A stretch of DNA of 64,000 nt. Source: Pseudomonas profundi. Its GTDB lineage: Bacteria > Pseudomonadota > Gammaproteobacteria > Pseudomonadales > Pseudomonadaceae. Shown one piece after another: positions 1 through 64,000 of the stretch. Within the stretch, counting starts at the first letter, position 1. Each line of letters opens with the position of its first letter. The notes below the pieces were generated by a model that ran no database searches, was not told where the DNA came from, and saw only the letters and a program-made list of their open reading frames with translations. The stretch covers positions 62,001 through 126,000 of the forward strand of contig NZ_VTPZ01000006.1 in the NCBI RefSeq assembly GCF_008638305.1, read 5' to 3'. The position numbers were made by a program, and so were the translations under genes.

Positions 1-513
1 AAGATCATTGCTGAAGAAGCCACCCGTGCCGGCATGCCCTATGTCGATCACCGCTGGTTGGGCGGCATGCTCACCAACTACAAGACCATCCGTGCTTCCA
101 TCAAGCGTCTGCGTGATCTTGAAGTGCAGTCTCAGGACGGTACTTTTACCAAGCTGACCAAGAAAGAAGCGCTGATGCGCACTCGCGATCTGGAAAAGCT
201 GGATCGTGGTCTGGGCGGTATCAAGGATATGGGCGGCCTGCCCGACGCCATGTTCGTTATCGACGTTGAGCACGAGCGCATTGCTATCACCGAAGCCAAC
301 AAGCTGGGTATCCCGGTTATCGGCATCGTCGATACCAACAGCAGCCCGGACGGCATCGATTACGTCATTCCCGGCAACGACGACGCTATCCGTGCGATCC
401 GTCTGTACGCAGCAGCCATGGCTGATGCAGTGCTGAGCGGCAAGAACAACACCGGCGGCGCCGATGAGTTCGTTGAAGAGTCCGCTCCTGCTGCTGAGGC
501 ACCTCAGGGCTAA
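1..513 (+). CDS. rpsB: 30S ribosomal protein S2 (C-terminal part, cut by window edge)
   Basis: This reading frame is open from base 1 and gives the last 170 residues of ribosomal protein S2, which binds the back of the 30S head and is needed for initiation. Conserved S2 stretches are visible: [11 protein letters not shown] near the edge, then the region around [19 protein letters not shown] and the C-terminal [22 protein letters not shown] (read in two parts). About 75 residues are missing upstream compared with the usual ~245. An internal ATG at 34 is not the true start, because the frame continues through the edge. It is followed by a strong terminator and then tsf, the classical rpsB-tsf order. 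Confidence 0.97.
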
Positions 514-541
514 GGGCTCACGGCTAGGTTCATGCCGTACT

Positions 542-567
542 AAAAAGGGGGCTATGCCCCCTTTTTT
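542..567 (+). terminator. Rho-independent terminator between rpsB and tsf
   Basis: An 11-bp perfect stem (AAAAAGGGGGC with GCCCCCTTTTT) closes a TAT loop and ends in a run of T. The A-run on the left makes it potentially bidirectional. It sits 29 bp after the rpsB stop, so it should end or attenuate rpsB transcription before tsf, as in other bacteria where rpsB is made in excess over tsf. Confidence 0.93.
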
Positions 568-650
568 GCCACATCTTTTTGCAACACTGATATGGCTGCC
601 TGCGAATCTCCCGGGCAGCTAAAAATCAAGCAATTCAGAGGAATATCTCT

Positions 651-1520
651 ATGACACAGATTACTGCAGCCATGGTTAAAGAACTGCGCGAGCGCACTGG
701 CCAGGGCATGATGGATTGCAAAAAGGCACTCAACGCTGCCGGCGGCGATATCGAAAAAGCCATTGATGACATGCGTGCTGCCGGTTCGATCAAAGCTGCG
801 AAAAAAGCAGGCAATATCGCTGCTGAAGGCGCTATCGCTGTCAAGGTCGCTGACGACAACAAGACTGCTGTGATCATCGAAGTAAACTCACAGACCGACT
901 TTCTGGCGTTGCAGGATGACTTCAAAGGTTTTGTTAACGAGACTCTGGAGAAGGCCTTTGCTGCTGGTTACACCGATGCCACTCCGCTGATCGCTGATCA
1001 GGAAAGCGCGCGTGAAGCGCTGGTGGCCAAGACGGGCGAAAACGTCAATATCCGTCGTCTGACCCGCATTGAGGGCGACGTAATTGGCGCTTACCTGCAC
1101 GGTCATCGTATCGGTGTTGTCGTCACCCTGAACGGTGGCACTGTTGAGCTGGCGCGCGACATCGCCATGCACGTAGCGGCCAGCAACCCACAGTTCCTCG
1201 ATCCTTCCCAGGTTTCCGAGGAAGCGGTCGCCAAGGAAAAGGAAATATTCCTGGCACTGAACGCAGAGAAGATCGCCGGTAAGCCGGAAAATATCGTTGA
1301 GAACATGGTCAAAGGCCGGATCAACAAGTTCCTGTCCGAAGCCAGCCTGATCGACCAGCAGTTCGTCAAGGATCCTGAAGTCAAGGTGGGTGAGCTGGCC
1401 AAGAAAGCCGGTGCTGAGATTGTTTCCTTCGTTCGTTTCGAAGTAGGTGAAGGTATCGAGCGCGCCGAAGTTGACTTCGCTGCAGAGGTTGCGGCCCAGC
1501 TCGAAGCGTCCAAGAAGTAA
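651..1520 (+). CDS. tsf: Elongation factor Ts
   Basis: EF-Ts exchanges GDP for GTP on EF-Tu during translation elongation. The 289-residue protein has the N-terminal UBA-like domain (MVKELRERTGQGMMDCKKAL, about residues 8-28) and the EF-Tu-contacting TDF motif near residue 82; the usual TDFV is TDFL here, a mild change. Length matches Pseudomonas EF-Ts. GAGGA at about 639-643 serves as ribosome binding site for the ATG at 651. It is bounded by terminators on both sides, so it has its own promoter in the 80-bp gap after the rpsB terminator or relies on read-through. Confidence 0.98.
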   Translation: MTQITAAMVKELRERTGQGMMDCKKALNAAGGDIEKAIDDMRAAGSIKAAKKAGNIAAEGAIAVKVADDNKTAVIIEVNSQTDFLALQDDFKGFVNETLEKAFAAGYTDATPLIADQESAREALVAKTGENVNIRRLTRIEGDVIGAYLHGHRIGVVVTLNGGTVELARDIAMHVAASNPQFLDPSQVSEEAVAKEKEIFLALNAEKIAGKPENIVENMVKGRINKFLSEASLIDQQFVKDPEVKVGELAKKAGAEIVSFVRFEVGEGIERAEVDFAAEVAAQLEASKK

Positions 1521-1584
1521 GATCCGTGTCGTTTAACCGGCGCGCAGCAGTCGCTCTGACAGGGCGTCTGTAATATGGTTGATC

Positions 1585-1619
1585 AGAGGCTTCCCGCGTA
1601 GGCGGGAGGCCTCTTTTTT
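1585..1619 (+). terminator. Rho-independent terminator after tsf
   Basis: A long hairpin pairs AGAGGC with GCCTCT and, above a G-T wobble, TCCCGC with GCGGGA around a GTAG loop. A run of six T follows directly. It ends the tsf transcript, so pyrH downstream must start from its own promoter. Confidence 0.95.
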
Positions 1620-1656
1620 AGGAAACACTGAACAAGTAATCATCCCGAGTGTCTAG

Positions 1657-1678
1657 GGAGGCTGCTGAGCAGCGCTCC
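1657..1678 (+). other. Hairpin in the pyrH leader
   Basis: GGAG-GCTGC pairs with GCAGC-G-CTCC across a TGA triloop, with one bulged G. It lies about 53 bp upstream of the pyrH start and has no T-run, so it is not a simple terminator. Whether it is transcribed as a leader element depends on where the pyrH promoter is, which I could not place. Confidence 0.35.
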
Positions 1679-1730
1679 CATGGTGAGACTTGTTGAGTTT
1701 TTCTCCATCCCCACAGCAGGAGAGTCAAGC

Positions 1731-2465
1731 ATGGCCCAGGTACCTAGCAGTCGCCAGCCCAAGTATAAAAGGATCCTTCTCAAACTCAGCGGTGAAGCGC
1801 TGATGGGCACTGAGGAGTTCGGTATTGATCCAAAGGTTCTGGATCGCATGGCCCTTGAAGTGGGGCAGCTGGTAGGTATTGGCGTCCAGGTTGGCCTGGT
1901 GATCGGTGGCGGTAACCTGTTCCGTGGCGCTGCGCTACATGCCGTTGGCATGGACCGCGTTACAGGTGACCACATGGGGATGCTGGCTACTGTCATGAAC
2001 GGCCTGGCCATGCGTGACGCGCTGGAGCGCTCTAATATCCAGACCAGGGTAATGTCCGCCATTACCATGGAAGGGGTCACCGAGCACTACGATCGCCGCA
2101 AGGCCATGCGCTATCTTGCGGGTGGCGACGTGGTAATATTTTCCGCCGGTACCGGCAACCCCTTCTTCACTACGGACACTGCCGCCTGTTTGCGGGGCAT
2201 CGAAGTGGATGCCGATGTGGTGCTCAAGGCCACCAAGGTTGACGGGGTATACAACGCTGATCCGATGAAAGACCCGAACGCCGAACGTTTCGACAAGCTG
2301 ACCTATGACCAGGTCCTGGATCTCAAGCTGGGTGTGATGGATCTCACCGCCATTTGCCTGATCCGCGATCACAAGATGCCGTTACGGGTATTTAATATGA
2401 ACAAGCCCGGCGCGCTGCTGAATGCAGTAGTGGGAAGCGCCGAGGGAACTCTGATCGAGGACTAG
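1731..2465 (+). CDS. pyrH: UMP kinase
   Basis: Hexameric bacterial UMP kinase that makes UDP from UMP and ATP in pyrimidine synthesis, a member of the amino acid kinase fold. The N-terminus carries the phosphate-binding KLSGEALMG stretch, followed by [10 protein letters not shown] and the [13 protein letters not shown] nucleotide-binding segment. Start chosen at 1731 (protein begins MAQVPSS): AGGAGAG lies just upstream at about 1720-1726 and 244 residues fits the family; an upstream ATG at 1680 would add 17 unrelated residues. frr follows after 2 bp, the usual operon. Confidence 0.97.
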
Positions 2466-2467
2466 TA

Positions 2468-3025
2468 ATGATCAATGAAATCAAGAAAGACGCGCAGGAG
2501 CGCATGAAGAAGTCGGTCGAATCGCTGGAGCATGCGTTTGCCAAGATTCGCACCGGTCGCGCTCATCCGAGCATTCTCGACACGGTAGTGGTCTCCTACT
2601 ACGGAGCCGACACGCCGTTGCGCCAGGTTGCCAACGTGAACGTTGAAGATTCCCGGACCCTGGCGCTTACCGTGTTTGACCGGAGCATGATTCAGGCCGT
2701 TGAAAAGGCCATCATGACCTCTGACCTGGGCCTTAACCCGGCAACTGCAGGCACTACTATTCGTGTGCCGATGCCTGCCTTGACGGAAGAAACCCGCAAG
2801 GGCTACACCAAGCAGGCTCGCTCCGAGGCCGAGAATGCCCGGGTAGCCGTGCGAAATATCCGTCGCGATGCTCTGGGGCAGCTGAAGGATCTGCAGAAAG
2901 AAAAAGAAATCAGCGAGGACGAAGAGCGTCGTGCCGCTGATGAGGTGCAGAAGCTGACAGACAAATTCATCGCCGAGGTCGACAAGGCACTGGAAGCCAA
3001 GGAAGCGGATTTGATGGCCATCTAA
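2468..3025 (+). CDS. frr: Ribosome recycling factor
   Basis: Releases the ribosome from mRNA after termination, together with EF-G. The 185-residue protein is the standard length and shows the RRF hallmarks: [13 protein letters not shown] near residue 27 and the three-helix-bundle segment with [13 protein letters not shown] in the second half. It starts 2 bp after the pyrH stop, so the two are probably translationally coupled. Confidence 0.98.
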
Positions 3026-3047
3026 GGTCCTCTTCCCACGTCATGAC

Positions 3048-3803
3048 ATGAAACAACAGACAGCTATCAGCCCTTCATCATCTGACAATCCGCGGCATGT
3101 TGCCATCATCATGGATGGCAACAATCGTTGGGCGCGCAAACGTTTTATGCCAGGGGTGGCCGGTCACAAGGCGGGCGTCGATGCCGTCCGCGCGGTGATC
3201 GAAGTATGTGCCGAAGAGGGTGTCGAGGTGCTTACCCTGTTTGCCTTTTCCAGTGAGAACTGGAGCCGCCCTGAAGAAGAAGTCGGCGCGCTGATGGAGC
3301 TGTTCCTGCGCGCGTTACGGCGGGAAGTGCGCAAGCTGAGTGACAACGGGATTCGCTTGCGCCTCATTGGTGATCGTTCCAGATTCTCGGCTGACCTTCA
3401 GAAGGCCATGGCAGATGCTGAGGCGCTCACAGCTGAGGGCCGTCGGATGACGCTGGTCGTCGCAGCAAACTACGGCGGCAAATGGGATATGACCCAGGCT
3501 GCGAAAGCGCTTGCCAGTGATGCGGCTGCCGGTCGGCTTGACGCCTCGGCGATCACTGAAGACGATTTTCAGGCGCGCTTGAGCACGGGGGAGTGGCCCC
3601 TCCCTGATCTGTGTATTCGTACCGGCGGTGAGCGACGCATCAGCAATTTCCTGTTGTGGCAGCTCGCTTATGCCGAACTGTACTTCTCCGATCTCTATTG
3701 GCCAGACTTCAAGCATGATGCCATGCGCGGCGCGTTGGCTGATTTCGCCGGCCGTCAACGCCGTTTTGGTAAAACCAGCGAACAAATAGTGGCGGAATCC
3801 TGA
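3048..3803 (+). CDS. uppS: Isoprenyl transferase (undecaprenyl diphosphate synthase)
   Basis: Adds isopentenyl units to farnesyl diphosphate in cis to make the C55 lipid carrier used for peptidoglycan and O-antigen. The motif IIMDGNNRWA places the catalytic Asp at residue 23, and the C-terminal RTGGERRISNFLLWQ is the second substrate-binding signature. At 251 residues it has normal length. The stop overlaps the cdsA start by one base. Confidence 0.97.
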   Translation: MKQQTAISPSSSDNPRHVAIIMDGNNRWARKRFMPGVAGHKAGVDAVRAVIEVCAEEGVEVLTLFAFSSENWSRPEEEVGALMELFLRALRREVRKLSDNGIRLRLIGDRSRFSADLQKAMADAEALTAEGRRMTLVVAANYGGKWDMTQAAKALASDAAAGRLDASAITEDDFQARLSTGEWPLPDLCIRTGGERRISNFLLWQLAYAELYFSDLYWPDFKHDAMRGALADFAGRQRRFGKTSEQIVAES

Positions 3804-4618
3804 TGCTGATGCAGCGTGTAATAACCGCAGTGATCCTTGCACCGCTGGCCATTGCCGGTTTTGTATTGCTGGATGGCGCCTGGTTTGCATTATTTGTTGG
3901 TGTGATTGTGACGCTTGCAGCCTGGGAATGGGCGCGGCTCGGTGGTGAAACGACTCAGAAAGGCCGCGTTATCTACGCTGTCGCAGTGGCGCTGTTGCTG
4001 GCTGGGCTGTACCGGGACGCCTGGCCTGCGCAATATGTCCTGCTGCCCGCGCTTGCCTGGTGGATAGTCGCTACGGTGCTGGTCATGCGTTATCCCAAGG
4101 GACGCGGTCTGTGGAGCGGGTCGATGATGTGCCAACTGTTCGGGTTGCTGGTGCTGCTTCCCGCCTGGTATGGCCTGGTGTGGCTCAAGGCGCAGGACAA
4201 TGGATTATGGCTGATTCTGGCGACCATGATTCTGGTCTGGGGCGCGGATATTGGCGCCTATTTCGCGGGTAAGACTTGGGGTCGCCGCAAGCTACGTCCG
4301 GCAGTAAGTCCCGGTAAAACCCTTGAGGGGTTGTTGGGCGGTGTGCTCTTTACTCAGCTGCTGACGCTGATTGCCCTGATCTATCTGGGCTGGGATGTGG
4401 CGGCGGTGATGCTGGGACTTCTCGGTGCCTTGCTTGTGGTGTTGTTCTCTGTCGTCGGTGATCTGACTGAAAGCCTGTTCAAGCGTGAGCAGGGACTCAA
4501 GGACAGCAGCAATCTGCTCCCCGGCCATGGCGGTGTAATGGACAGGGTCGACAGTCTTACCGCAGCCATCCCGGTTTTCGCTCTGTACTGGCTGTTTATC
4601 GGGAGCACGCTGGGGTGA
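3803..4618 (+). CDS. cdsA: Phosphatidate cytidylyltransferase
   Basis: Integral inner-membrane enzyme that turns phosphatidic acid and CTP into CDP-diacylglycerol, the precursor of all phospholipids. The 271 residues are mostly hydrophobic helices. The C-terminal family signature is visible around [20 protein letters not shown] and MDRVDSL. The first ATG (3803) overlaps the uppS stop; a second ATG at 3809 is also possible. The 3' end overlaps dxr by 4 bases. Confidence 0.96.
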
Positions 4619-5799
4619 GGTCTACCTGGATCAGCGTATTAGGTGCTACCGGCTCGATCGGTGTCAGCACCCTCGACGTCATTGCTAGGCATTCTGACCG
4701 CTACAAGGTGTTTGCCCTGACCGGGCATAGCCGCATGCGTGAATTGGCCGAGCAATGCGTGACGCACCAGCCGCGTTACGCCGTTGTCGCTGATCAGACC
4801 CGGGCGCAAGCCTTGCAGGCCACGTTATCGGCCGCGGGGTCGCTGACCGAAGTACTGCACGGGGCTGAGTCGCTGGCCTGGGTCGCTGCGCATGAACAGA
4901 CCGACGTCGTCATGGCTGCGATCGTCGGGGCTGCTGGCCTGCAACCGACGATGGCAGCGGCGCATGCTGGTAAAAAGGTTCTGCTGGCAAACAAGGAAGC
5001 GCTGGTCATGGCCGGCGCCCTGTTGATGGATGCTGTAAAGACGTCCGGCGCGCGGTTGTTGCCCATTGATAGTGAGCACAACGCCATATTCCAATGCATG
5101 CCCGAACGCTACCCGGATGGGCTTCAGCGGGTAGGTGTGCGGCGTATTCTGCTCACTGCTTCCGGCGGTCCGTTTCGTGATTTCAGCCGCGAGCAACTCG
5201 AAAGCGTTAGCCCGGAACAGGCCTGTGCTCATCCAAACTGGTCGATGGGCCAGAAGATTTCGGTGGACTCGGCGAGCATGATGAACAAGGGCCTGGAGCT
5301 GATCGAGGCCTGCTGGTTATTCGATGCGCGTCCGGCCCAGATCGAGATCGTTGTGCATCCGCAAAGTGTGGTGCACTCGCTGGTGGATTACGTTGATGGC
5401 TCGGTGCTGGCGCAGATGGGCAATCCTGATATGCGTACGCCCATTGCTCATGCGCTGGCCTGGCCTGAGCGGATCGACTCGGGTGTCAGCCCGCTTGATC
5501 TGCTCAGTGTCGCCCGGCTTGACTTCGAAGCGCCCGATCCAGAGCGCTTCCCTTGCCTTCGCCTGGCCAGGCAGGCTGCCGAAGCCGGCGGTACAGCCTG
5601 CGCCATTCTCAACGCGGCCAATGAGGTGGCGGTAGAAGCCTTTCTGGCGCGGCGCATTGGCTTTACCTCGATCCCTGTTATTATCGAGCACACCCTGAGT
5701 CGTCAGGCTTGCGAGCCGGTACGGGATCTCGAGCACGTTCTTCAGGCTGATCGTCTGGCGCGGCAACACGCAGCTGACTGGTTGGCGCTCAAAGATTGA
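4615..5799 (+). CDS. dxr: 1-deoxy-D-xylulose 5-phosphate reductoisomerase
   Basis: Second step of the MEP isoprenoid pathway: rearranges and reduces DXP to MEP with NADPH and a divalent metal. The N-terminus has the NADPH-binding GATGSIG at residues 10-16; [11 protein letters not shown] and the metal-binding SEHNAIFQ region follow. A GTG start at 4615 is chosen because it overlaps the cdsA stop and leaves the nucleotide-binding fold at its normal distance from the N-terminus. 394 residues is typical. Confidence 0.96.
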
Positions 5800-5842
5800 A
5801 CCGGAGCTGTCTGCGCGAGCGGACCTCCGAAAGAGGCGTTAA

Positions 5843-7204
5843 ATGGATCTGCTTTTCACTCTGCTTGCTACCGTCGTAGCCCTCGGTCTCCTGGTAACCA
5901 TTCATGAATATGGTCATTTCTGGGTAGCCCGGCGCTGTGGCGTCAAAGTGTTGCGGTTCTCCGTGGGCTTTGGCAGCGCACTGTTCCGTTGGCATGACAA
6001 GCGCGGTACCGAGTATGTCATCGCCGCGATACCGCTTGGCGGCTACGTGAAGATGCTTGATGAGCGCGAAGGCCCTGTTGATCCTGCCGAACTGGATCAA
6101 GCCTTCAACCGCAAGGATGTGAAACAGCGCATTGCGGTGGTTGCAGCCGGGCCAATTGCCAACTTCCTTCTGGCCATCGTTGCCTTCTGGTTGATTGCTG
6201 TATTCGGCGTGACAACTGTTGCGCCGGTTCTGGGTCCGGTTACGCCGGGCAGCGTTGCCGAACGCGCAGGCTTGAACGAGGGCCTGGAGGTCATCGAGAT
6301 TGATGGGGTTAAAACCCGGAGCTGGCATGACGTGAATCTGCAGCTTATCCGTCGTCTGGGTGAAAGTGGACAACTGCAACTGCTCGGCAAAGAAGAGGGC
6401 AGCAGTGTTCCGCAGCGTTATACGCTGGAGCTGCAGGACTGGCTGCGCGGTGCAGATCAACCCGATCCGATCAGCGCGCTGGGGTTGACCAGCTGGCAGC
6501 CACAGATTACGCCGCGCCTGGGCGAGGTGAGCGAAGATGGCGCTGCCTACGCCGGTGGTCTGCGTAAAGGCGATCTGATCCTGGCGATCAATGGTCAGCC
6601 CGTGACTGACTGGGTGCGCGAGGTCGTTCCAGCGATTCAGGCCAGTGCCGGTGAGCCGTTGGTTTTTGAGGTGCAGCGAGATGCTGAAAGGCTGTCGATC
6701 GAGGTAGTCCCGGCAGTTCGTTCTGCCGAAGATCGGCAGGTCGGTTTCGTTGGCGCAGGTGTCGACGCCTTCGAATGGCCCGACCATATGGTCCGCACCA
6801 TTGATTACAACCCTTTGATGGCTATCCCTGTCGCGGTCAACAAAACCTGGGATATGACGGTACTGACCCTCGATTCATTGAAGAAAATGGTTACCGGGCT
6901 GGTCTCGGCAAAAAACTTGAGTGGCCCGATAACCATTGCTAAAGTGGCGGGCGCTTCAGCCAAGTCCGGTCCGGAAAGCTTTCTGAGTTTCATCGCTTAT
7001 CTGAGCATCAGTCTGGGGGTGTTGAACTTGCTGCCTATCCCCGTGCTGGATGGTGGGCATCTGGTTTATTACTCAGCCGAATGGATCAGGGGCAAGCCGC
7101 TGTCCGAGCGAATTCAGGCCTGGGGGTTGCAAATCGGCCTCACGCTGATCGTGGGTGTGATGGTCTTTGCCATTTATAACGACATCAGCCGACTGGGCGG
7201 ATGA
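5843..7204 (+). CDS. rseP: Site-2 zinc metalloprotease RseP
   Basis: Inner-membrane protease that cuts the anti-sigma factor in the second step of the sigma-E (AlgU) envelope stress response. The zinc motif HEYGH is at residues 21-25 in the first membrane segment; the third ligand lies in LLPIPVLDGGH, with Asp403. Two PDZ domains fill the middle (GSVAERAGL and GAAYAGGLRKGDLI). 453 residues fits. It sits between dxr and bamA, as in most gammaproteobacteria. Confidence 0.96.
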   Translation: MDLLFTLLATVVALGLLVTIHEYGHFWVARRCGVKVLRFSVGFGSALFRWHDKRGTEYVIAAIPLGGYVKMLDEREGPVDPAELDQAFNRKDVKQRIAVVAAGPIANFLLAIVAFWLIAVFGVTTVAPVLGPVTPGSVAERAGLNEGLEVIEIDGVKTRSWHDVNLQLIRRLGESGQLQLLGKEEGSSVPQRYTLELQDWLRGADQPDPISALGLTSWQPQITPRLGEVSEDGAAYAGGLRKGDLILAINGQPVTDWVREVVPAIQASAGEPLVFEVQRDAERLSIEVVPAVRSAEDRQVGFVGAGVDAFEWPDHMVRTIDYNPLMAIPVAVNKTWDMTVLTLDSLKKMVTGLVSAKNLSGPITIAKVAGASAKSGPESFLSFIAYLSISLGVLNLLPIPVLDGGHLVYYSAEWIRGKPLSERIQAWGLQIGLTLIVGVMVFAIYNDISRLGG

Positions 7205-7298
7205 CATGCAAGATGGCCTGGCACCGTAGTTTTAGTACAGCTACCCGAGCTGTCGTACGCGGCAGATATTATATAAACAGCTAGTCAGAACGGATTTC

Positions 7299-9656
7299 AT
7301 GAAACGTTACCTATTGCCTGCGCTACTGATGACACTCCTGGCGCCGGAAGTTTTTGCCGATGCTTTCCGGATCTCCGATATTCGCGTCAATGGGTTGCAG
7401 CGTGTGTCTGCCGGCAGCGTTTTCGCTGCACTGCCCCTCAACATCGGCGATGAGGTCGATGATCCAGAGCTGGTTGATGCCTCACGCTCGCTTTTCCGTA
7501 CTGGTTTCTTCGAAGACATCCGGCTCGGCCGCGATGGCGATGTGCTGGTTATTACCCTGGTCGAGCGTCCTTCCATCTCGTCCATCGAGCTCGAAGGTAA
7601 CAAGGCGATCAAAAGCGAAGATCTGCTGAACGGTCTGACCATGGCCGGTCTCGCTGAAGGCGAGATTTTCCAGCAGGCAACGCTCGAGGGGGTACGTAAT
7701 GAGCTGCTGCGTCAGTACGTAGCCCAGGGTCGCTATTCAGCCGATATCGAAACCGAAGTGATAGCCGAGCCGCGTAACCGTGTTTCACTGAAAATCATCG
7801 TCGATGAAGGTTCGGTGGCATCCATCAAGCACGTCAATATCGTCGGTAATAGTGTGTTTCCCACCGACGAGCTGGTAAATCTGTTCGAGCTGAGCGCCAC
7901 CGGCTGGTTGTCGTTCTTCCGTAACGACGACAAGTATTCCCGGGAAAAACTCTCTGGTGATCTGGAGCGGCTGCGTTCCTACTATCTGGACCGCGGCTAT
8001 ATCAACATGAATGTCGCCTCGACCCAGGTCTCTATCACACCGGACAAGCAGAACGTCTATATCACCGTCAATATTGATGAAGGCGACCGTTACACTGTCG
8101 ACGACGTCAAGTTGTCAGGCGACCTGGTTGTCGATGAAGAGGAAGTGCGCAAGCTGTTGCTGGTCGAGCCTGGTCAGGTGTTTTCCCGTCAGGTAATGAC
8201 CGCCAGCTCCGACCTGATCAGCCGCAGGCTGGGCAATGAGGGTTACACCTTCGCCAACGTCAATGGCATTCCCGAGATCAACGAAGACGACCAGACCGTA
8301 TCGGTTACCTTTGTCGTGGATCCGGGCAATCGCGCTTATGTAAACCGCATCAACTTCCGTGGCAACACCAAGACCGACGATGAAGTACTGCGGCGTGAAA
8401 TGCGCCAGATGGAAGGTGGATGGGCTTCCACTCATTTGATTGATCAATCCAAGGTGCGTCTGGAACGCCTGGGGTTCTTCAAGGAAGTCGACGTTGAAAC
8501 CGTTCCGGTGCCCGGTGCAGAAGATCTGATCGACGTGAACTACTCGGTAGAGGAACAACCCTCCGGCTCAATCACCGCCAGTGTCGGTTTCGCCCAGGGC
8601 ACGGGTCTCATCCTTGGCGGCTCGATCAGCCAGAACAATTTCTTCGGCTCGGGTAACCGCGTCAGCTTCAGCGCCAACCGCTCGGAATATCAGTCTGCGC
8701 TGTCGTTTGGTTTCATGAACCCGTACTTCACCGCTGACGGTGTGAGCCTTGGCTACAACGCGTTCTACCGGACCACCGACTATGACGAGCTGAACTATGA
8801 TTTCACCAGCTATGCGGTGGACTCATACGGTGGCGGCTTCAATATCGGTTATCCGATCAGCGATACCTCGCGCCTGTCTTTCGGCCTCAGTGCACAGAAG
8901 GATGACATCAAGGAAGGTATTTACACAGTGGAGGAGATCAGTCGGTTCCTCGATACCGAAGGCAACTCTTTCACCAACTTCAAGTTCAATGCGTCCTGGT
9001 CACAATCGACGCTGAATCGTGGCGTTTTTCCGGATCGCGGTTCATCCCAGTCGCTGGGTCTTGAAACCACGATCCCTGGCAGCGACCTGTCGTTCTACAA
9101 GCTTGATTACCGCGGCCAGAAATTCTTTCCCATGTCGGACAGCCTGACCCTGCGGTTACATACCAATCTGGGCTACGCGGAGAGCTATGGCTCCACCACG
9201 TTCGTGCCTTTCTATGAACATTACTATGCGGGGGGTATCGGTTCTGTACGGGGCTTCCGCGATAACTCGCTCGGCCCACGAAGCACGCCAAATAGCGCCG
9301 ATCCAGACAAGGACCATTTGCCATTTGGTGGTAACGTGAAAATTACCGGGGGTGCCGAACTCATCTTCCCGGTGCCCTTTGTTGAAGATCAGCGCTCGCT
9401 GCGCACCGTGCTATTCCTCGATGCGGGTAACGTATTCGATACGAACTGTTCCACCACGAGCCTGCAGTACGAAGGCGGGACCGAGAACCCGGGTTGTGGC
9501 GATATTGATGCAGGCGAAATTCGTTACAGCGCTGGTGTCGGGCTTTCCTGGCTGACTGCGCTCGGTCCGCTAGGATTCAGTCTCGGTACGGCTCTCAACG
9601 ATGAGTCTGGCGATGACACCCAGTTCTTCCAATTCACTTTGGGCCAGACATTCTAA
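7299..9656 (+). CDS. bamA: Outer membrane protein assembly factor BamA
   Basis: Core of the BAM complex that inserts beta-barrels into the outer membrane. It has a signal peptide of about 20 residues ending in VFA, five POTRA repeats (roughly residues 22-420), and a C-terminal barrel with the lid-loop motif VRGF and a terminal Phe (LGQTF). 785 residues is normal. The 94-bp gap after rseP contains AT-rich sequence (TATTATATAAA near 7267) that may carry a promoter, but no good -35 was found. Confidence 0.97.
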   Translation: MKRYLLPALLMTLLAPEVFADAFRISDIRVNGLQRVSAGSVFAALPLNIGDEVDDPELVDASRSLFRTGFFEDIRLGRDGDVLVITLVERPSISSIELEGNKAIKSEDLLNGLTMAGLAEGEIFQQATLEGVRNELLRQYVAQGRYSADIETEVIAEPRNRVSLKIIVDEGSVASIKHVNIVGNSVFPTDELVNLFELSATGWLSFFRNDDKYSREKLSGDLERLRSYYLDRGYINMNVASTQVSITPDKQNVYITVNIDEGDRYTVDDVKLSGDLVVDEEEVRKLLLVEPGQVFSRQVMTASSDLISRRLGNEGYTFANVNGIPEINEDDQTVSVTFVVDPGNRAYVNRINFRGNTKTDDEVLRREMRQMEGGWASTHLIDQSKVRLERLGFFKEVDVETVPVPGAEDLIDVNYSVEEQPSGSITASVGFAQGTGLILGGSISQNNFFGSGNRVSFSANRSEYQSALSFGFMNPYFTADGVSLGYNAFYRTTDYDELNYDFTSYAVDSYGGGFNIGYPISDTSRLSFGLSAQKDDIKEGIYTVEEISRFLDTEGNSFTNFKFNASWSQSTLNRGVFPDRGSSQSLGLETTIPGSDLSFYKLDYRGQKFFPMSDSLTLRLHTNLGYAESYGSTTFVPFYEHYYAGGIGSVRGFRDNSLGPRSTPNSADPDKDHLPFGGNVKITGGAELIFPVPFVEDQRSLRTVLFLDAGNVFDTNCSTTSLQYEGGTENPGCGDIDAGEIRYSAGVGLSWLTALGPLGFSLGTALNDESGDDTQFFQFTLGQTF

Positions 9657-9692
9657 GTCGGCTCGAACCAAGCATAATCAGGAGTAGGTCAA

Positions 9693-10193
9693 GTGCATAA
9701 GTTGATCAAAGTTGCAGTGCTTTCGGTCATGGCGTTAGCCTGTTTTCCGGCTATGGCAGAAATGAAGATCGCGGTGCTGGATTATCAGATGGCGCTGCTC
9801 GAATCGGATGATGCCAAGAAGTATTCAGCCGATGCCGAGAAGAAATTCGGCACGCAGCTCCAGCGTCTGCGTAATCTCGAGGCGGAAGCCAAGCGTTTGC
9901 AGGAGCGGATGCAGCGCGATGGCGAGAAGCTGAATCAGACCGAGCTGGAGAAGCTTGAGCTGGAATTTCGCCAGAAGGCCCGTGAATTCCAGACCCAGTC
10001 CAAGGAGCTGAATGAATCCAAGGCCTCGGCTGACCGTGAAATGCTCGATTCGCTCAAGCCGAAGCTGGACAAGGCTGTCGAGGATGTCCTCAATTCCGGT
10101 AACTACGATCTGGTCATTGACCGCAGCGCTGTAGTTGACGTCAAACCTGAATTTGACATCACCCGCCAGGTGATTGAACGCCTGAACCGCTGA
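9693..10193 (+). CDS. skp: Periplasmic chaperone Skp (OmpH)
   Basis: Trimeric 'jellyfish' chaperone that carries unfolded outer-membrane proteins to BAM. A 22-residue signal peptide ends in AMA; the mature protein is a long charged helical hairpin (residues about 40-115) rich in Lys, Glu, Arg and Gln. Starts with GTG at 9693, preceded by AGGAGTAGG. It is located between bamA and lpxD as usual. Confidence 0.95.
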
Positions 10194-10200
10194 GGCAATA

Positions 10201-11253
10201 ATGACTGATGTCACTCTCGCGCGCCTGGCTGAAAAGCTTGGCGCGCGCCTGGTAGGAAACGGCGAAAAGGTTATCCACGGGCTGGCAACTCTGCAGGATG
10301 CCGGCCCGGGACAGCTGAGTTTTCTCGCCAATAGCCGTTACCGCAAAATGCTGGGTACAACCGGGGCCGAGGCCGTACTACTGAAAGAAGTTGACGCGGC
10401 GGACTACGCCGGTAATGCATTGGTTGTAGACGACCCCTACCTGGCTTACGCCCGTATATCCCATCACTTCGATCCCAAACCACGAAAGGCGCCCGGAATT
10501 CATCCGTCGGCCTTTGTTGCGGAGGATGCGCAGGTCGATCCTGGCGCTTCGATCGGCCCTGGGGCGGTGATCGATTCCGGTGCCGTTATTGGCGCAGGGG
10601 TCACTGTCGAAGCGCTCTGTTACGTGGGTGCTCGCAGCAGAATAGGGCAGGGCGGATGGCTGGGGCCACGGGTTACGCTGTATCACGACGTCATTGTTGG
10701 TGAACGGGTATCGATCCAGGGCGGCGCGGTAATTGGCTCTGAGGGGTTCGGCTTCGCCAATGAGAAAGGTCAGTGGCAGAAAATAGCCCAGATAGGCGGT
10801 GTGGTCATCGGTGACGATGTTGAAGTCGGTGCCAACACGACCATCGATCGTGGCGCATTGTCCAGCACCACCATTGGCAACGGGGTGAAGCTCGATAATC
10901 AGATTCAGATAGCGCACAACGTGCAGATCGGCGACCACACGGCTATTGCTGCCTGTGTAGGGATCTCCGGCAGCACACGGATCGGCAAGTATTGCACCAT
11001 CGCTGGTGGTGTCGGAATGGTTGGCCACATCGAGATATGTGACAACGTTTTCATCAGTGGCATGACAATGGTGACCCGTTCGGTTACCGAGCCGGGTGCC
11101 TATTCCTCCGGCACTGCAATCCAGCCAGCAGCTGAATGGAGAAAGTGCGCCGCACGCTTCCGTCAGCTGGATACCATGTTCAAGCGTGTGCAGCAGCTTG
11201 AAAAAGAGCTGTCTGCAGTGACCCCAGGCGCTTCGGGTTCATCTGAATCCTGA
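10201..11253 (+). CDS. lpxD: UDP-3-O-(3-hydroxyacyl)glucosamine N-acyltransferase
   Basis: Third step of lipid A synthesis: transfers a hydroxyacyl chain from ACP to the 2-amino group of the UDP-glucosamine intermediate. The protein has an N-terminal uridine-binding domain (residues 1-100), then a left-handed beta helix made of hexapeptide repeats. The catalytic-His region reads [15 protein letters not shown], and a helical C-terminal tail follows. 350 residues is typical. It begins 7 bp after skp. Confidence 0.97.
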
Positions 11254-11297
11254 TCAGCGCGGACGCGCTCAATTTTCACTGCAAGGCATGCAAACCA

Positions 11298-11735
11298 ATG
11301 GATATCAAAGAAATACGAGAATACCTGCCCCACCGCTACCCGTTTTTGCTGGTAGACCGGGTGGTGGAGCTGGATCTCGAGGCGAAAAAAATCCGTGCGT
11401 ACAAGAATGTCTCGGTCAATGAACCCTTCTTCAATGGTCATTTTCCGCAGCACCCGATCATGCCCGGCGTGCTGATTATCGAGGCCATGGCTCAGGCGGC
11501 CGGCCTGCTCGGGTTCAAGATGATGAACGTAAAGAGCGACGAGGGAACCCTGTATTACTTCGTCGGTTCTGACAAGCTGCGCTTCCGTCAGCCTGTTGTA
11601 CCGGGCGACCAGCTGGTGCTCGAAGCACAGCATCTGAGCAATCGCCGCGGCATCTGGAAGTTTGCCTGCCGTGCGACGGTGGACGGCAAGGAGGCCTGTT
11701 CAGGTGAAATCATTTGCGCGGAACACAAGGTATGA
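11298..11735 (+). CDS. fabZ: 3-hydroxyacyl-ACP dehydratase FabZ
   Basis: Hot-dog-fold dehydratase of fatty acid elongation. The catalytic His48 (NGHFPQHP) and Glu62 (LIIEAMAQ) are at the expected places, and 145 residues is the normal length. The stop codon overlaps the lpxA start, placing a fatty acid gene within the lipid A operon, as is common. Confidence 0.97.
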
Positions 11736-12508
11736 CAGGTATTCACCCCCAGGCCATCGTCGATCCTGCTGCCAGGCTCGCTGATGACGTTGAGGTCGGA
11801 CCCTGGACCTATATCGGACCAGACGTCGAAATAGGCGCCGGCACGGTTATTGGTTCACACGTTGTGATCAAGGGCCCAACGACCATCGGCAAGGCGAACC
11901 GGATATTCCAGTTCGCCTCTGTGGGTGAAGACTGTCAGGACAAGAAATACAACGGTGAGCCAACCCGTCTGGAAATCGGCGACCACAACGTCATCCGTGA
12001 GGGGTGCACATTGCATCGTGGCACCGTGCAGGACCAAGGTGTTACGCGCATCGGCAGTCATAATCTGCTGATGGCCTATGTGCACGTGGCGCACGATTGT
12101 GTAGTCGGCAATAACATCATCATGGCCAACAATGCGACTATCGCTGGCCATGTGCATGTGGGTGACGGGGTGATACTCGGCGGCTACACGACCGTTCACC
12201 AGTTCTGCCAGATCGGCGCCTGGTCGATGAGCGCCGCCAACAGCGCCGTATTCAAGGATATTCCTGCGTTCGTAATGGTGGGTGGCAATCCGGCGAATGC
12301 GCATGGCATGAATTTCGAAGGTATGCGTCGGCGCGGCTATCAGCCGGAGGTGGTCACGGCACTGCGACGCGCCTACAAGCAGGTATATCGGCAGGGTCTG
12401 ACTTTGCAGGACGCGTTGAAAAACATAGAAGAAAGCGCCAATACCTTCCCTGAGGTCGCGCTCTACCGCGACTCCATCCTGGCGTCGACTCGCGGCATTA
12501 CCCGCTGA
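11732..12508 (+). CDS. lpxA: UDP-N-acetylglucosamine acyltransferase
   Basis: First step of lipid A synthesis, moving 3-hydroxyacyl from ACP to UDP-GlcNAc. The 258-residue protein has hexapeptide-repeat beta-helix sequence in its first ~190 residues and a helical C-terminus. The catalytic His is His121, in VAHDCVVGN. Start at 11732 overlaps the fabZ stop (ATGA), the usual arrangement, and gives the usual length. Confidence 0.97.
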
Positions 12509-12510
12509 TC

Positions 12511-13692
12511 ATGCTTGGCTCAGCCCTTTCTGAAAACACGCCTTTACGTATTGCTCTGGTCGCCGGTGAGGCCTCCGGCGATACCCTGGGCGCAGGGTTG
12601 ATCCGCGCGCTAAAAGAGCAATACCCCGATGCGCAGTTCATTGGCATCGGCGGGCCGCGCATGCTCGCCGAAGGCATGCACAGCCGGGTTCCGATGGAGC
12701 GGCTTTCCGTCATGGGACTGGTTGAAGTGCTGGGCAGGCTGCGCGAGTTACTGCGTATTCGCAAGGAACTCGTCGAATGGCTGAAACAGCAGAAACCGGA
12801 TGTATTCATTGGCATCGACGCGCCGGACTTTGCCTTGGGTGTCGAGCTTCGCCTGCGCGAAGAGGGCATCCCCACCGTGCACTATGTCAGTCCGTCGGTA
12901 TGGGCCTGGCGCGAAAAACGTGTGCTGGGTATTCGGAAATCCACCGACCTGATGCTCACCCTGTTTCCGTTCGAAGAAGACGTCTACCGACGTCATGGCG
13001 TGGCGGTACGTTGCGTAGGTCACACATTGGCCGATCAGATCCCGCTGGAGCCGGACAGAGCCGCCGCGCGCAGCACACTGGGTCTGGACGAGAACATGCG
13101 AGTCGTTGCGCTGATGCCGGGCAGTCGTAACGGCGAATTGCGCAAGCTGGGCCTGTTGTTTTTGCAGACCGCCGCCTGGTGTCTTGAGCGCCAACCCCAA
13201 TTGCGTTTTATCATGCCCTGCGCGAGTCCTGAACGTAAAATCCAGATGCAGAACATCATCGCCGAGAGCGGTCTGGACTTACCGCTTACGTTGCTCGACG
13301 GCCAGGCTCACGATGTACTCGCCGCCTGCGACGCAGTATTGATCGCCTCAGGTACCGCAACGCTCGAAGCCATGCTGTTCAAGCGGCCCATGGTGGTCGC
13401 CTACCGCATGGCCGGGTTAACCTTTCGTATACTCAAACGCCTGGTGCGGGTTGGGCATGTGTCGCTTCCCAACCTGTTGGCGAAAAGGGAGGTGGTTCCC
13501 GAATTTCTACAGGACGATGCCACACCCGACGCCATGGGCGCTGCACTGCTTGAGCGCCTGGGGTCAACGCCCGAGCGTGAAGCGACCCAGGCAGAATTCA
13601 TGAAGCTGCATCAGATGCTGCGCCGCGATGCAGATCATTCCGCGGCCGACGCAGTGATAGAGCTGTTGAAACAGAAGGGCAGGTTGGCATGA
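12511..13692 (+). CDS. lpxB: Lipid-A-disaccharide synthase
   Basis: GT19 glycosyltransferase joining UDP-2,3-diacylglucosamine and lipid X into the lipid A disaccharide at the inner membrane. Family signatures include [12 protein letters not shown] at the N-terminus, [11 protein letters not shown] in the middle, and [10 protein letters not shown] in the nucleotide-sugar domain. 393 residues; 2 bp after lpxA and overlapping rnhB by 4 bp. Confidence 0.97.
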
Positions 13693-14360
13693 ACCAGATC
13701 GTGATGGACTGGATTGTTCCCGACGGAGAGACCGTTGCGGGCGTTGACGAGGTCGGACGCGGACCACTCTGCGGCGCCGTGGTGACTGCCGCCGTCATCC
13801 TCGATCCGCTCAACCCGATCGAAGGCCTGAACGATTCCAAAAAACTTACCGAAGCCCGCCGCGAAGAGCTCTTTCCGCTGATCCAGGAGCGTGCGCTGGC
13901 CTGGTGCATTGCCCGCGCGGAAGTTGAGGAAATCGACGAGCTCAACATCCTGCACGCGACCATGCTCGCCATGCAGCGCGCCGTAGCAGGTTTGTCGGTC
14001 CGCCCGGACCGCGTGCTGGTAGACGGTAACCGCTGCCCGATCCTGCCCATGCCCAGCGAGCCGGTGATCAAGGGTGACAGCCGCGTTCCGGCGATCGCCG
14101 CAGCGTCGATCCTGGCGAAAGTCGCCCGCGATCGCGAGCTAGTCGAAATGGATCTGCGGTATCCCGGCTACGGCCTCGCGCAGAACAAGGGCTACCCCAC
14201 GGTGCAGCATCTTGCGGCGTTGAAGGAGCGAGGCGCCACCGTGATACATCGCCGCTCGTTTGCTCCGGTGCGTGAGGCGTTGGATTTGGTGGTGCCGTCG
14301 CTGCCGATTGAATCTGCCGAGCCATCATTTCCCGAGGCCGAAGCTGCAGAGCTCTCCTGA
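13689..14360 (+). CDS. rnhB: Ribonuclease HII
   Basis: Cleaves RNA in RNA-DNA hybrids and removes single ribonucleotides from DNA. The metal-binding DEVGRGPL motif starts at Asp20-Glu21, and the later [20 protein letters not shown] stretch is characteristic. At 223 residues it is slightly longer than most because of a short acidic C-terminal tail after the fold. It overlaps lpxB by 4 bp and ends the envelope operon; no terminator with a T-run is visible in the next 100 bp. Confidence 0.95.
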
Positions 14361-15205
14361 TGTCGTCGTCTCTCGCCACCGTTTTAATGTTTGGTTGAGT
14401 AGGTAGGGGTCAGCTTTCGCGAGGTCACAGGGCCGCGCTGACACGCTGCAAGTACGTCCCTGTAAGCTCGTCGATGACATCCCTGTCATCGCACGGTCAT
14501 CGCAGCCCTGTCGCCTCGCTTCGCCGTAGAGATTTGAGTTGCCAGAGTGAAAAATCAGGCTGGCTGGTCGGACACCGATCCTGGGGGTGTAGCGCGCCTG
14601 CGCTACGCCAGACTTCCCAGCCACACCAAACTCCGTCGGCGAATTCGAACGCGGCCAGAGGCGGCCGGCTTCTGATATATCGGCGCGGCCAGGTCAAAAA
14701 CCGAATCCCCCTAACCCCCTTTTCCAAAGGGGGGACTGGTCCGAGCGGCTGTCGGTTTTATTTTCACCGATGCGCAATCCTGACACCCGGTGGGCGCTTG
14801 ACTTCAGGCTGGCTATTCCGAGCGCTTGGCGCCTGGCTGATGTTTTTGACGCTTCCAGCCAGCCGATGCCCGATCAAGCCCGCATCTGTGCCGGGTGAAG
14901 CAAGTGTCGAAAACAGGGATGTTTTCACCAAGCCCCCATGGATGGGTTTACGGTGTCTTGCGCAATCCTGGCAGCCGGTGGGCGGCTCGCTCCCGATATC
15001 AGTGCGCATCTTCACGCGACCGCAAAACAGGTGAGTCTGGTTCTGTTGCAAATCCGGGGTGAGCTGACGCGGGCGATCTGCCACTGGCTCCCCAAGCACT
15101 CCTTCAGAACATCGATCAACAAACCAAACCCAAGGTCGCTGGCTCGATTCGCCCCCCGCCGTTACAATCGCTCCCTTGCCGTTCGCATCTGAAACAGGAT
15201 CATCA
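14361..15205. repeat. 845-bp gene-free mosaic of short repeats between rnhB and dnaE
   Basis: No frame here looks like a conserved protein. Visible structure: a 25-bp imperfect direct repeat beginning GCGCAATCCTG at 14772-14796 and 14960-14984; a hairpin of CCCCCTTT with AAAGGGGG around TCC (14715-14733); a hairpin of GAAAAC and GTTTTC (14909-14926); and the small palindrome CCCATGGATGGG (14935-14946). The pieces resemble the dispersed intergenic repeats seen in Pseudomonas genomes, which is recognition from memory and not a search result. A TACAAT at 15163 could be the dnaE -10 box, but its -35 is weak. Confidence 0.6.
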
Positions 15206-18200
15206 ATGAGCTTCTCCTTCGTCCATCTGCGTGTCCACAGTGAATATTCCCTCGTGGACGGCCTGGTCAAGATCAAACCGTTAATCAAGGCGGTGGGCGA
15301 GGGTGGTATGCCGGCTGTGGCGGTTACCGACCAGAACAACATGTGCAGCCTGGTGAAATTCTACAAGGCTTCCATGGGCGCGGGCATCAAGCCGATCTCG
15401 GGCGTGGATATCTGGCTGGTTGGCCGGGATGACGAAAGCAGCCTGACCCGGATGACCCTGCTGTCAATGAACCGCCCCGGCTATCGCAACCTCACCGAAC
15501 TGATCTCTCGTGGCTATACCGAAGGGCAGAAAAACGGTCTGGTTACCATTCGCCGGGAATGGATAGCCGAAGCCAGTGAAGGCGTTATTGCGCTGTCAGG
15601 TGCAAAGGAAGGCGAGATCGGACAGGCCTTGTTATCCAACAATCCCCATGAAGCCGATGAGTTGCTCAGCTACTGGATGGACGTGTTTCCCGGGCGTTTC
15701 TATCTTGAACTGCAGCGCACCAGTCGTCGCAATGACGAAGAGCATGTGCACGCCGCCGTTGCGCTGGCCACGCGGCTGGACTGTCCGGTCGTTGCCACCA
15801 ATGACGTGCGCTTCCTCAAGCGCGAGGATTACGAAGCCCACGAAACGCGGGTGTGTATCGGTGAAGGGCGGGCGCTGGATGATCCGCGCCGGGTCCGCCA
15901 GTACAGCGAAGAGCAGTACCTGAAGACGCCGGAAGAAATGGCCGAGTTGTTCTCGGATATTCCGGAAGCCCTGGAAAACAGTGTTGAAATCGCCAAGCGC
16001 TGCAACATCGACGTCCAGCTGGGCACCTACTTTCTTCCGGAATTCCCGATTCCCGAAGGCCTGACCATCGAAGAATACTTTCGTCAGGTGTCCTTCGAAG
16101 GACTGGATGAACGCCTCAAGGTCATCCTCCCGCCGGACACGCCTGATTATGATGCGCGCCGCCAGGTGTACGTGGATCGTTTGAATTTCGAGCTCGACAT
16201 CATCAACCAGATGGGCTTTCCCGGTTACTTCCTGATCGTGATGGACTTCATCAAGTGGGCCAAGGGCAATGGCGTGCCGGTTGGGCCTGGCCGGGGGTCG
16301 GGGGCGGGCTCGCTGGTGGCTTACGCGCTGTTGATCACCGATCTTGACCCGCTCGCCTATGACCTGCTGTTCGAACGCTTCCTGAATCCCGAGCGGGTGT
16401 CCATGCCCGACTTCGATATCGACTTCTGCATGGAGGGACGCGACCGCGTCATCGACTATGTGGCGGAGACCTATGGCCGGGACGCGGTATCCCAGATCAT
16501 CACATTCGGCACCATGGCGGCCAAAGCCGTGGTGCGGGACGTGGCGCGGGTGCAGGGCAAGTCCTACGGGCTGGCTGATAAGTTGTCGAAGATGATCCCC
16601 TTCGAAGTCGGGATGACCCTGGCCAAGGCCTTCGAGCAGGAAGAGATTCTGCGCGAGTTTCTGGCGGCCGATGAGGAAGCCCAGGAAATCTGGGACATGG
16701 CGCGCAAACTGGAGGGTATTACCCGTAACGTCGGCAAGCACGCCGGGGGCGTGGTAATCGCACCCACCAAATTGACCGATTTCGCGCCCTTGTATTGTGA
16801 TGAAGCCGGTGCGGGTCTGGTGACCCAGTTCGACAAGGATGACGTGGAAGCCGCCGGTCTGGTGAAGTTCGACTTCCTCGGGCTGCGAACCCTGACGATC
16901 ATCGATTGGGCGATGGAAACCATCAACCGCGAGCAGGCGAAGAACGGGCTGGAGGCGCTCAATATCGACTTCATCCCGCTGGATGATGCGCCGACCTACC
17001 ACATGCTGCAGAAGGCCGAGACGACGGCGGTCTTTCAGCTTGAATCGCGCGGCATGAAGGAGCTGATCAAGAAGCTCAAGCCGGACTGTCTGGAAGACCT
17101 GATCGCCCTGGTGGCGTTGTTCCGCCCCGGTCCGCTGCAATCGGGCATGGTTGATGACTTCATCAACCGCAAGCACGGACGCGAGATCGTCTCCTACCCA
17201 CACCCGAATTATCAGTATGCGGGCCTCGAGCCGGTACTGAAGCCCACCTACGGCATCATTTTGTATCAGGAACAGGTGATGCAGATTGCCCAGGTGATGG
17301 CGGGTTATACCCTTGGCGGCGCCGACATGCTGCGCCGTGCCATGGGCAAGAAAAAGCCCGAAGAGATGGCCAAGCAGCGGGCTATCTTCCTTGAAGGCTG
17401 CGAGAACAACGGTATCGATGCGGACCTTGCGGGCAACATCTTTGACCTGGTGGAAAAATTTGCCGGTTACGGTTTCAACAAATCGCACTCGGCGGCCTAT
17501 GGCCTGGTTTCCTATCAGACCGCCTGGCTCAAGGCGCATCATCCGGCGGCCTTTATGGCAGCAGTGTTGTCGGCGGATATGCACAACACCGACAAGGTCG
17601 TCACGCTGATTGAAGAGTGCCGCAGCATGAGGCTGCAGGTTAAGGCGCCGGATGTGAACCTGTCCGATTACAAATTCACCGTCGATGAATCCGGCGCTGT
17701 GGTTTACGGGCTCGGCGCGATCAAGGGCGTGGGCGAAGGGCCGGTGGAAACCATCGTTCAGACGCGCCGCGCCGGAGGGCCCTTCACCGATCTGTTCGAC
17801 TTCTGTGCGCGGGTGGATCTGAAGCGGATCAACAAGCGCGTAATGGAAGCGCTGGTGCGCAGTGGCGCGCTGGATTCGATGGGCCCCTTCTTCGATACCG
17901 AACAGGCTGCCTATCTCAAGCAGGTGGATCGCAACCGGGCCGCGCTGTCTGCGGCCATGGAAGAGGCGATGGCCGCAGCGGAACAGACCGCCAAGAGCGC
18001 GGACAGCGGTCATGACGACCTGTTCGGCGAATTGCTCGGGCCTTCCGCTGAGCGTGACGTGTTCGAAAATTACCGCCGTGTTCGCGAGTGGAGTTTCAAG
18101 GAGCGCCTGCGCGGGGAAAAGGAAACACTCGGTCTGTATCTGACCGGGCACCCGATCGACGAGTATGAAAAGGAAGTACGTCGCTTTGCCCGGCAACGGA

Positions 18201-18730
18201 TTATTGACCTTAAACCCTCCCGGGAGAGTCAGACCATTGCAGGGCTGGTATTTGATCTGCGGGTAATGAAAAGCAAGCGCGGCGATAAGGTCGGCTTCGT
18301 GACGCTGGACGACCGTTCCGCGCGTATCGAGGTGTCGCTGTTTGCGGACGCCTTCCAGGCGGCCCAGTCCTTGTTGCAGAAGGATGCCTTGCTGGTAGTG
18401 GAGGGGGAGGTCGCCCAGGATGATTTCTCCGGTGGCCTGCGCATGCGCGCCAAGCGGGTGATGAGTCTGGAAGACGCGCGCACGAGTCTGCTGGACAGCG
18501 TCCGGATCAGGATGAACACCCAGCGGCACGGCCCTGACTGCTTGTCGCAGCTGGCAGGGTTGTTACAAAAGCACAAGGGCGGTTGCGCGGTCACGATTGA
18601 TTTTCAGCGTCCCGACGCTGCGGCGCTGCTCAAGCTCGGGGACGAATGGAAAGTGGAACCTGCAGACGACTTGGTCCAGAGCCTGCGTGACCAGCTCGGA
18701 AAAGACAGCGTCTCTTTGCACTACAGATAA
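15206..18730 (+). CDS. dnaE: DNA polymerase III alpha subunit
   Basis: Replicative polymerase. Order of domains in the 1174 residues: PHP domain at the N-terminus (FVHLRVHSEYSLVDG), palm with catalytic Asp402 and Asp404 in MPDFDIDF, fingers, helix-hairpin-helix, OB fold and C-terminal tau-binding region. Start at 15206 is preceded by AGGA at 15194-15197 and gives the standard N-terminus MSFSFVHLRVHS; an in-frame ATG 30 bases upstream only adds unconserved residues. A second, error-prone C-family polymerase lies at 28698. Confidence 0.98.
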   Translation: MSFSFVHLRVHSEYSLVDGLVKIKPLIKAVGEGGMPAVAVTDQNNMCSLVKFYKASMGAGIKPISGVDIWLVGRDDESSLTRMTLLSMNRPGYRNLTELISRGYTEGQKNGLVTIRREWIAEASEGVIALSGAKEGEIGQALLSNNPHEADELLSYWMDVFPGRFYLELQRTSRRNDEEHVHAAVALATRLDCPVVATNDVRFLKREDYEAHETRVCIGEGRALDDPRRVRQYSEEQYLKTPEEMAELFSDIPEALENSVEIAKRCNIDVQLGTYFLPEFPIPEGLTIEEYFRQVSFEGLDERLKVILPPDTPDYDARRQVYVDRLNFELDIINQMGFPGYFLIVMDFIKWAKGNGVPVGPGRGSGAGSLVAYALLITDLDPLAYDLLFERFLNPERVSMPDFDIDFCMEGRDRVIDYVAETYGRDAVSQIITFGTMAAKAVVRDVARVQGKSYGLADKLSKMIPFEVGMTLAKAFEQEEILREFLAADEEAQEIWDMARKLEGITRNVGKHAGGVVIAPTKLTDFAPLYCDEAGAGLVTQFDKDDVEAAGLVKFDFLGLRTLTIIDWAMETINREQAKNGLEALNIDFIPLDDAPTYHMLQKAETTAVFQLESRGMKELIKKLKPDCLEDLIALVALFRPGPLQSGMVDDFINRKHGREIVSYPHPNYQYAGLEPVLKPTYGIILYQEQVMQIAQVMAGYTLGGADMLRRAMGKKKPEEMAKQRAIFLEGCENNGIDADLAGNIFDLVEKFAGYGFNKSHSAAYGLVSYQTAWLKAHHPAAFMAAVLSADMHNTDKVVTLIEECRSMRLQVKAPDVNLSDYKFTVDESGAVVYGLGAIKGVGEGPVETIVQTRRAGGPFTDLFDFCARVDLKRINKRVMEALVRSGALDSMGPFFDTEQAAYLKQVDRNRAALSAAMEEAMAAAEQTAKSADSGHDDLFGELLGPSAERDVFENYRRVREWSFKERLRGEKETLGLYLTGHPIDEYEKEVRRFARQRIIDLKPSRESQTIAGLVFDLRVMKSKRGDKVGFVTLDDRSARIEVSLFADAFQAAQSLLQKDALLVVEGEVAQDDFSGGLRMRAKRVMSLEDARTSLLDSVRIRMNTQRHGPDCLSQLAGLLQKHKGGCAVTIDFQRPDAAALLKLGDEWKVEPADDLVQSLRDQLGKDSVSLHYR

Positions 18731-18833
18731 CCGCGACCTCGGCCGCCGGCCTGCTCGACGCAGGTCAGGCATTCCCGTAAGGTAACGCAAAAAATCGAAT
18801 GCCCAGCATGGGCCACGCGGATGATGTACGCCT

Positions 18834-19790
18834 ATGAGCAAAAGTCAGAATTACCTTGAATTTGAACATCCCATCGCCGATCTGCAGGCCAAGATCGAAG
18901 AGTTGAGATTGGTGGGCAGCGATAATTCGCTGAATATCACCGATGAAATTACCCGGCTCCAGGACAAGAGCAAGTCTCTCACCGAGAGCATCTTCTCCAA
19001 TCTGTCCAGCTGGCAGGTCGCGCAGATGGCGCGGCACCCGCAGCGTCCTTATACGCTGGATTACATTCAGCACATCTTTACCGATTTCGAAGAAATGCAC
19101 GGCGACCGTCATTTCGCTGATGATGCAGCGATTGTCGGCGGTATGGCGCGTCTGGAAGGCCGGCCGGTCATGGTTATCGGACACCAGAAAGGCCGCGCCG
19201 TAAAAGAGAAGGTTCGACGCAACTTCGGCATGCCCAAGCCCGAGGGCTATCGCAAGGCGTGCCGTCTGATGCAGTTGGCAGAACGCTTCAAGATGCCGAT
19301 TCTCACATTTATCGATACGCCCGGTGCCTATCCGGGGATCGATGCAGAAGAGCGCGGCCAAAGTGAGGCGATCGCCTGGAACCTGCAGATCATGTCTCGT
19401 CTGAAGACGCCCATCATCTCCACGGTGATTGGCGAAGGCGGATCAGGCGGCGCATTGGCGATTGGCGTCTGTGATCGGCTGATGATGCTGCAGTATTCGA
19501 CGTATTCGGTGATTTCGCCCGAGGGTTGTGCATCGATTCTGTGGAAGAAGTCCGAGAAGGCTGCTGAGGCCGCCGAAGCGATGGGCATCACCGCTGCGCG
19601 TCTGAAAGAGCTGGGTCTGGTTGATAATCTGATCCCTGAGCCTTTGGGTGGCGCGCATCGCCAGCCGGAGGAAATGGCAGCGCGGATCAAGGCGCAACTG
19701 CTGTCTGAACTGGCTGCACTGGACAACTATTCCGCTGAGGCGTTGCTGGATAGCCGTTATGATCGTCTGATGGCCTTCGGCATCAAGTAA
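18834..19790 (+). CDS. accA: Acetyl-CoA carboxylase carboxyltransferase alpha subunit
   Basis: With AccD, moves the carboxyl group from biotin to acetyl-CoA to give malonyl-CoA for fatty acid synthesis. The 318 residues have the N-terminal helical region, then the crotonase-like carboxyltransferase core with [15 protein letters not shown] and [12 protein letters not shown], which form the oxyanion and CoA site. It follows dnaE by 103 bp, with tilS two bases downstream. Confidence 0.98.
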
Positions 19791-19792
19791 TC

Positions 19793-21133
19793 ATGTTCAC
19801 CCCGCAGGCGCTGCACGAACACCTGGCGCACTGCGCGCAAGCTCCGGTCTGGTGGCTGGGGCTTTCTGGCGGTCTGGACTCGATGGTGTTGCTGGAGGCG
19901 CTGGCGCAGCTCGGCAAGACCTGCCAGCTGCCGCCTGTGGTTGCCGTTCACGTGCACCATGGTCTGCATCCGCTTGCAGACAAATGGGCCGAGCATTGTG
20001 AGCAGCAGTGCGTATTGCGCAGTATCCCACTGCACATCAAACACGTACAGCTCGAGCCTGGCGCCAGTATTGAAGCTGCTGCGCGAGATGCGCGCTATCA
20101 GGCTTTCGCCTCGCTTATCGGGCCGGAAGATGTGCTGTTGCTGGCGCATCATCTCGATGATCAGCTGGAAACACTCTTATTCCGTCTCGTACGTGGCACG
20201 GGTCTGCGCGGGCTATCCGGTATGCCCGCCAGCCGCCAGGTAGGCAGCGGTCAGCTGTTCCGGCCGCTGCTTGGCTGGCGCCGGAACGAACTCGAGACTT
20301 GGGCCGAGGAGCAGGGGCTGCGCTGGATTGAAGACCCGGCAAATGCCGACGCGCGGTTTGCCCGCACTACCTTGCGTCATCAGATATTGCCCGTACTGCG
20401 TCAGCACTGGCCGATGGTAGACAGCAGTCTGCTGCGTTTGATCGAGCATGTGGAGGAGGCCACCAGCCTGCTTGACGAACGGGCCGCGCAGGATCTTGAG
20501 CGGGCACAGGCAGTCAGCCAGGATCCATGGCTACAGCCCTGGCCGGCATTACGGGTTGAAGTGCTGCTCACGCTATCCGCTGCCCGGCAGAACAATCTGC
20601 TGCGTTATTGGTTGCACCAACAGGGCAGACGCATGCCGGATCACCGGCAGTCCGAGGTCGTGCTGGATCAGTTGGGTGCAGCAGAGGACAGTCAGCCGGT
20701 CGTGCAGATCGACGACTATCAACTGTGTCGCTCCGCCGGACACCTGTGGCTGCAATCAGCAAAGGGTCTCGCCGCTGGCGTGCCGCAGCCGTTGGTGGCG
20801 TTCGGCGATACGGTACTCGCCGGTGGTAACGGTGTGTTATGCATGCGCCAGGCCCAGGGCGGAATCAGCTATCGTCCGGGTAATTGGCAGGTCGGTTATC
20901 GCCAGGGCGGGGAACGGCTCAAGCTGGCGGGACGGCCTCACCGGACGCTCAAGCAGTTGTTTCAGGAGGCGGGCATTCCCGGCTGGTTGCGACCCGCTGT
21001 GCCGCTACTGTTTTGCGACGGCGAGCTGGTATCGGTGGCCGGGCGCTGGAATGCCGAGGCGTTCAGCGCTGGCAACGAGCAGCCTGGCTGGCGGATCGAG
21101 TGGCAGCCAGGCGCGCAATCCTTGCTACCTTGA
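19793..21133 (+). CDS. tilS: tRNA(Ile)-lysidine synthase
   Basis: Converts C34 of the CAU-anticodon isoleucine tRNA to lysidine, changing its decoding from AUG to AUA. The PP-loop SGGLDS at residues 25-30 activates the tRNA with ATP. Other N-terminal core motifs are VHVHHGLHP and LLAHHLDDQLETLL. The C-terminal domain includes GGERLKLAGRPHRTLKQLFQE, typical of TilS. 446 residues. Confidence 0.97.
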   Translation: MFTPQALHEHLAHCAQAPVWWLGLSGGLDSMVLLEALAQLGKTCQLPPVVAVHVHHGLHPLADKWAEHCEQQCVLRSIPLHIKHVQLEPGASIEAAARDARYQAFASLIGPEDVLLLAHHLDDQLETLLFRLVRGTGLRGLSGMPASRQVGSGQLFRPLLGWRRNELETWAEEQGLRWIEDPANADARFARTTLRHQILPVLRQHWPMVDSSLLRLIEHVEEATSLLDERAAQDLERAQAVSQDPWLQPWPALRVEVLLTLSAARQNNLLRYWLHQQGRRMPDHRQSEVVLDQLGAAEDSQPVVQIDDYQLCRSAGHLWLQSAKGLAAGVPQPLVAFGDTVLAGGNGVLCMRQAQGGISYRPGNWQVGYRQGGERLKLAGRPHRTLKQLFQEAGIPGWLRPAVPLLFCDGELVSVAGRWNAEAFSAGNEQPGWRIEWQPGAQSLLP

Positions 21134-21182
21134 AGTACAGCTTTGCGAAGGTCCGGGCCTGGCCAGTGCAGGCGCTTTCGGA

Positions 21183-21211
21183 TTGAGCAAACCGGGGGCG
21201 TCTGGTATCCT
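21183..21211 (+). promoter_or_regulatory. Sigma-70 type promoter of pyrG
   Basis: TTGAGC (21183-21188) and TATCCT (21206-21211) are separated by exactly 17 bp, lying in the 161-bp gap between tilS and pyrG and 84 bp before the pyrG start codon. The match is 4 of 6 at the -35 and 4 of 6 at the -10. Confidence 0.55.
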
Positions 21212-21213
21212 GA

Positions 21214-23787
<2,574 letters not shown>

Positions 23788-23826
23788 ACTTGTCGCGTAG
23801 TAGCTGATCTATTCTCGGACGATTAA

Positions 23827-25134
<1,308 letters not shown>

Positions 25135-25160
25135 TTGCTGATTATTGACGAAACCTGACG

Positions 25161-25192
25161 GGCGCTGGCATTGTTCAGCGCCTCGTCGTTTC
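25161..25192 (+). terminator. Weak hairpin terminator after eno
   Basis: GGCGCTG pairs with CAGCGCC around an 8-base loop, followed by TCGTCGTTTC instead of a clean T-run. It lies 26 bp after the eno stop and may end most eno transcription before ftsB. Confidence 0.5.
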
Positions 25193-25290
25193 TGGCTCTG
25201 GTACATGGAGTAGGGACTGGTGCTGGTGCTGGCCGGTTGATAGGCTGGCAATCGGCGCAGAATAGGTAACGCCATTGGAGGCGATAACAC

Positions 25291-25563
25291 GTGAAGTGGC
25301 TCTGGGTAATTGCTCTGGTAATGCTGGCTGGCCTGCAATATCGCTTGTGGGTAGGCGAGGGCAGCCTGGCGCATGTGACTCAGCTCAGCCAACAGATCGC
25401 CGAGCAGAAACGTGAGAACGAGCAGCTGCTGGAGCGCAATCGCGTGCTGACCGCCGAGGTAATCGAGCTCAAACAGGGTCTGGAAACCATTGAGGAACGT
25501 GCCAGGAAAGAGCTTGGCATGATTCGCGACGGTGAGACGCTGTATCAGCTGAGCTCCGAATAA
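25291..25563 (+). CDS. ftsB: Cell division protein FtsB
   Basis: Bitopic inner-membrane protein of the FtsQLB division complex. One membrane helix spans about residues 3-18, followed by a Leu/Gln/Glu-rich coiled coil (residues about 28-65) that pairs with FtsL. Starts with GTG at 25291 behind GGAGG (about 25277-25281). 90 residues is typical. ispD starts at the base after its stop. Confidence 0.94.
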   Translation: MKWLWVIALVMLAGLQYRLWVGEGSLAHVTQLSQQIAEQKRENEQLLERNRVLTAEVIELKQGLETIEERARKELGMIRDGETLYQLSSE

Positions 25564-26265
25564 ATGAATGTTTTACCCTTCTGGGTCGTCATCCCCGCTG
25601 CCGGTATCGGATCGCGCATGCAGGCGGACCGCCCCAAGCAGTATCTTCCCCTGGCTGGTCGCAGCCTGATTGAACATACCCTTGATTGCTTCCTGAATCA
25701 GCCCGGTTTGCGAGGTCTGGTCGTCAGCCTGGCTGAAAATGATCCTTACTGGCCTGAACTGCCCTGCGCCCAAGACGTGCGGATTCGTACCGCTGCTGGC
25801 GGGCGGGAGCGCGCCGATTCGGTATTGAATGGATTGGAAGCCTTGGTTGCCCAGGGTGCAAAGTCCGAGGATTGGGTGCTGGTGCATGATGCGGCCCGTC
25901 CCAATCTGGCCGCGACCGATCTGGACAAGCTATTGGAAACGCTTGCGGACGATGCGGTGGGCGGTCTGTTGGCCGTGCCGGTGCGCGATACCCTCAAGCT
26001 GGCTGGCGCAGATGGACGGGTAACCGCCACGCCGGATCGCGCACTGTTCTGGCAGGCCTATACGCCGCAGATGTTTCGCCTTGAAGCGCTGCGCAACGCT
26101 TTGTCCGGTGCGCTGGGTGCCGGTGCCTCCATCACCGATGAGGCGTCTGCAATGGAGTGGGCGGGTCAGGCACCGCTGCTGGTCGAGGGCCGTGCTGACA
26201 ATATCAAGGTCACCCGCCCCGAAGACCTGGATTGGCTTGCTGGAAGTATGCCAGCCACTGACTAA
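25564..26265 (+). CDS. ispD: 2-C-methyl-D-erythritol 4-phosphate cytidylyltransferase
   Basis: Third MEP-pathway step: couples MEP to CTP giving CDP-ME. The N-terminal nucleotidyltransferase signature PAAGIGSRMQADRPKQYLPL is complete, and VLVHDAARPN and the C-terminal NIKVTRPEDL are as expected. 233 residues. It is directly fused in transcription to ftsB. The partner ispF, often close to ispD in Pseudomonas, is not in the following sequence; the imu cassette is there instead. Confidence 0.97.
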   Translation: MNVLPFWVVIPAAGIGSRMQADRPKQYLPLAGRSLIEHTLDCFLNQPGLRGLVVSLAENDPYWPELPCAQDVRIRTAAGGRERADSVLNGLEALVAQGAKSEDWVLVHDAARPNLAATDLDKLLETLADDAVGGLLAVPVRDTLKLAGADGRVTATPDRALFWQAYTPQMFRLEALRNALSGALGAGASITDEASAMEWAGQAPLLVEGRADNIKVTRPEDLDWLAGSMPATD

Positions 26266-26273
26266 TTCCCGGG

Positions 26274-26486
26274 GTTGTCGAGCGCCACGGGCCCCGTTCG
26301 GACTCGACGACAACGATTCGTTACGACTTCAGCGTTGATCTCCAAAGCCAATGCGTCGCGCAGGCGCACGACACCCCCAGGTAGCGACGCTACGGGATAG
26401 ACCGGTCTGCCCCTGGAGTTGTCGAGTGCCTCGGACTGCGTTCGAACTCGACACAGCAAATCCGTCAGCGTCTCCAAGATGGCCCA
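26274..26486. repeat. Two copies of a ~70-bp imperfect repeat with internal dyad
   Basis: Copy 1 begins GTTGTCGAG at 26274 and copy 2 begins GTTGTCGAG at 26418. Both continue with GCC-x-CGG, a TTCG-x-ACTCGAC segment, and end near CAGCG with TCTCCAA. Each copy folds on itself, GTTGTCGAG facing CTCGAC. They lie in the 393-bp gap between ispD and imuA, which has no credible gene. They may be a REP-like element or paired transcription stops. Confidence 0.55.
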
Positions 26487-26531
26487 TAGTTAATAGTTAC
26501 TGGACCACTCATCCACTTCCACGAATACAAA

Positions 26532-26560
26532 TTGACCAGTCGTTTTGATCTGAATATGCT
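26532..26560 (+). promoter_or_regulatory. Sigma-70 promoter of imuA-imuB-dnaE2
   Basis: TTGACC (26532-26537) and TATGCT (26555-26560) are spaced 17 bp apart, close to the consensus. The -10 overlaps the left end of an SOS box, so LexA would block RNA polymerase here. The imuA start is 99 bp downstream. Confidence 0.8.
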
Positions 26561-26574
26561 GTATATCTATACAG
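26559..26574 (+). promoter_or_regulatory. LexA-binding SOS box
   Basis: CTGTATATCTATACAG matches the gammaproteobacterial SOS box CTG-N10-CAG with an AT-alternating core and near-perfect dyad. It overlaps the -10 of the imuA promoter. LexA repression and induction by DNA damage are known for imu cassettes of this kind. Confidence 0.9.
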
Positions 26575-26658
26575 TAAAAAGGTGGTCTGTATGCTTCGCT
26601 TGATTCCTCATTTCACTCCTGACCTGATGCGCTCTCATACGATGCGCGGAGCGGACTG

Positions 26659-27276
26659 ATGGGCGCTGTCGTTGCACTGGATGCCCTGCTGGATCAACGC
26701 CGGATATGGAAAGGCCGGCACACCAGCACGCCCCGTAGCGGGTATCCGACCGGCAATGCCGGGCTGGATGCAATGTTGCCCTCCGGCGGCTGGCCCCTGG
26801 CTGCGTTGAGTGAAATCCTGCTTCAGGCTGAGGGGACGGGTGAGTTGCGGCTGTTGTGGCCGACACTGGCGCGATTGACCCAGGCGGGGGAAACAGTGGT
26901 GCTGGTGGCGCCACCCCATGTGCCCTTTGCACCGGCCTGGCACGCCGCAGGAATAGATCTGCGCCATCTGATGATCGTGAATGCACAGGGTGCCGAAGCG
27001 CTTTGGGCAGCCGAGCAGTGTCTGCGAACAGGATGCAATGGCGCAGTGTTGTGTTGGCCGCAACGTGCAGATGATCGATCCATGCGGCGGTTACAGGTTG
27101 CTGCTGAAACAGGGCAAACCCTTGCCTTTGCCTACCGTCCGGCCGAAGAAGCGGTGAATCCTTCCCCCGCCGCGCTGCGTCTGTTGCTTGAATCGGCGAC
27201 CAGCCAACTACGTGTTCTCAAGTGCCGGGGCGGTATCGCGCCAGCGGCCCCGCTTCCCTTCGTCGCGTGGCATTGA
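26659..27276 (+). CDS. imuA: Translesion synthesis accessory protein ImuA (RecA/SulA-like)
   Basis: First gene of the damage-inducible mutagenesis cassette; ImuA proteins work with ImuB and DnaE2 in error-prone bypass. The 205 residues resemble a RecA-like core (YPTGNAGLDAMLPSGGWPLAA early on), but the canonical Walker A lysine is absent: the loop reads AEGTGELRLL, as usual for this family. GGAG at 26648-26651 sits 7 bases before the ATG. An SOS box lies upstream and imuB follows 9 bp later. No lexA2 precedes it, unlike some Pseudomonas cassettes. Confidence 0.9.
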   Translation: MGAVVALDALLDQRRIWKGRHTSTPRSGYPTGNAGLDAMLPSGGWPLAALSEILLQAEGTGELRLLWPTLARLTQAGETVVLVAPPHVPFAPAWHAAGIDLRHLMIVNAQGAEALWAAEQCLRTGCNGAVLCWPQRADDRSMRRLQVAAETGQTLAFAYRPAEEAVNPSPAALRLLLESATSQLRVLKCRGGIAPAAPLPFVAWH

Positions 27277-27285
27277 AAATTCATT

Positions 27286-28701
27286 ATGCGCTGGGCTTGT
27301 ATTCTCTTCCCGCAACTGGCTTTAGACGCTGTTCTTCGGACACGCGCTGATTCGGACGCGCCGCTGGTATTGCTGAGCGGCCCGACCCAGCGCCGCGTGC
27401 TGCAAACCATGAACTCTGCCGCCCGCGAGCTTGGCTTGCGCCCCGGTCAATCTTTGACCGCAGCCCAGGCCATAACCAACACTTTTGCCATGGCGGAATA
27501 CGATCCGGCCGAGATTGAACGCTGGCATCAATTCCTTGCCGCATGGGCCTATCGCTTCAGTTCGCATGTGAGCCTGCATTATCCCCGCGCTGTGTTGATG
27601 GAGGTGCAATCCAGTTACAGCCTGTTTGGCCCCTGGCCACGCTTTGAGTCGCTGCTGCGCAAGGAGTTGACGGAGCTGGGCTTCCAACACCGGATTGTGG
27701 TTGCGCCCAATGCCGCGGCAGCGCGGGCGTTGGTTAATTGCCATGATGGCCTGGCTGTGGATGAGGCGCAGCTACAAAAAATGCTTGCTCAGCATCCGGT
27801 CGATCGTCTCGGGTTGGAGCGCAGCGCTGCCATCGCCTTCTCGCGTATGGGCATAAGAAATCTGGAGCAGATTTTGCGATTGCCGCGGGACAGCATCGCA
27901 CGGCGCTTCAGCAAGGAAGTGCTCATGCATATCGATACCTTGCTGGGGGCCCGGCAGCTAGCGCTTGCATGTTATGCACCCCCGGATTACTTCGACAGCC
28001 GTATCGAATTGAACTTTGAGGTGGAATCCCACCAGGCCTTGTTATTTCCCTTGCGCCGCTTGACGGCCGATCTGGCCGCCTATCTGGCGGGGCGAGACAG
28101 TGGCGTGCAGCGTTTTACCCTGCACATGGAGCATCGTGATCGCGAGGACACACTGCTACCCATCGGACTGCTGAACACCGAACGTGAAGCGACCATGTTG
28201 TTTGAACTGGTACGCGGTCGGCTGGAACAGGTGCAGTTGCCAGAACCGGTTCTGGCGCTGCGGCTGATTGCGCGGGATCTCCCGGTGTTTGTACCTGAGC
28301 GCCGTGAGCTTTTCTCCGAACGAGCGCACCAATCACTGCCCTGGGAGCAGCTGCGTGAACGCCTGCGCGCCCGGCTTGGGGATGACGCTGTAACGGGGCT
28401 GCATATACAGGCTGACCACCGACCTGAACGGGCATGGCAAACCAGTAATGAAATTGCTCAGGTTGCTTCCCCCACGAACCAGCGGCTGCGTCCCGCCTGG
28501 CTCTTGGACGAGCCGGTTATATCAGAATTCGCTGGAAGCCAGATTCTGGCCGGGCCTGAGCGCATCGAGTCCGGATGGTGGGATGGCGGGGATATCCGCA
28601 GGGATTATTACCTTCTGAGGACTCAATCCGGTCAACTGGCCTGGGCCTACCGGCCGGTGGGCGATTCTGGACCATTGATGTTGCATGGGTGGTTCGCATG
28701 A
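27286..28701 (+). CDS. imuB: ImuB, Y-family polymerase-like protein
   Basis: Y-family (DinB/UmuC fold) protein that acts as a hub between the beta clamp and DnaE2. The first motif reads [12 protein letters not shown], so the metal-binding acidic residues of active Y-family polymerases are not conserved there; a structural role is likely, as known for other ImuB proteins. 471 residues, with palm and fingers in the first ~230 and a variable C-terminal region. The stop overlaps the dnaE2 start by 4 bases. Confidence 0.92.
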
Positions 28702-31700
28702 CTGGATATGCAGAGCTGCACTGCCTGTCCAACTTCAGCTTCCAGCGCGGGGCCTCCAGTGCGCTGGAGTTATTCGAACGGGCCAGGGCGCATGGCTATC
28801 GAGCACTGGCGATTACTGATGAATGCACGCTGGCTGGCATCGTTCGTGCCTGGCAGGCCGCACGGCAGACGGGCGTCCCGCTCATAGTCGGCAGTGAGAT
28901 GCGTGTCGAAGCAGGCCCCAAACTGGTGCTCTTGGCGGAAAACCTGATCGGCTACCAGAACCTCTGCCGGCTTGTCACTGTTGCCCGGCGGCGCGCGCCC
29001 AAGGGCGAATACAGGCTCCAGAGAAGTGATTTTGATGAATCGCTTACCGGGCTGCTGGCGCTTTGGATACCTGAACAACAACCGGACGCGGAAATGGGAC
29101 GCTGGCTGAAACAGCACTTTGCCGATCGGTTGTGGCTATCCGTTGAATTGCATCGCGGTCCGGATGATGCCAGGCGGCTGGATCAATTGCTGGCTCTCGC
29201 CGAGTCTCTGGATATTCCTGCCGTGGCAACAGGCGATGTGCATATGCACGCCCGCGGGCGTCGCGCACTGCAGGACACCATGACTGCCATCCGTCATCAC
29301 TGCACCGTCGCCGACGCCGGGCAACATCTGTTTCCCAATGGCGAGCGGCATCTGCGCTCGCCACCGGTGTTATCCGAGCTGTATCCCGCTGCGTTGTTAG
29401 CCGAGACGCTGCGGATTGCCGAGCGCTGCACCTTCGACCTCGGCCAGCTGCGTTATCAGTATCCACGTGAGCTGGTCCCGGAGGGCCAGACCGCCGCCTC
29501 CTGGTTGCGCACGTTGACCGAGGAGGGCATGTGCTGGCGCTGGCCCGAGGGGGCGCCGGATAAGGTACTGCAACAGATCGAGACCGAGCTCGAACTGATT
29601 ACTGAAATGCACTACGAAAGTTATTTTCTGACGGTGCACGACATCGTCCGTTTCGCCCGTAGTCGCCATATTCTCTGTCAGGGTCGCGGCTCGGCTGCCA
29701 ACTCGGCCGTCTGTTTTGCGCTGGGTATTACAGAAATCGATCCGTCTCGCATGAACATGTTGTTCGAGCGGTTCATATCCAGGGAACGCAACGAGCCGCC
29801 GGATATCGACGTGGATTTCGAGCACGATCGGCGCGAAGAAGTCATCCAGTACGTATTCAATCGCTATGGGCGCCGCCGCGCTGCACTCACGGCGGTGGCC
29901 TCCTCCTATCGCGGCGCCGGGGCTATACGGGATGTAGCCAAGGCACTGGGTCTACCGCCCGATCAGATAAGCGCATTGGCTGATTGTTGCGGCAAGTGGA
30001 GCAGTAAGGTGCCCTCCGGGGAGAGGCTGCGCGAGGCCGGTTTTGATCCGGCTAATCCTGTGTTGCACAGGGTGCTGACTCTGACGGGCGAGCTTGTCGG
30101 CTTTCCACGGCATCTGTCCCAGCATCCTGGCGGTTTCGTTATTTCCGAACAGCCGCTGGAAACACTGGTACCGGTTGAAAACGCCGCCATGGATGACCGC
30201 ACCATCATTCAGTGGGACAAGGACGATCTGGATGCGGTTGGTTTGCTCAAGGTGGATATTCTGGCCCTGGGCATGCTCAGCGCGCTGCGAAGGGCCTTCG
30301 ATCTGCTACGCCTGCATCGCGGCCGGGATCTGACCCTGGCGACTATTCCTGCCGAGGATAAGGCTACCTACGAGATGATCAGCCGGGCCGATACCGTCGG
30401 GGTATTCCAGATCGAATCGCGGGCCCAGATGGCCATGCTGCCGCGACTCAAACCCAGAACCTTTTATGATCTGGTCATTGAAGTGGCAATTGTTCGCCCC
30501 GGCCCGATCGTCGGCGATATGGTGCATCCCTATCTGCGGCGGCGAAACGGTGAGGAACCGGTAACCTATCCCTCCGAGGCGTTGCGCCAGGTATTCGAAC
30601 GCACACTCGGCGTGCCGCTGTTTCAGGAACAGGTGATGGAGCTGGCTATCGTGGCGGCGGGATATACCCCCGGCGAGGCAGACCAGCTGCGCCGTTCCAT
30701 GGCAGCCTGGAAACGCCTGGGTGGTCTGGAACCGCATCAGAAACGCCTGACCGAAGGCATGCTTGCGCGCGGTTATACGCGGGAGTTCGCCGAGCGCATC
30801 TTTGAGCAGATCAAAGGATTCGGAAACTACGGCTTCCCGGAATCCCATGCAGCCAGCTTTGCCCTGTTGACCTATGCCAGCTGCTGGTTGAAGTGCCATG
30901 AGCCGGCGGCCTTTATCTGCGCACTGATCAACAGCTGGCCCATGGGTTTTTACAGTCCGGATCAGCTGCTCCAGGATGCGCGGCGCCATGACATCGAGAC
31001 GTTCCCCGTGGATGCCCGAAACAGCGAGTGGGACTGCACGCTGGAACCGGGGCGCGGAGGCGAACTGGCGATACGGCTGGGGCTGCGTATGGTGCGCGGT
31101 TTTCGCGAAGAGGATGCTCAGCGCATTACCTGCGCTCGCGCTAATAAAGTCTTCTCAGATACCACGGATCTGATCCAGCGCTGCCGTCTCGACAATCGCG
31201 CACGTGAATTGCTGGCTGATGCGGGCGCGCTGCGCGGTCTGGCTGGTCACAGACACAAGGCGCGCTGGGCGGTTGCAGGCGTAGAGCCGCAATTACCACT
31301 CTTTGCAGGACAGCCCGCCACAGAAGAGAAGGGGATCGTATTGCCATTGCCTCAGGTCGATGAAGACATTCATGCCGATTACGCCACCACAGGTACGACC
31401 CTGGGCCCACATCCCTTGAGCTTGCTGCGCAGGCAGTTAAAAAACAGGCGATGCCGTTCCTCGAAGGAGTTGAAAAAGATGGAGCATGGGCGGCCCGTAG
31501 TCGTTGCAGGGTTGGTAACCGGCAGGCAAAAGCCGAGCACGGCCAGCGGCGTGATCTTCGTTACCCTGGAAGATGAGTACGGCATGATCAATGTAGTGGT
31601 CTGGCATGATCTGGGCGAGCGACAACGCAGGGAACTGGTTGGTTCAAGGCTGATGCAGGTCAAAGGCCGACTGGAAACGGAAAAGGGGGTGATTCACGTC

Positions 31701-31772
31701 ATCGCCCATCATCTGACGGATCTCACCCCGATGCTGGATGGCCTGGATGTTCGCAGCCGGGATTTTCACTAA
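28698..31772 (+). CDS. dnaE2: Error-prone DNA polymerase DnaE2
   Basis: C-family polymerase for lesion bypass, induced by DNA damage. Start at 28698 ([18 protein letters not shown]) overlaps the imuB stop (ATGA), giving 1024 residues; an open upstream extension to 28575 lies inside imuB and is not conserved. The PHP domain is N-terminal; catalytic Asp369 and Asp371 are in PPDIDVDF; the C-terminal OB-fold is present, but the extra tail of replicative DnaE (15206) is missing, as typical for DnaE2. Confidence 0.95.
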
Positions 31773-32132
31773 GCTGCGACACATTGCAAACTAAAACCAA
31801 TGAGCAGGGTTCAATGTGCAGGAGATGCTGCATGTATATGCTATCGAATTTTCAGGATTCATTTTTGCACTGCTGTGCAGCGCGCCGACGCTGAGTGCGA
31901 CAAGAAGAACACCAGATAACACAGCTACTGAAAACGAACTCATCAGATCAGATTTCATGAGCAAGCCCTACATTGTTGTTTTTGTATTTGCCTTTCGCGT
32001 ATCGCGTGCGAGGCATATTGGTATGTGAATACATTAGTACGGGCAGCGTACAAAATCCACACAAAACCAAACAAATTTGTCTTTTTTTACTTTTCGAAAG
32101 GTTGCTGCCCGAACGTCCGAGCAGCTTTGAGA
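31773..32132. other. 360-bp convergent intergenic region
   Basis: Lies between the 3' ends of dnaE2 (+) and the acyl-CoA dehydrogenase gene (-). It is AT-richer than its neighbours and has no credible gene. GCTGC (32104-32108) can pair with GCAGC (32121-32125) close to the end of the minus-strand operon, but no T-run follows on that strand, so a terminator is not claimed. Confidence 0.5.
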
Positions 32133-33284
32133 CTAAAGGGAATACTGGCGCAGCTCCCGTGCAATCAGCAAGCGCTGTATCTCGCTGGTGCCTTCATAAA
32201 TCTGCGTAATCCGTGCATCACGATAAAGCCGCTCGACGGGGTAGTCCTCCAGATAACCGTAACCGCCATGAATCTGTATCGCTTTGGAGCACACCTCTTC
32301 CGCCATTTCGCTGGCAAACAGCTTGGCCTGGGAGGCTTCGGACAGACAGGGCTCACCGGCGCTGCGCAAACGTGCCGCATGCAGGATCATCAGCCGCGCT
32401 GCATTCAGCTTCATATGCATGTCCGCAAGCATATTGGCGATGCTTTGATGCTCTGTCAGCGCCACGCCGAACTGGCTGCGCTCCCGCGCGTAGGTCAGTG
32501 CGGCCTCAAAGGCGGCACGGGCAATGCCCAGGGCCTGCGCAGCAATGCCGATGCGGCCTCCCTCCAGATTGGACAAGGCAATGGCCAGCCCTTTGCCGCG
32601 CTGGCCCAACATGTTGGCTTCGGGGATACGACAATTATCCAGGCTCACGGCGCAGGTATCCGAACCGCGGATGCCCATCTTGTGTTCCATGCGCTCGATC
32701 CTGAAACCAGGGTTCTCGGTGGGCACCAGGAAGGCGGAGAGGCCTTTCTTGCCGAGTTCAGGGTCAGTCACGGCAAAAACGATCGCCAGACCCGCGCGCT
32801 TGGCATTGCTGACAAACTGCTTGGCGCCGTTGATCACCCATTCGCCATTTTCCAGGACCGCTCGGGTCCGTAGGTTGTGCGCTTCGGAGCCGGCCTGGGG
32901 TTCGGTCAAACAGAAACAACCAATCGTCTGACCCGCCGCGAGAGAAGGCAGCCAGGTTTGCTGCTGATCCGGCGTACCGAACTTGAGAAGCGGTCCACAC
33001 CCCACGGAGTTATGAATGCTCATAATGGCGCCCGTTGCGCCGCAGCCTGCTGAAATTTCTTCCACGGCCAGGGCGTAAGCGGCGTAATCAGTGTAGCTCC
33101 CGCCCCATTCCTCTGGCACCACCATCCCCAGTAGCCCCAGCTCACCCATCTGACGCACCACAGCGTCATCGATCCAGCCGGCCTTGTCCCATTCGGCGGC
33201 ACGCGGCGCCAGTTCGCTTTGCGCAAACTGGCGGGCCATGTCACGGACCATGCGCTGGTCTTCATTCAGTTCAATGTCATGCAT
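32133..33284 (-). CDS. Acyl-CoA dehydrogenase, probably isobutyryl-CoA dehydrogenase
   Basis: FAD enzyme that introduces a 2,3 double bond in a short branched acyl-CoA and passes electrons to ETF. The 383 residues show the FAD-binding [11 protein letters not shown] stretch, GIRGSDT, and the catalytic Glu364 in [10 protein letters not shown]. Because it is the last gene of an operon with 3-hydroxyisobutyryl-CoA hydrolase, MmsB and MmsA, isobutyryl-CoA from valine is the most likely substrate; 2-methylbutyryl-CoA is possible. Confidence 0.92.
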
Positions 33285-33310
33285 TGTATCGATTCCCTTG
33301 TGCGGCCGGC

Positions 33311-34399
33311 TCAGGCCTGGCGGCGACTGGCGGTGGAGCTAGGCGCAAACCCTTCAAAGAATTCGTCTACCTGTTCAGCGCTGACTCCCGCGAGGGTCGG
33401 CGGATTCCAGCGTGGAGACTTGTCCTTATCGATAATCAGCGCTCGCACACCTTCCATGATGTCGCCCTTGGCGAACCATTGGCGATCCAGATGCAGCTCC
33501 ATGGCGAAGCAGTCTGCCAGATCCAGGTCGCGACCACGGCGGATCATCTCCAGAGTGACGCTCATCGCCAGCGGTGAGCGGCTATCAATCACTGCAGCAG
33601 TCTTTTCCGCCCAATCCTGATAGGCCTCACATTCTTCCGTCGTCAGCGACTGGCGGATGTCCGCCAGTGAATTATGAGCAAAGTGACGATCAATAGTGTG
33701 CTGGATGGCCTTGAGTTCAGATCCGATCATTGCGCTGGAAGCCAGGGTCTTGAGGATATCCGTCAGGTCTTGCCCTGGGTTATCTGACCAGGTGGTGCCG
33801 TTCAGTGAAAAATGCAGTTCAGATATCAGATCCTTGCCCAGACAGAAATCCGCAAGTCCGGTGAAGAGCGCATCAGCCGCCCGAATCTGCGTGCCGGTGA
33901 CGCCCAGGTAGGCTCCCAGCTCTCCGGGCAGGCGGGACAGAAAATAGCTTCCGCCCACATCAGGGAAATAGCCTATGCCGGTTTCAGGCATACCCATGCG
34001 TACGCTTTCAGTTATCACCCGGTGTGAAGCGCCCTGCACCAGGCCCATGCCGCCACCGAGAACGAAACCGTCCATCAGTGCCAGGATAGGTTTCGAGTAA
34101 CCGTGAATACTCTGGTCCAGCGCGTATTCCTCTTCGAAGAAGGTGGTATACATGCCGTCACCGGCCTTGAAGCTGTCGTACAGGGCGCGAATGTCACCAC
34201 CGGCGCAAAAGGCTTTCTCGCCATTCGCCCGCAAAACCACGGCCTTGATGCTGTCATCCTCGCGCCATGCGTCCAGCTGCTGCTGCAGGAGCCGAATCAT
34301 CTCGAGCGTCAGCGCATTGAGGCCCGCAGGGCGATTGAGTATCAGATGGCCGACCTGGTTCTGCACCTCGGCCAATACAGTTTGCTGCAGATCAGTCAT
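33311..34399 (-). CDS. 3-hydroxyisobutyryl-CoA hydrolase (crotonase superfamily)
   Basis: Releases 3-hydroxyisobutyrate from its CoA ester in valine breakdown. The oxyanion-hole motif CAGGDIR is at residues 65-71, and the 362-residue length with a long C-terminal extension is that of this hydrolase group, not of simple enoyl-CoA hydratases. Start at 34399 (MTDLQQTV) follows GGAG and overlaps the mmsB stop by 8 bases; an ATG 48 bases upstream lies inside mmsB. Confidence 0.92.
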
Positions 34400-35285
34400 T
34401 CCGGGCTCCATACAGCTTGATGATCGCGGAGAAGTCCAACCCGCCATTACCCTGGCTGCTGAACGTCTGGTAAAGCTGCTGGGCCAGACCGCCGAGGATG
34501 ACTGGTTGGCGCGCCTGCTTGGCCGCCTCGGTGGCCAGGCCGAGGTCCTTGAGCATCAGATCGCTACCAAAACCGCCGGTATAGCCCCGCGATGCCGGCG
34601 CGCTATCCAGTACGCCCGGGTAGGGGTTATAGGTATCGGAACTCCAGCAGCGACCGCTTGAAGTATTGATGATGCCCGCCAGCACCTTGGGATCCATGCC
34701 CAGGGATACGCCCAGATTCATGGCTTCGGCGGTCCCGATCATAGAGATCGCCAGTAACATGTTATTGGCGACCTTGGCCACCTGTCCGTTGCCCGCCGGG
34801 CCACAGTGAACAATGTTCTTGCCCATTGTCTGCAATACCGGCAGGGCTGCATCGAAATCAGTCTGCTCGCCGCCCACCATGAAGGTCAGGGTGCCTGCCG
34901 TAGCACCACCAGTACCGCCGGACACCGGTGCATCAATCATGCGGTTGCCATTTTTTTCTGCGGCGGTGGCAACTTCGCGGGCGCTCATCGGATCGATGGT
35001 TGAGCTGTCGATCAGGCGTACCGCCGGCGCAACGTTGGCCAGCAAGCCTTCCTCACCCAGGTAAACGGATTTCACGTGCTGGGCTGCGGGGAGCATGGTG
35101 ATAATGAGCTCGACATCGCTCTGGGCCAGCGTGGCGATACTTTGCGCAGCGCTGGCCCCAGCGTCCACAAGACTGCTGACTGCCGTCTGGGACAGATCGA
35201 ACACGGTCAGCTGATGGCCGGCCTTGATGAGATTGTGAGCCATTGGCCCGCCCATATTACCTAGGCCAAGAAATCCGATTTTCAT
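34392..35285 (-). CDS. mmsB: 3-hydroxyisobutyrate dehydrogenase
   Basis: Oxidises 3-hydroxyisobutyrate to methylmalonate semialdehyde with NAD+. The beta-hydroxyacid dehydrogenase signature GFLGLGNMGGPMAHNL opens the protein; the substrate loop DAPVSGGTGGA and the catalytic Lys171 in GNGQVAKVANN are intact. 297 residues. It sits between the hydrolase and the enoyl-CoA hydratase on the minus strand. Confidence 0.95.
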   Translation of the reverse strand: MKIGFLGLGNMGGPMAHNLIKAGHQLTVFDLSQTAVSSLVDAGASAAQSIATLAQSDVELIITMLPAAQHVKSVYLGEEGLLANVAPAVRLIDSSTIDPMSAREVATAAEKNGNRMIDAPVSGGTGGATAGTLTFMVGGEQTDFDAALPVLQTMGKNIVHCGPAGNGQVAKVANNMLLAISMIGTAEAMNLGVSLGMDPKVLAGIINTSSGRCWSSDTYNPYPGVLDSAPASRGYTGGFGSDLMLKDLGLATEAAKQARQPVILGGLAQQLYQTFSSQGNGGLDFSAIIKLYGARND

Positions 35286-35336
35286 GCATGTTACCTCGTT
35301 ATTGTTGTCGGCTCGCCAATGTTGTCTGGCGCTTGC

Positions 35337-36110
35337 TCAATTGTTCCTGAAGCTCGGTTTGCGCTTCTCGACGAAGGCCTGCATGCCTTCGGTCTGGTCG
35401 GCCGTGGCGAAGATAGAGTGGAATACCCGGCGCTCGAAGCGCACGCCTTCGCTGAGGCTGGTCTCGAACACGCGGTTGACGCATTCCTTGGTCATCATCA
35501 CGCTGGGCAGAGATTTCGCCGCGATGACCTGCGCGGTCTTCAGCGTTTCTTCCAGAAGTTGATCAGCTGGAATGATCCGCGCCACCAGACCGGCACGCTC
35601 GGCCTCTTCGGCGTCCATCTGGCGACCGGTCATGCACATCTCCATCGCCTTGGCCTTGCCCAGGGCACGGGTCAGGCGCTGGGTTCCGCCGATGCCGGGT
35701 AATACGCCCAGGTTGATCTCCGGCTGGCCAAATCGTGCATTGTCCGCTGCGTAGATGAAGTCGCAGATCATTGCCAGTTCGCAGCCGCCACCCAGGGCAT
35801 AACCGGCCACCGCAGCGATCAGCGGCTTGCGCCGATTGGCGATGCGGTCGGCGGGGGAGAAGAAGTCGTCCAGGTATACCTGGGGATACTGCAGATCGAC
35901 CATCTGCTTGATGTCGGCACCGGCGGCGAAGGCCTTGCTCGAGCCAGTCAGCACCATGCAACCAATGTTGGGATCCTTCTCGAATTGATCAAGGGCCTGA
36001 TTCAGCTCGTCCAGCACCTGTGTATTCAAGGCATTCAATGCCTGGGGGCGATTCAGGGTGATCAGACCGACGCGGTCACGAACTTCAACCAGCAAGGTTT
36101 CAAAACTCAT
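35337..36110 (-). CDS. Enoyl-CoA hydratase (methacrylyl-CoA hydration likely)
   Basis: Crotonase that adds water across the double bond of short enoyl-CoAs. Both catalytic glutamates are present, Glu111 (GGGCELAM) and Glu131 (GQPEINLG), with the oxyanion motif FAAGADIKQ at residues 61-69. Start at 36110 (MSFETLL) gives the usual 257 residues; an earlier ATG at 36155 adds 15 unrelated residues. Its place in the operon suggests methacrylyl-CoA to 3-hydroxyisobutyryl-CoA. Confidence 0.92.
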
Positions 36111-36158
36111 AGGACTACTCCAACAATGCGGGCCGACATTGCTGCCGGCCCGCATGAA

Positions 36159-37667
36159 TTATTTCAGGGTGATGGTGGTGTTGACCGCAGCTGCCTGCTC
36201 GTCATCATCGAACCAGCGTGCGGTGACGGTCTTGGTCTGGGTGTAGAACATGATCACCTGCTTGCCGTAAGGACCGAGATCTCCCAGCTTGGAGCCACGT
36301 GAACCGCTGAAAGAGAACAGCGGGACCGGCACGGGGATCGGCACGTTGATGCCTACCTGGCCAACGTCGATATCCTCCTGGAAGCGCCGGGCGATGCCGC
36401 CGGAGCGCGTAAAGATAGCGGTGCCGTTGCCATTGGGATTGGCATTGATGATCTCGATGGCCTCGTCCAGGCTATCGGCCTGCATCACGTTTAGCACTGG
36501 CCCGAAGATTTCTTCGTCGTACACGGCCATGCCCGGCTTGACGCCAGCGAGGATGGTCGGACCGACAAAGTTGCCGTCTTCATAACCCGGCACGGTAGGG
36601 TTGCGTCCATCCAGCACCAGTTCAGCACCCTGATCCACACCTTTCTGAATCAGACCGTTAACCCGCTCCAGTGCCGCGGTGGAAATCACCGGGCCGACAT
36701 CTGTGCCTGGCTCCACGCCGGCACTGACCTTCAGCGTCTGCGCCTTGCGCGCCAGTTCAGGCAACCAGTTACGGGCTTCGCCCACCAGGATGATGACCGG
36801 CAGGGCCATACAGCGCTGACCGGCAGCACCGAAGGCAGCGCCGACCAGATTGTTCAGGGTCTGCTCCTTGTTGGCATCGGGCATGACGATGGCGTGGTTC
36901 TTGGCGCCCATCATGCACTGCACGCGCTTGCCGGCCTGGCTGGAACGGTTATATACGTGAGTGCCGACATGGGTTGAGCCGACAAAGGAGACGGCCTTGA
37001 TGTCCGGGTGATCACAGACTGCGTTCACTGCGTCGACGCCGCCATGGATCACGTTCAGCACCCCCGGCGGTATGCCCGCTTCCAACGCCAGTTCTGCCAG
37101 GCGCATGGTGACCATCGGATCCTGCTCGGAGGGCTTGAGCACAAAGGTATTTCCGGTGGCGATAGCCATGGGAAACATCCACAGCGGGATCATCGCCGGG
37201 AAGTTGAACGGCGTGATGCCGGCACAGACGCCCAGCGGTTGCAGCAGGGTATAGGTATCCACACCGCCGGCCACGTTGTTGGCCAGTTCACCGAGCTGCA
37301 GATTGCCCACGGCTGAAGCGTGCTCGACCACTTCCAGACCGCGGAACACGTCGCCTTCAGCATCGGCCAACGTCTTACCCTGCTCGGCGGTGAGAATGGC
37401 TGCCAGCTCTTTCATGTTCTCGCGGATCAGCTGCTGATATTTGAGGAAGATCCGCGCCCGGGCACCGATGGGTGTCTTGCGCCAGGTCTTGAATGCTTCC
37501 TTGGCGCCAGCGACCGCGGCATTGATTTCGTCCGCGGTGGCGAAGGGCACACGGGCCAGCACTTGCTGGGTCGCGGGGTTGATCACTTCGCGCCACTGGT
37601 CGGTTCTCGATTCGACAAATTCGCCGTTGATCAGCAGCTTGACGGTAGGGACATTCGTGGTGGTCAT
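36159..37667 (-). CDS. mmsA: CoA-acylating methylmalonate-semialdehyde dehydrogenase
   Basis: Last step of valine catabolism: methylmalonate semialdehyde plus CoA and NAD+ gives propionyl-CoA and CO2. ALDH fold with catalytic Cys286 in GQRCMAL and the family stretch [17 protein letters not shown]. Start at 37667 ([10 protein letters not shown]) gives 502 residues; the frame is open further upstream to 37949 but that part overlaps the divergent regulator and is not conserved. First gene of the minus-strand operon. Confidence 0.95.
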
Positions 37668-37794
37668 GTGTTTCTGCCTTGGGCCGTATGGGCCTTGTCG
37701 TTTGGAAGGTCGTACTGGATAGTAGCAGTGCGTTTTTACATTAAACAATTGGCTCATCCGCAACATGGATCTGCGTTTTTGCACAGGAAGGAAA
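37668..37794. promoter_or_regulatory. Divergent promoter region of mmsA and the LysR gene
   Basis: The 127-bp gap between the divergent mmsA and LysR-type genes must hold both promoters. LysR-type proteins usually bind in such a gap and control the divergent gene. No unambiguous T-N11-A operator could be singled out by eye. Confidence 0.5.
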
Positions 37795-38688
37795 ATGGAC
37801 TGGGATAATCTGCGTTTTTTTCTCGAATTGAGTAGAGCCGGGCGCCTGACTACTGCGGCGCGTCGTCTCGGGGTAGACCACACCACGGTGTCCCGGCGCG
37901 TCCAGGCGCTGGAAAAAAGTCTTGGCGTGGCGCTCTTCATCCGGGACACAACTGGTTATTCGCTGACCGAGGCGGGCCGCAGCCTGCTGCCCCAGGTTGA
38001 GCAGATGGAAGGGGCGAGCGTGCGGATTGAGCAGGCCCTGCCGAACCCGGGTGAAAGCCTTTCGGGGCAGGTGCGTATCGGCGCAACCGAAGGCTATGGG
38101 ACGCTGATTCTGGGCGGTCAGCTCAGTGAGTTGAGCCAGCGCCATCCGCACCTTCATCTGGATTTGCTGGCGCTGCCCCGGGCGGTGCGCTTATCACGGC
38201 ATGAGGCCGATATCGTCATCACCCTCGAGCGGCCCGAACGGGGACCCTTCATCATCACCAAGCTGACCGATTACGTCCTGCGCCTGTATGTCGGCAAGCA
38301 CTATCTGGAAAAGCATGGGCCCATTCGCAACCGCGATGATCTGAGTACACATCGCTTTGTCAGCTATGTGGACGATCTGGTATTCAGCAAGGAGCTGCTG
38401 TTTCTCAACGAAATTGCAAGCTCGGGCGCGGTCGGGCTACGCAGCACAAGTTTGCTGGCGCAGCAGGAAGCCATAGCCGCCGGTGCCGGACTCGGCATCC
38501 TGCCCGCTTTCTCTGCTGATTCCGACCCGCGCCTGAGCCTCGTCATGCCTGAACAGATTCGTTTCATCAGAACATTCTGGATGTTGATGCCCATCGAACT
38601 GAAAGATATTGCCCGGATGCGGGTGACCTGGGATTTTTTGCGAGAGATGGCGGAGCTCGAGAAGGACAGGCTGATGGGCGCAAGATAA
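37795..38688 (+). CDS. LysR-family transcriptional regulator
   Basis: N-terminal winged helix-turn-helix (residues about 1-60, with [20 protein letters not shown]) and a C-terminal periplasmic-binding-like effector domain. 297 residues. Start at 37795 follows AGGAAGG; a start 30 bases earlier lacks a ribosome site. It is divergent from mmsA, so it probably controls the valine operon, although P. aeruginosa uses an AraC-type MmsR for that; control of the catabolic island to its right is an alternative. Effector unknown. Confidence 0.88.
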
Positions 38689-38826
38689 TACTGGTGGCTA
38701 TGCGGAGCGAAGAACAGCCAGCGATAACACCTGCTTGAGGACTGACAAGCGATTTCATTGGCGTAGCGCTGTAATTTTTATACCAGACGAAGGTTGTCAT
38801 TTCATGAAACAGCATGTAGCTTAATA

Positions 38827-38848
38827 AAAAACGAGTCTGTTGGTTTTT
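38827..38848 (+). promoter_or_regulatory. Island operator-like inverted repeat, site 1
   Basis: Arms AAAAAC (38827-38832) and GTTTTT (38843-38848) flank a 10-bp core GAGTCTGTTG. The same arms, spacing and similar core recur at 40281, 53873, 55628 and 62308, each time ahead of a transcription unit. The perfect dyad with AT-rich arms suggests a dimeric repressor or activator site; the family of the regulator is unknown. Confidence 0.75.
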
Positions 38849-38890
38849 AAATAGTGAGCAGGTTCCTTACAAAAACAAGAATCGGGAGAG

Positions 38891-39364
38891 ATGATCAATA
38901 TGCCTCCTACGCAGCTGTTTCCTCTGTCGCTCACCTCCGCTTCGCGTGGGGCTAGCGCTAATGGCGAAAACGTGTCCGCTGATATATCCGGTGCGAAGCT
39001 GTCTCCGTGGGAAGCGCAAGCAGCGGTCGATGACAATTGTAGCGTTGCTGCCTATACCCTGGATCCAAGCGGTTCGTCGAACCGTGATCCTGCCGGCCCA
39101 GATGGTGCTCCGGATTCTGACGCAGACGCACCCACTTGTCTTGTTATCCACCGAAGCCATTCCAGGCCCGCGCCAAACCGCCCAGCACAGATGTTACATC
39201 CAGACCTGAACTGTCTCTCCGTTACAGCACGGGGTTTTACCCCGCTCACGGCGGCGCTGGCTACCCCAGCTACGTTCGCGAACCATCTAAACCCCAATTG
39301 TATTGAAGCCAGTACCGACCTGGTTTTTCGCTTTGAAGCCTTGTCTCCCAGTGGCCTTCGCTAA
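38891..39364 (+). CDS. Doubtful open frame, unknown protein
   Basis: A 157-residue frame beginning 42 bp after operator site 1 and ending 23 bp before the SDR gene. It has no recognised domain, is rich in Ser, Ala, Pro and Asp, has no signal peptide or membrane helix, and GGGAGAG sits too close to the first ATG (an ATG at 38900 is better placed). Position argues for a real leader gene, composition argues against. It could equally be non-coding leader. Confidence 0.25.
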   Translation: MINMPPTQLFPLSLTSASRGASANGENVSADISGAKLSPWEAQAAVDDNCSVAAYTLDPSGSSNRDPAGPDGAPDSDADAPTCLVIHRSHSRPAPNRPAQMLHPDLNCLSVTARGFTPLTAALATPATFANHLNPNCIEASTDLVFRFEALSPSGLR

Positions 39365-39387
39365 CTGTTACGTTTGGAGTATCAATA

Positions 39388-40191
39388 ATGAGTGCAGATG
39401 CAGTTTTGAAAGGTAAGGTCGCCATAGTACTGGGCGCGGCTGGACCAGGAAATATGGGGCAGGTAATAGCTCGTTATATGTCTGAAGCTGGCGCTAATGT
39501 GGTGGTAGCTGGTCGACATGCTGATGAGCTTGAACGCTTCGCCGCTTCGATAGAGGGCTCTTCGGCTGTATGTGATATCACGAACAGTCAACAGTTGGCA
39601 GAGCTGTTCGGTACAACCATTGAACGCTATGGAAAGGTCGATATTGCGATAAATGCCACCGGGTGGGGTTTGCTGAAACCTTTCCTGGAGACAACTGAAG
39701 AGGAACTTGAGCGCATGCAGGATCTGCAGTTCAAAGGTCCTTTCATGTTTCTTCAGCAGGCGGTCACGTCGATGGAGTCAGGTGGGTCCATCATACAGAT
39801 CAGCTCTGCAACCGCGTCTATCATGTTCGAGAATCATGCAGCCTATATGGGCACGAAGGCCGGGATCGATCATGTAGTGCGGTGCGTAGCGAACGAATTT
39901 GGTGAGCGGGGCATCCGCGCCAACAGCATTTCTCCCGGTCTGACTGATACACCGATGACGGCTGCAGCAAAGGAAGTTCCCGGTGTGTTTGAAGCCTTCC
40001 TTAAGGGTTATCCGCTCGGCCGTATAGGCACCTCTGAGGATATTGCGGCCGCGGCCGTCTGGCTGGCCAGCGATGCGTGTTTCATGACGGGACAAAACCT
40101 TCAGGTCAATGGAGGTTTAACGTTACGGGCAAATCCTATGCAGGCCGATATCAATGAAGCTGTGGAGCAGGCTGCGCAACACTCGCGTTGA
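39388..40191 (+). CDS. SDR-family oxidoreductase with unusual glycine motif (paralogue A)
   Basis: Rossmann-fold dehydrogenase/reductase of 267 residues. Catalytic Ser140, Tyr153 and Lys157 are present (AAYMGTKAG). The coenzyme loop reads GAAGPGNMG (residues 16-24) instead of TGxxxGxG, and the NNAG motif is replaced by NATG (89-92). The gene at 55735 has the same two oddities, so they form a paralogous pair. Probably oxidises or reduces an alcohol/ketone intermediate of the island pathway. GGAG at about 39376 precedes the ATG. Likely the first structural gene under operator site 1. Confidence 0.9.
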   Translation: MSADAVLKGKVAIVLGAAGPGNMGQVIARYMSEAGANVVVAGRHADELERFAASIEGSSAVCDITNSQQLAELFGTTIERYGKVDIAINATGWGLLKPFLETTEEELERMQDLQFKGPFMFLQQAVTSMESGGSIIQISSATASIMFENHAAYMGTKAGIDHVVRCVANEFGERGIRANSISPGLTDTPMTAAAKEVPGVFEAFLKGYPLGRIGTSEDIAAAAVWLASDACFMTGQNLQVNGGLTLRANPMQADINEAVEQAAQHSR

Positions 40192-40280
40192 TAGGCGCGG
40201 TGGACACAGCGTAAGAAGCAGAGATAACGATTTATTCCAAACAGTAGGCAACCGCTGTAACAGATGGTGAATTCCATTCC

Positions 40281-40316
40281 GATTAAATAAAACGAGCTAG
40301 TTGGTTTTATTTAATC
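40281..40316 (+). promoter_or_regulatory. Island operator-like inverted repeat, site 2
   Basis: Perfect 13-bp arms, GATTAAATAAAAC (40281-40293) and GTTTTATTTAATC (40304-40316), around the core GAGCTAGTTG. It is 40 bp upstream of the DUF1302 gene start. The arm length is the same as site 5, the best-preserved pair of the family. Confidence 0.85.
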
Positions 40317-40356
40317 GGGCCAGGAAGGACTCATTAATAACCCTTGGAGCATGCAA

Positions 40357-42030
40357 ATGAGCGTAAACAAGAATAACAACCGCTGTAACAAAATTGCCCT
40401 GTCACGTCTGGCCGCCGGAGTGCTAGCCGCCGGGCTCGCATCGACCAGTGGGCAGGCGATGGCGTTCAGTATTGACACCGAGAACCCGGATCTGCGGGTG
40501 CGCTGGGACAATACGGTTAAATACAACATCGGCTGGCGTATGGAAGGTCGGGATGACCGTTTGGGAGACAACTGGGTCTCACAGGCGACCAACCATGGTT
40601 GGGACAAGGGCGATATCGTGACCAATCGGGTCGATATTCTCAGCGAATTCGACATGGTTTATAAAATGAATCATGGCTTCCGGGTCTCTGCTGCAGCCTG
40701 GAACGACTTTGCGTTCGATGATGTTGAAGGTAACCCAGCCTACCAGGCGGCCGGTCTGGGCACGGCGTATCCAAATAATCGTTTTACCAGTGACGTGGAA
40801 CGCTACTACAAGCGCTCAGGTGAGATATTGGATGCCTTCGTCTTTACTCGCCTCGATGTGGGTACGGTGCCGATAAATGTGCGCGCGGGTCGTCACAATG
40901 TGTACTGGGGCGAGTCGATGTTTACCTTCGGCAACAGTATCGCCTATGGCCAAGGTCCACTCGACCTGCGCAAAGCGACTTCTACGCCGGGCGTCGAAGC
41001 GAAAGAGTTGTTCCTGCCACAGACTCAGATCTCGGCCTCGGCACAGCTGACGGATAATGTTTCGGTGTCCGCCAATTACTACCTTGAGTGGGATGCGCAC
41101 CGCCTCCCGGAAGGTGGGACCTACCTCGGTGGCTCTGACCTCAGCTTTCTTGGCGGGACCGATTATCTTGGTCTACCCGTAGTGGGCGATCTGGATCATG
41201 GTCCAGGTGAAAAACCTGATGATCGAGGCAGCTGGGGTATTAACACACATATTCGCTCAGAATTGCTGGGCGGAACCATCGGTCTCTACTACCGGAATTT
41301 TGACGACCGCAATCCGGCCATGGTGATGGCGCCCGACTCTTCCTATATGTACAACGCCTACGCAGAAGATGTGAAACTTTACGGTATCAGCTATGCGCGG
41401 CTATTGGGTGCTATCTCGGTAGGCGCCGAGTTATCCCGCCGGGAAGGCACATCGCTGGCGTCCAATAGCGCTGGTCTCGCTACAGGTGATACGTGGCATG
41501 GCTTGCTCAACATGGTGGCTTTCATTGGCCAAACGTCCGTGTTCGATTCAGCCAGTTTGTCTGCAGAGCTATCTTATAGCCGGCTCGATAGCGTTGACGG
41601 CTCGACTCGCCAGTTCTTTAATCACGAGAGCGGGCGGTATGGGGGGTGTGACGCCGGACGGAAGGGCGGATGCGCAACCGATGATTCGCTGGGCTTTCAG
41701 GTGTCATTTGTCCCGACCTGGTATCAGGTATACCCGGGCATAGACATGACTGCACCAATCAACTACGGCCAAGGCATCACTGGTAACTCGCCTACTCCCC
41801 TCGGCACTGCAGAAAACGGCGGTTCCTGGAGCGTTGGCGTAGGCCTGGATATCCATGCCAAGTACGAAGTGGATCTGGCCTACAACGATTATTTTGGCGA
41901 CTACACCAAGGGAGCGAATCCACTCGCAGCCGTACCGGGCGTGGAGGACGTGGTGTGGGAGAACAACAGCGGCAGCGGGATCATGCACGACCGCGGTTGG
42001 TTGTCTCTGACCTTCAAGACCGCGTTCTGA
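40357..42030 (+). CDS. DUF1302 family outer-membrane protein
   Basis: 557-residue exported protein: signal peptide of about 35 residues ending in GQAMA, then repeated short amphipathic strands with many aromatic residues and a terminal Phe, as in outer-membrane beta-barrels. DUF1302 proteins are commonly encoded beside DUF1329 proteins in Pseudomonas and Burkholderia catabolic loci, where handling of hydrophobic compounds at the outer membrane is suspected but not settled. Start at 40357 is preferred over 40351 because GGAG (40346-40349) is 7 bases from it. First gene of the second island unit. Confidence 0.9.
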   Translation: MSVNKNNNRCNKIALSRLAAGVLAAGLASTSGQAMAFSIDTENPDLRVRWDNTVKYNIGWRMEGRDDRLGDNWVSQATNHGWDKGDIVTNRVDILSEFDMVYKMNHGFRVSAAAWNDFAFDDVEGNPAYQAAGLGTAYPNNRFTSDVERYYKRSGEILDAFVFTRLDVGTVPINVRAGRHNVYWGESMFTFGNSIAYGQGPLDLRKATSTPGVEAKELFLPQTQISASAQLTDNVSVSANYYLEWDAHRLPEGGTYLGGSDLSFLGGTDYLGLPVVGDLDHGPGEKPDDRGSWGINTHIRSELLGGTIGLYYRNFDDRNPAMVMAPDSSYMYNAYAEDVKLYGISYARLLGAISVGAELSRREGTSLASNSAGLATGDTWHGLLNMVAFIGQTSVFDSASLSAELSYSRLDSVDGSTRQFFNHESGRYGGCDAGRKGGCATDDSLGFQVSFVPTWYQVYPGIDMTAPINYGQGITGNSPTPLGTAENGGSWSVGVGLDIHAKYEVDLAYNDYFGDYTKGANPLAAVPGVEDVVWENNSGSGIMHDRGWLSLTFKTAF

Positions 42031-42072
42031 TCCAGGCTCTCCGACCAAGATAACCATTAGCGAAACGCCGCT

Positions 42073-42114
42073 CGGACTGATAGTGCCAACAGATTGGCTG
42101 GCGCTGTCAGTCCG
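42073..42114 (+). other. Intercistronic hairpin between DUF1302 and SnoaL genes
   Basis: CGGACTGA (42073-42080) pairs with TCAGTCCG (42107-42114), and the stem continues inside with AG-GCCA against TGGC-CT. There is no T-run. It ends 26 bp before the next start codon. Likely a transcript stabiliser or partial attenuator which lets the outer-membrane gene be made in excess. Confidence 0.5.
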
Positions 42115-42140
42115 ATGAGGTGAAATAGGGGAGCAGTCAT

Positions 42141-42593
42141 ATGTTGAGCCTTGAAGCCAGGATTCAGCGCATTGAAGACCATCTGGCGCTGCAAGAACTT
42201 ATTCATTCGTATTGCATTCATATCGACGAAGCAAAAAACGCGGATGCGATCGTTGATTGTTTTGTAGACGATGCGGTTCTGGATTTGTCCGGCCTGGGTC
42301 TGCCGGTGGTGACGGGACACCAGGACATTCGCGAGTTTTTTATCAGTGTGCTGGCTGGCACCGAGTGCAACGCCCATTTCAGCAGCAATTTTAAAGTTAA
42401 TCGGTTGGAGCAGGACGAGGCGGAGTGCCAGAGCTATGTGCATGCGGTCGGCACCGCCAAGGACGGTAGCGACATTCTGGTATATGCCAAGCACCAATAT
42501 CGCTGCGTCAGAACTGCCATGGGTTGGAAAATAAAGCATTTTTCAGAGCCCTATTTGTTACCTCCCACCAAGGTCATTCCGCACTTTGAGTAA
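42141..42593 (+). CDS. SnoaL-like / NTF2-fold protein (copy 1)
   Basis: 150-residue cone-shaped alpha+beta fold protein. It has Tyr24 and Asp29 (HSYCIHID) and His79 (NAHFSSN), the same spacing as the catalytic Tyr/Asp/His of steroid dehydratase BaiE and the Asp/His of LinA. That supports a dehydratase, isomerase or hydrolase role on a cyclic substrate; it is an inference from spacing. It is in one unit with the DUF1302, flavoprotein and cytochrome genes. Confidence 0.85.
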   Translation: MLSLEARIQRIEDHLALQELIHSYCIHIDEAKNADAIVDCFVDDAVLDLSGLGLPVVTGHQDIREFFISVLAGTECNAHFSSNFKVNRLEQDEAECQSYVHAVGTAKDGSDILVYAKHQYRCVRTAMGWKIKHFSEPYLLPPTKVIPHFE

Positions 42594-42662
42594 GTGATGC
42601 TCAATGTTGGTGCGACCCACGCGTATATATTTCTACGCCCTCATGGTTACAGGTAGAGCGTG

Positions 42663-44426
42663 ATGAACAATAAAAAAGATAAGACCGAAACGTCTCTTTC
42701 TCGCCGCAGTTTGCTCGCCAGTGCGGGTATAGCGGTAGGCGCGGCAGCGGCCTTGGGCGTTCCGGGTGTTGCCATGGCAGCAAGCTCGGCTGGTAGAAAA
42801 GTGCAGTGGGATCTGGAAACCGATGTGATCTGCGTTGGTACGGGATCGGCCGCGTGTACAGCAGCGGTGACAGCCGTCTCACGCGGCGCAAAAGTGATCG
42901 TACTGGAGAAGATGCCCATGGCAGGCGGCACCACCGGCAAATCGGGCGGCATCACCTGGATTCCGAACAATCAGTTCCTGGCGGAAGCCGGCCTGAATGA
43001 TGACAAGACGGATTGCCTGAAATACATAGCCCGCTATGCCTACCCCGAACGTTACAACGCCAACGGTCCGACACTGGGGCTGAGCGAGCACGATTATCGA
43101 ATGATCGAGACCTTTTACGATAATGGCACGCGTATGGTGGATTGGATGGCGAAGGTGGAGGCCATGTCCTTCCAGCCCTTCCAATTGTGGGAGCTGGAGA
43201 TCACCCCTCCGGATTACGGCGACCACTTGGCCGAGAACAAGCTGAACAAGGGGCGAGCATTGGAGCCGGCTGTGGGAGCCGGTCCATACAGTGGCGGTAG
43301 CAGTCTGGCCTACCAACTTGAAACCTGGCTGCGTAATGCGGAAGTCCCCGTGATGCTTGAGCACAAGGCAGAAGAGATCATCTTCGACGGTGAGCGAGCA
43401 ACGGGTCTGGTGGTCAGTCATGCAGGCAAGCGCATCAACATCAAGGCCAATAAAGGCGTCATCTTCGGTACTGGTGGGTATGCCCACAACACCGACCTGA
43501 TCGAGCGTCACCAGAGTCCGGGCCTGTATGGCTCGTGCGCTGCGGTCGGCTCCACCGGAGACTTCGTCGGCATGGCCCAGCAGGCGGGTGCCCGTATGGG
43601 GCGCCTGGATACGGCATGGCGGACACCTGTGGTACTCGAAGAGGCGTTGCAGAACCGGGCTGTGGCTCACGGCGTCGTATTCGCTCCGGGCGACTCCATG
43701 ATTCATGTCAACAAGTACGGCCAGCGTTGCGTCAACGAAAAGCGCAACTACAACGACAGGACCCAGGCGCACTTCACCTTTGATCCGGTTAATGCCGAAT
43801 ACCCGAACCTGTTCATGTTCATGGTATTTGATGAGCGGACCCTGCAGCGCAACGGCGGCGCCTTGCCCATTCCCGTGGACAAGCGCGAATCTGCCTGGTT
43901 GATCGAGGGTAGAGGTACCAAGGATCTGGGGCAGCAGATACGTCAGCGTCTGCAGTCACTTCACGGCAAACTCGGTACCTACAAGCTGGATGACGCGTTC
44001 GAAGAAAATCTCAGCGCGACCATCACCCGTTATAACGAGTTTGCCAGAACGGGCAGGGATGAGGACTTTGACCGTGGTCTGCATGAGTACGACCAGATAT
44101 GGCAGAAGGTCTTCTCGCCAGTCCGTGAGGACAGCGATTTTCCCGATAACAATCACCCGAACTCCACCATGCATCCGATCGATGACGATAGGCTGTATGC
44201 CGTCATTCTTGCACCGGGTGCGCTGGATACCAGCGGTGGTCCGGAGATCAATGAGCATGGCCAGGTTCTGGGCGCAGACGGTAAGCCGATCGAAGGGCTC
44301 TACGGAGCGGGTAACTGCGTGGCTTCCCCGGTCGGCCCAGCCTACGTTGGCGCAGGCGGCACCATTGGTGTGGCTATGACCTTTGCCTGGTTGGCTGGTA
44401 CCCATGTGGTCGGAGCAGAGGCATGA
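42663..44426 (+). CDS. Tat-exported FAD-dependent dehydrogenase (KstD/fumarate-reductase flavoprotein family)
   Basis: 587-residue FAD_binding_2 protein. The N-terminus has a twin-arginine signal (SLSRRSLLAS, Arg14-Arg15) followed by a hydrophobic Ala-rich stretch ending at AMAA, so the folded, FAD-loaded enzyme should be periplasmic. The FAD motif GTGSAA is at 59-64, and GGTTGKSGGITW follows. The C-terminal GLYGAGNC and GGTIGVAMTFAW are typical of 3-ketosteroid delta-1-dehydrogenases and related enzymes. It overlaps by 4 bases a c-type cytochrome gene, the likely electron acceptor. Start at ATG 42663 follows AGGTAG; GTG 42660 is an alternative. Confidence 0.9.
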   Translation: MNNKKDKTETSLSRRSLLASAGIAVGAAAALGVPGVAMAASSAGRKVQWDLETDVICVGTGSAACTAAVTAVSRGAKVIVLEKMPMAGGTTGKSGGITWIPNNQFLAEAGLNDDKTDCLKYIARYAYPERYNANGPTLGLSEHDYRMIETFYDNGTRMVDWMAKVEAMSFQPFQLWELEITPPDYGDHLAENKLNKGRALEPAVGAGPYSGGSSLAYQLETWLRNAEVPVMLEHKAEEIIFDGERATGLVVSHAGKRINIKANKGVIFGTGGYAHNTDLIERHQSPGLYGSCAAVGSTGDFVGMAQQAGARMGRLDTAWRTPVVLEEALQNRAVAHGVVFAPGDSMIHVNKYGQRCVNEKRNYNDRTQAHFTFDPVNAEYPNLFMFMVFDERTLQRNGGALPIPVDKRESAWLIEGRGTKDLGQQIRQRLQSLHGKLGTYKLDDAFEENLSATITRYNEFARTGRDEDFDRGLHEYDQIWQKVFSPVREDSDFPDNNHPNSTMHPIDDDRLYAVILAPGALDTSGGPEINEHGQVLGADGKPIEGLYGAGNCVASPVGPAYVGAGGTIGVAMTFAWLAGTHVVGAEA

Positions 44427-44848
44427 AGCGTTTGATGGATGGCCTGTTGACCTCGTTGTCTGTAATGGCGATCGGTACGCTGCAGGCCGGGGCTGTGTCT
44501 GCGTCTGCTGCGGTAGAGGATGGTTCGGTCAGCTTTACCCAGGCTGTCATCCCGGTGCTGCGGACTCAGTGCGCTACCTGTCACATGACGGGGACAGAAC
44601 CAGGCAACCTCAAGCTCTACCCCTCGGCCGCTTATGACAGCATTGTGGAAGCGAAATCACCAGGCACGGGAGCGACGCTGGTCGTCCCCGGGAACCCCGA
44701 CAGCAGCTACCTCTTGCACAAGATCAAGGGTACCCATCTTGAGCACGGCGGCACAGGGGGGCGCATGCCCTTCGGTCAGCGGCCGCTAGCGGACGACGTC
44801 ATCTCCGTAATAGAAAAATGGATCGATCAGGGAGCGCTGAACAACTGA
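44423..44848 (+). CDS. Small periplasmic c-type cytochrome
   Basis: 141 residues with a signal peptide of about 30 residues (cleavage near VSASAA) and a single haem site CATCH (Cys50, Cys53, His54). A likely axial Met115 lies in GGRMPFG; the tail IEKWIDQGALNN is typical of the planctomycete-type cytochrome C domain found also in proteobacteria. Start overlaps the flavoprotein stop (ATGA), so the two are translationally coupled and probably partners: substrate to FAD to haem to the respiratory chain. Confidence 0.88.
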   Translation: MKRLMDGLLTSLSVMAIGTLQAGAVSASAAVEDGSVSFTQAVIPVLRTQCATCHMTGTEPGNLKLYPSAAYDSIVEAKSPGTGATLVVPGNPDSSYLLHKIKGTHLEHGGTGGRMPFGQRPLADDVISVIEKWIDQGALNN

Positions 44849-44911
44849 GCGCGACGCCATTTCAGCTTTAAAACCCTTGAATGAAAAATAACAATTACAG
44901 GTGATTGGTTT

Positions 44912-46297
44912 ATGAAATTGAAAATGACATGCGTGGCGGTACTAGGTGCCCTGGGCCTGAGTCAGGGAGCAATGGCAGCATTGAATGCCGATGAAATTGC
45001 CCGGTTGGGAGACGATCTGACTGTCTGGGGTGCGATTCAGGCAGGCAATGAAGCGGGAACCATCCCTGCGTATACCGGACCTGTTGAGCCGCCAGCGGGC
45101 TACGATCCTTCCAAACCAGGTAAACGGCCTGATCCTTTCGCAGACGAAAAGCCAATGTTCAGCATAACCGCTGACAATATGGACGAATACGCGGATCAGC
45201 TTTCGGCAGGCACGCAAAAGATGTTGCAGCAGTACCCGAGCTTTCGCCTGGATGTATATCCCACCCATCGAACGGCTAGTTATCCAGAATACGTCCTTGA
45301 TAATACATTGAAGAACGCTAAAGCCTGCGAGTTGGCTGATAACCTCCTGCAATTGTCAGGGGAATGTTATGGAGGTGTACCCTTCCCGATTCCAAAAAAT
45401 GGTTCCGAGGTTATGTGGAACCGGACGCTGAAATACGATCAATATGCATACGAATCTCCAGCCCAGACGTCGACCCTGGTAGACGCGAAAGGACGAGTTA
45501 TCGAAACGGGCGCTTTCGAATACTGGCAAACCTTCCCTCATTACGAGCCGGGTCGCACAGCGCCAATCGACAGTGAGGAAATGCTGGAGTATGGCAGGGT
45601 CGACTGGACTGGGCCGGCGCGTAAGGCTGGTGAAAAGCTGGTGATTCACGATAACGTGGATATGCTCAATATTGGCCGACGCGCCTGGTCCTATCTGCCG
45701 GGCCAGCGTAGAGTCAAGCTCTCGCCTGATGTTGCCTATGACACACCTAGTCCAGCGGGCGGAGGAATCGGTACTACCGATGAAACACAAGTGTTTTACG
45801 GTTCTCAGGATCGCTACAACTTTGAGCTCATGGGCCGGAAAGAAATGTTCATTCCGTATAATACATTCAAGTTACATGATGAATCCCAGTGCTCGGCTGA
45901 ACAGGTTTATACACCTAACCATATGAATCCGGATTGTGTTCGCTGGGAGTTGCACAGGGTCTGGGTGGTCGAAGCTACACTGAAAGAGGGTAAGCGGCAT
46001 ATCTATCCCCGTCGAACATTTTATTGGAACGAAGATATTTACGCAGTGGGGATGGCTGATAACTACGATGATGCGGGGAATATATATCGAGTTACCCGTA
46101 CCCACTATTATCCCTTCTATGAAACCCATGGACATAATACGCATGAGTTTGTAGTCCATGACCTCGCCAGCGGTGGCTATGTGCGGCAGGCTTACACACC
46201 GGCCGACGGCAACATGATGACGGTGACTCCCGCAGAGGAGGCTCACCCGGCTCGCTTCTATCAACCCTCAAGCCTTTCCCGCGGCGGCGTTCGCTAA
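44912..46297 (+). CDS. DUF1329 family exported protein (copy 1)
   Basis: 461 residues with a 22-residue signal peptide ending in GAMA. The mature part opens with ADEIARLGDDLTVWGA and contains IPAYTG, RPDPFADE and YPTHRTA, shared by all three DUF1329 proteins in the window; the central LPGQRRVKLSPDVAYDTPSP is a family hallmark. DUF1329 is remotely like LolA/LolB lipid carriers, which suggests a periplasmic carrier for a hydrophobic ligand next to DUF1302; the function is not proven. Codon use is more AT-rich than in the core genes. Confidence 0.9.
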   Translation: MKLKMTCVAVLGALGLSQGAMAALNADEIARLGDDLTVWGAIQAGNEAGTIPAYTGPVEPPAGYDPSKPGKRPDPFADEKPMFSITADNMDEYADQLSAGTQKMLQQYPSFRLDVYPTHRTASYPEYVLDNTLKNAKACELADNLLQLSGECYGGVPFPIPKNGSEVMWNRTLKYDQYAYESPAQTSTLVDAKGRVIETGAFEYWQTFPHYEPGRTAPIDSEEMLEYGRVDWTGPARKAGEKLVIHDNVDMLNIGRRAWSYLPGQRRVKLSPDVAYDTPSPAGGGIGTTDETQVFYGSQDRYNFELMGRKEMFIPYNTFKLHDESQCSAEQVYTPNHMNPDCVRWELHRVWVVEATLKEGKRHIYPRRTFYWNEDIYAVGMADNYDDAGNIYRVTRTHYYPFYETHGHNTHEFVVHDLASGGYVRQAYTPADGNMMTVTPAEEAHPARFYQPSSLSRGGVR

Positions 46298-46308
46298 GCA
46301 GATCAGTG

Positions 46309-46328
46309 GGGTTGGTTAACACCAACCC
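46309..46328 (+). other. Intercistronic hairpin after the DUF1329 gene
   Basis: GGGTTGGT (46309-46316) pairs perfectly with ACCAACCC (46321-46328) around TAAC. No T-run follows. It is 11 bp after the DUF1329 stop and could protect the upstream mRNA or reduce downstream expression. Confidence 0.5.
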
Positions 46329-46386
46329 TCGATTCTCAAGGGAAGTATGAGGGTAACAATAACAACGTGTTGTCGAGGTTTGAACC

Positions 46387-47169
46387 ATGAGACTGAATAA
46401 TAAAGTAGCACTGATCACCGGAGCCGCGTCAGGTATTGGCGAGGGGATTGCTCGTCTCTTTGCCGCAGAGGGAGCCAAGGTGCTGGTGACCGATATACAC
46501 GACGAGGCAGGACGCCGCCTGGCCCAGAGTCTGACGGGCAATTGTCATTATCATCATCTGGATGTTTCAAAAATGAGTGATTGGCGGGACGCGATCGGCT
46601 GGGCGGAATCGAATCTCGGGCCGGTAGATATCATGGTCCACAGTGCTGGAATATCCTTCCCCGCAGATATCGAGACAGTCGATGAAGAGGCCTGGCACAA
46701 TCACATGAATGTACATGGTTTGGGTACGATGCTGGGTTGCAAGGTCACTGTCGAAAGTATGAAAAAGGTAGGGAAGGGCTCCATCATCAATATATCGAGT
46801 GTGGAGAGCATTCGTCCCGGTCCACTTTTTGTTGCTTATGGCGCAGCAAAGGCGGCTATGGATTCTGTCACCAAGACAGTTGCTTTGCATTGCGGTGAAA
46901 GAGGCTACAACATCCGGGTTAACTCGGTACACCCGGCCGCCACGCGCACCCCGCTGGTGCAGCAGTATCTGGACGGCGCGGAAGATCCTGTGGCACTCGA
47001 AAAAATATACGCCGGCATGCAGCCGCTCGGGCGCATTGCTGAAGTCAGCGAGATAGCCTCAGCTGTACTGTTTCTTGCTTCAGATGATGCAAGTTTCATG
47101 ACAGGGCATCAAATGTATGTAGACGGTGGAGTTTTGAGTAAACCCTACCCAGCAGGGGAGGGTGCCTAG
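46387..47169 (+). CDS. SDR-family oxidoreductase (classical)
   Basis: 260-residue classical SDR. Coenzyme loop TGAASGIG (11-18), Asp36 after the second strand (NAD preference expected), catalytic Ser138, Tyr151 and Lys155 (AYGAAKAA). NNAG is HSAG here. Probably an alcohol dehydrogenase for a cyclic or acyl intermediate. It lies between the DUF1329 and SnoaL copy 2 genes, 3 bp before the latter. Confidence 0.9.
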   Translation: MRLNNKVALITGAASGIGEGIARLFAAEGAKVLVTDIHDEAGRRLAQSLTGNCHYHHLDVSKMSDWRDAIGWAESNLGPVDIMVHSAGISFPADIETVDEEAWHNHMNVHGLGTMLGCKVTVESMKKVGKGSIINISSVESIRPGPLFVAYGAAKAAMDSVTKTVALHCGERGYNIRVNSVHPAATRTPLVQQYLDGAEDPVALEKIYAGMQPLGRIAEVSEIASAVLFLASDDASFMTGHQMYVDGGVLSKPYPAGEGA

Positions 47170-47172
47170 AAA

Positions 47173-47721
47173 ATGGACATGTCCCAATCCATGCTGAGCG
47201 AAGTGGCGCTGCTCATTGACAAACAGCAACTGCATGAACTGAATGTTCGTTATTGCATTGGGGTTGATCGTAAGGATCATGCGTTGCTTTCCAGAGTATG
47301 GGCTGAATCTGCGACCATTGATTTCGGTTTATTCAGGGGAAGCGCCAGCGAATTTTGCCAATTGATTGTTCTGGACGATCCGGCCGTCAGCATCGCGCAT
47401 CATTTCGCTTCCAATGAACTATTTGAAATCCAAGGTGATAAAGCCACAGGGCAGAGCTACGTTATTGGTAGTTCGGTCAGGCCGCAGGGGGACGGGTCCC
47501 AAGAAAATCAACTGGTGGGTGGTCGTTACCTGGATACCTATATACGCGAAGAGGGCAAATGGCTGATCAGCCGTCGCCACTTCGTCGTTGACTGGGTCCA
47601 CGCGCAAGTCAGTCTCGCAGACTACCAGGCGGGAATTGCGGCGGTCGCTACCAACGGCAAGCCCTCGACAGATGACATCGCATACAGTTTCCCACATGCT
47701 GGCTTTTTTGAAGGGGAGTAG
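47173..47721 (+). CDS. SnoaL-like / NTF2-fold protein (copy 2)
   Basis: 182 residues; Tyr27 and Asp32 (RYCIGVD) and His77 (AHHFASN) line up with those of copy 1, including Asn four residues after the His. A longer C-terminal tail follows the core fold. It stands 4 bp before the Rieske ferredoxin gene. Dehydratase/isomerase or an oxygenase small-subunit-like role are both possible. Confidence 0.85.
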   Translation: MDMSQSMLSEVALLIDKQQLHELNVRYCIGVDRKDHALLSRVWAESATIDFGLFRGSASEFCQLIVLDDPAVSIAHHFASNELFEIQGDKATGQSYVIGSSVRPQGDGSQENQLVGGRYLDTYIREEGKWLISRRHFVVDWVHAQVSLADYQAGIAAVATNGKPSTDDIAYSFPHAGFFEGE

Positions 47722-47725
47722 AGTT

Positions 47726-48061
47726 ATGGAGAATGCATTTCACCAGGTTATCTCTGTCGAAGAGCTGGCTCCAGGGCAGTCCAAAGCGGTAGAGCTGGAA
47801 GGGCTAAGCGTCCTGGTTTGCAATGTTAAAGGTGAGTTCCTGGCGGTAGAAAACCGCTGCACCCACCAAGCCTCGGAACTGGAAGGCGGCAGAATTCGTA
47901 ATGGTATGATTTCCTGCCCTTTGCACGGGGTCATGTTCGATTTGCGTACCGGCTGCGGCCGAGGCCCTTTGGGCAAAGTACCGCTGCGCACTTTTGCGGT
48001 ACAGGTGATTGGCGACCAGGTACATGTGCGATTAACGGAGCCGGCCGAAGCGCAAGCATAG
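47726..48061 (+). CDS. Rieske [2Fe-2S] ferredoxin
   Basis: 111-residue soluble ferredoxin of the type serving ring-hydroxylating oxygenases. Ligands are Cys45-Thr-His47 and Cys64-Pro-Leu-His67 (CTH and CPLHG). Start at 47726 follows GGGGAG in the end of the previous gene; upstream in-frame ATGs lie inside that gene. Likely electron donor for one or both Rieske oxygenases downstream; no flavin reductase gene is present in the window. Confidence 0.93.
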   Translation: MENAFHQVISVEELAPGQSKAVELEGLSVLVCNVKGEFLAVENRCTHQASELEGGRIRNGMISCPLHGVMFDLRTGCGRGPLGKVPLRTFAVQVIGDQVHVRLTEPAEAQA

Positions 48062-48074
48062 TTTTCGCTAGCTA

Positions 48075-48096
48075 AAAAACAGTCAAGGCTGATTTA
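48075..48096 (+). promoter_or_regulatory. Degenerate island operator candidate (site 6)
   Basis: AAAAAC, a 10-bp core AGTCAAGGCT and right arm GATTTA: the left arm is perfect, the core keeps GTC and G, and the right arm has two mismatches. It lies between the ferredoxin gene and the first Rieske oxygenase gene. A second half-site GGCTGGTTTTTG is at 48209-48220. Either may be the control point of the third unit. Confidence 0.3.
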
Positions 48097-48308
48097 ATGG
48101 TTGCAAGCTGCGCATCCGTCTTGCTGTAACTCTAGCTGCTTATATTGGCCATCAGCTCAGTCGGGTGGTGGCGTTAGCTGATATGTGCTGTAGCAGGTTA
48201 ATGAATTCGGCTGGTTTTTGTTTATGTTGTTTCGTAACAAACGCGGCCCGCGAATACTGATTTTTTGAACTTAAACTAGAGACCAAAAATAAAACTATGG
48301 AGTACACC

Positions 48309-49649
48309 ATGGAGCTGATAAAAGTTCACCCTCTCACTATGGACGGTCGTGATGCCAGCCTGCTACGCGGGGATCCTATGACTGGCGACCGGTATTATTC
48401 GCGCGAGTTTGCCCAGCGTGAATGGGATCATATGTGGACCAAGATCTGGCACGTCGCTGGCCGCGTCGCGGAGTTGGAGGAGGCGGGCGACTATCTCGTC
48501 CATGATTTCATGCATGAATCAGTAATCGTAATCCGGCAGGAAGACGACAGCTTCAAGGCGTTTTATAACAGCTGTGGCCATCGTGGTCAGCGCTTGGTCT
48601 GGGATAACTCGCATGCGGGAGCGGGTTTTCATTGTCCTTATCATGGCTGGCTTTGGGGTAGAGACGGGGTATTGAAGTCAGCACAAGATCCCGATGATTT
48701 TCCCGGCGGAAACCCCTGTGGGAAGTTGAAACTGAATGAGCTCAGGTGTGACACCTGGGGCGGCTTCATCTGGTACACCATGGATGATGACGCACCGCCT
48801 CTGCTTGAATACCTGGAGCCAATGCCCGAGCTGTACAAGAACTACCCAATGGAGACGGGAGTTCGTGTTTTCTGGATGAAGATCAACCTCGATACCAACT
48901 GGAAGTTTGCCACTGACAACTTCAGTGAGTCCTACCACACTCGCACAGCACACCCCCAAGTGCCGCCGTTCATCGATCAGGATGTTGATAGTGCCCGCCA
49001 TGAAATGTTTCCCCGGGGACATGGCCGAACGGTGCAACCCATGCGGCCATCCCTTTCTGATCGATTGCCCGAGGGCACTCCACAGCCTTTTGATGATTTG
49101 CTACGTCAGTGGGGCATTGATCCTGATAGCTACCCCGATTTCGAATCCAAGGCGATTCAGGGTTGGCTAGACCTCAAGGCGGCCAAGCGCAGGCTATGGA
49201 AAGAGAAAGGGTACAAGCATTACGAGCACATGAACGATGAGGAGCTTACCGATAGTCCGCATACGGTGATATTCCCCAACGTCACGATTTCGTTTCTGCC
49301 GGATCAATTGATCTTTTTCCGTACCGAACCTCATCCGGATGATCCCAACAAGTGCACGTTCGACCTGTGGTGCATGGTCTACCCCGTCGAGGGGCAAACC
49401 GAGGTCGAATCGATCATGGCCGGCATGCAACCGCTGGAGGAAGCAGAGCTGCACGTCCGTGACTTCGATAATGGCGCGGGGGTGCCGGAGATCGTGGACC
49501 AGATCGTCTATCAGGACATGTTGTTGGCGGACGGTCAGCAGCGGGGCATCAGGTCGCAGGGGTACAAGGATACTGTCTTGTGCAACCAGGAGACGCGGGT
49601 TCGCTTCTTCCATGAAGTCCTGAATGATTATCTCGAAGGCCGAGTCTGA
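48309..49649 (+). CDS. Rieske non-haem iron oxygenase alpha subunit (A)
   Basis: Ring-hydroxylating oxygenase alpha subunit of 446 residues. Rieske cluster ligands: Cys89-Gly-His91 and Cys109-Pro-Tyr-His112. The mononuclear iron site is NFSESYHTRTAH with His210 and His215. Start at 48309 is preferred over 48297 because GGAG (48299-48302) is 6 bases from it. Substrate unknown; the tight linkage to an NTF2-fold gene 14 bp downstream suggests a beta-subunit-like partner. The 247-bp gap upstream should hold its promoter. Confidence 0.93.
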   Translation: MELIKVHPLTMDGRDASLLRGDPMTGDRYYSREFAQREWDHMWTKIWHVAGRVAELEEAGDYLVHDFMHESVIVIRQEDDSFKAFYNSCGHRGQRLVWDNSHAGAGFHCPYHGWLWGRDGVLKSAQDPDDFPGGNPCGKLKLNELRCDTWGGFIWYTMDDDAPPLLEYLEPMPELYKNYPMETGVRVFWMKINLDTNWKFATDNFSESYHTRTAHPQVPPFIDQDVDSARHEMFPRGHGRTVQPMRPSLSDRLPEGTPQPFDDLLRQWGIDPDSYPDFESKAIQGWLDLKAAKRRLWKEKGYKHYEHMNDEELTDSPHTVIFPNVTISFLPDQLIFFRTEPHPDDPNKCTFDLWCMVYPVEGQTEVESIMAGMQPLEEAELHVRDFDNGAGVPEIVDQIVYQDMLLADGQQRGIRSQGYKDTVLCNQETRVRFFHEVLNDYLEGRV

Positions 49650-49663
49650 AAAAGGAACGTGAA

Positions 49664-50140
49664 ATGACCGATCTACAATCCATGCAGGCTCAGTTGACAC
49701 GTTTGAACGATCTGGAAGAGATACGCACGCTACGTCACCGTTACGCCTATCTTGCCAATATCGTTGATGGTGTGCCCGGCGATGCGGAGCAGTTCGCCGC
49801 CTTGTTTACACCTACCGGAACACTGGATCTGGGTATGGGATTGGCAACGGGCCACGCCGAGATAGTCGCAATGATGACCTCCGCAACCACCCAGTGGACT
49901 TGTGCCATGCATTATATGCTGAACCCACTTATCGAGCTGAAAGGGGACCGGGCGGAAGGGAAAGTCTCAGGACTGTTTGCCTTTACCACGACCGACAATC
50001 CGTCACCGATATGGCTGTCCAATATTTACTCGGATGAGTATGTGAGAACGGCGCAAAGTTGGAAATTTCAGTCGGTAACAATAAAGACAACCTTTGTAGA
50101 CCCGCAGTTCATGGAAGCCTACGCCGGCATGATCGAATAA
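49664..50140 (+). CDS. SnoaL-like / NTF2-fold protein (copy 3), possible oxygenase partner
   Basis: 158 residues with the NTF2-like layout. Compared with copies 1 and 2 the Tyr (Tyr27) and His (His83, MHYMLN) remain, but the residue five after the Tyr is Asn32, not Asp, so the putative catalytic Asp may be lost. Oxygenase beta subunits share the NTF2 fold, and this gene directly follows an alpha-subunit gene, so a structural role is a fair alternative to catalysis. Confidence 0.82.
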   Translation: MTDLQSMQAQLTRLNDLEEIRTLRHRYAYLANIVDGVPGDAEQFAALFTPTGTLDLGMGLATGHAEIVAMMTSATTQWTCAMHYMLNPLIELKGDRAEGKVSGLFAFTTTDNPSPIWLSNIYSDEYVRTAQSWKFQSVTIKTTFVDPQFMEAYAGMIE

Positions 50141-50145
50141 TCCCG

Positions 50146-50709
50146 ATGAGACAGATGAGGAAGAAGACCGGGCCAAGGGTGCCCAGGCATCACCCGGTCA
50201 GACAGATAGCGTATTTCGTGGACGACGTCGCCAGGAGTGCGTACGACCATCACCTGCTGTTCGGCTCAGGGCCTTACTTCGTGGTCGAGAACATCGAACT
50301 GGCAGTATGTCTACACCGAGGCGAGCCGAGCAAGCTCGACCATACCTCTGCCTATGGTCAATGGGGTGAGGTGATGGTCGAGTTTTGCCAGCAGAATAAC
50401 CCTGGACCCTCCGTCTTTTATGACCACTGTCCGATCGGGAACGGCGCTATCCATCATGTGGCGATCATGGTCGAGGATTTACAGCTGGCCATCAGTGGAT
50501 ACGAGCAAGCAGGCTATGAAACGGCCCTCTACGCTGAGCTAACGTCAGGGCAGGCCTATGCAATGATTGATTGCACGCGAGCCCTAGGCCACTTCGTCGA
50601 ATTATATGAACCTACTGAAGAGCTAACCGATTTCTATTCCTTGGTCCGATCCGCTTCACAAGACTGGGACGGAAATGAAGTTATCCGCTCTCTCGCTCTC
50701 CATGCGTGA
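50146..50709 (+). CDS. VOC (glyoxalase/dioxygenase) superfamily protein
   Basis: 187-residue protein with two beta-alpha-beta-beta-beta halves: RHHPVRQIAYFVDD near the N-terminus and AIHHVAIMVEDL in the middle, with HFVELYEP near the end. His and Glu of these segments are candidate metal ligands, like methylmalonyl-CoA epimerase/glyoxalase-type proteins. It is too short for a two-domain extradiol ring-cleavage enzyme. ATG at 50146 is 5 bp after the previous stop; ribosome site is poor, and the frame is open further upstream. Confidence 0.8.
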   Translation: MRQMRKKTGPRVPRHHPVRQIAYFVDDVARSAYDHHLLFGSGPYFVVENIELAVCLHRGEPSKLDHTSAYGQWGEVMVEFCQQNNPGPSVFYDHCPIGNGAIHHVAIMVEDLQLAISGYEQAGYETALYAELTSGQAYAMIDCTRALGHFVELYEPTEELTDFYSLVRSASQDWDGNEVIRSLALHA

Positions 50710-50730
50710 TAACAAATGAGGAGTACTTGA

Positions 50731-51438
50731 ATGGCTAACATCGTAATTACCGGTGCCAACCGTGGTATCGGGCTAGCTCTGGTCAAAGACTATCTCGCGG
50801 GCGGGGACCGCGTATACGCGTTTTGTCGTTCTCCAGGCAGCGCGTCAGACCTCGCAACCATTGCACAGGCTTCGGAGGGTCGGCTGACGGTGCACCAGAT
50901 AGATATGGCTGACGGCCCCTCGGTCGCCAGGGCTGTACACGCTGCCGTCAGTGATGAGCCGGTCCATGTATTGTTGAACGTGGCGGGGGTATTGGGCGGC
51001 GAGACAGGGCCGTTAACCAGTAAAACCTTTACCGAGGACGATTTTGCCGACTGGCATACCGCTTTTGAGGTCATGACTATCGGACCGTTTCGCCTGATCC
51101 AGGTGCTACTGCCTAATTTGTTGGCAGCGAAGGGCAAGGCCATGACGGTAAGCAGCCAGCTTGCCGCCTCAACCTGGCCGTACGGCGGCATGTACGCCTA
51201 TGGTGCGGCAAAGGCCGGGGTGAACAGAGTCATGCGTAGCCTGGCTATCGACTTGCGAGATCAGGGCGTCTGCGTTGCGACCATCCATCCCGGTTATGTG
51301 CAGACTGACATGGGCGGGCCAACCGCAGACATCACTCCGCAAGAGAGCGCCGCCGGCATCAGGTCGGTGGTTGCAAATCTGACGCTGGAGAATAATGGTG
51401 ACTTTTTCAAGTGGAACGGCGAATTGCATCCCTGGTGA
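50731..51438 (+). CDS. SDR-family oxidoreductase, C-factor-like
   Basis: 235-residue SDR with coenzyme loop TGANRGIG (7-14) and Ser142, Tyr157, Lys161 (AYGAAKAG). It is shorter than the other SDRs and ends without the usual GxxxxVDGG segment, as in the CsgA/C-factor group. Ribosome site GAGGAG precedes the ATG. Fourth gene of the unit starting with Rieske oxygenase A. Confidence 0.88.
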   Translation: MANIVITGANRGIGLALVKDYLAGGDRVYAFCRSPGSASDLATIAQASEGRLTVHQIDMADGPSVARAVHAAVSDEPVHVLLNVAGVLGGETGPLTSKTFTEDDFADWHTAFEVMTIGPFRLIQVLLPNLLAAKGKAMTVSSQLAASTWPYGGMYAYGAAKAGVNRVMRSLAIDLRDQGVCVATIHPGYVQTDMGGPTADITPQESAAGIRSVVANLTLENNGDFFKWNGELHPW

Positions 51439-51453
51439 TTTCCTCAGGTCTGA

Positions 51454-51537
51454 CCTGGTGCTGTTCTTGCCAGTGATGAGTCTCGACAGCCCAATGGTGC
51501 GCAGCTGGTGATTGATAACGGCGAAACCGTCAAGTAG
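51454..51537 (+). pseudogene. C-terminal remnant of an SDR gene
   Basis: A 27-codon frame directly after a TGA and ending in TAG reads VLASDESRQPNGAQLVIDNG near its end, closely resembling the C-terminus of classical SDRs (LASDES...GAxLxVDGG). No start or upstream part is present, so this looks like the surviving tail of a deleted dehydrogenase gene between the C-factor-like SDR and Rieske oxygenase B. Confidence 0.6.
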
Positions 51538-51601
51538 CGCTGCCAGTCTCCGTAGGTGGCGAGCGATTATTAACCGACTTTGTCAAAGTGAGAGCAGACT
51601 T

Positions 51602-53020
51602 ATGAATACCTATAATAAAAACATACTAAACGGTTTGCCAGGTGACCACAGGGGGCTTGCGCCCGGAGAGGCGCGCTGCCCGGGTCGCACCGTGCAGGAG
51701 ATCATTGCCAGCGATTTGAAACCGGCGCCAGATATCCTTAAGGAGGAGAGTTACCGTTACGCCGGAAGTGATGACATTGCTTTTTCCCGCTACACCTCCC
51801 CGGATTTCTTTGCTAAGGAGATGGAGCATGTCTGGACCAAGGTGTGGCAATGGGCGTGCCGCCTGGAGCATATTCCTCAAGTAGGTGACTACTACGTCTA
51901 TGAGATAGGTGCCTACTCGATTCTGGTGGTGCATACCCCCAAAGGGATCAAGGCTTATCACAACTCGTGTCTGCACCGCGGCACCAAACTCAAACCAGAG
52001 GAGGGCATGGGCTCCAGTGACCAGTTGCGCTGCCCTTTCCATGGTTGGACCTGGTCCCTTGATGGTGAAATACAAAGTATTCCCTGTGCCTGGGATTTCC
52101 CGCATGCCAAGCCGGAGAATCTCAAGTTGCCAGAGGTCCGTGTAGGGCAATGGGGTGGTTTCATATTCGTTAACCTGGACGATGACGCAGAAGATCTCGA
52201 GAATTTTCTGGGAGAAATTCCTGAGCATTTCAGTGGTTGGGATATGGAAAACCGATTTACCGAGTTTCACGTGGCGAAGGAATTGCCGTGTAATTGGAAA
52301 GCGGCCACGGAGGCGTTCCTCGAGGCCTATCACGTCGTGGAGACCCATCCTCAACTACTTCCGGGCACTGGCGATGCCAACGTCCAATATGACGTGTATA
52401 GCGATCATGTGACGCGCTTCTATGCGGCGAGCGGGGTCAGCAGCCCGCACCTGGAAACTCCGCTAAGCGAGCAGGAGCTGGTTGATGCAATGCTGGTGGG
52501 TGATCGCTCGCTTGTCACTGATGAGCTGGAGGTAAAAGAAGGTGAAACGGCGCGAGTCGTCATGGCGCGATTTTTACGCAAGACGTTGGGCGAGAAGTAC
52601 AAGGTCAATCTGGAAGACGTGTCCGACTCCGAGATCATCGATACCATCGAATATCATCTATTCCCCAATATGATCCTCTTTCCGGGCTTGTCATTGCCCA
52701 TGGTGTATCGCTTCAGACCGCTGGGCTGCGATCCGGATCGTAGTCTATTCGAGATCCTCTTTTTGCGCCCGCTGGCGCCCGGTGCAGAACGTCCCGAGGC
52801 TCCCGAGGTTTCCTACGTCAAAGAGGAGGAGTCCTACGCGCTCGCTGATGGCATGGATGCAGGCATGGCACATGTCTACGATCAGGACACGTCCAACATG
52901 CGAGCTCAGCAACAGGGCTTCAAGGCAGCGAAGAAAAAGGGCGAAACCTTGGGTAATTACCAGGAAGTGCGGATCCGCCATTTCCACAACGTACTCGACA
53001 AGTACATTCAACAGGGCTGA
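51602..53020 (+). CDS. Rieske non-haem iron oxygenase alpha subunit (B)
   Basis: 472-residue ring-hydroxylating oxygenase alpha subunit, clearly diverged from copy A. Rieske ligands: Cys123-Leu-His125 and Cys144-Pro-Phe-His147. The iron site is FLEAYHVVETH with His244 and His249. Start at 51602 follows GAGAG. No NTF2-like gene follows; an EthD-like gene does, 36 bp later. Works on an unknown substrate, perhaps a later intermediate of the same pathway. Confidence 0.93.
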   Translation: MNTYNKNILNGLPGDHRGLAPGEARCPGRTVQEIIASDLKPAPDILKEESYRYAGSDDIAFSRYTSPDFFAKEMEHVWTKVWQWACRLEHIPQVGDYYVYEIGAYSILVVHTPKGIKAYHNSCLHRGTKLKPEEGMGSSDQLRCPFHGWTWSLDGEIQSIPCAWDFPHAKPENLKLPEVRVGQWGGFIFVNLDDDAEDLENFLGEIPEHFSGWDMENRFTEFHVAKELPCNWKAATEAFLEAYHVVETHPQLLPGTGDANVQYDVYSDHVTRFYAASGVSSPHLETPLSEQELVDAMLVGDRSLVTDELEVKEGETARVVMARFLRKTLGEKYKVNLEDVSDSEIIDTIEYHLFPNMILFPGLSLPMVYRFRPLGCDPDRSLFEILFLRPLAPGAERPEAPEVSYVKEEESYALADGMDAGMAHVYDQDTSNMRAQQQGFKAAKKKGETLGNYQEVRIRHFHNVLDKYIQQG

Positions 53021-53056
53021 ATCAACGGAGGCTGGGGTCGCAAGGCCCCGGTTGTG

Positions 53057-53722
53057 ATGACAATGGCAAAGGTGTTTACGCTGCTGCGGCGCAAGGAAGG
53101 ATGGAGTTGGTCCGAATTCAGTGATTACTGGGCGACTACACACAAGGACCATGCACTCGATTTGGCTCGAGCGGGTTTCTTTAGCGGGTATGTTCAGAAC
53201 CATCTCATCACTGGCCTGCCTGGCTCAACCTGGCCCGCAGCTGATGGCATCCCGGAAATATGGGTGCCATCGATCGACTCGCTGGCTGATCTCGCCGCCT
53301 CCGAGGTATATCAGCAGGGGGCCGGCAGGGATGAGGCGAATTTCACTTCGGGCGCGGTCGATTCGTATATCAGTGCAGGTTCCCCCGAAGCGGGGCTGAC
53401 AGAACTATCACTTCCAACTCCCCGTATACGCCATCTACTGCTTTTACAGACAAACTCACAGAAGCAGATCGACGAAATAGTCGGATGCCTGGATCGGTGC
53501 GATCAAGGTCAGGCTCCGGATCTGCTCATAACAGCTTCTGCTACAGATCCTGATATTCAATGCGTGGTGGTTAGTGGCTTTTGGCCTAACCTGACGGCTG
53601 CCCACAAGGGGGCGTCGGCAATGGCTGCGCTGTTGCTGGAGCTGTCAGACGTGTACCCAGTGAGCGCCGGGGTATATGAAGCGCGAACCGTGGTGAATCC
53701 TCTGACTGGCAAATGGAGTTGA
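53057..53722 (+). CDS. EthD-domain protein, two-part
   Basis: 221 residues. The first ~105 are a dimeric ferredoxin-like EthD domain (VFTLLRRKEGWSWSEFSDYW and THKDHALDLARAGFFSGYVQ). The second half (IRHLLLLQTNSQKQIDEIVG onward) has similar predicted strand-helix pattern and may be a diverged second copy. EthD proteins accompany oxygenase genes but their chemistry is mostly unknown. GTG 53054, ATG 53057 and ATG 53063 are all possible starts. Confidence 0.8.
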   Translation: MTMAKVFTLLRRKEGWSWSEFSDYWATTHKDHALDLARAGFFSGYVQNHLITGLPGSTWPAADGIPEIWVPSIDSLADLAASEVYQQGAGRDEANFTSGAVDSYISAGSPEAGLTELSLPTPRIRHLLLLQTNSQKQIDEIVGCLDRCDQGQAPDLLITASATDPDIQCVVVSGFWPNLTAAHKGASAMAALLLELSDVYPVSAGVYEARTVVNPLTGKWS

Positions 53723-53872
53723 TCCAGGATCAGCCTATTTTTTCGAAGCGCCAGTCCATTTCGCGCCATCCCGACTTTTGCCGTTGTTCGAATGAGCGGT
53801 AGTTAAGCGCTACAGAAAGAATACGTTATCGATACGGCAGACTTGCGCGTCATTTAAATCGATAGTAGTTTT

Positions 53873-53898
53873 ATAAAAACGATCAGGTTGGTTTTTAT
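53873..53898 (+). promoter_or_regulatory. Island operator-like inverted repeat, site 3
   Basis: Arms ATAAAAAC (53873-53880) and GTTTTTAT (53891-53898) around the core GATCAGGTTG. Same spacing and arm sequence as the other island sites. It is 213 bp upstream of the DUF1329 copy 2 start. Confidence 0.82.
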
Positions 53899-53955
53899 TT
53901 GAGTGTGACGAGGCGCGGAGTGAGTGAGAACGCACAGCGCATCTGGATCTGGATC

Positions 53956-54051
53956 ATGCGCCTGCAGAAGCTCGCATGGATCGTTGGCAGCGCCTCAGAA
54001 CCTGGCGCCAGGCTGCTGGCCGGTTATGGTGCGGCAGTGATTGCAATGGAT
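53956..54051 (+). pseudogene. N-terminal remnant of an SDR gene
   Basis: From an ATG at 53956 the frame reads MRLQKLAWIVGSAS, then GARLLAGYGAAVIAMD: the first strand, glycine loop, helix and second strand of a classical SDR, with a few residues deleted in the glycine loop. It aligns in order with the start of the intact SDR at 46387 (MRLNNKVALITGAASG). The similarity ends after about 32 residues. It sits right behind operator site 3, where other units of the island have an intact SDR gene. Confidence 0.5.
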
Positions 54052-54110
54052 AACGGATGGAATGTCACACTGACCCCACTGTCCGATTCTCAGAAAAAAA
54101 GGCAGCAAAT

Positions 54111-55481
54111 ATGAAAACAAGATACTCATCCTTGGCTCTCGCGATGGGCCTGGCAATCAGCGGTTCAGTAATTGCTGCTGTATCCGAGGAGCAGGCTCAG
54201 CAACTGGGCGACAATCTTACCCTGTGGGGTGCGGAAAAGGCCGGAAACGCGGAAGAAACCATTCCGGCCTACACGGGTGGGGTCGAGCCGCCGGCCAGTT
54301 ATGACCCGAGCAGACCGGGTATTCGCCCGGACCCATTCGCCGATGAACAGGTTCTGTTTACCATCGATGCGAGCAATTACACGGAGCATCAGGAGCAGTT
54401 GACCTCGGCTGCGGTGGCTCTGTTTGAAAAGTACCCCGAATTCAAGATCAATGTTTACCCGAGCCATCGCACAGCGCGCTACCCGCAGCATTACCTGGAT
54501 GCAGCGAAAAAGAATGCAACCAGCTGCACACTCGTGGCGGACGGGTTGCAGCTCCAAGGTTGTTGGGCCGGCACGCCTTTTCCTGTTCCACAAAGCGGTA
54601 TTGAGGTGATGTGGAATCGCTACATGAAGTATGAAGGACATGCTTTCATGAGTCAGGACTTGAAGACGACTATCGTTGACGGCTCTGGATCGGTGATTGA
54701 TACAGCAGGGCAAACCCAGTGGAACCAGTATCCTTTATGGGATCCCAGCCGTACCGAACCTCTGGAAGGGGATGAAATCAATGAGATGCTCCGTGCCGAT
54801 TATGACTCTCCGACGCGCAAATCCGGTGAAAAACTGATAATCCATGATTCTCTAAATATGTTGACCAACGCCCGTCGTGCATGGAGTTATCTGCCCGGGC
54901 AGCGCAGAGTCAAGCTTTCTCCTGATGTTGCCTATGACACGCCTTCTCCGGCTGGGGCAGGAATAGGAACGGTCGACGATTCATCGGTCTTTTATGGTGC
55001 CTTTGACCGATACGATTTCGAGTTGATGGGCAAGAAAGAGGTCTACCTGCCATACAACATGTTCAAGATGTACGACACTGAGCAATGTGGCCGCGACGAA
55101 GTATTTACCAAGAATTTTGCCAACCCTGATTGTGTGCGCTGGGAGCTGCACCGTGTATGGGTAGTCGAAGCGACATTGAAAGAAGGAAAGCGCCATATTT
55201 ATCCCCGGCGTACATTCTATTGGGATGAGGACTATCTGGGAGTCGGGATGAGCGCTTCTTATGACAGCACAGGTGCTGTTTACCGAGTGGTGCATTCGGA
55301 AAGCTTTCCCAAATATGAGGGCTACGGGCACATTAGTGGCCAGTTTATTACCCATGACCTTGCAAGCGGAGCTTACGCTCGCCAAGCGTATTCCACAGGC
55401 CGTTCGGGGTGGTATGACATTGAACCCAAGCCAATGAGTTTCTTTTCACCACAAGCGATGAGCGCTGGCGGCGTCAGATAA
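54111..55481 (+). CDS. DUF1329 family exported protein (copy 2)
   Basis: 456 residues with a signal peptide of about 21 residues (MKTRYSSLALAMGLAISGSV is its start). It shares IPAYTG, RPDPFADE, YPSHRTA and the central LPGQRRVKLSPDVAYDTPSP with copy 1 and is similar along its length. Start at 54111 is chosen because the signal peptide begins there; the frame is open upstream to 54057. It appears to be alone in its unit, with a terminator-like hairpin after it. Confidence 0.9.
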   Translation: MKTRYSSLALAMGLAISGSVIAAVSEEQAQQLGDNLTLWGAEKAGNAEETIPAYTGGVEPPASYDPSRPGIRPDPFADEQVLFTIDASNYTEHQEQLTSAAVALFEKYPEFKINVYPSHRTARYPQHYLDAAKKNATSCTLVADGLQLQGCWAGTPFPVPQSGIEVMWNRYMKYEGHAFMSQDLKTTIVDGSGSVIDTAGQTQWNQYPLWDPSRTEPLEGDEINEMLRADYDSPTRKSGEKLIIHDSLNMLTNARRAWSYLPGQRRVKLSPDVAYDTPSPAGAGIGTVDDSSVFYGAFDRYDFELMGKKEVYLPYNMFKMYDTEQCGRDEVFTKNFANPDCVRWELHRVWVVEATLKEGKRHIYPRRTFYWDEDYLGVGMSASYDSTGAVYRVVHSESFPKYEGYGHISGQFITHDLASGAYARQAYSTGRSGWYDIEPKPMSFFSPQAMSAGGVR

Positions 55482-55492
55482 TCCTTGCGGGC

Positions 55493-55532
55493 GCACTCTA
55501 GACAATAGGGTGCGCGAATAACTTTTTTTTCG
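55493..55532 (+). terminator. Probable terminator after DUF1329 copy 2
   Basis: GCGCAC (55493-55498) pairs with GTGCGC (55512-55517); a run of eight T begins 8 bases after the stem. The distance makes it less ideal than a textbook terminator, but it separates two units, each with its own operator-like site. Confidence 0.55.
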
Positions 55533-55627
55533 TCGCTAAGTCGGATGATGTTCGGCGCTCTTATGCTTTCCATAGACGCGTGAATCTCCCGGTACTCGCG
55601 ACTATTACAACTAGGTAGTGGTCTATA

Positions 55628-55649
55628 AAAAACGATCAATCCGGTTTGT
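55628..55649 (+). promoter_or_regulatory. Island operator-like inverted repeat, site 4
   Basis: Left arm AAAAAC (55628-55633), core GATCAATCCG, right arm GTTTGT (55644-55649). The left half is perfect and the right half has decayed by one position in GTTTT. It is 86 bp upstream of the SDR gene at 55735. Confidence 0.65.
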
Positions 55650-55734
55650 TAGTGGCGCGCGCAAGGCTGCTGCACGATCGCAAGGCGCTACCGCTGACTT
55701 GAAAAACACATTCTGTTATCTCGGAGAACACGTG

Positions 55735-56535
55735 ATGAAACGACTTGAGAACAAGGTTGCCCTGATACTCGGTGCTGATAGCCGGGACAATATGGGCCAG
55801 GACATCGCCCGACGTTTCGCAGACGAAGGGGCACGAATGGTGATTTCCGGGCGTAATGCAGAGGAGCTGGCTCGCTTCGCCGATGAGATCGGCGGCACCC
55901 ATGTCGCCTGCGACATCACTTCGAAGTCCGAGCTGAAAGCAGCCATGGCCCATGCCAGAGAGTGGGGTGGGCGGCTGGACGTGGCGGTCAACTGCGTCGG
56001 CTGGGGTCTGACTCAAGGCTTCCTGGAAACTGGGGAGCAGGAGTTGGAGAAGATGATTGCGCTGCAATTCAAAGGGCCGTTCCTGTTTCTCCAGGAGGCG
56101 ATTGAAGGAATGGCGGAAGGCGGTTCGATCATTCAGATCAGCTCCGCCACAACTCGCGCGGTAATCGAGAACTACGCAGCGTATATCGGCACAAAAGGCG
56201 GCATCGACCACGTGGTGCGCTGTGTGGCCAACGAGTTCGGCAGCCGCGGAATACGCGCCAACTGCATCTCCCCAGGCTTGACCGAAACCCCGATGACCGC
56301 TGAGGCCATGGCGACGCCAGGGGTTCGCGAATGCTTCACTGCGCGTTATCCGCTGGGACGCATTGGTACCACGGCAGACATCGCCGCCGCTGCTGTGTGG
56401 CTGGCTAGCGACGAATGCTTTATGACCGGCGAGAATCTTCAGGTTAACGGCGGCTTGCTGCTTCGAAGTAATCCCACCGGTGCTGACGTCGGTGCCGCAG
56501 TGGAAAAGGCCATGGCGGCACAAGCCAAGGGCTGA
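55735..56535 (+). CDS. SDR-family oxidoreductase with unusual glycine motif (paralogue B)
   Basis: 266 residues, close paralogue of the SDR at 39388: both share WG-L-(x)-FLET, QFKGPF and the block from GGSIIQISSAT to the C-terminal QVNGGL. Catalytic Ser137, Tyr150, Lys154. Coenzyme loop GADSRDNMG (13-21) and NCVG instead of NNAG. Start at 55735 because GGAG (55723-55726) is 8 bases away; the frame is open upstream to 55618 but that overlaps operator site 4. First gene of the fifth unit. Confidence 0.9.
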   Translation: MKRLENKVALILGADSRDNMGQDIARRFADEGARMVISGRNAEELARFADEIGGTHVACDITSKSELKAAMAHAREWGGRLDVAVNCVGWGLTQGFLETGEQELEKMIALQFKGPFLFLQEAIEGMAEGGSIIQISSATTRAVIENYAAYIGTKGGIDHVVRCVANEFGSRGIRANCISPGLTETPMTAEAMATPGVRECFTARYPLGRIGTTADIAAAAVWLASDECFMTGENLQVNGGLLLRSNPTGADVGAAVEKAMAAQAKG

Positions 56536-56542
56536 AGAAAAG

Positions 56543-56568
56543 GGCGGTTGCGTAAGCACGCAACCGCC
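56543..56568 (+). other. Perfect 11-bp intercistronic hairpin
   Basis: GGCGGTTGCGT (56543-56553) pairs with ACGCAACCGCC (56558-56568) around AAGC. It begins 7 bp after the SDR stop and has no T-run. As a very stable stem between two genes of one unit it may protect the upstream mRNA end after processing. Confidence 0.6.
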
Positions 56569-56656
56569 AGGCTGGAGGACAAACCAAGTATATCGACGAG
56601 CCATGGAGCTCCTTTGCGTCACACCGCTGTAGCAATAACAACAAAAGGATCACAGC

Positions 56657-57409
56657 ATGCAATTCAAAGACAAAGTGGTACTGGTCACGGGCGCCAGTGG
56701 CGGCATAGGCGCTGGAACGGCGAAAGCTTTTGCCCGAGAGGGTGCAAAGGTGATGCTGGCCGATATCAACGTTGAACAAGGCAAGCAGCGACTGGCTGAG
56801 ATTGAATCTGCCGGCGGTGAAGCCGCTTTTTTCCCCATTGATGTGACCTCTGCCGAGCACATGCAAGCGCTGATCAACGAGACCGTCCGGCGCTTTGGCA
56901 GATTGGATATTGTCCATAACAACGCTGGCATCAGCGGCGGGAATCATTTCACCGCCGATGTCACCGAGACCGAGTTTGACCAAATCGTTGCGGTCAACTT
57001 GAAGGCCGTCTGGCTATGCATGAAGTATTCGATTGAGCAGATGCTTAAACAAGGCGGCGGAGTGTTAGTCAATACCGCTTCGGCGTTGTCGCTCACGACC
57101 ATACCTGGCTCGGCTCCCTATGTTGCTACAAAGCATGCGGTCGCCGGCCTGACCAAAACGGCAGCCACCGAATACGGTGCGCAGAACATCCGCATCAACG
57201 CCGTCTGCCCGGGGGTAATCCGTACCGCCATGCTCAATAGCCACCCGCGTCTGGATGAAATGGAGCCCAAGCTGCTAGCACTACATCCCGCTGGGCGGCT
57301 CGGAGAGATCGATGAGGTGGTCAATGCGGTGCTATGGCTTGCGTCGGACGGCGCTTCGTTCATGCATGGCAGCCTGATGACGGTGGATGGCGGCTGGACG
57401 GCTGCCTGA
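56657..57409 (+). CDS. SDR-family oxidoreductase (classical)
   Basis: 250 residues, classical SDR: TGASGGIG (11-18), Asp36 (NAD preference), HNNAG (88-92 region), Ser142, Tyr155, Lys159 (YVATKHA). Ends with the usual MTVDGGW. Second gene of the unit headed by site 4, 121 bp after the first with a hairpin between. Likely oxidises a secondary alcohol; substrate unknown. Confidence 0.92.
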   Translation: MQFKDKVVLVTGASGGIGAGTAKAFAREGAKVMLADINVEQGKQRLAEIESAGGEAAFFPIDVTSAEHMQALINETVRRFGRLDIVHNNAGISGGNHFTADVTETEFDQIVAVNLKAVWLCMKYSIEQMLKQGGGVLVNTASALSLTTIPGSAPYVATKHAVAGLTKTAATEYGAQNIRINAVCPGVIRTAMLNSHPRLDEMEPKLLALHPAGRLGEIDEVVNAVLWLASDGASFMHGSLMTVDGGWTAA

Positions 57410-57481
57410 GTTGGCTGGCTATCCGCGTGCTGTTTTCGCGTCGGTTTCTGATGGTTCCCGAATCTTGGTGAGGGCCTGAGC

Positions 57482-58708
57482 ATGCGCAGCATGTGGTTGA
57501 AAATTATCCTGGTGTATCTGTTCGGCCTGGCGGCGACTTCGCCCCTGGGGATGATGGGACCGCTGGTCAGCGACATTCAGCGGCACTTCGCAGTGAATAG
57601 TCAGGGGGTCGGCATCGCGCTTGCCGGTCAGCTTCTGCCACTGGCGTTCGCTGGAGTACTGATGGGCTGGCTGATCGGCCGGCTCGGGCCGCGGCGATTG
57701 CTGGCCATCGGCGCGGTGTTGATGGCGTTCGGTGCTCTGGTCAACGCCTGGACCGCGCACTTTGCTCTGTTCCGTGGCGCGTTGTTACTGCAGGGGCTGG
57801 CGCTTGTGGCGCTGCTCACGGCGGGCCAAAGCCTGCTCATGATGATGACCTCGGGGCGGCAACAGGTGCAGGCGTTGACGCTATGGTCAACAGTTGCACC
57901 GGTAGGCTTCGCGGTTGGCGCAGTGCTGGTTTCCTTTTTTGCTGGTGGCGAGCGCTGGCAGAGCGGTTTTCTGATTTACGGTGTGGCGCTGATGCTTTTC
58001 AGTCTGGCCAGCCTGCTGCTCCCAGTTATCCGCATGACGCCGGTTGCCGGTAATTTCCGCGTGGTTCTGCGTAATGGCAGCGTCTTGCGTTTTGGTATTG
58101 GTCTTAGTCTCGCCTCCCTGGCGGGGGTCGGCACCAATGTTATCGGTGCGTTGTATCTCAATCAGGTGCATGGAGTCTCGCCGGCCCTGAGTGCGCAGAT
58201 CATGGCCGTGGCGAGCCTGTCCGGCATCGCCGGAAGCGTGGTGACCGGCATGCTGCTTGCGAAGGGCGTGGCGGGGCGCCCCGTCGGCACGCTTATCGTT
58301 GCCATCGCGGTGTGCGGTGGCACAGCGTTCTATGTGCCATGGGGCGTTCTGCCAGTGGCGTTGGCCGGGGCTATCGCTCAGCAGGTAGCCATGGGTGGAT
58401 TCATCGCTATGACCTACTCGTTGCTGCCACGCGTGTTGCCGGATCCGAGCATGTCGGGCGCTGCGGTAGGGCTTGTTGGCCAGATCACCGGCCTCGGTGC
58501 CACCATTGCAGCGCCGCTGTTCCTGGCTGTACTGGCTTGGGGGCAGTGGAGCTATCTGTTATCACTCGTCGTCACCATCTGGGCTGCTTGTCTGCTGTTG
58601 TTGCCGAGGGCGCGCGCGGCTGTCCCGGTTACAGGCGGACCCTTCTCGCTTCGCGACGACCTCGCAAATCAAAGCCTTCCACTCAATAATAAAAGGACCA
58701 CCCCATGA
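57482..58708 (+). CDS. MFS transporter
   Basis: 408 residues with about twelve hydrophobic segments and the MFS loop signature near residues 60-75 (GWLIGRLGPRRLL). It is the only transporter in the island and so a candidate for inner-membrane uptake of the growth substrate or a pathway intermediate; export cannot be excluded. Overlaps the next gene by 4 bases (ATGA). Confidence 0.9.
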   Translation: MRSMWLKIILVYLFGLAATSPLGMMGPLVSDIQRHFAVNSQGVGIALAGQLLPLAFAGVLMGWLIGRLGPRRLLAIGAVLMAFGALVNAWTAHFALFRGALLLQGLALVALLTAGQSLLMMMTSGRQQVQALTLWSTVAPVGFAVGAVLVSFFAGGERWQSGFLIYGVALMLFSLASLLLPVIRMTPVAGNFRVVLRNGSVLRFGIGLSLASLAGVGTNVIGALYLNQVHGVSPALSAQIMAVASLSGIAGSVVTGMLLAKGVAGRPVGTLIVAIAVCGGTAFYVPWGVLPVALAGAIAQQVAMGGFIAMTYSLLPRVLPDPSMSGAAVGLVGQITGLGATIAAPLFLAVLAWGQWSYLLSLVVTIWAACLLLLPRARAAVPVTGGPFSLRDDLANQSLPLNNKRTTP

Positions 58709-59787
58709 CGCTACTCAATCGCCAGCTCTGTCTGAAGTCTCGCCCAGAGGGCGTGCCCAACGAAAATAATGTCCGTCTGCGCAGTTCTCCCCTGCGTCGG
58801 CCTGGCCAGGGACAGGTTTTGCTGCAGAACCTGTATTTGTCGATGGACCCGGCGATCCGAGGCTGGATGAGCGAAAAACCCAGCTATATGCCGCCCATTG
58901 CTTTGGGTGAGCCGGTACGCAGTTCAACCCTGGGCCGCGTAATAGAAAGCTGTCATCCGGATTTCCAGAGTGGAGATATTGTCGTCGGGCTTGCGGCCAA
59001 TGGGTGGGAGGATTTCAGTCTGACCGATGGCGAACAGCTGGATCGCATTGAGCCTGATCCGCGTTTTCCGCTCAGCCATTATTTGAGCGTTTTCAGCGCA
59101 GTGGGTCTGACGCCCTACTTTGGTGTACTGGATATTGGCAAGCCGAAGGCTGGGGAAACGATGTTAGTCAGTGCCGCAGCAGGGGCGGTGGGTTCGCTCG
59201 CAGGTCAGATCGCGCGGATCAAGGGCTGTCGTACCGTGGGTCTCGTCGGAAGCGACGAGAAATGCCGCTGGATCGTAGAAGAGCTGGGTTACGACTGCGC
59301 AATCAATTACAAAAACTGCGGAGACCTGACCAGCGCGATTGCAGAAGCCTGTCCGGACGGTGTCGACAGCTATTTCGATAACGTCGGCGGCGAGATTCTC
59401 GACGCTGCCTTGCTGAACATGAACACCTTCGGTCGGGTCGTGTTTTGTGGCGCTATCGCTCAATACAATACTGAGCAGCCAGTGCCTGGGCCGTTCAACT
59501 ACTGGCAGATTCTTGCTCGCAGTCTCACTGTGCGGGGCTTTATTTCTCCTGAGTTCAAGGATCGGTTTGGCGAAGGCATTGAGGAAATGAGCGGTTGGAT
59601 TGCCGACGGCCGCCTGGTGTTTGTCGAGGATATTGTCGAAGGACTGGAAAATACCCTGGATGCATTTTCCCGCTTGTTCACCGGTGCCAACAAGGGGAAG
59701 TTGATGGTCAAGGTACGAGACGCCTCGGAGCCGGCACCGACGATTGACGAAATCCGGGCTGCCGCACAGGAACCCGCTCATGTTTGA
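58705..59787 (+). CDS. NADP-dependent double-bond reductase, COG2130 MDR family (copy 1)
   Basis: 360-residue medium-chain reductase of the group that includes curcumin/prostaglandin reductases, which reduce the carbon-carbon double bond of enones and need no zinc. The coenzyme loop AAAGAVGS is at 157-164; the N-terminal SMDPAIRGWM and the VGLTPYFG stretch are hallmarks. It lacks zinc-binding Cys clusters. Copy 2 at 62476 is similar throughout. It overlaps the MFS gene upstream and the SDR gene downstream. Confidence 0.92.
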   Translation: MTLLNRQLCLKSRPEGVPNENNVRLRSSPLRRPGQGQVLLQNLYLSMDPAIRGWMSEKPSYMPPIALGEPVRSSTLGRVIESCHPDFQSGDIVVGLAANGWEDFSLTDGEQLDRIEPDPRFPLSHYLSVFSAVGLTPYFGVLDIGKPKAGETMLVSAAAGAVGSLAGQIARIKGCRTVGLVGSDEKCRWIVEELGYDCAINYKNCGDLTSAIAEACPDGVDSYFDNVGGEILDAALLNMNTFGRVVFCGAIAQYNTEQPVPGPFNYWQILARSLTVRGFISPEFKDRFGEGIEEMSGWIADGRLVFVEDIVEGLENTLDAFSRLFTGANKGKLMVKVRDASEPAPTIDEIRAAAQEPAHV

Positions 59788-60541
59788 AGCTCCTGTAACG
59801 GTGATAACCGGCGCAGCAGGAGGGATAGGCCTGGCCCTGGTACGGCACCTGCACGGGTTGGGTCATCGGATTGTACTGGTGGATCTGGAACAGGCCGGCC
59901 TGGAAAAGGCCGCAATGAGCGCAGACCTGGACCCGGCTCGCACGCTCCTGGTCGCCGCGGATGTGTCCCGCGAGGAAGAGGTGAAACGCTATGTCGCTGC
60001 GACGCTGGAGCGTTTCGGAAAAATCGATGGCTTTGCCAATAACGCCGGTATTGAAGGCGCTCCCGCGCTGATCGAGGAGCAATCGGTGGAGATGCTCGAC
60101 CGGGTTTACGCGGTGAATGTTCGCGGTGTTTTTCTGGGTCTTAAACACGTACTGCAGGTGATGCGTCGGCAGGGCAGTGGGGCAATCGTTAATTTGTCGT
60201 CCCTGGCTGGAATCATGGGTGCGCCAACCCACGGCGCCTACGTCATGTCCAAACACGCCGTTATCGGCCTGACCCGTACAGCAGCAGCGGAAGCCGCTGG
60301 CGTTGGCGTGCGGGTCAATGCCGTACTGCCGGGGACAATTAATACCGAGATGATGCGGCGCATCGAACGCGACTCTGGCAACGCTGAAGCCACTGAGGCG
60401 GCCAATCGCGCAGCCACTCCGCTGGGCCGTTATGCCGAGCCGGAGGAAATCGCTAGTGTGATCGCCTTCCTGCTCTCGCCGCAGGCTTCATACGTCACCG
60501 GCTCTCTCTATACCGCCGACGGCGGCATGAGCCCCTTTTAA
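59780..60541 (+). CDS. SDR-family oxidoreductase (classical)
   Basis: 253 residues: TGAAGGIG (10-17), Asp35 (NAD preference), NNAG (87-90), Ser141, Tyr154, Lys158 (YVMSKHA), and the C-terminal YTADGGMSPF. The start at 59780 overlaps the reductase stop by 8 bases; the frame is open upstream to 59744 but that lies in the previous gene. GMC oxidoreductase follows after 10 bp. Confidence 0.92.
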   Translation: MFEAPVTVITGAAGGIGLALVRHLHGLGHRIVLVDLEQAGLEKAAMSADLDPARTLLVAADVSREEEVKRYVAATLERFGKIDGFANNAGIEGAPALIEEQSVEMLDRVYAVNVRGVFLGLKHVLQVMRRQGSGAIVNLSSLAGIMGAPTHGAYVMSKHAVIGLTRTAAAEAAGVGVRVNAVLPGTINTEMMRRIERDSGNAEATEAANRAATPLGRYAEPEEIASVIAFLLSPQASYVTGSLYTADGGMSPF

Positions 60542-60551
60542 GGACACGATC

Positions 60552-62213
60552 ATGAACACTTACGACTACATCATTGTGGGAGCCGGCTCCACCGGTTGTG
60601 TACTGGCCAACCGATTGTCCGCGGATCCTTCGAAGCGAGTGTTGCTTCTGGAGGCAGGTGACTGGGACAAAAGCCCACTGATCAAGATGCCCAAGGGCAT
60701 CGCCAAACTGGTAAGCGACCCTAGGCACGCTTGGCATTTTCCTGTGCAGCAGCCGCGCTTTCCCGACACCGAATCTGCCGAAATGTGGGTGCGCGGCAAG
60801 GTGATCGGCGGCTCCAGTTCCATCAATGGCATGATTTACGTGCGCGGCCAGCCTGAAGATTATCAGCGCTGGGAGCAAAAGGCGGGGCCGGAATGGGGCT
60901 GGACGGCCATGAAAGAAGCTTTTCGCGCCATCGAAGACCACGAGCTGGGCGCTGACGAGTTGCGCGGCGCGGGTGGGCCATTGCATATCAGTACGGGAAA
61001 GTTCCGGTATGCGGCCAGCGAAGCCATGGTGAGTGCTGGAGAGCAGATGGGGTTGCCGCGGGTAGAGGACTTCAATCGCGAGAGCCAGGAAGGGGTTGGC
61101 TACTACAGCCACACGATCAAGGATGGCCGTCGGGTCAGCGCCGCCACCGCCTTTCTGCATCCAGTGCTGTCACGCAAGAACTTGCTGGTTCAGACAGGTG
61201 CGAAGGTTGAGCAGGTGCTGTTCGAGGGCTCGCGAGCCTCGGGCGTGCGGGCGAAGGTGAACGGACAGTTACGTGAGTTCGCTTGTCGTGGTGAGGTCAT
61301 TCTGTGCGCCGGAACTATCCTGACGCCTAAAATTCTGCAGCTGTCAGGTATCGGAGATCCCGATCATCTCGGCCCGCTAGGTATCACCACGGTGGCGGCC
61401 AACCGTGCCGTTGGTCAGCATCTTCGCGATCACCTGGGATTCCTGCTGCCGTATCGTCTGCTGAAGACGAAGGGGTTGAACCACCGCTTCCAAGGCGTCG
61501 GCCTGGCGGGTAGCTTGCTTCAGTACTACACCACCCGTAGCGGGCCGATGGCGACGGGACCCTTCGAGGTCGGCGCCTTTTTTCGTACTCAGCCGAACCT
61601 GGCCAGGCCCGATGCCCAGTTGTATCTCAGCGCCTTTACCTATCCCCGCAGCGAAGACAACTTCCCGGTGCCGGACGGAGTCGAGGACAAGCCCGGCATC
61701 ACCATCTACGGACAACTGTTGAATCTTGAAAGTGAGGGAACGGTCTTGATTCAGTCCGCCGATCCTGATGCAGCTCTGGCGATCACGCCGAACTGGCTGT
61801 CCACCGAAGTGGATCGTCGGGCCGCAGTCGCCATGGTGCATTATATGCGTCGCTACATGCGCCAGCCGGCACTGTCGAAATACGTCGGCGAAGAGCTGGT
61901 GCCAGGCGCGCAGTGCCAGTCTGATGAAGAGATCCTGCATTACTTTCGCACTGCCTCGTTGTGTGGCACCCATGCCGTGGGAAGCTGCCGCATGGGGCGG
62001 GATCCTGGGTCCGCTGTAGACGAGCAACTGCGCGTCCGCGGTGTCCAGGGGCTGCGGGCTGCAGACTGTTCAGTAATGCCGGACCTGGTTTCGGCCAACA
62101 CCAACGGGCCGGCCATGGCGCTGGGTTGGCGCGCAGCGGACCTCATTCTCGGGCAAGCGACGGCGCAGCAGCACAGCAATCAACCGCAGGCGGCGTCGGC
62201 TTCAGTTGGCTAG
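60552..62213 (+). CDS. GMC-family FAD alcohol oxidoreductase
   Basis: 553-residue glucose-methanol-choline oxidoreductase, choline/alcohol dehydrogenase-like. FAD loop GAGSTG near residue 10; GMC signature 1 in the GGSSSINGMIYVRG region and signature 2 around LTPKILQLSGIG. The active-site pair is His474 (GTHAVGSCRMG) and Asn518 (NTNGPAM), with the same 44-residue spacing as the His-Asn pair of choline oxidase. No signal peptide. It should oxidise an alcohol to an aldehyde or ketone. Last gene of the unit. Confidence 0.93.
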   Translation: MNTYDYIIVGAGSTGCVLANRLSADPSKRVLLLEAGDWDKSPLIKMPKGIAKLVSDPRHAWHFPVQQPRFPDTESAEMWVRGKVIGGSSSINGMIYVRGQPEDYQRWEQKAGPEWGWTAMKEAFRAIEDHELGADELRGAGGPLHISTGKFRYAASEAMVSAGEQMGLPRVEDFNRESQEGVGYYSHTIKDGRRVSAATAFLHPVLSRKNLLVQTGAKVEQVLFEGSRASGVRAKVNGQLREFACRGEVILCAGTILTPKILQLSGIGDPDHLGPLGITTVAANRAVGQHLRDHLGFLLPYRLLKTKGLNHRFQGVGLAGSLLQYYTTRSGPMATGPFEVGAFFRTQPNLARPDAQLYLSAFTYPRSEDNFPVPDGVEDKPGITIYGQLLNLESEGTVLIQSADPDAALAITPNWLSTEVDRRAAVAMVHYMRRYMRQPALSKYVGEELVPGAQCQSDEEILHYFRTASLCGTHAVGSCRMGRDPGSAVDEQLRVRGVQGLRAADCSVMPDLVSANTNGPAMALGWRAADLILGQATAQQHSNQPQAASASVG

Positions 62214-62475
62214 CAGGGCTGGATAGGAACGGCATAGGCACCGTTTGTCTGCCGATAAATATGGAATAACAAGAAAGATACTTGAAGGAACCGCAATACA
62301 GGTATAGGTTAATTAAAAACGGTCCTGTTGGTTTTTAATTAACGTCTGAAGCTCATGCGGCTTCAGAACAATATCGCGACGAGACCGTGCTCGAGTGGAT
62401 CCGTCGTCAGCCAGAGCGATGGCCCGGTATCCAGTGTCCGAGCCTCATTCATTACAATAACAAGAGAAATTTGTC
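62214..62475. other. Leader and operator region of the last unit
   Basis: 262-bp gap. It contains operator-like site 5 and, directly after it, a 7-bp hairpin of CTGAAGC (62346-62352) with GCTTCAG (62360-62366). An open stretch without start codon follows but resembles no family I recognise. No terminator for the GMC gene was found. Confidence 0.6.
62308..62343 (+). promoter_or_regulatory. Island operator-like inverted repeat, site 5
   Basis: Perfect 13-bp arms GTTAATTAAAAAC (62308-62320) and GTTTTTAATTAAC (62331-62343) around the core GGTCCTGTTG. It lies 132 bp upstream of the second MDR reductase gene. With site 2 it is the most symmetrical member. Confidence 0.87.
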
Positions 62476-63495
62476 ATGCCTCAACCCACTACCCAGCGGC
62501 GACTGATCCTTGAGCGCCGTCCTCAGGGAATCGCAACGCATGAGGATGTAGTCCTGCGCGAACAGCCGCTTGGCGACCTCGCTGACGGACAAATCATGGT
62601 GCGCAACCACTTCTTTTCCATCGATCCGGCGATCCGGGACTGGATGTCGGAACGGCCCAGCTATCTGCCACCCATTCGCATCGGCGACCCGGTACGCAGC
62701 ACTGTGATTGGCGAGGTGGTGGAAAGCCGCTCCCCCAGTTTCCGGCCTGGCCAAATTGCAGTAGGTGTCGGCGGTTGGGAAGAGTACTCGGTCGCTGACG
62801 CTGGTTACTTTTCTCCGGTGGAGCTGCAGCCTGGCGACGAGGAGCACTACTACCTCAGCATCTACGGAGCGGTTGGTTTGACGCCCTATTTTGGTTTGCT
62901 GGAAGTCGGTAAGCCAAAACCGGGTGAAACCGTGCTGGTCAGTGCCGCGGCCGGAGCGGTGGGCTCACTGGTGGGGCAGATCGCCAAGATTAAGGGTTGC
63001 CGTGCGGTTGGCATCGCCGGTAGCGATGAAAAATGTAGCTGGATTGTCGAGGAGCTGGGTTTCGATGCGGCGATCAATTACCGCACGGATCCCGATATGG
63101 TGGCCTCGATTGGCCGGGCCTGCCCCGAGGGTGTGGACGTGTACTTCGACAATGTTGGCGGTGAAATACTCGACGCTACGCTGCTGAACCTGAACAAGGA
63201 TGCTCGCATCGTTTTTTGTGGCGCCATTTCCAGCTACAACACCGCCGAACCGGTACCGGGGCCCTATAACTTCTGGCAGATCCTGGCACGCAGCGCGACG
63301 ATCGAAGGCTACCTGGTTTCCGATTATCTCGATCAGTTTCCCCAGGGCATTGCGCAAATGCGTGAGTGGGTCGGAGAGGGGCGACTGCATTTCAAAGAGC
63401 AGATCATCGACGGGTTGGAAAGCACCCTGGATGCTTTCAATTTGCTGTTCGAAGGTCGCAATGAGGGCAAGTTGATGATCAGGGTTGCGTCCTGA
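62476..63495 (+). CDS. NADP-dependent double-bond reductase, COG2130 MDR family (copy 2)
   Basis: 339 residues, paralogue of the protein at 58705: shared DPAIR-WMSE-PSY, VGLTPYFG, SAAAGAVGSL (residues about 156-165) and the C-terminal ALF/NLLF...NxGKLM pattern. It lacks the ~20-residue C-terminal extension of copy 1. Two such reductases in one regulon suggest two enone reductions or two substrate sizes. First gene of the last unit, with DUF1329 copy 3 after it. Confidence 0.92.
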   Translation: MPQPTTQRRLILERRPQGIATHEDVVLREQPLGDLADGQIMVRNHFFSIDPAIRDWMSERPSYLPPIRIGDPVRSTVIGEVVESRSPSFRPGQIAVGVGGWEEYSVADAGYFSPVELQPGDEEHYYLSIYGAVGLTPYFGLLEVGKPKPGETVLVSAAAGAVGSLVGQIAKIKGCRAVGIAGSDEKCSWIVEELGFDAAINYRTDPDMVASIGRACPEGVDVYFDNVGGEILDATLLNLNKDARIVFCGAISSYNTAEPVPGPYNFWQILARSATIEGYLVSDYLDQFPQGIAQMREWVGEGRLHFKEQIIDGLESTLDAFNLLFEGRNEGKLMIRVAS

Positions 63496-63560
63496 TCTTT
63501 CAAGACTGAAGCACACGCGGATAGTCCCGTGAATACAACAACAAGAGTGGAGTTTAACCA

Positions 63561-64000
63561 ATGAAATGTCTTGCGCGCAGCGTCACCGCTATCGTTATTT
63601 CGGGGAGCTTTGCGCTCTCCGCCCAAGCCGCGGCTACCCAGGAAGAGATTGACCAGATCGGCACCAAGTTCACCCCTTGGGGGGCGGAGAAGCAAGCCAA
63701 TGCTGACGGCAGCATCCCGGCATATACCGGCTCAATCTCTCCGCCATCTACCTACGATCCGGAGAAACCAGGCTACCGCCCCGATCCCTTCGCGGAGGAA
63801 GAACCGTTGTTTTCGGTTAGCGCCGACAACATGGATGAGTACGCTGACCAGCTGAGCGAAGGCATGAAAGAAATGCTGCGCAAGTATCCCTCCTTTCGCA
63901 TGGACATTTACCCTACCCACCGCTCGGCCGCGTATCCGGATTACTATCTGGAAAATGCTCAAAAGAACCTGACTGAGTGCAAGACGGTCAACGATGAACT
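63561..64000 (+). CDS. DUF1329 family exported protein (copy 3, cut by window edge)
   Basis: The frame from ATG 63561 is open to the end of the window, giving the first 146 residues: a signal peptide of about 23 residues (ending in SAQAA), then IPAYTG, RPDPFAEE, ADNMDEYADQLS and YPTHRSAAYP. These match copy 1 (44912) more closely than copy 2; ADNMDEYADQLS is shared exactly with copy 1. Ribosome site GAGTGGAG lies just upstream. Confidence 0.93.
   Translation, partial: MKCLARSVTAIVISGSFALSAQAAATQEEIDQIGTKFTPWGAEKQANADGSIPAYTGSISPPSTYDPEKPGYRPDPFAEEEPLFSVSADNMDEYADQLSEGMKEMLRKYPSFRMDIYPTHRSAAYPDYYLENAQKNLTECKTVNDE

Follow-up and report, generated by a model that had tools for sequence, protein, structure and literature searches.

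The window, a 64,000-nucleotide stretch of a Pseudomonas profundi contig (NZ_VTPZ01000006.1), carries on its + strand several catabolic gene units with short palindromes ahead of them. Exact matches to AAAAC-N10-GTTTT were found at 38828, 40289, 53876, and 62316, that is, four against 0.02 expected, a number equalled by none of 100 shuffles, and a chance origin of the sites is rejected. The sequence-only reading had listed five sites with AAAAC and GTTTT arms 10 bp apart, two of them with perfect 13-bp arms. Four of the five are exact, whereas the fifth, at 55629, is degenerate, with one arm mismatch and without the GTTGG core. The 13-bp arms hold at 62316 (spanning 62308-62343), but those at 40289 are longer (15 bp, 40279-40318); perfect arms measure 8 bp at 53876, 6 at 38828, and 4 at 55629. 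The site consensus is approximately AAAACnnnCnkGTYGGTTTT, a 20-bp palindrome with A/T flanks. The features are listed below, with scores in bits from the matrix described later; positions past 64,000 continue the window coordinates.

38828-38847, + strand: candidate operator AAAACGAGTCTGTTGGTTTT, exact, 26.6 bits, ahead of a DUF1329 remnant and the SDR gene
39388-40191, + strand: SDR oxidoreductase gene behind site 38828, whose orthologue stands downstream of the corresponding site in three congeners
40289-40308, + strand: candidate operator AAAACGAGCTAGTTGGTTTT, exact, 28.8 bits, E 0.53, ahead of the DUF1302 unit
40351-48061, + strand: unit behind site 40289 (probable operon extent): DUF1302, SnoaL, FAD dehydrogenase, 141-aa ORF without family, DUF1329, SDR, SnoaL, Rieske ferredoxin-like
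48076-48095, + strand: weak operator-like site AAAACAGTCAAGGCTGATTT, 19.2 bits, intergenic, ahead of the Rieske oxygenase gene at 48297
48297-53722, + strand: Rieske oxygenase, SnoaL, ORF without family, SDR, Rieske oxygenase, EthD (probable operon extent)
51618-51637, + strand: doubtful operator-like site AAAACATACTAAACGGTTTG, 14.2 bits, at the 5' end of the Rieske oxygenase ORF 51512-53020
53876-53895, + strand: candidate operator AAAACGATCAGGTTGGTTTT, exact, 37.2 bits, ahead of a DUF1329 gene
54057-55481 (likely start 54111), + strand: DUF1329 protein behind site 53876
55629-55648, + strand: degenerate candidate operator AAAACGATCAATCCGGTTTG, 15.0 bits
55735-62213, + strand: SDR, SDR, MFS, ADH, SDR, GMC oxidoreductase (probable extent) behind weak site 55629
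62316-62335, + strand: candidate operator AAAACGGTCCTGTTGGTTTT, exact, 35.1 bits, ahead of an ADH-DUF1329-SDR-cyclase-like unit
62476-64000, + strand: ADH and DUF1329 behind site 62316, the unit probably running past the window to about 66304
66583, 78534, 82421, and 83284: further sites above 26 bits past the window end, from the matrix scan

All five originally listed sites lie between likely genes, as had been claimed, with caveats at two of them: 38828 is followed after 43 bp by an ORF that resembles a DUF1329 remnant, and the intergenic position of 55629 depends on the SDR starting at ATG 55735 and not at GTG 55618. The list itself was real but incomplete, since four further sites scoring more than 26 bits stand past the window end and the weak 48076, and perhaps 51618, lie inside the window. 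The latter was considered as an intergenic promoter site, with TATAAT at -7; it would be coding if the gene begins at ATG 51602, and it was left as doubtful.

The island seems to degrade a ring-shaped compound. The FAD dehydrogenase of the 40351 unit is akin to cyclohexanone and 3-ketosteroid dehydrogenases; no firm substrate was obtained from PDB sequence matches, plasmid neighbours, or literature passages. The regulon had been put at about 25 genes; the probable operon extents would instead give about 50. One likely further target is an operon on another contig (C34), which is similar to those of the island and is preceded by an exact site.

Of the 11 places in the 4.21-Mb genome where the exact pattern occurs, nine fall inside the island or on its margin, in a stretch of about 60 kb of this contig. 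Besides the C34 place, only C1:212649, inside an unrelated coding ORF, remains, and it was taken as chance. Hence the earlier statement that the surrounding core genes lack the motif holds for exact matches. Fifteen sites from seven related loci, three of which (L039-L041) come from the congeners G016, G003, and G036, were used to build a matrix. Over 142 kb it ranked eight island sites at the top, with 26.6 to 37.8 bits, and 60 dinucleotide shuffles gave maxima with a mean of 9.1 and a highest value of 19.5. When shuffling was confined to 200-bp blocks, the maxima averaged 11.6 and reached 27.0, above site 38828 (26.6). The weak sites are 55629, 48076, 51618, 75350, and 98821, the last of which lies inside ORF 98678-99685 as listed. 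A model built from the relatives recovered the four exact sites of the window; this recovery was not blind, because the 15 sites had been picked from the loci of TetR homologues using a matrix from this genome. With the matrix used as a sequence-only model, a search of the whole genome at E<=10 gave seven distinct places, every one of them within the island; 150 of the 1678 first-look candidates were scored, 150 being the maximum per genome in the model searches. The proposed scan, in which matches were expected to be confined to the island, thus came out as predicted.

The sequence-only reading had ascribed the sites to one dimeric regulator, not beside any of them and possibly outside the window. 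A TetR-family gene encoding 240 aa was found at C53:144512-145234 (82512-83234 in continued window coordinates), 18.5 kb beyond the window end. The regulator is therefore indeed outside the window, but it stands between two sites, 82421 upstream of it and 83284 downstream, the latter heading the next operon. A slightly longer shadow ORF on the opposite strand overlies the gene. The protein contains TetR_N (PF00440, 55.6 bits against a cut-off of 24, residues 38-84) and no other Pfam match at E<=1e-4. None of the 12 listed NCBIfam models for named TetR subfamilies (AcrR, BetI, MtrR, FadR, SlmA, MftR, and others) reached its cut-off, the best score being 41.2 bits against 271. An AlphaFold2 single-chain model (mean pLDDT 81.2, pTM 0.74) consisted of helices only, and the best 50 Foldseek PDB rows were TetR-family or transcriptional regulators, so that the model agrees with an all-helical TetR-type fold carrying a C-terminal ligand/dimer domain. 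The palindromes at the predicted target promoters are likewise what would be expected of operators of this family.

With respect to promoters, TANNWT (-10-like) was present 9-13 nt upstream of 16 of the 24 sites examined, compared with a mean of 3.2 in shuffles, the form and spacing of the box having been chosen after inspection of the sequences. It was absent at the remaining eight, including 40289 and its orthologues. TTGTCA-17-TAGCTT stands immediately upstream of 38828, and in four genomes the operator of the E1-alpha gene directly follows TTGCNN-17/18-TAGAAT. At 53876, 62316, and 66583 the best-scoring promoter pair straddles the site. At 75350 and ahead of the C34 operon, the site overlaps a -35 box (TTGACT).

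Recurrence in other genomes was also in line with a single regulator. Among 37 genomes of the genus, both pattern and model detected the motif only in the four carriers of the TetR gene and in G009, a fragmented genome that contains part of the island and has its site ahead of homologues of two island genes; the scan of relatives suggested earlier was thereby borne out. Across 389 further genomes of the order there were 70 occurrences of the pattern, an average of 0.18 and a maximum of 3 per genome, compared with 7 here, and the TetR protein was not found at E<=1e-40. Within the genus, the TetR gene and the island (marker E1-alpha) occur in exactly the same genomes, and because of this identity co-occurrence cannot single out TetR from the other island genes. 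In all 18 loci selected for carrying a TetR homologue, the best-scoring position preceded either a catabolic gene or tetR, and in 12 of them it was before E1-alpha or DUF35. The pairing of operator and regulator recurs in Pseudomonas, Zoogloea, Thauera, and Pseudoduganella; in Sphingobium the operator accompanies a distant homologue. Of the four loci with distant homologues (30-35% identity), three have a site immediately before the TetR gene; the matrix scan gave none in L037. Plasmid TomTYG65 (L068), reached via its thiolase, was set aside as lacking a site (best 4.6 bits). Orthologous regulators accompany the same operator before orthologous operons in other genera, which supports the assignment of the sites to one regulator.

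Taken together, these findings make it very probable that the sites serve as operators for a single TetR-family repressor whose gene lies in the island itself. A TetR dimer would sit on operators that cover the probable transcription start, just downstream of the -10-like box, at many of the better sites, or the TTGACT -35 box at two others, and would thereby block RNA polymerase. TetR would be released by a substrate or an early catabolite, which may be a CoA thioester, and its release would switch on about 50 genes for uptake and breakdown of the compound, which may be alicyclic and steroid- or terpenoid-like, together with the regulator itself. Autoregulation is less sure, because the right arm of 82421 is poor and the tetR upstream regions of relatives, where among the top positions, score mostly 15-20 bits.

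The same sites might belong to another regulator, for instance one of the 17 other TetR_N matches or a LysR protein, with TetR a neighbour by chance. The genome has 18 TetR_N matches, a LysR gene at 37765 ends 140 bp ahead of the first site, and the C34 operon is followed by an ORF that by eye resembles LysR. However, only the island TetR_N match adjoins an exact or model-matched site, and the LysR gene is transcribed divergently from a valine-type operon. In related loci, TetR is the sole DNA-binding protein between two conserved sites among the mapped homologues of island proteins. In Sphingobium, it is the sole annotated regulator in a 20.5-kb stretch whose gene table is incomplete, with two sites in its own upstream gap. 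Chance neighbourhood is accordingly unlikely. Some TetR proteins act as activators, and the location of the operator at the -35 region, not at the start site, at 75350 and C34 would suit an activating or dual role; the 16 sites just downstream of a -10-like box fit steric repression instead, and EdcR, the closest precedent in the literature consulted, represses from a palindrome that overlaps the -10 box (PMC8700777). We regard an activating or dual role as quite unlikely.

Leader hairpins acting in RNA or single-stranded form, as attenuators or as sites of RNA-binding proteins, would account for the long arms at 40289 and 62316, where folding z-scores were -5.05 and -3.00. At 38828 and 53876, by contrast, folding equalled that of shuffles (z -0.46 and -0.47). 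The long arms are confined to those two sites of this genome: their congener orthologues keep much of the 20-bp core with arms of only 6-8 bp, and for this reason the hairpin explanation was rejected as highly improbable. The position of the E1-alpha operator directly behind its promoter boxes also speaks against it, and the sites over the -35 box at 75350 and C34 would not be transcribed.

If the sites are operators of the island TetR protein, the regulon marks genes that probably belong to one pathway, including the C34 operon, which could not be assigned by position. TetR and its promoter would form a ready sensor for a substrate search by compound screening, and operator plus TetR a signature for locating the pathway in other genomes. 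A literature search (titles and abstract starts, with few subscription papers or preprints) returned nothing on the regulator, operator, gene set, or pathway. Somewhat short of an even chance, in our estimate, is the broader proposal that the protein founds a repressor family for an undescribed polycyclic or alicyclic pathway in alpha-, beta-, and gammaproteobacteria, in which operator placement over the start site or the -35 box might give different control tightness across pathway parts.

TetR-type repression of catabolic genes is a well-known, ordinary kind of regulation. The dit cluster of Pseudomonas abietaniphila, for a polycyclic diterpenoid, resembles the island in its Rieske oxygenase, CoA ligase, thiolase-like, and SDR genes in a pseudomonad, but its regulator, DitR, is IclR-type. 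KstR and KstR2 are TetR repressors of catabolic regulons for cholesterol in mycobacteria, and thus alike in kind but from other organisms. KstR was only a fold match (18% identity, TM 0.43); its name does not appear among the 12 PDB sequence hits at E<=1e-5. The KstR palindrome also precedes kstR itself (PMC8700777). EdcR is the estrogen-dependent TetR repressor of the edc cluster in Caenibius tardaugens, encoded, as here, within its own catabolic cluster; its palindrome lies in the -10 region of several promoters of the cluster, with a weaker copy at its own (PMC8700777). The suspected steroid-type substrate class is a further likeness. On the other hand, the EdcR operator TnnCnnTACnAnTnGTAnnGnnA is, by eye, unlike AAAAC-N10-GTTTT, EdcR has a TetR_C_11 (PF16859) C-terminal domain where the island protein has only PF00440 (E<=1e-4), and four promoter regions are described for edc compared with at least eight sites here (PMC8700777).

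The palindrome AAAAC-N10-GTTTT occurred in exact form at four positions in the window, whereas 0.02 were expected from shuffled sequences, and the observation in the sequence-only reading that this motif precedes gene units of the catabolic island is thus borne out. Its list of five sites requires revision: four are exact, the fifth (55629) carries a mismatch and lacks the GTTGG core, and the true list is longer. Allowing up to one mismatch gave eight window matches against 0.83 expected. Across the genome (4.21 Mb in 56 contigs), the exact pattern was found at 11 places, nine of them on this contig (G000:C53, of which the window covers 62001-126000), at 100828 to 160840. Genome-wide matches with up to one mismatch numbered 102 per strand against 57 for a reversed control, so that more than half of this class is at chance level.

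Motif sites (window coordinates, continued beyond 64000; other contigs as named)
38828, exact
40289, exact
53876, exact
62316, exact
66583, exact
75350, exact
78534, exact
98553, exact
98821, exact
C34:162628, exact, ahead of an unlinked operon
C1:212649, exact, within a coding ORF
55629, one mismatch
48076, one mismatch
51618, one mismatch
12533, one mismatch, within an ORF distant from the island

The 20 bp at C34:162628 (locus L030, G000:C34:155000-172000, site at 7629) are identical to those at 75350. The operon behind them contains SnoaL-, SDR-, DUF1329-, and ADH-like genes (identified by eye from the beginnings of the translations) and is likely part of the island's regulon. The copies at 98553 and 98821 (locus L019) are close to where the gene for a Cache-domain protein starts, with a VOC-type gene diverging from it; in another locus (L055), a homologue of this VOC-type gene stands behind a site-headed gene.

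A 240-aa TetR-family protein is encoded at 82512-83234, 18.5 kb past the window end, between sites at 82421 and 83284. The former ends 71 bp ahead of the tetR start, and the latter heads the DUF35, thiolase, Rieske, two acyl-CoA dehydrogenase, CoA ligase, and ferredoxin reductase genes behind tetR. A longest-ORF gene call misses this gene (L019 512-1234) because a slightly longer shadow ORF (82419-83153) overlaps it on the opposite strand. The opposite strand of a 1184-aa ORF at 15176-18730 (+) is open for 965 aa (15632-18529, -). The genome had 18 TetR_N matches, 17 above the cut-off, the island one being this protein. Its AlphaFold2 model consisted of helices only (mean pLDDT 81.2), and the best 50 PDB rows were TetR-family or transcriptional regulators with 14-24% identity; no NCBIfam TetR model reached its cut-off. 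The stretch RGAM-HHF, which we take to be the recognition helix, was kept even in a Sphingobium homologue. The earlier interpretation as a regulon of one regulator holds, with this protein as the candidate; from the sequence comparisons, the island sites are very probably operators of one TetR-family repressor encoded in the island.

TetR homologues with 49-81% identity defined 18 loci, from Pseudomonas, Halopseudomonas, Zoogloea, Thauera linaloolentis, Pseudoduganella, and metagenome genomes, three of which (L047, L049, and L050) were truncated by contig ends. Most retained a core of E1-alpha, E1-beta, E2, SDR, TetR, DUF35, thiolase, Rieske, two acyl-CoA dehydrogenases, CoA ligase, and ferredoxin reductase; L051 and L052 retained little, and L053 was without DUF35-thiolase behind tetR. 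When scanned with a matrix from seven sites of this genome, including the two before E1-alpha and DUF35, all 18 loci had their best position upstream of a catabolic gene or tetR: 12 before E1-alpha/DUF35, two before tetR, and four before homologues of other island genes (Rieske, GMC, thiolase, and ADH; 81-251 bp). Both E1-alpha and the first gene behind tetR had a top-three position in 13 of the 15 loci with both assigned (exceptions, L053 and L054); in L047, where E1-alpha is cut off, the DUF35 position ranked first. The left arm was often CAAAC in Zoogloea and Thauera. For distant homologues (30-35% identity), scanned with the 15-site matrix described below, a site lay just upstream of the TetR gene in three of four loci, and none was found in L037.

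Sites at distant TetR genes
L067, Sphingobium RAC03 plasmid: two upstream sites (28.8 and 27.4 bits) and a further two ahead of other genes
L038: site about 42 bp upstream, 23.2 bits
L036 (G139:C144): site about 131 bp upstream, 19.8 bits; homologue about 32% identical

L036 belongs to a genome from another family of the order, which suggests that the operator-TetR pairing predates this island.

A matrix was also built from 15 sites of seven loci of relatives, including those of the congeners G016, G003, and G036 (L039, L040, and L041, respectively). In 142 kb of the contig, its top ranks (26.6-37.8 bits) were 83284, 53876, 66583, 62316, 78534, 40289, 82421, and 38828, a recovery that is not blind because the 15 sites were picked with the own-genome matrix. 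Next came 98553 (24.2 bits), 98821, 48076, and 75350 (19.2 each), 55629 (15.0), and 51618 (14.2), with non-site positions such as 32064 (17.2) interspersed among these lower ranks. The mean maximum was 9.1 bits (highest, 19.5) in 60 dinucleotide shuffles and 11.6 (highest, 27.0) in 60 shuffles inside 200-bp blocks. A sequence-only model of the 15 sites, scoring 150 of 1678 first-look candidates genome-wide, gave nine matches to E<=10 on seven distinct places, all in the island; these included the window's four exact sites, although 40289 reached only E 0.53.

TetR was detected at E<=1e-15 in 7 of 144 relatives searched, three distant and four in the genus (this genome and others with 81, 69, and 69% identity). 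Among 37 genomes of the genus, the pattern AAAACNNNNNNGTYGGTTTT occurred in all four carriers (7, 3, 3, and 3 copies) and once in G009, was absent from the remaining 32, and gave two hits as a reversed control; the model at E<=0.1 was distributed likewise. In G009 (about 510 contigs), neither TetR nor E1-alpha was detected, and the site precedes YCF48-like and MMPL gene homologues. E1-alpha (E<=1e-100) was present in exactly the four carriers, and hence this co-occurrence does not distinguish TetR from other island genes. For a baseline, a draw of 389 other genomes of the order had 70 pattern places in 60 genomes (maximum three per genome); in a further draw of equal size and rule, none of 389 others had the TetR at E<=1e-40. 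In G003, G016, and G036, sites head the orthologues of SDR 39388, DUF1302 40351, DUF1329 54057, YCF48-like 66639, and E1-alpha 78602; in G036, also that of ADH 62476.

It is unlikely that the inverted repeats act instead as RNA hairpins in leaders. Folding favored hairpins at 40289 (15-bp arms, z -5.05) and 62316 (13-bp arms, z -3.00), whereas 38828 and 53876 did not fold well and the arms were just 4-8 bp at the 16 orthologous sites compared. A TANNWT box, defined after the sequences had been viewed, preceded 16 of 24 operators by 9-13 nt (the 24 being eight sites here and 16 of congeners, orthologous sites counted separately; 48076, 51618, 75350, 82421, 98553, 98821, and C34 left out) versus a mean of 3.2 and a maximum of 10 in 2000 letter shuffles. 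At E1-alpha, in this genome as in L039, L040, and L041, a TTGCNN-17/18-TAGAAT promoter stands directly ahead of the operator. The best-scoring box pair spans the site at 53876, 62316, and 66583. At 75350 and C34, operator and TTGACT -35 box overlap, and the 20-mer that these two sites share also occurs in L040, L041, and L056. These placements would fit steric repression by the candidate TetR.

The SDR genes 39388-40191 and 55735-56535 share 63% identity, and both follow a motif site and have DUF1329 sequence beside them; perhaps a site-DUF1329-SDR unit was duplicated long ago. The 157-aa ORF at 38891-39364 had no Pfam match and aligned weakly (E 2e-5 and 0.001) to the N-terminal part and the stretch 336-362 of island DUF1329 proteins, and is apparently an internally deleted DUF1329 remnant. 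The island's FAD dehydrogenase is related to 3-ketosteroid dehydrogenases and, by a name taken from the literature, to cyclohexanone dehydrogenases. Together with the ChsH2-like DUF35 with thiolase, the paired acyl-CoA dehydrogenases, and five Rieske oxygenases, it suggests an alicyclic, steroid- or terpenoid-like substrate.

No published account of an AAAAC-N10-GTTTT operator was found in the literature searched. The closest described case found is EdcR, the estrogen-dependent TetR repressor of Caenibius tardaugens, whose operator, in the portion of the account available (PMC8700777), differs from AAAAC-N10-GTTTT. TetR-type catabolic repressors are already known, and the AAAAC-N10-GTTTT operator with its candidate TetR would add a further case.
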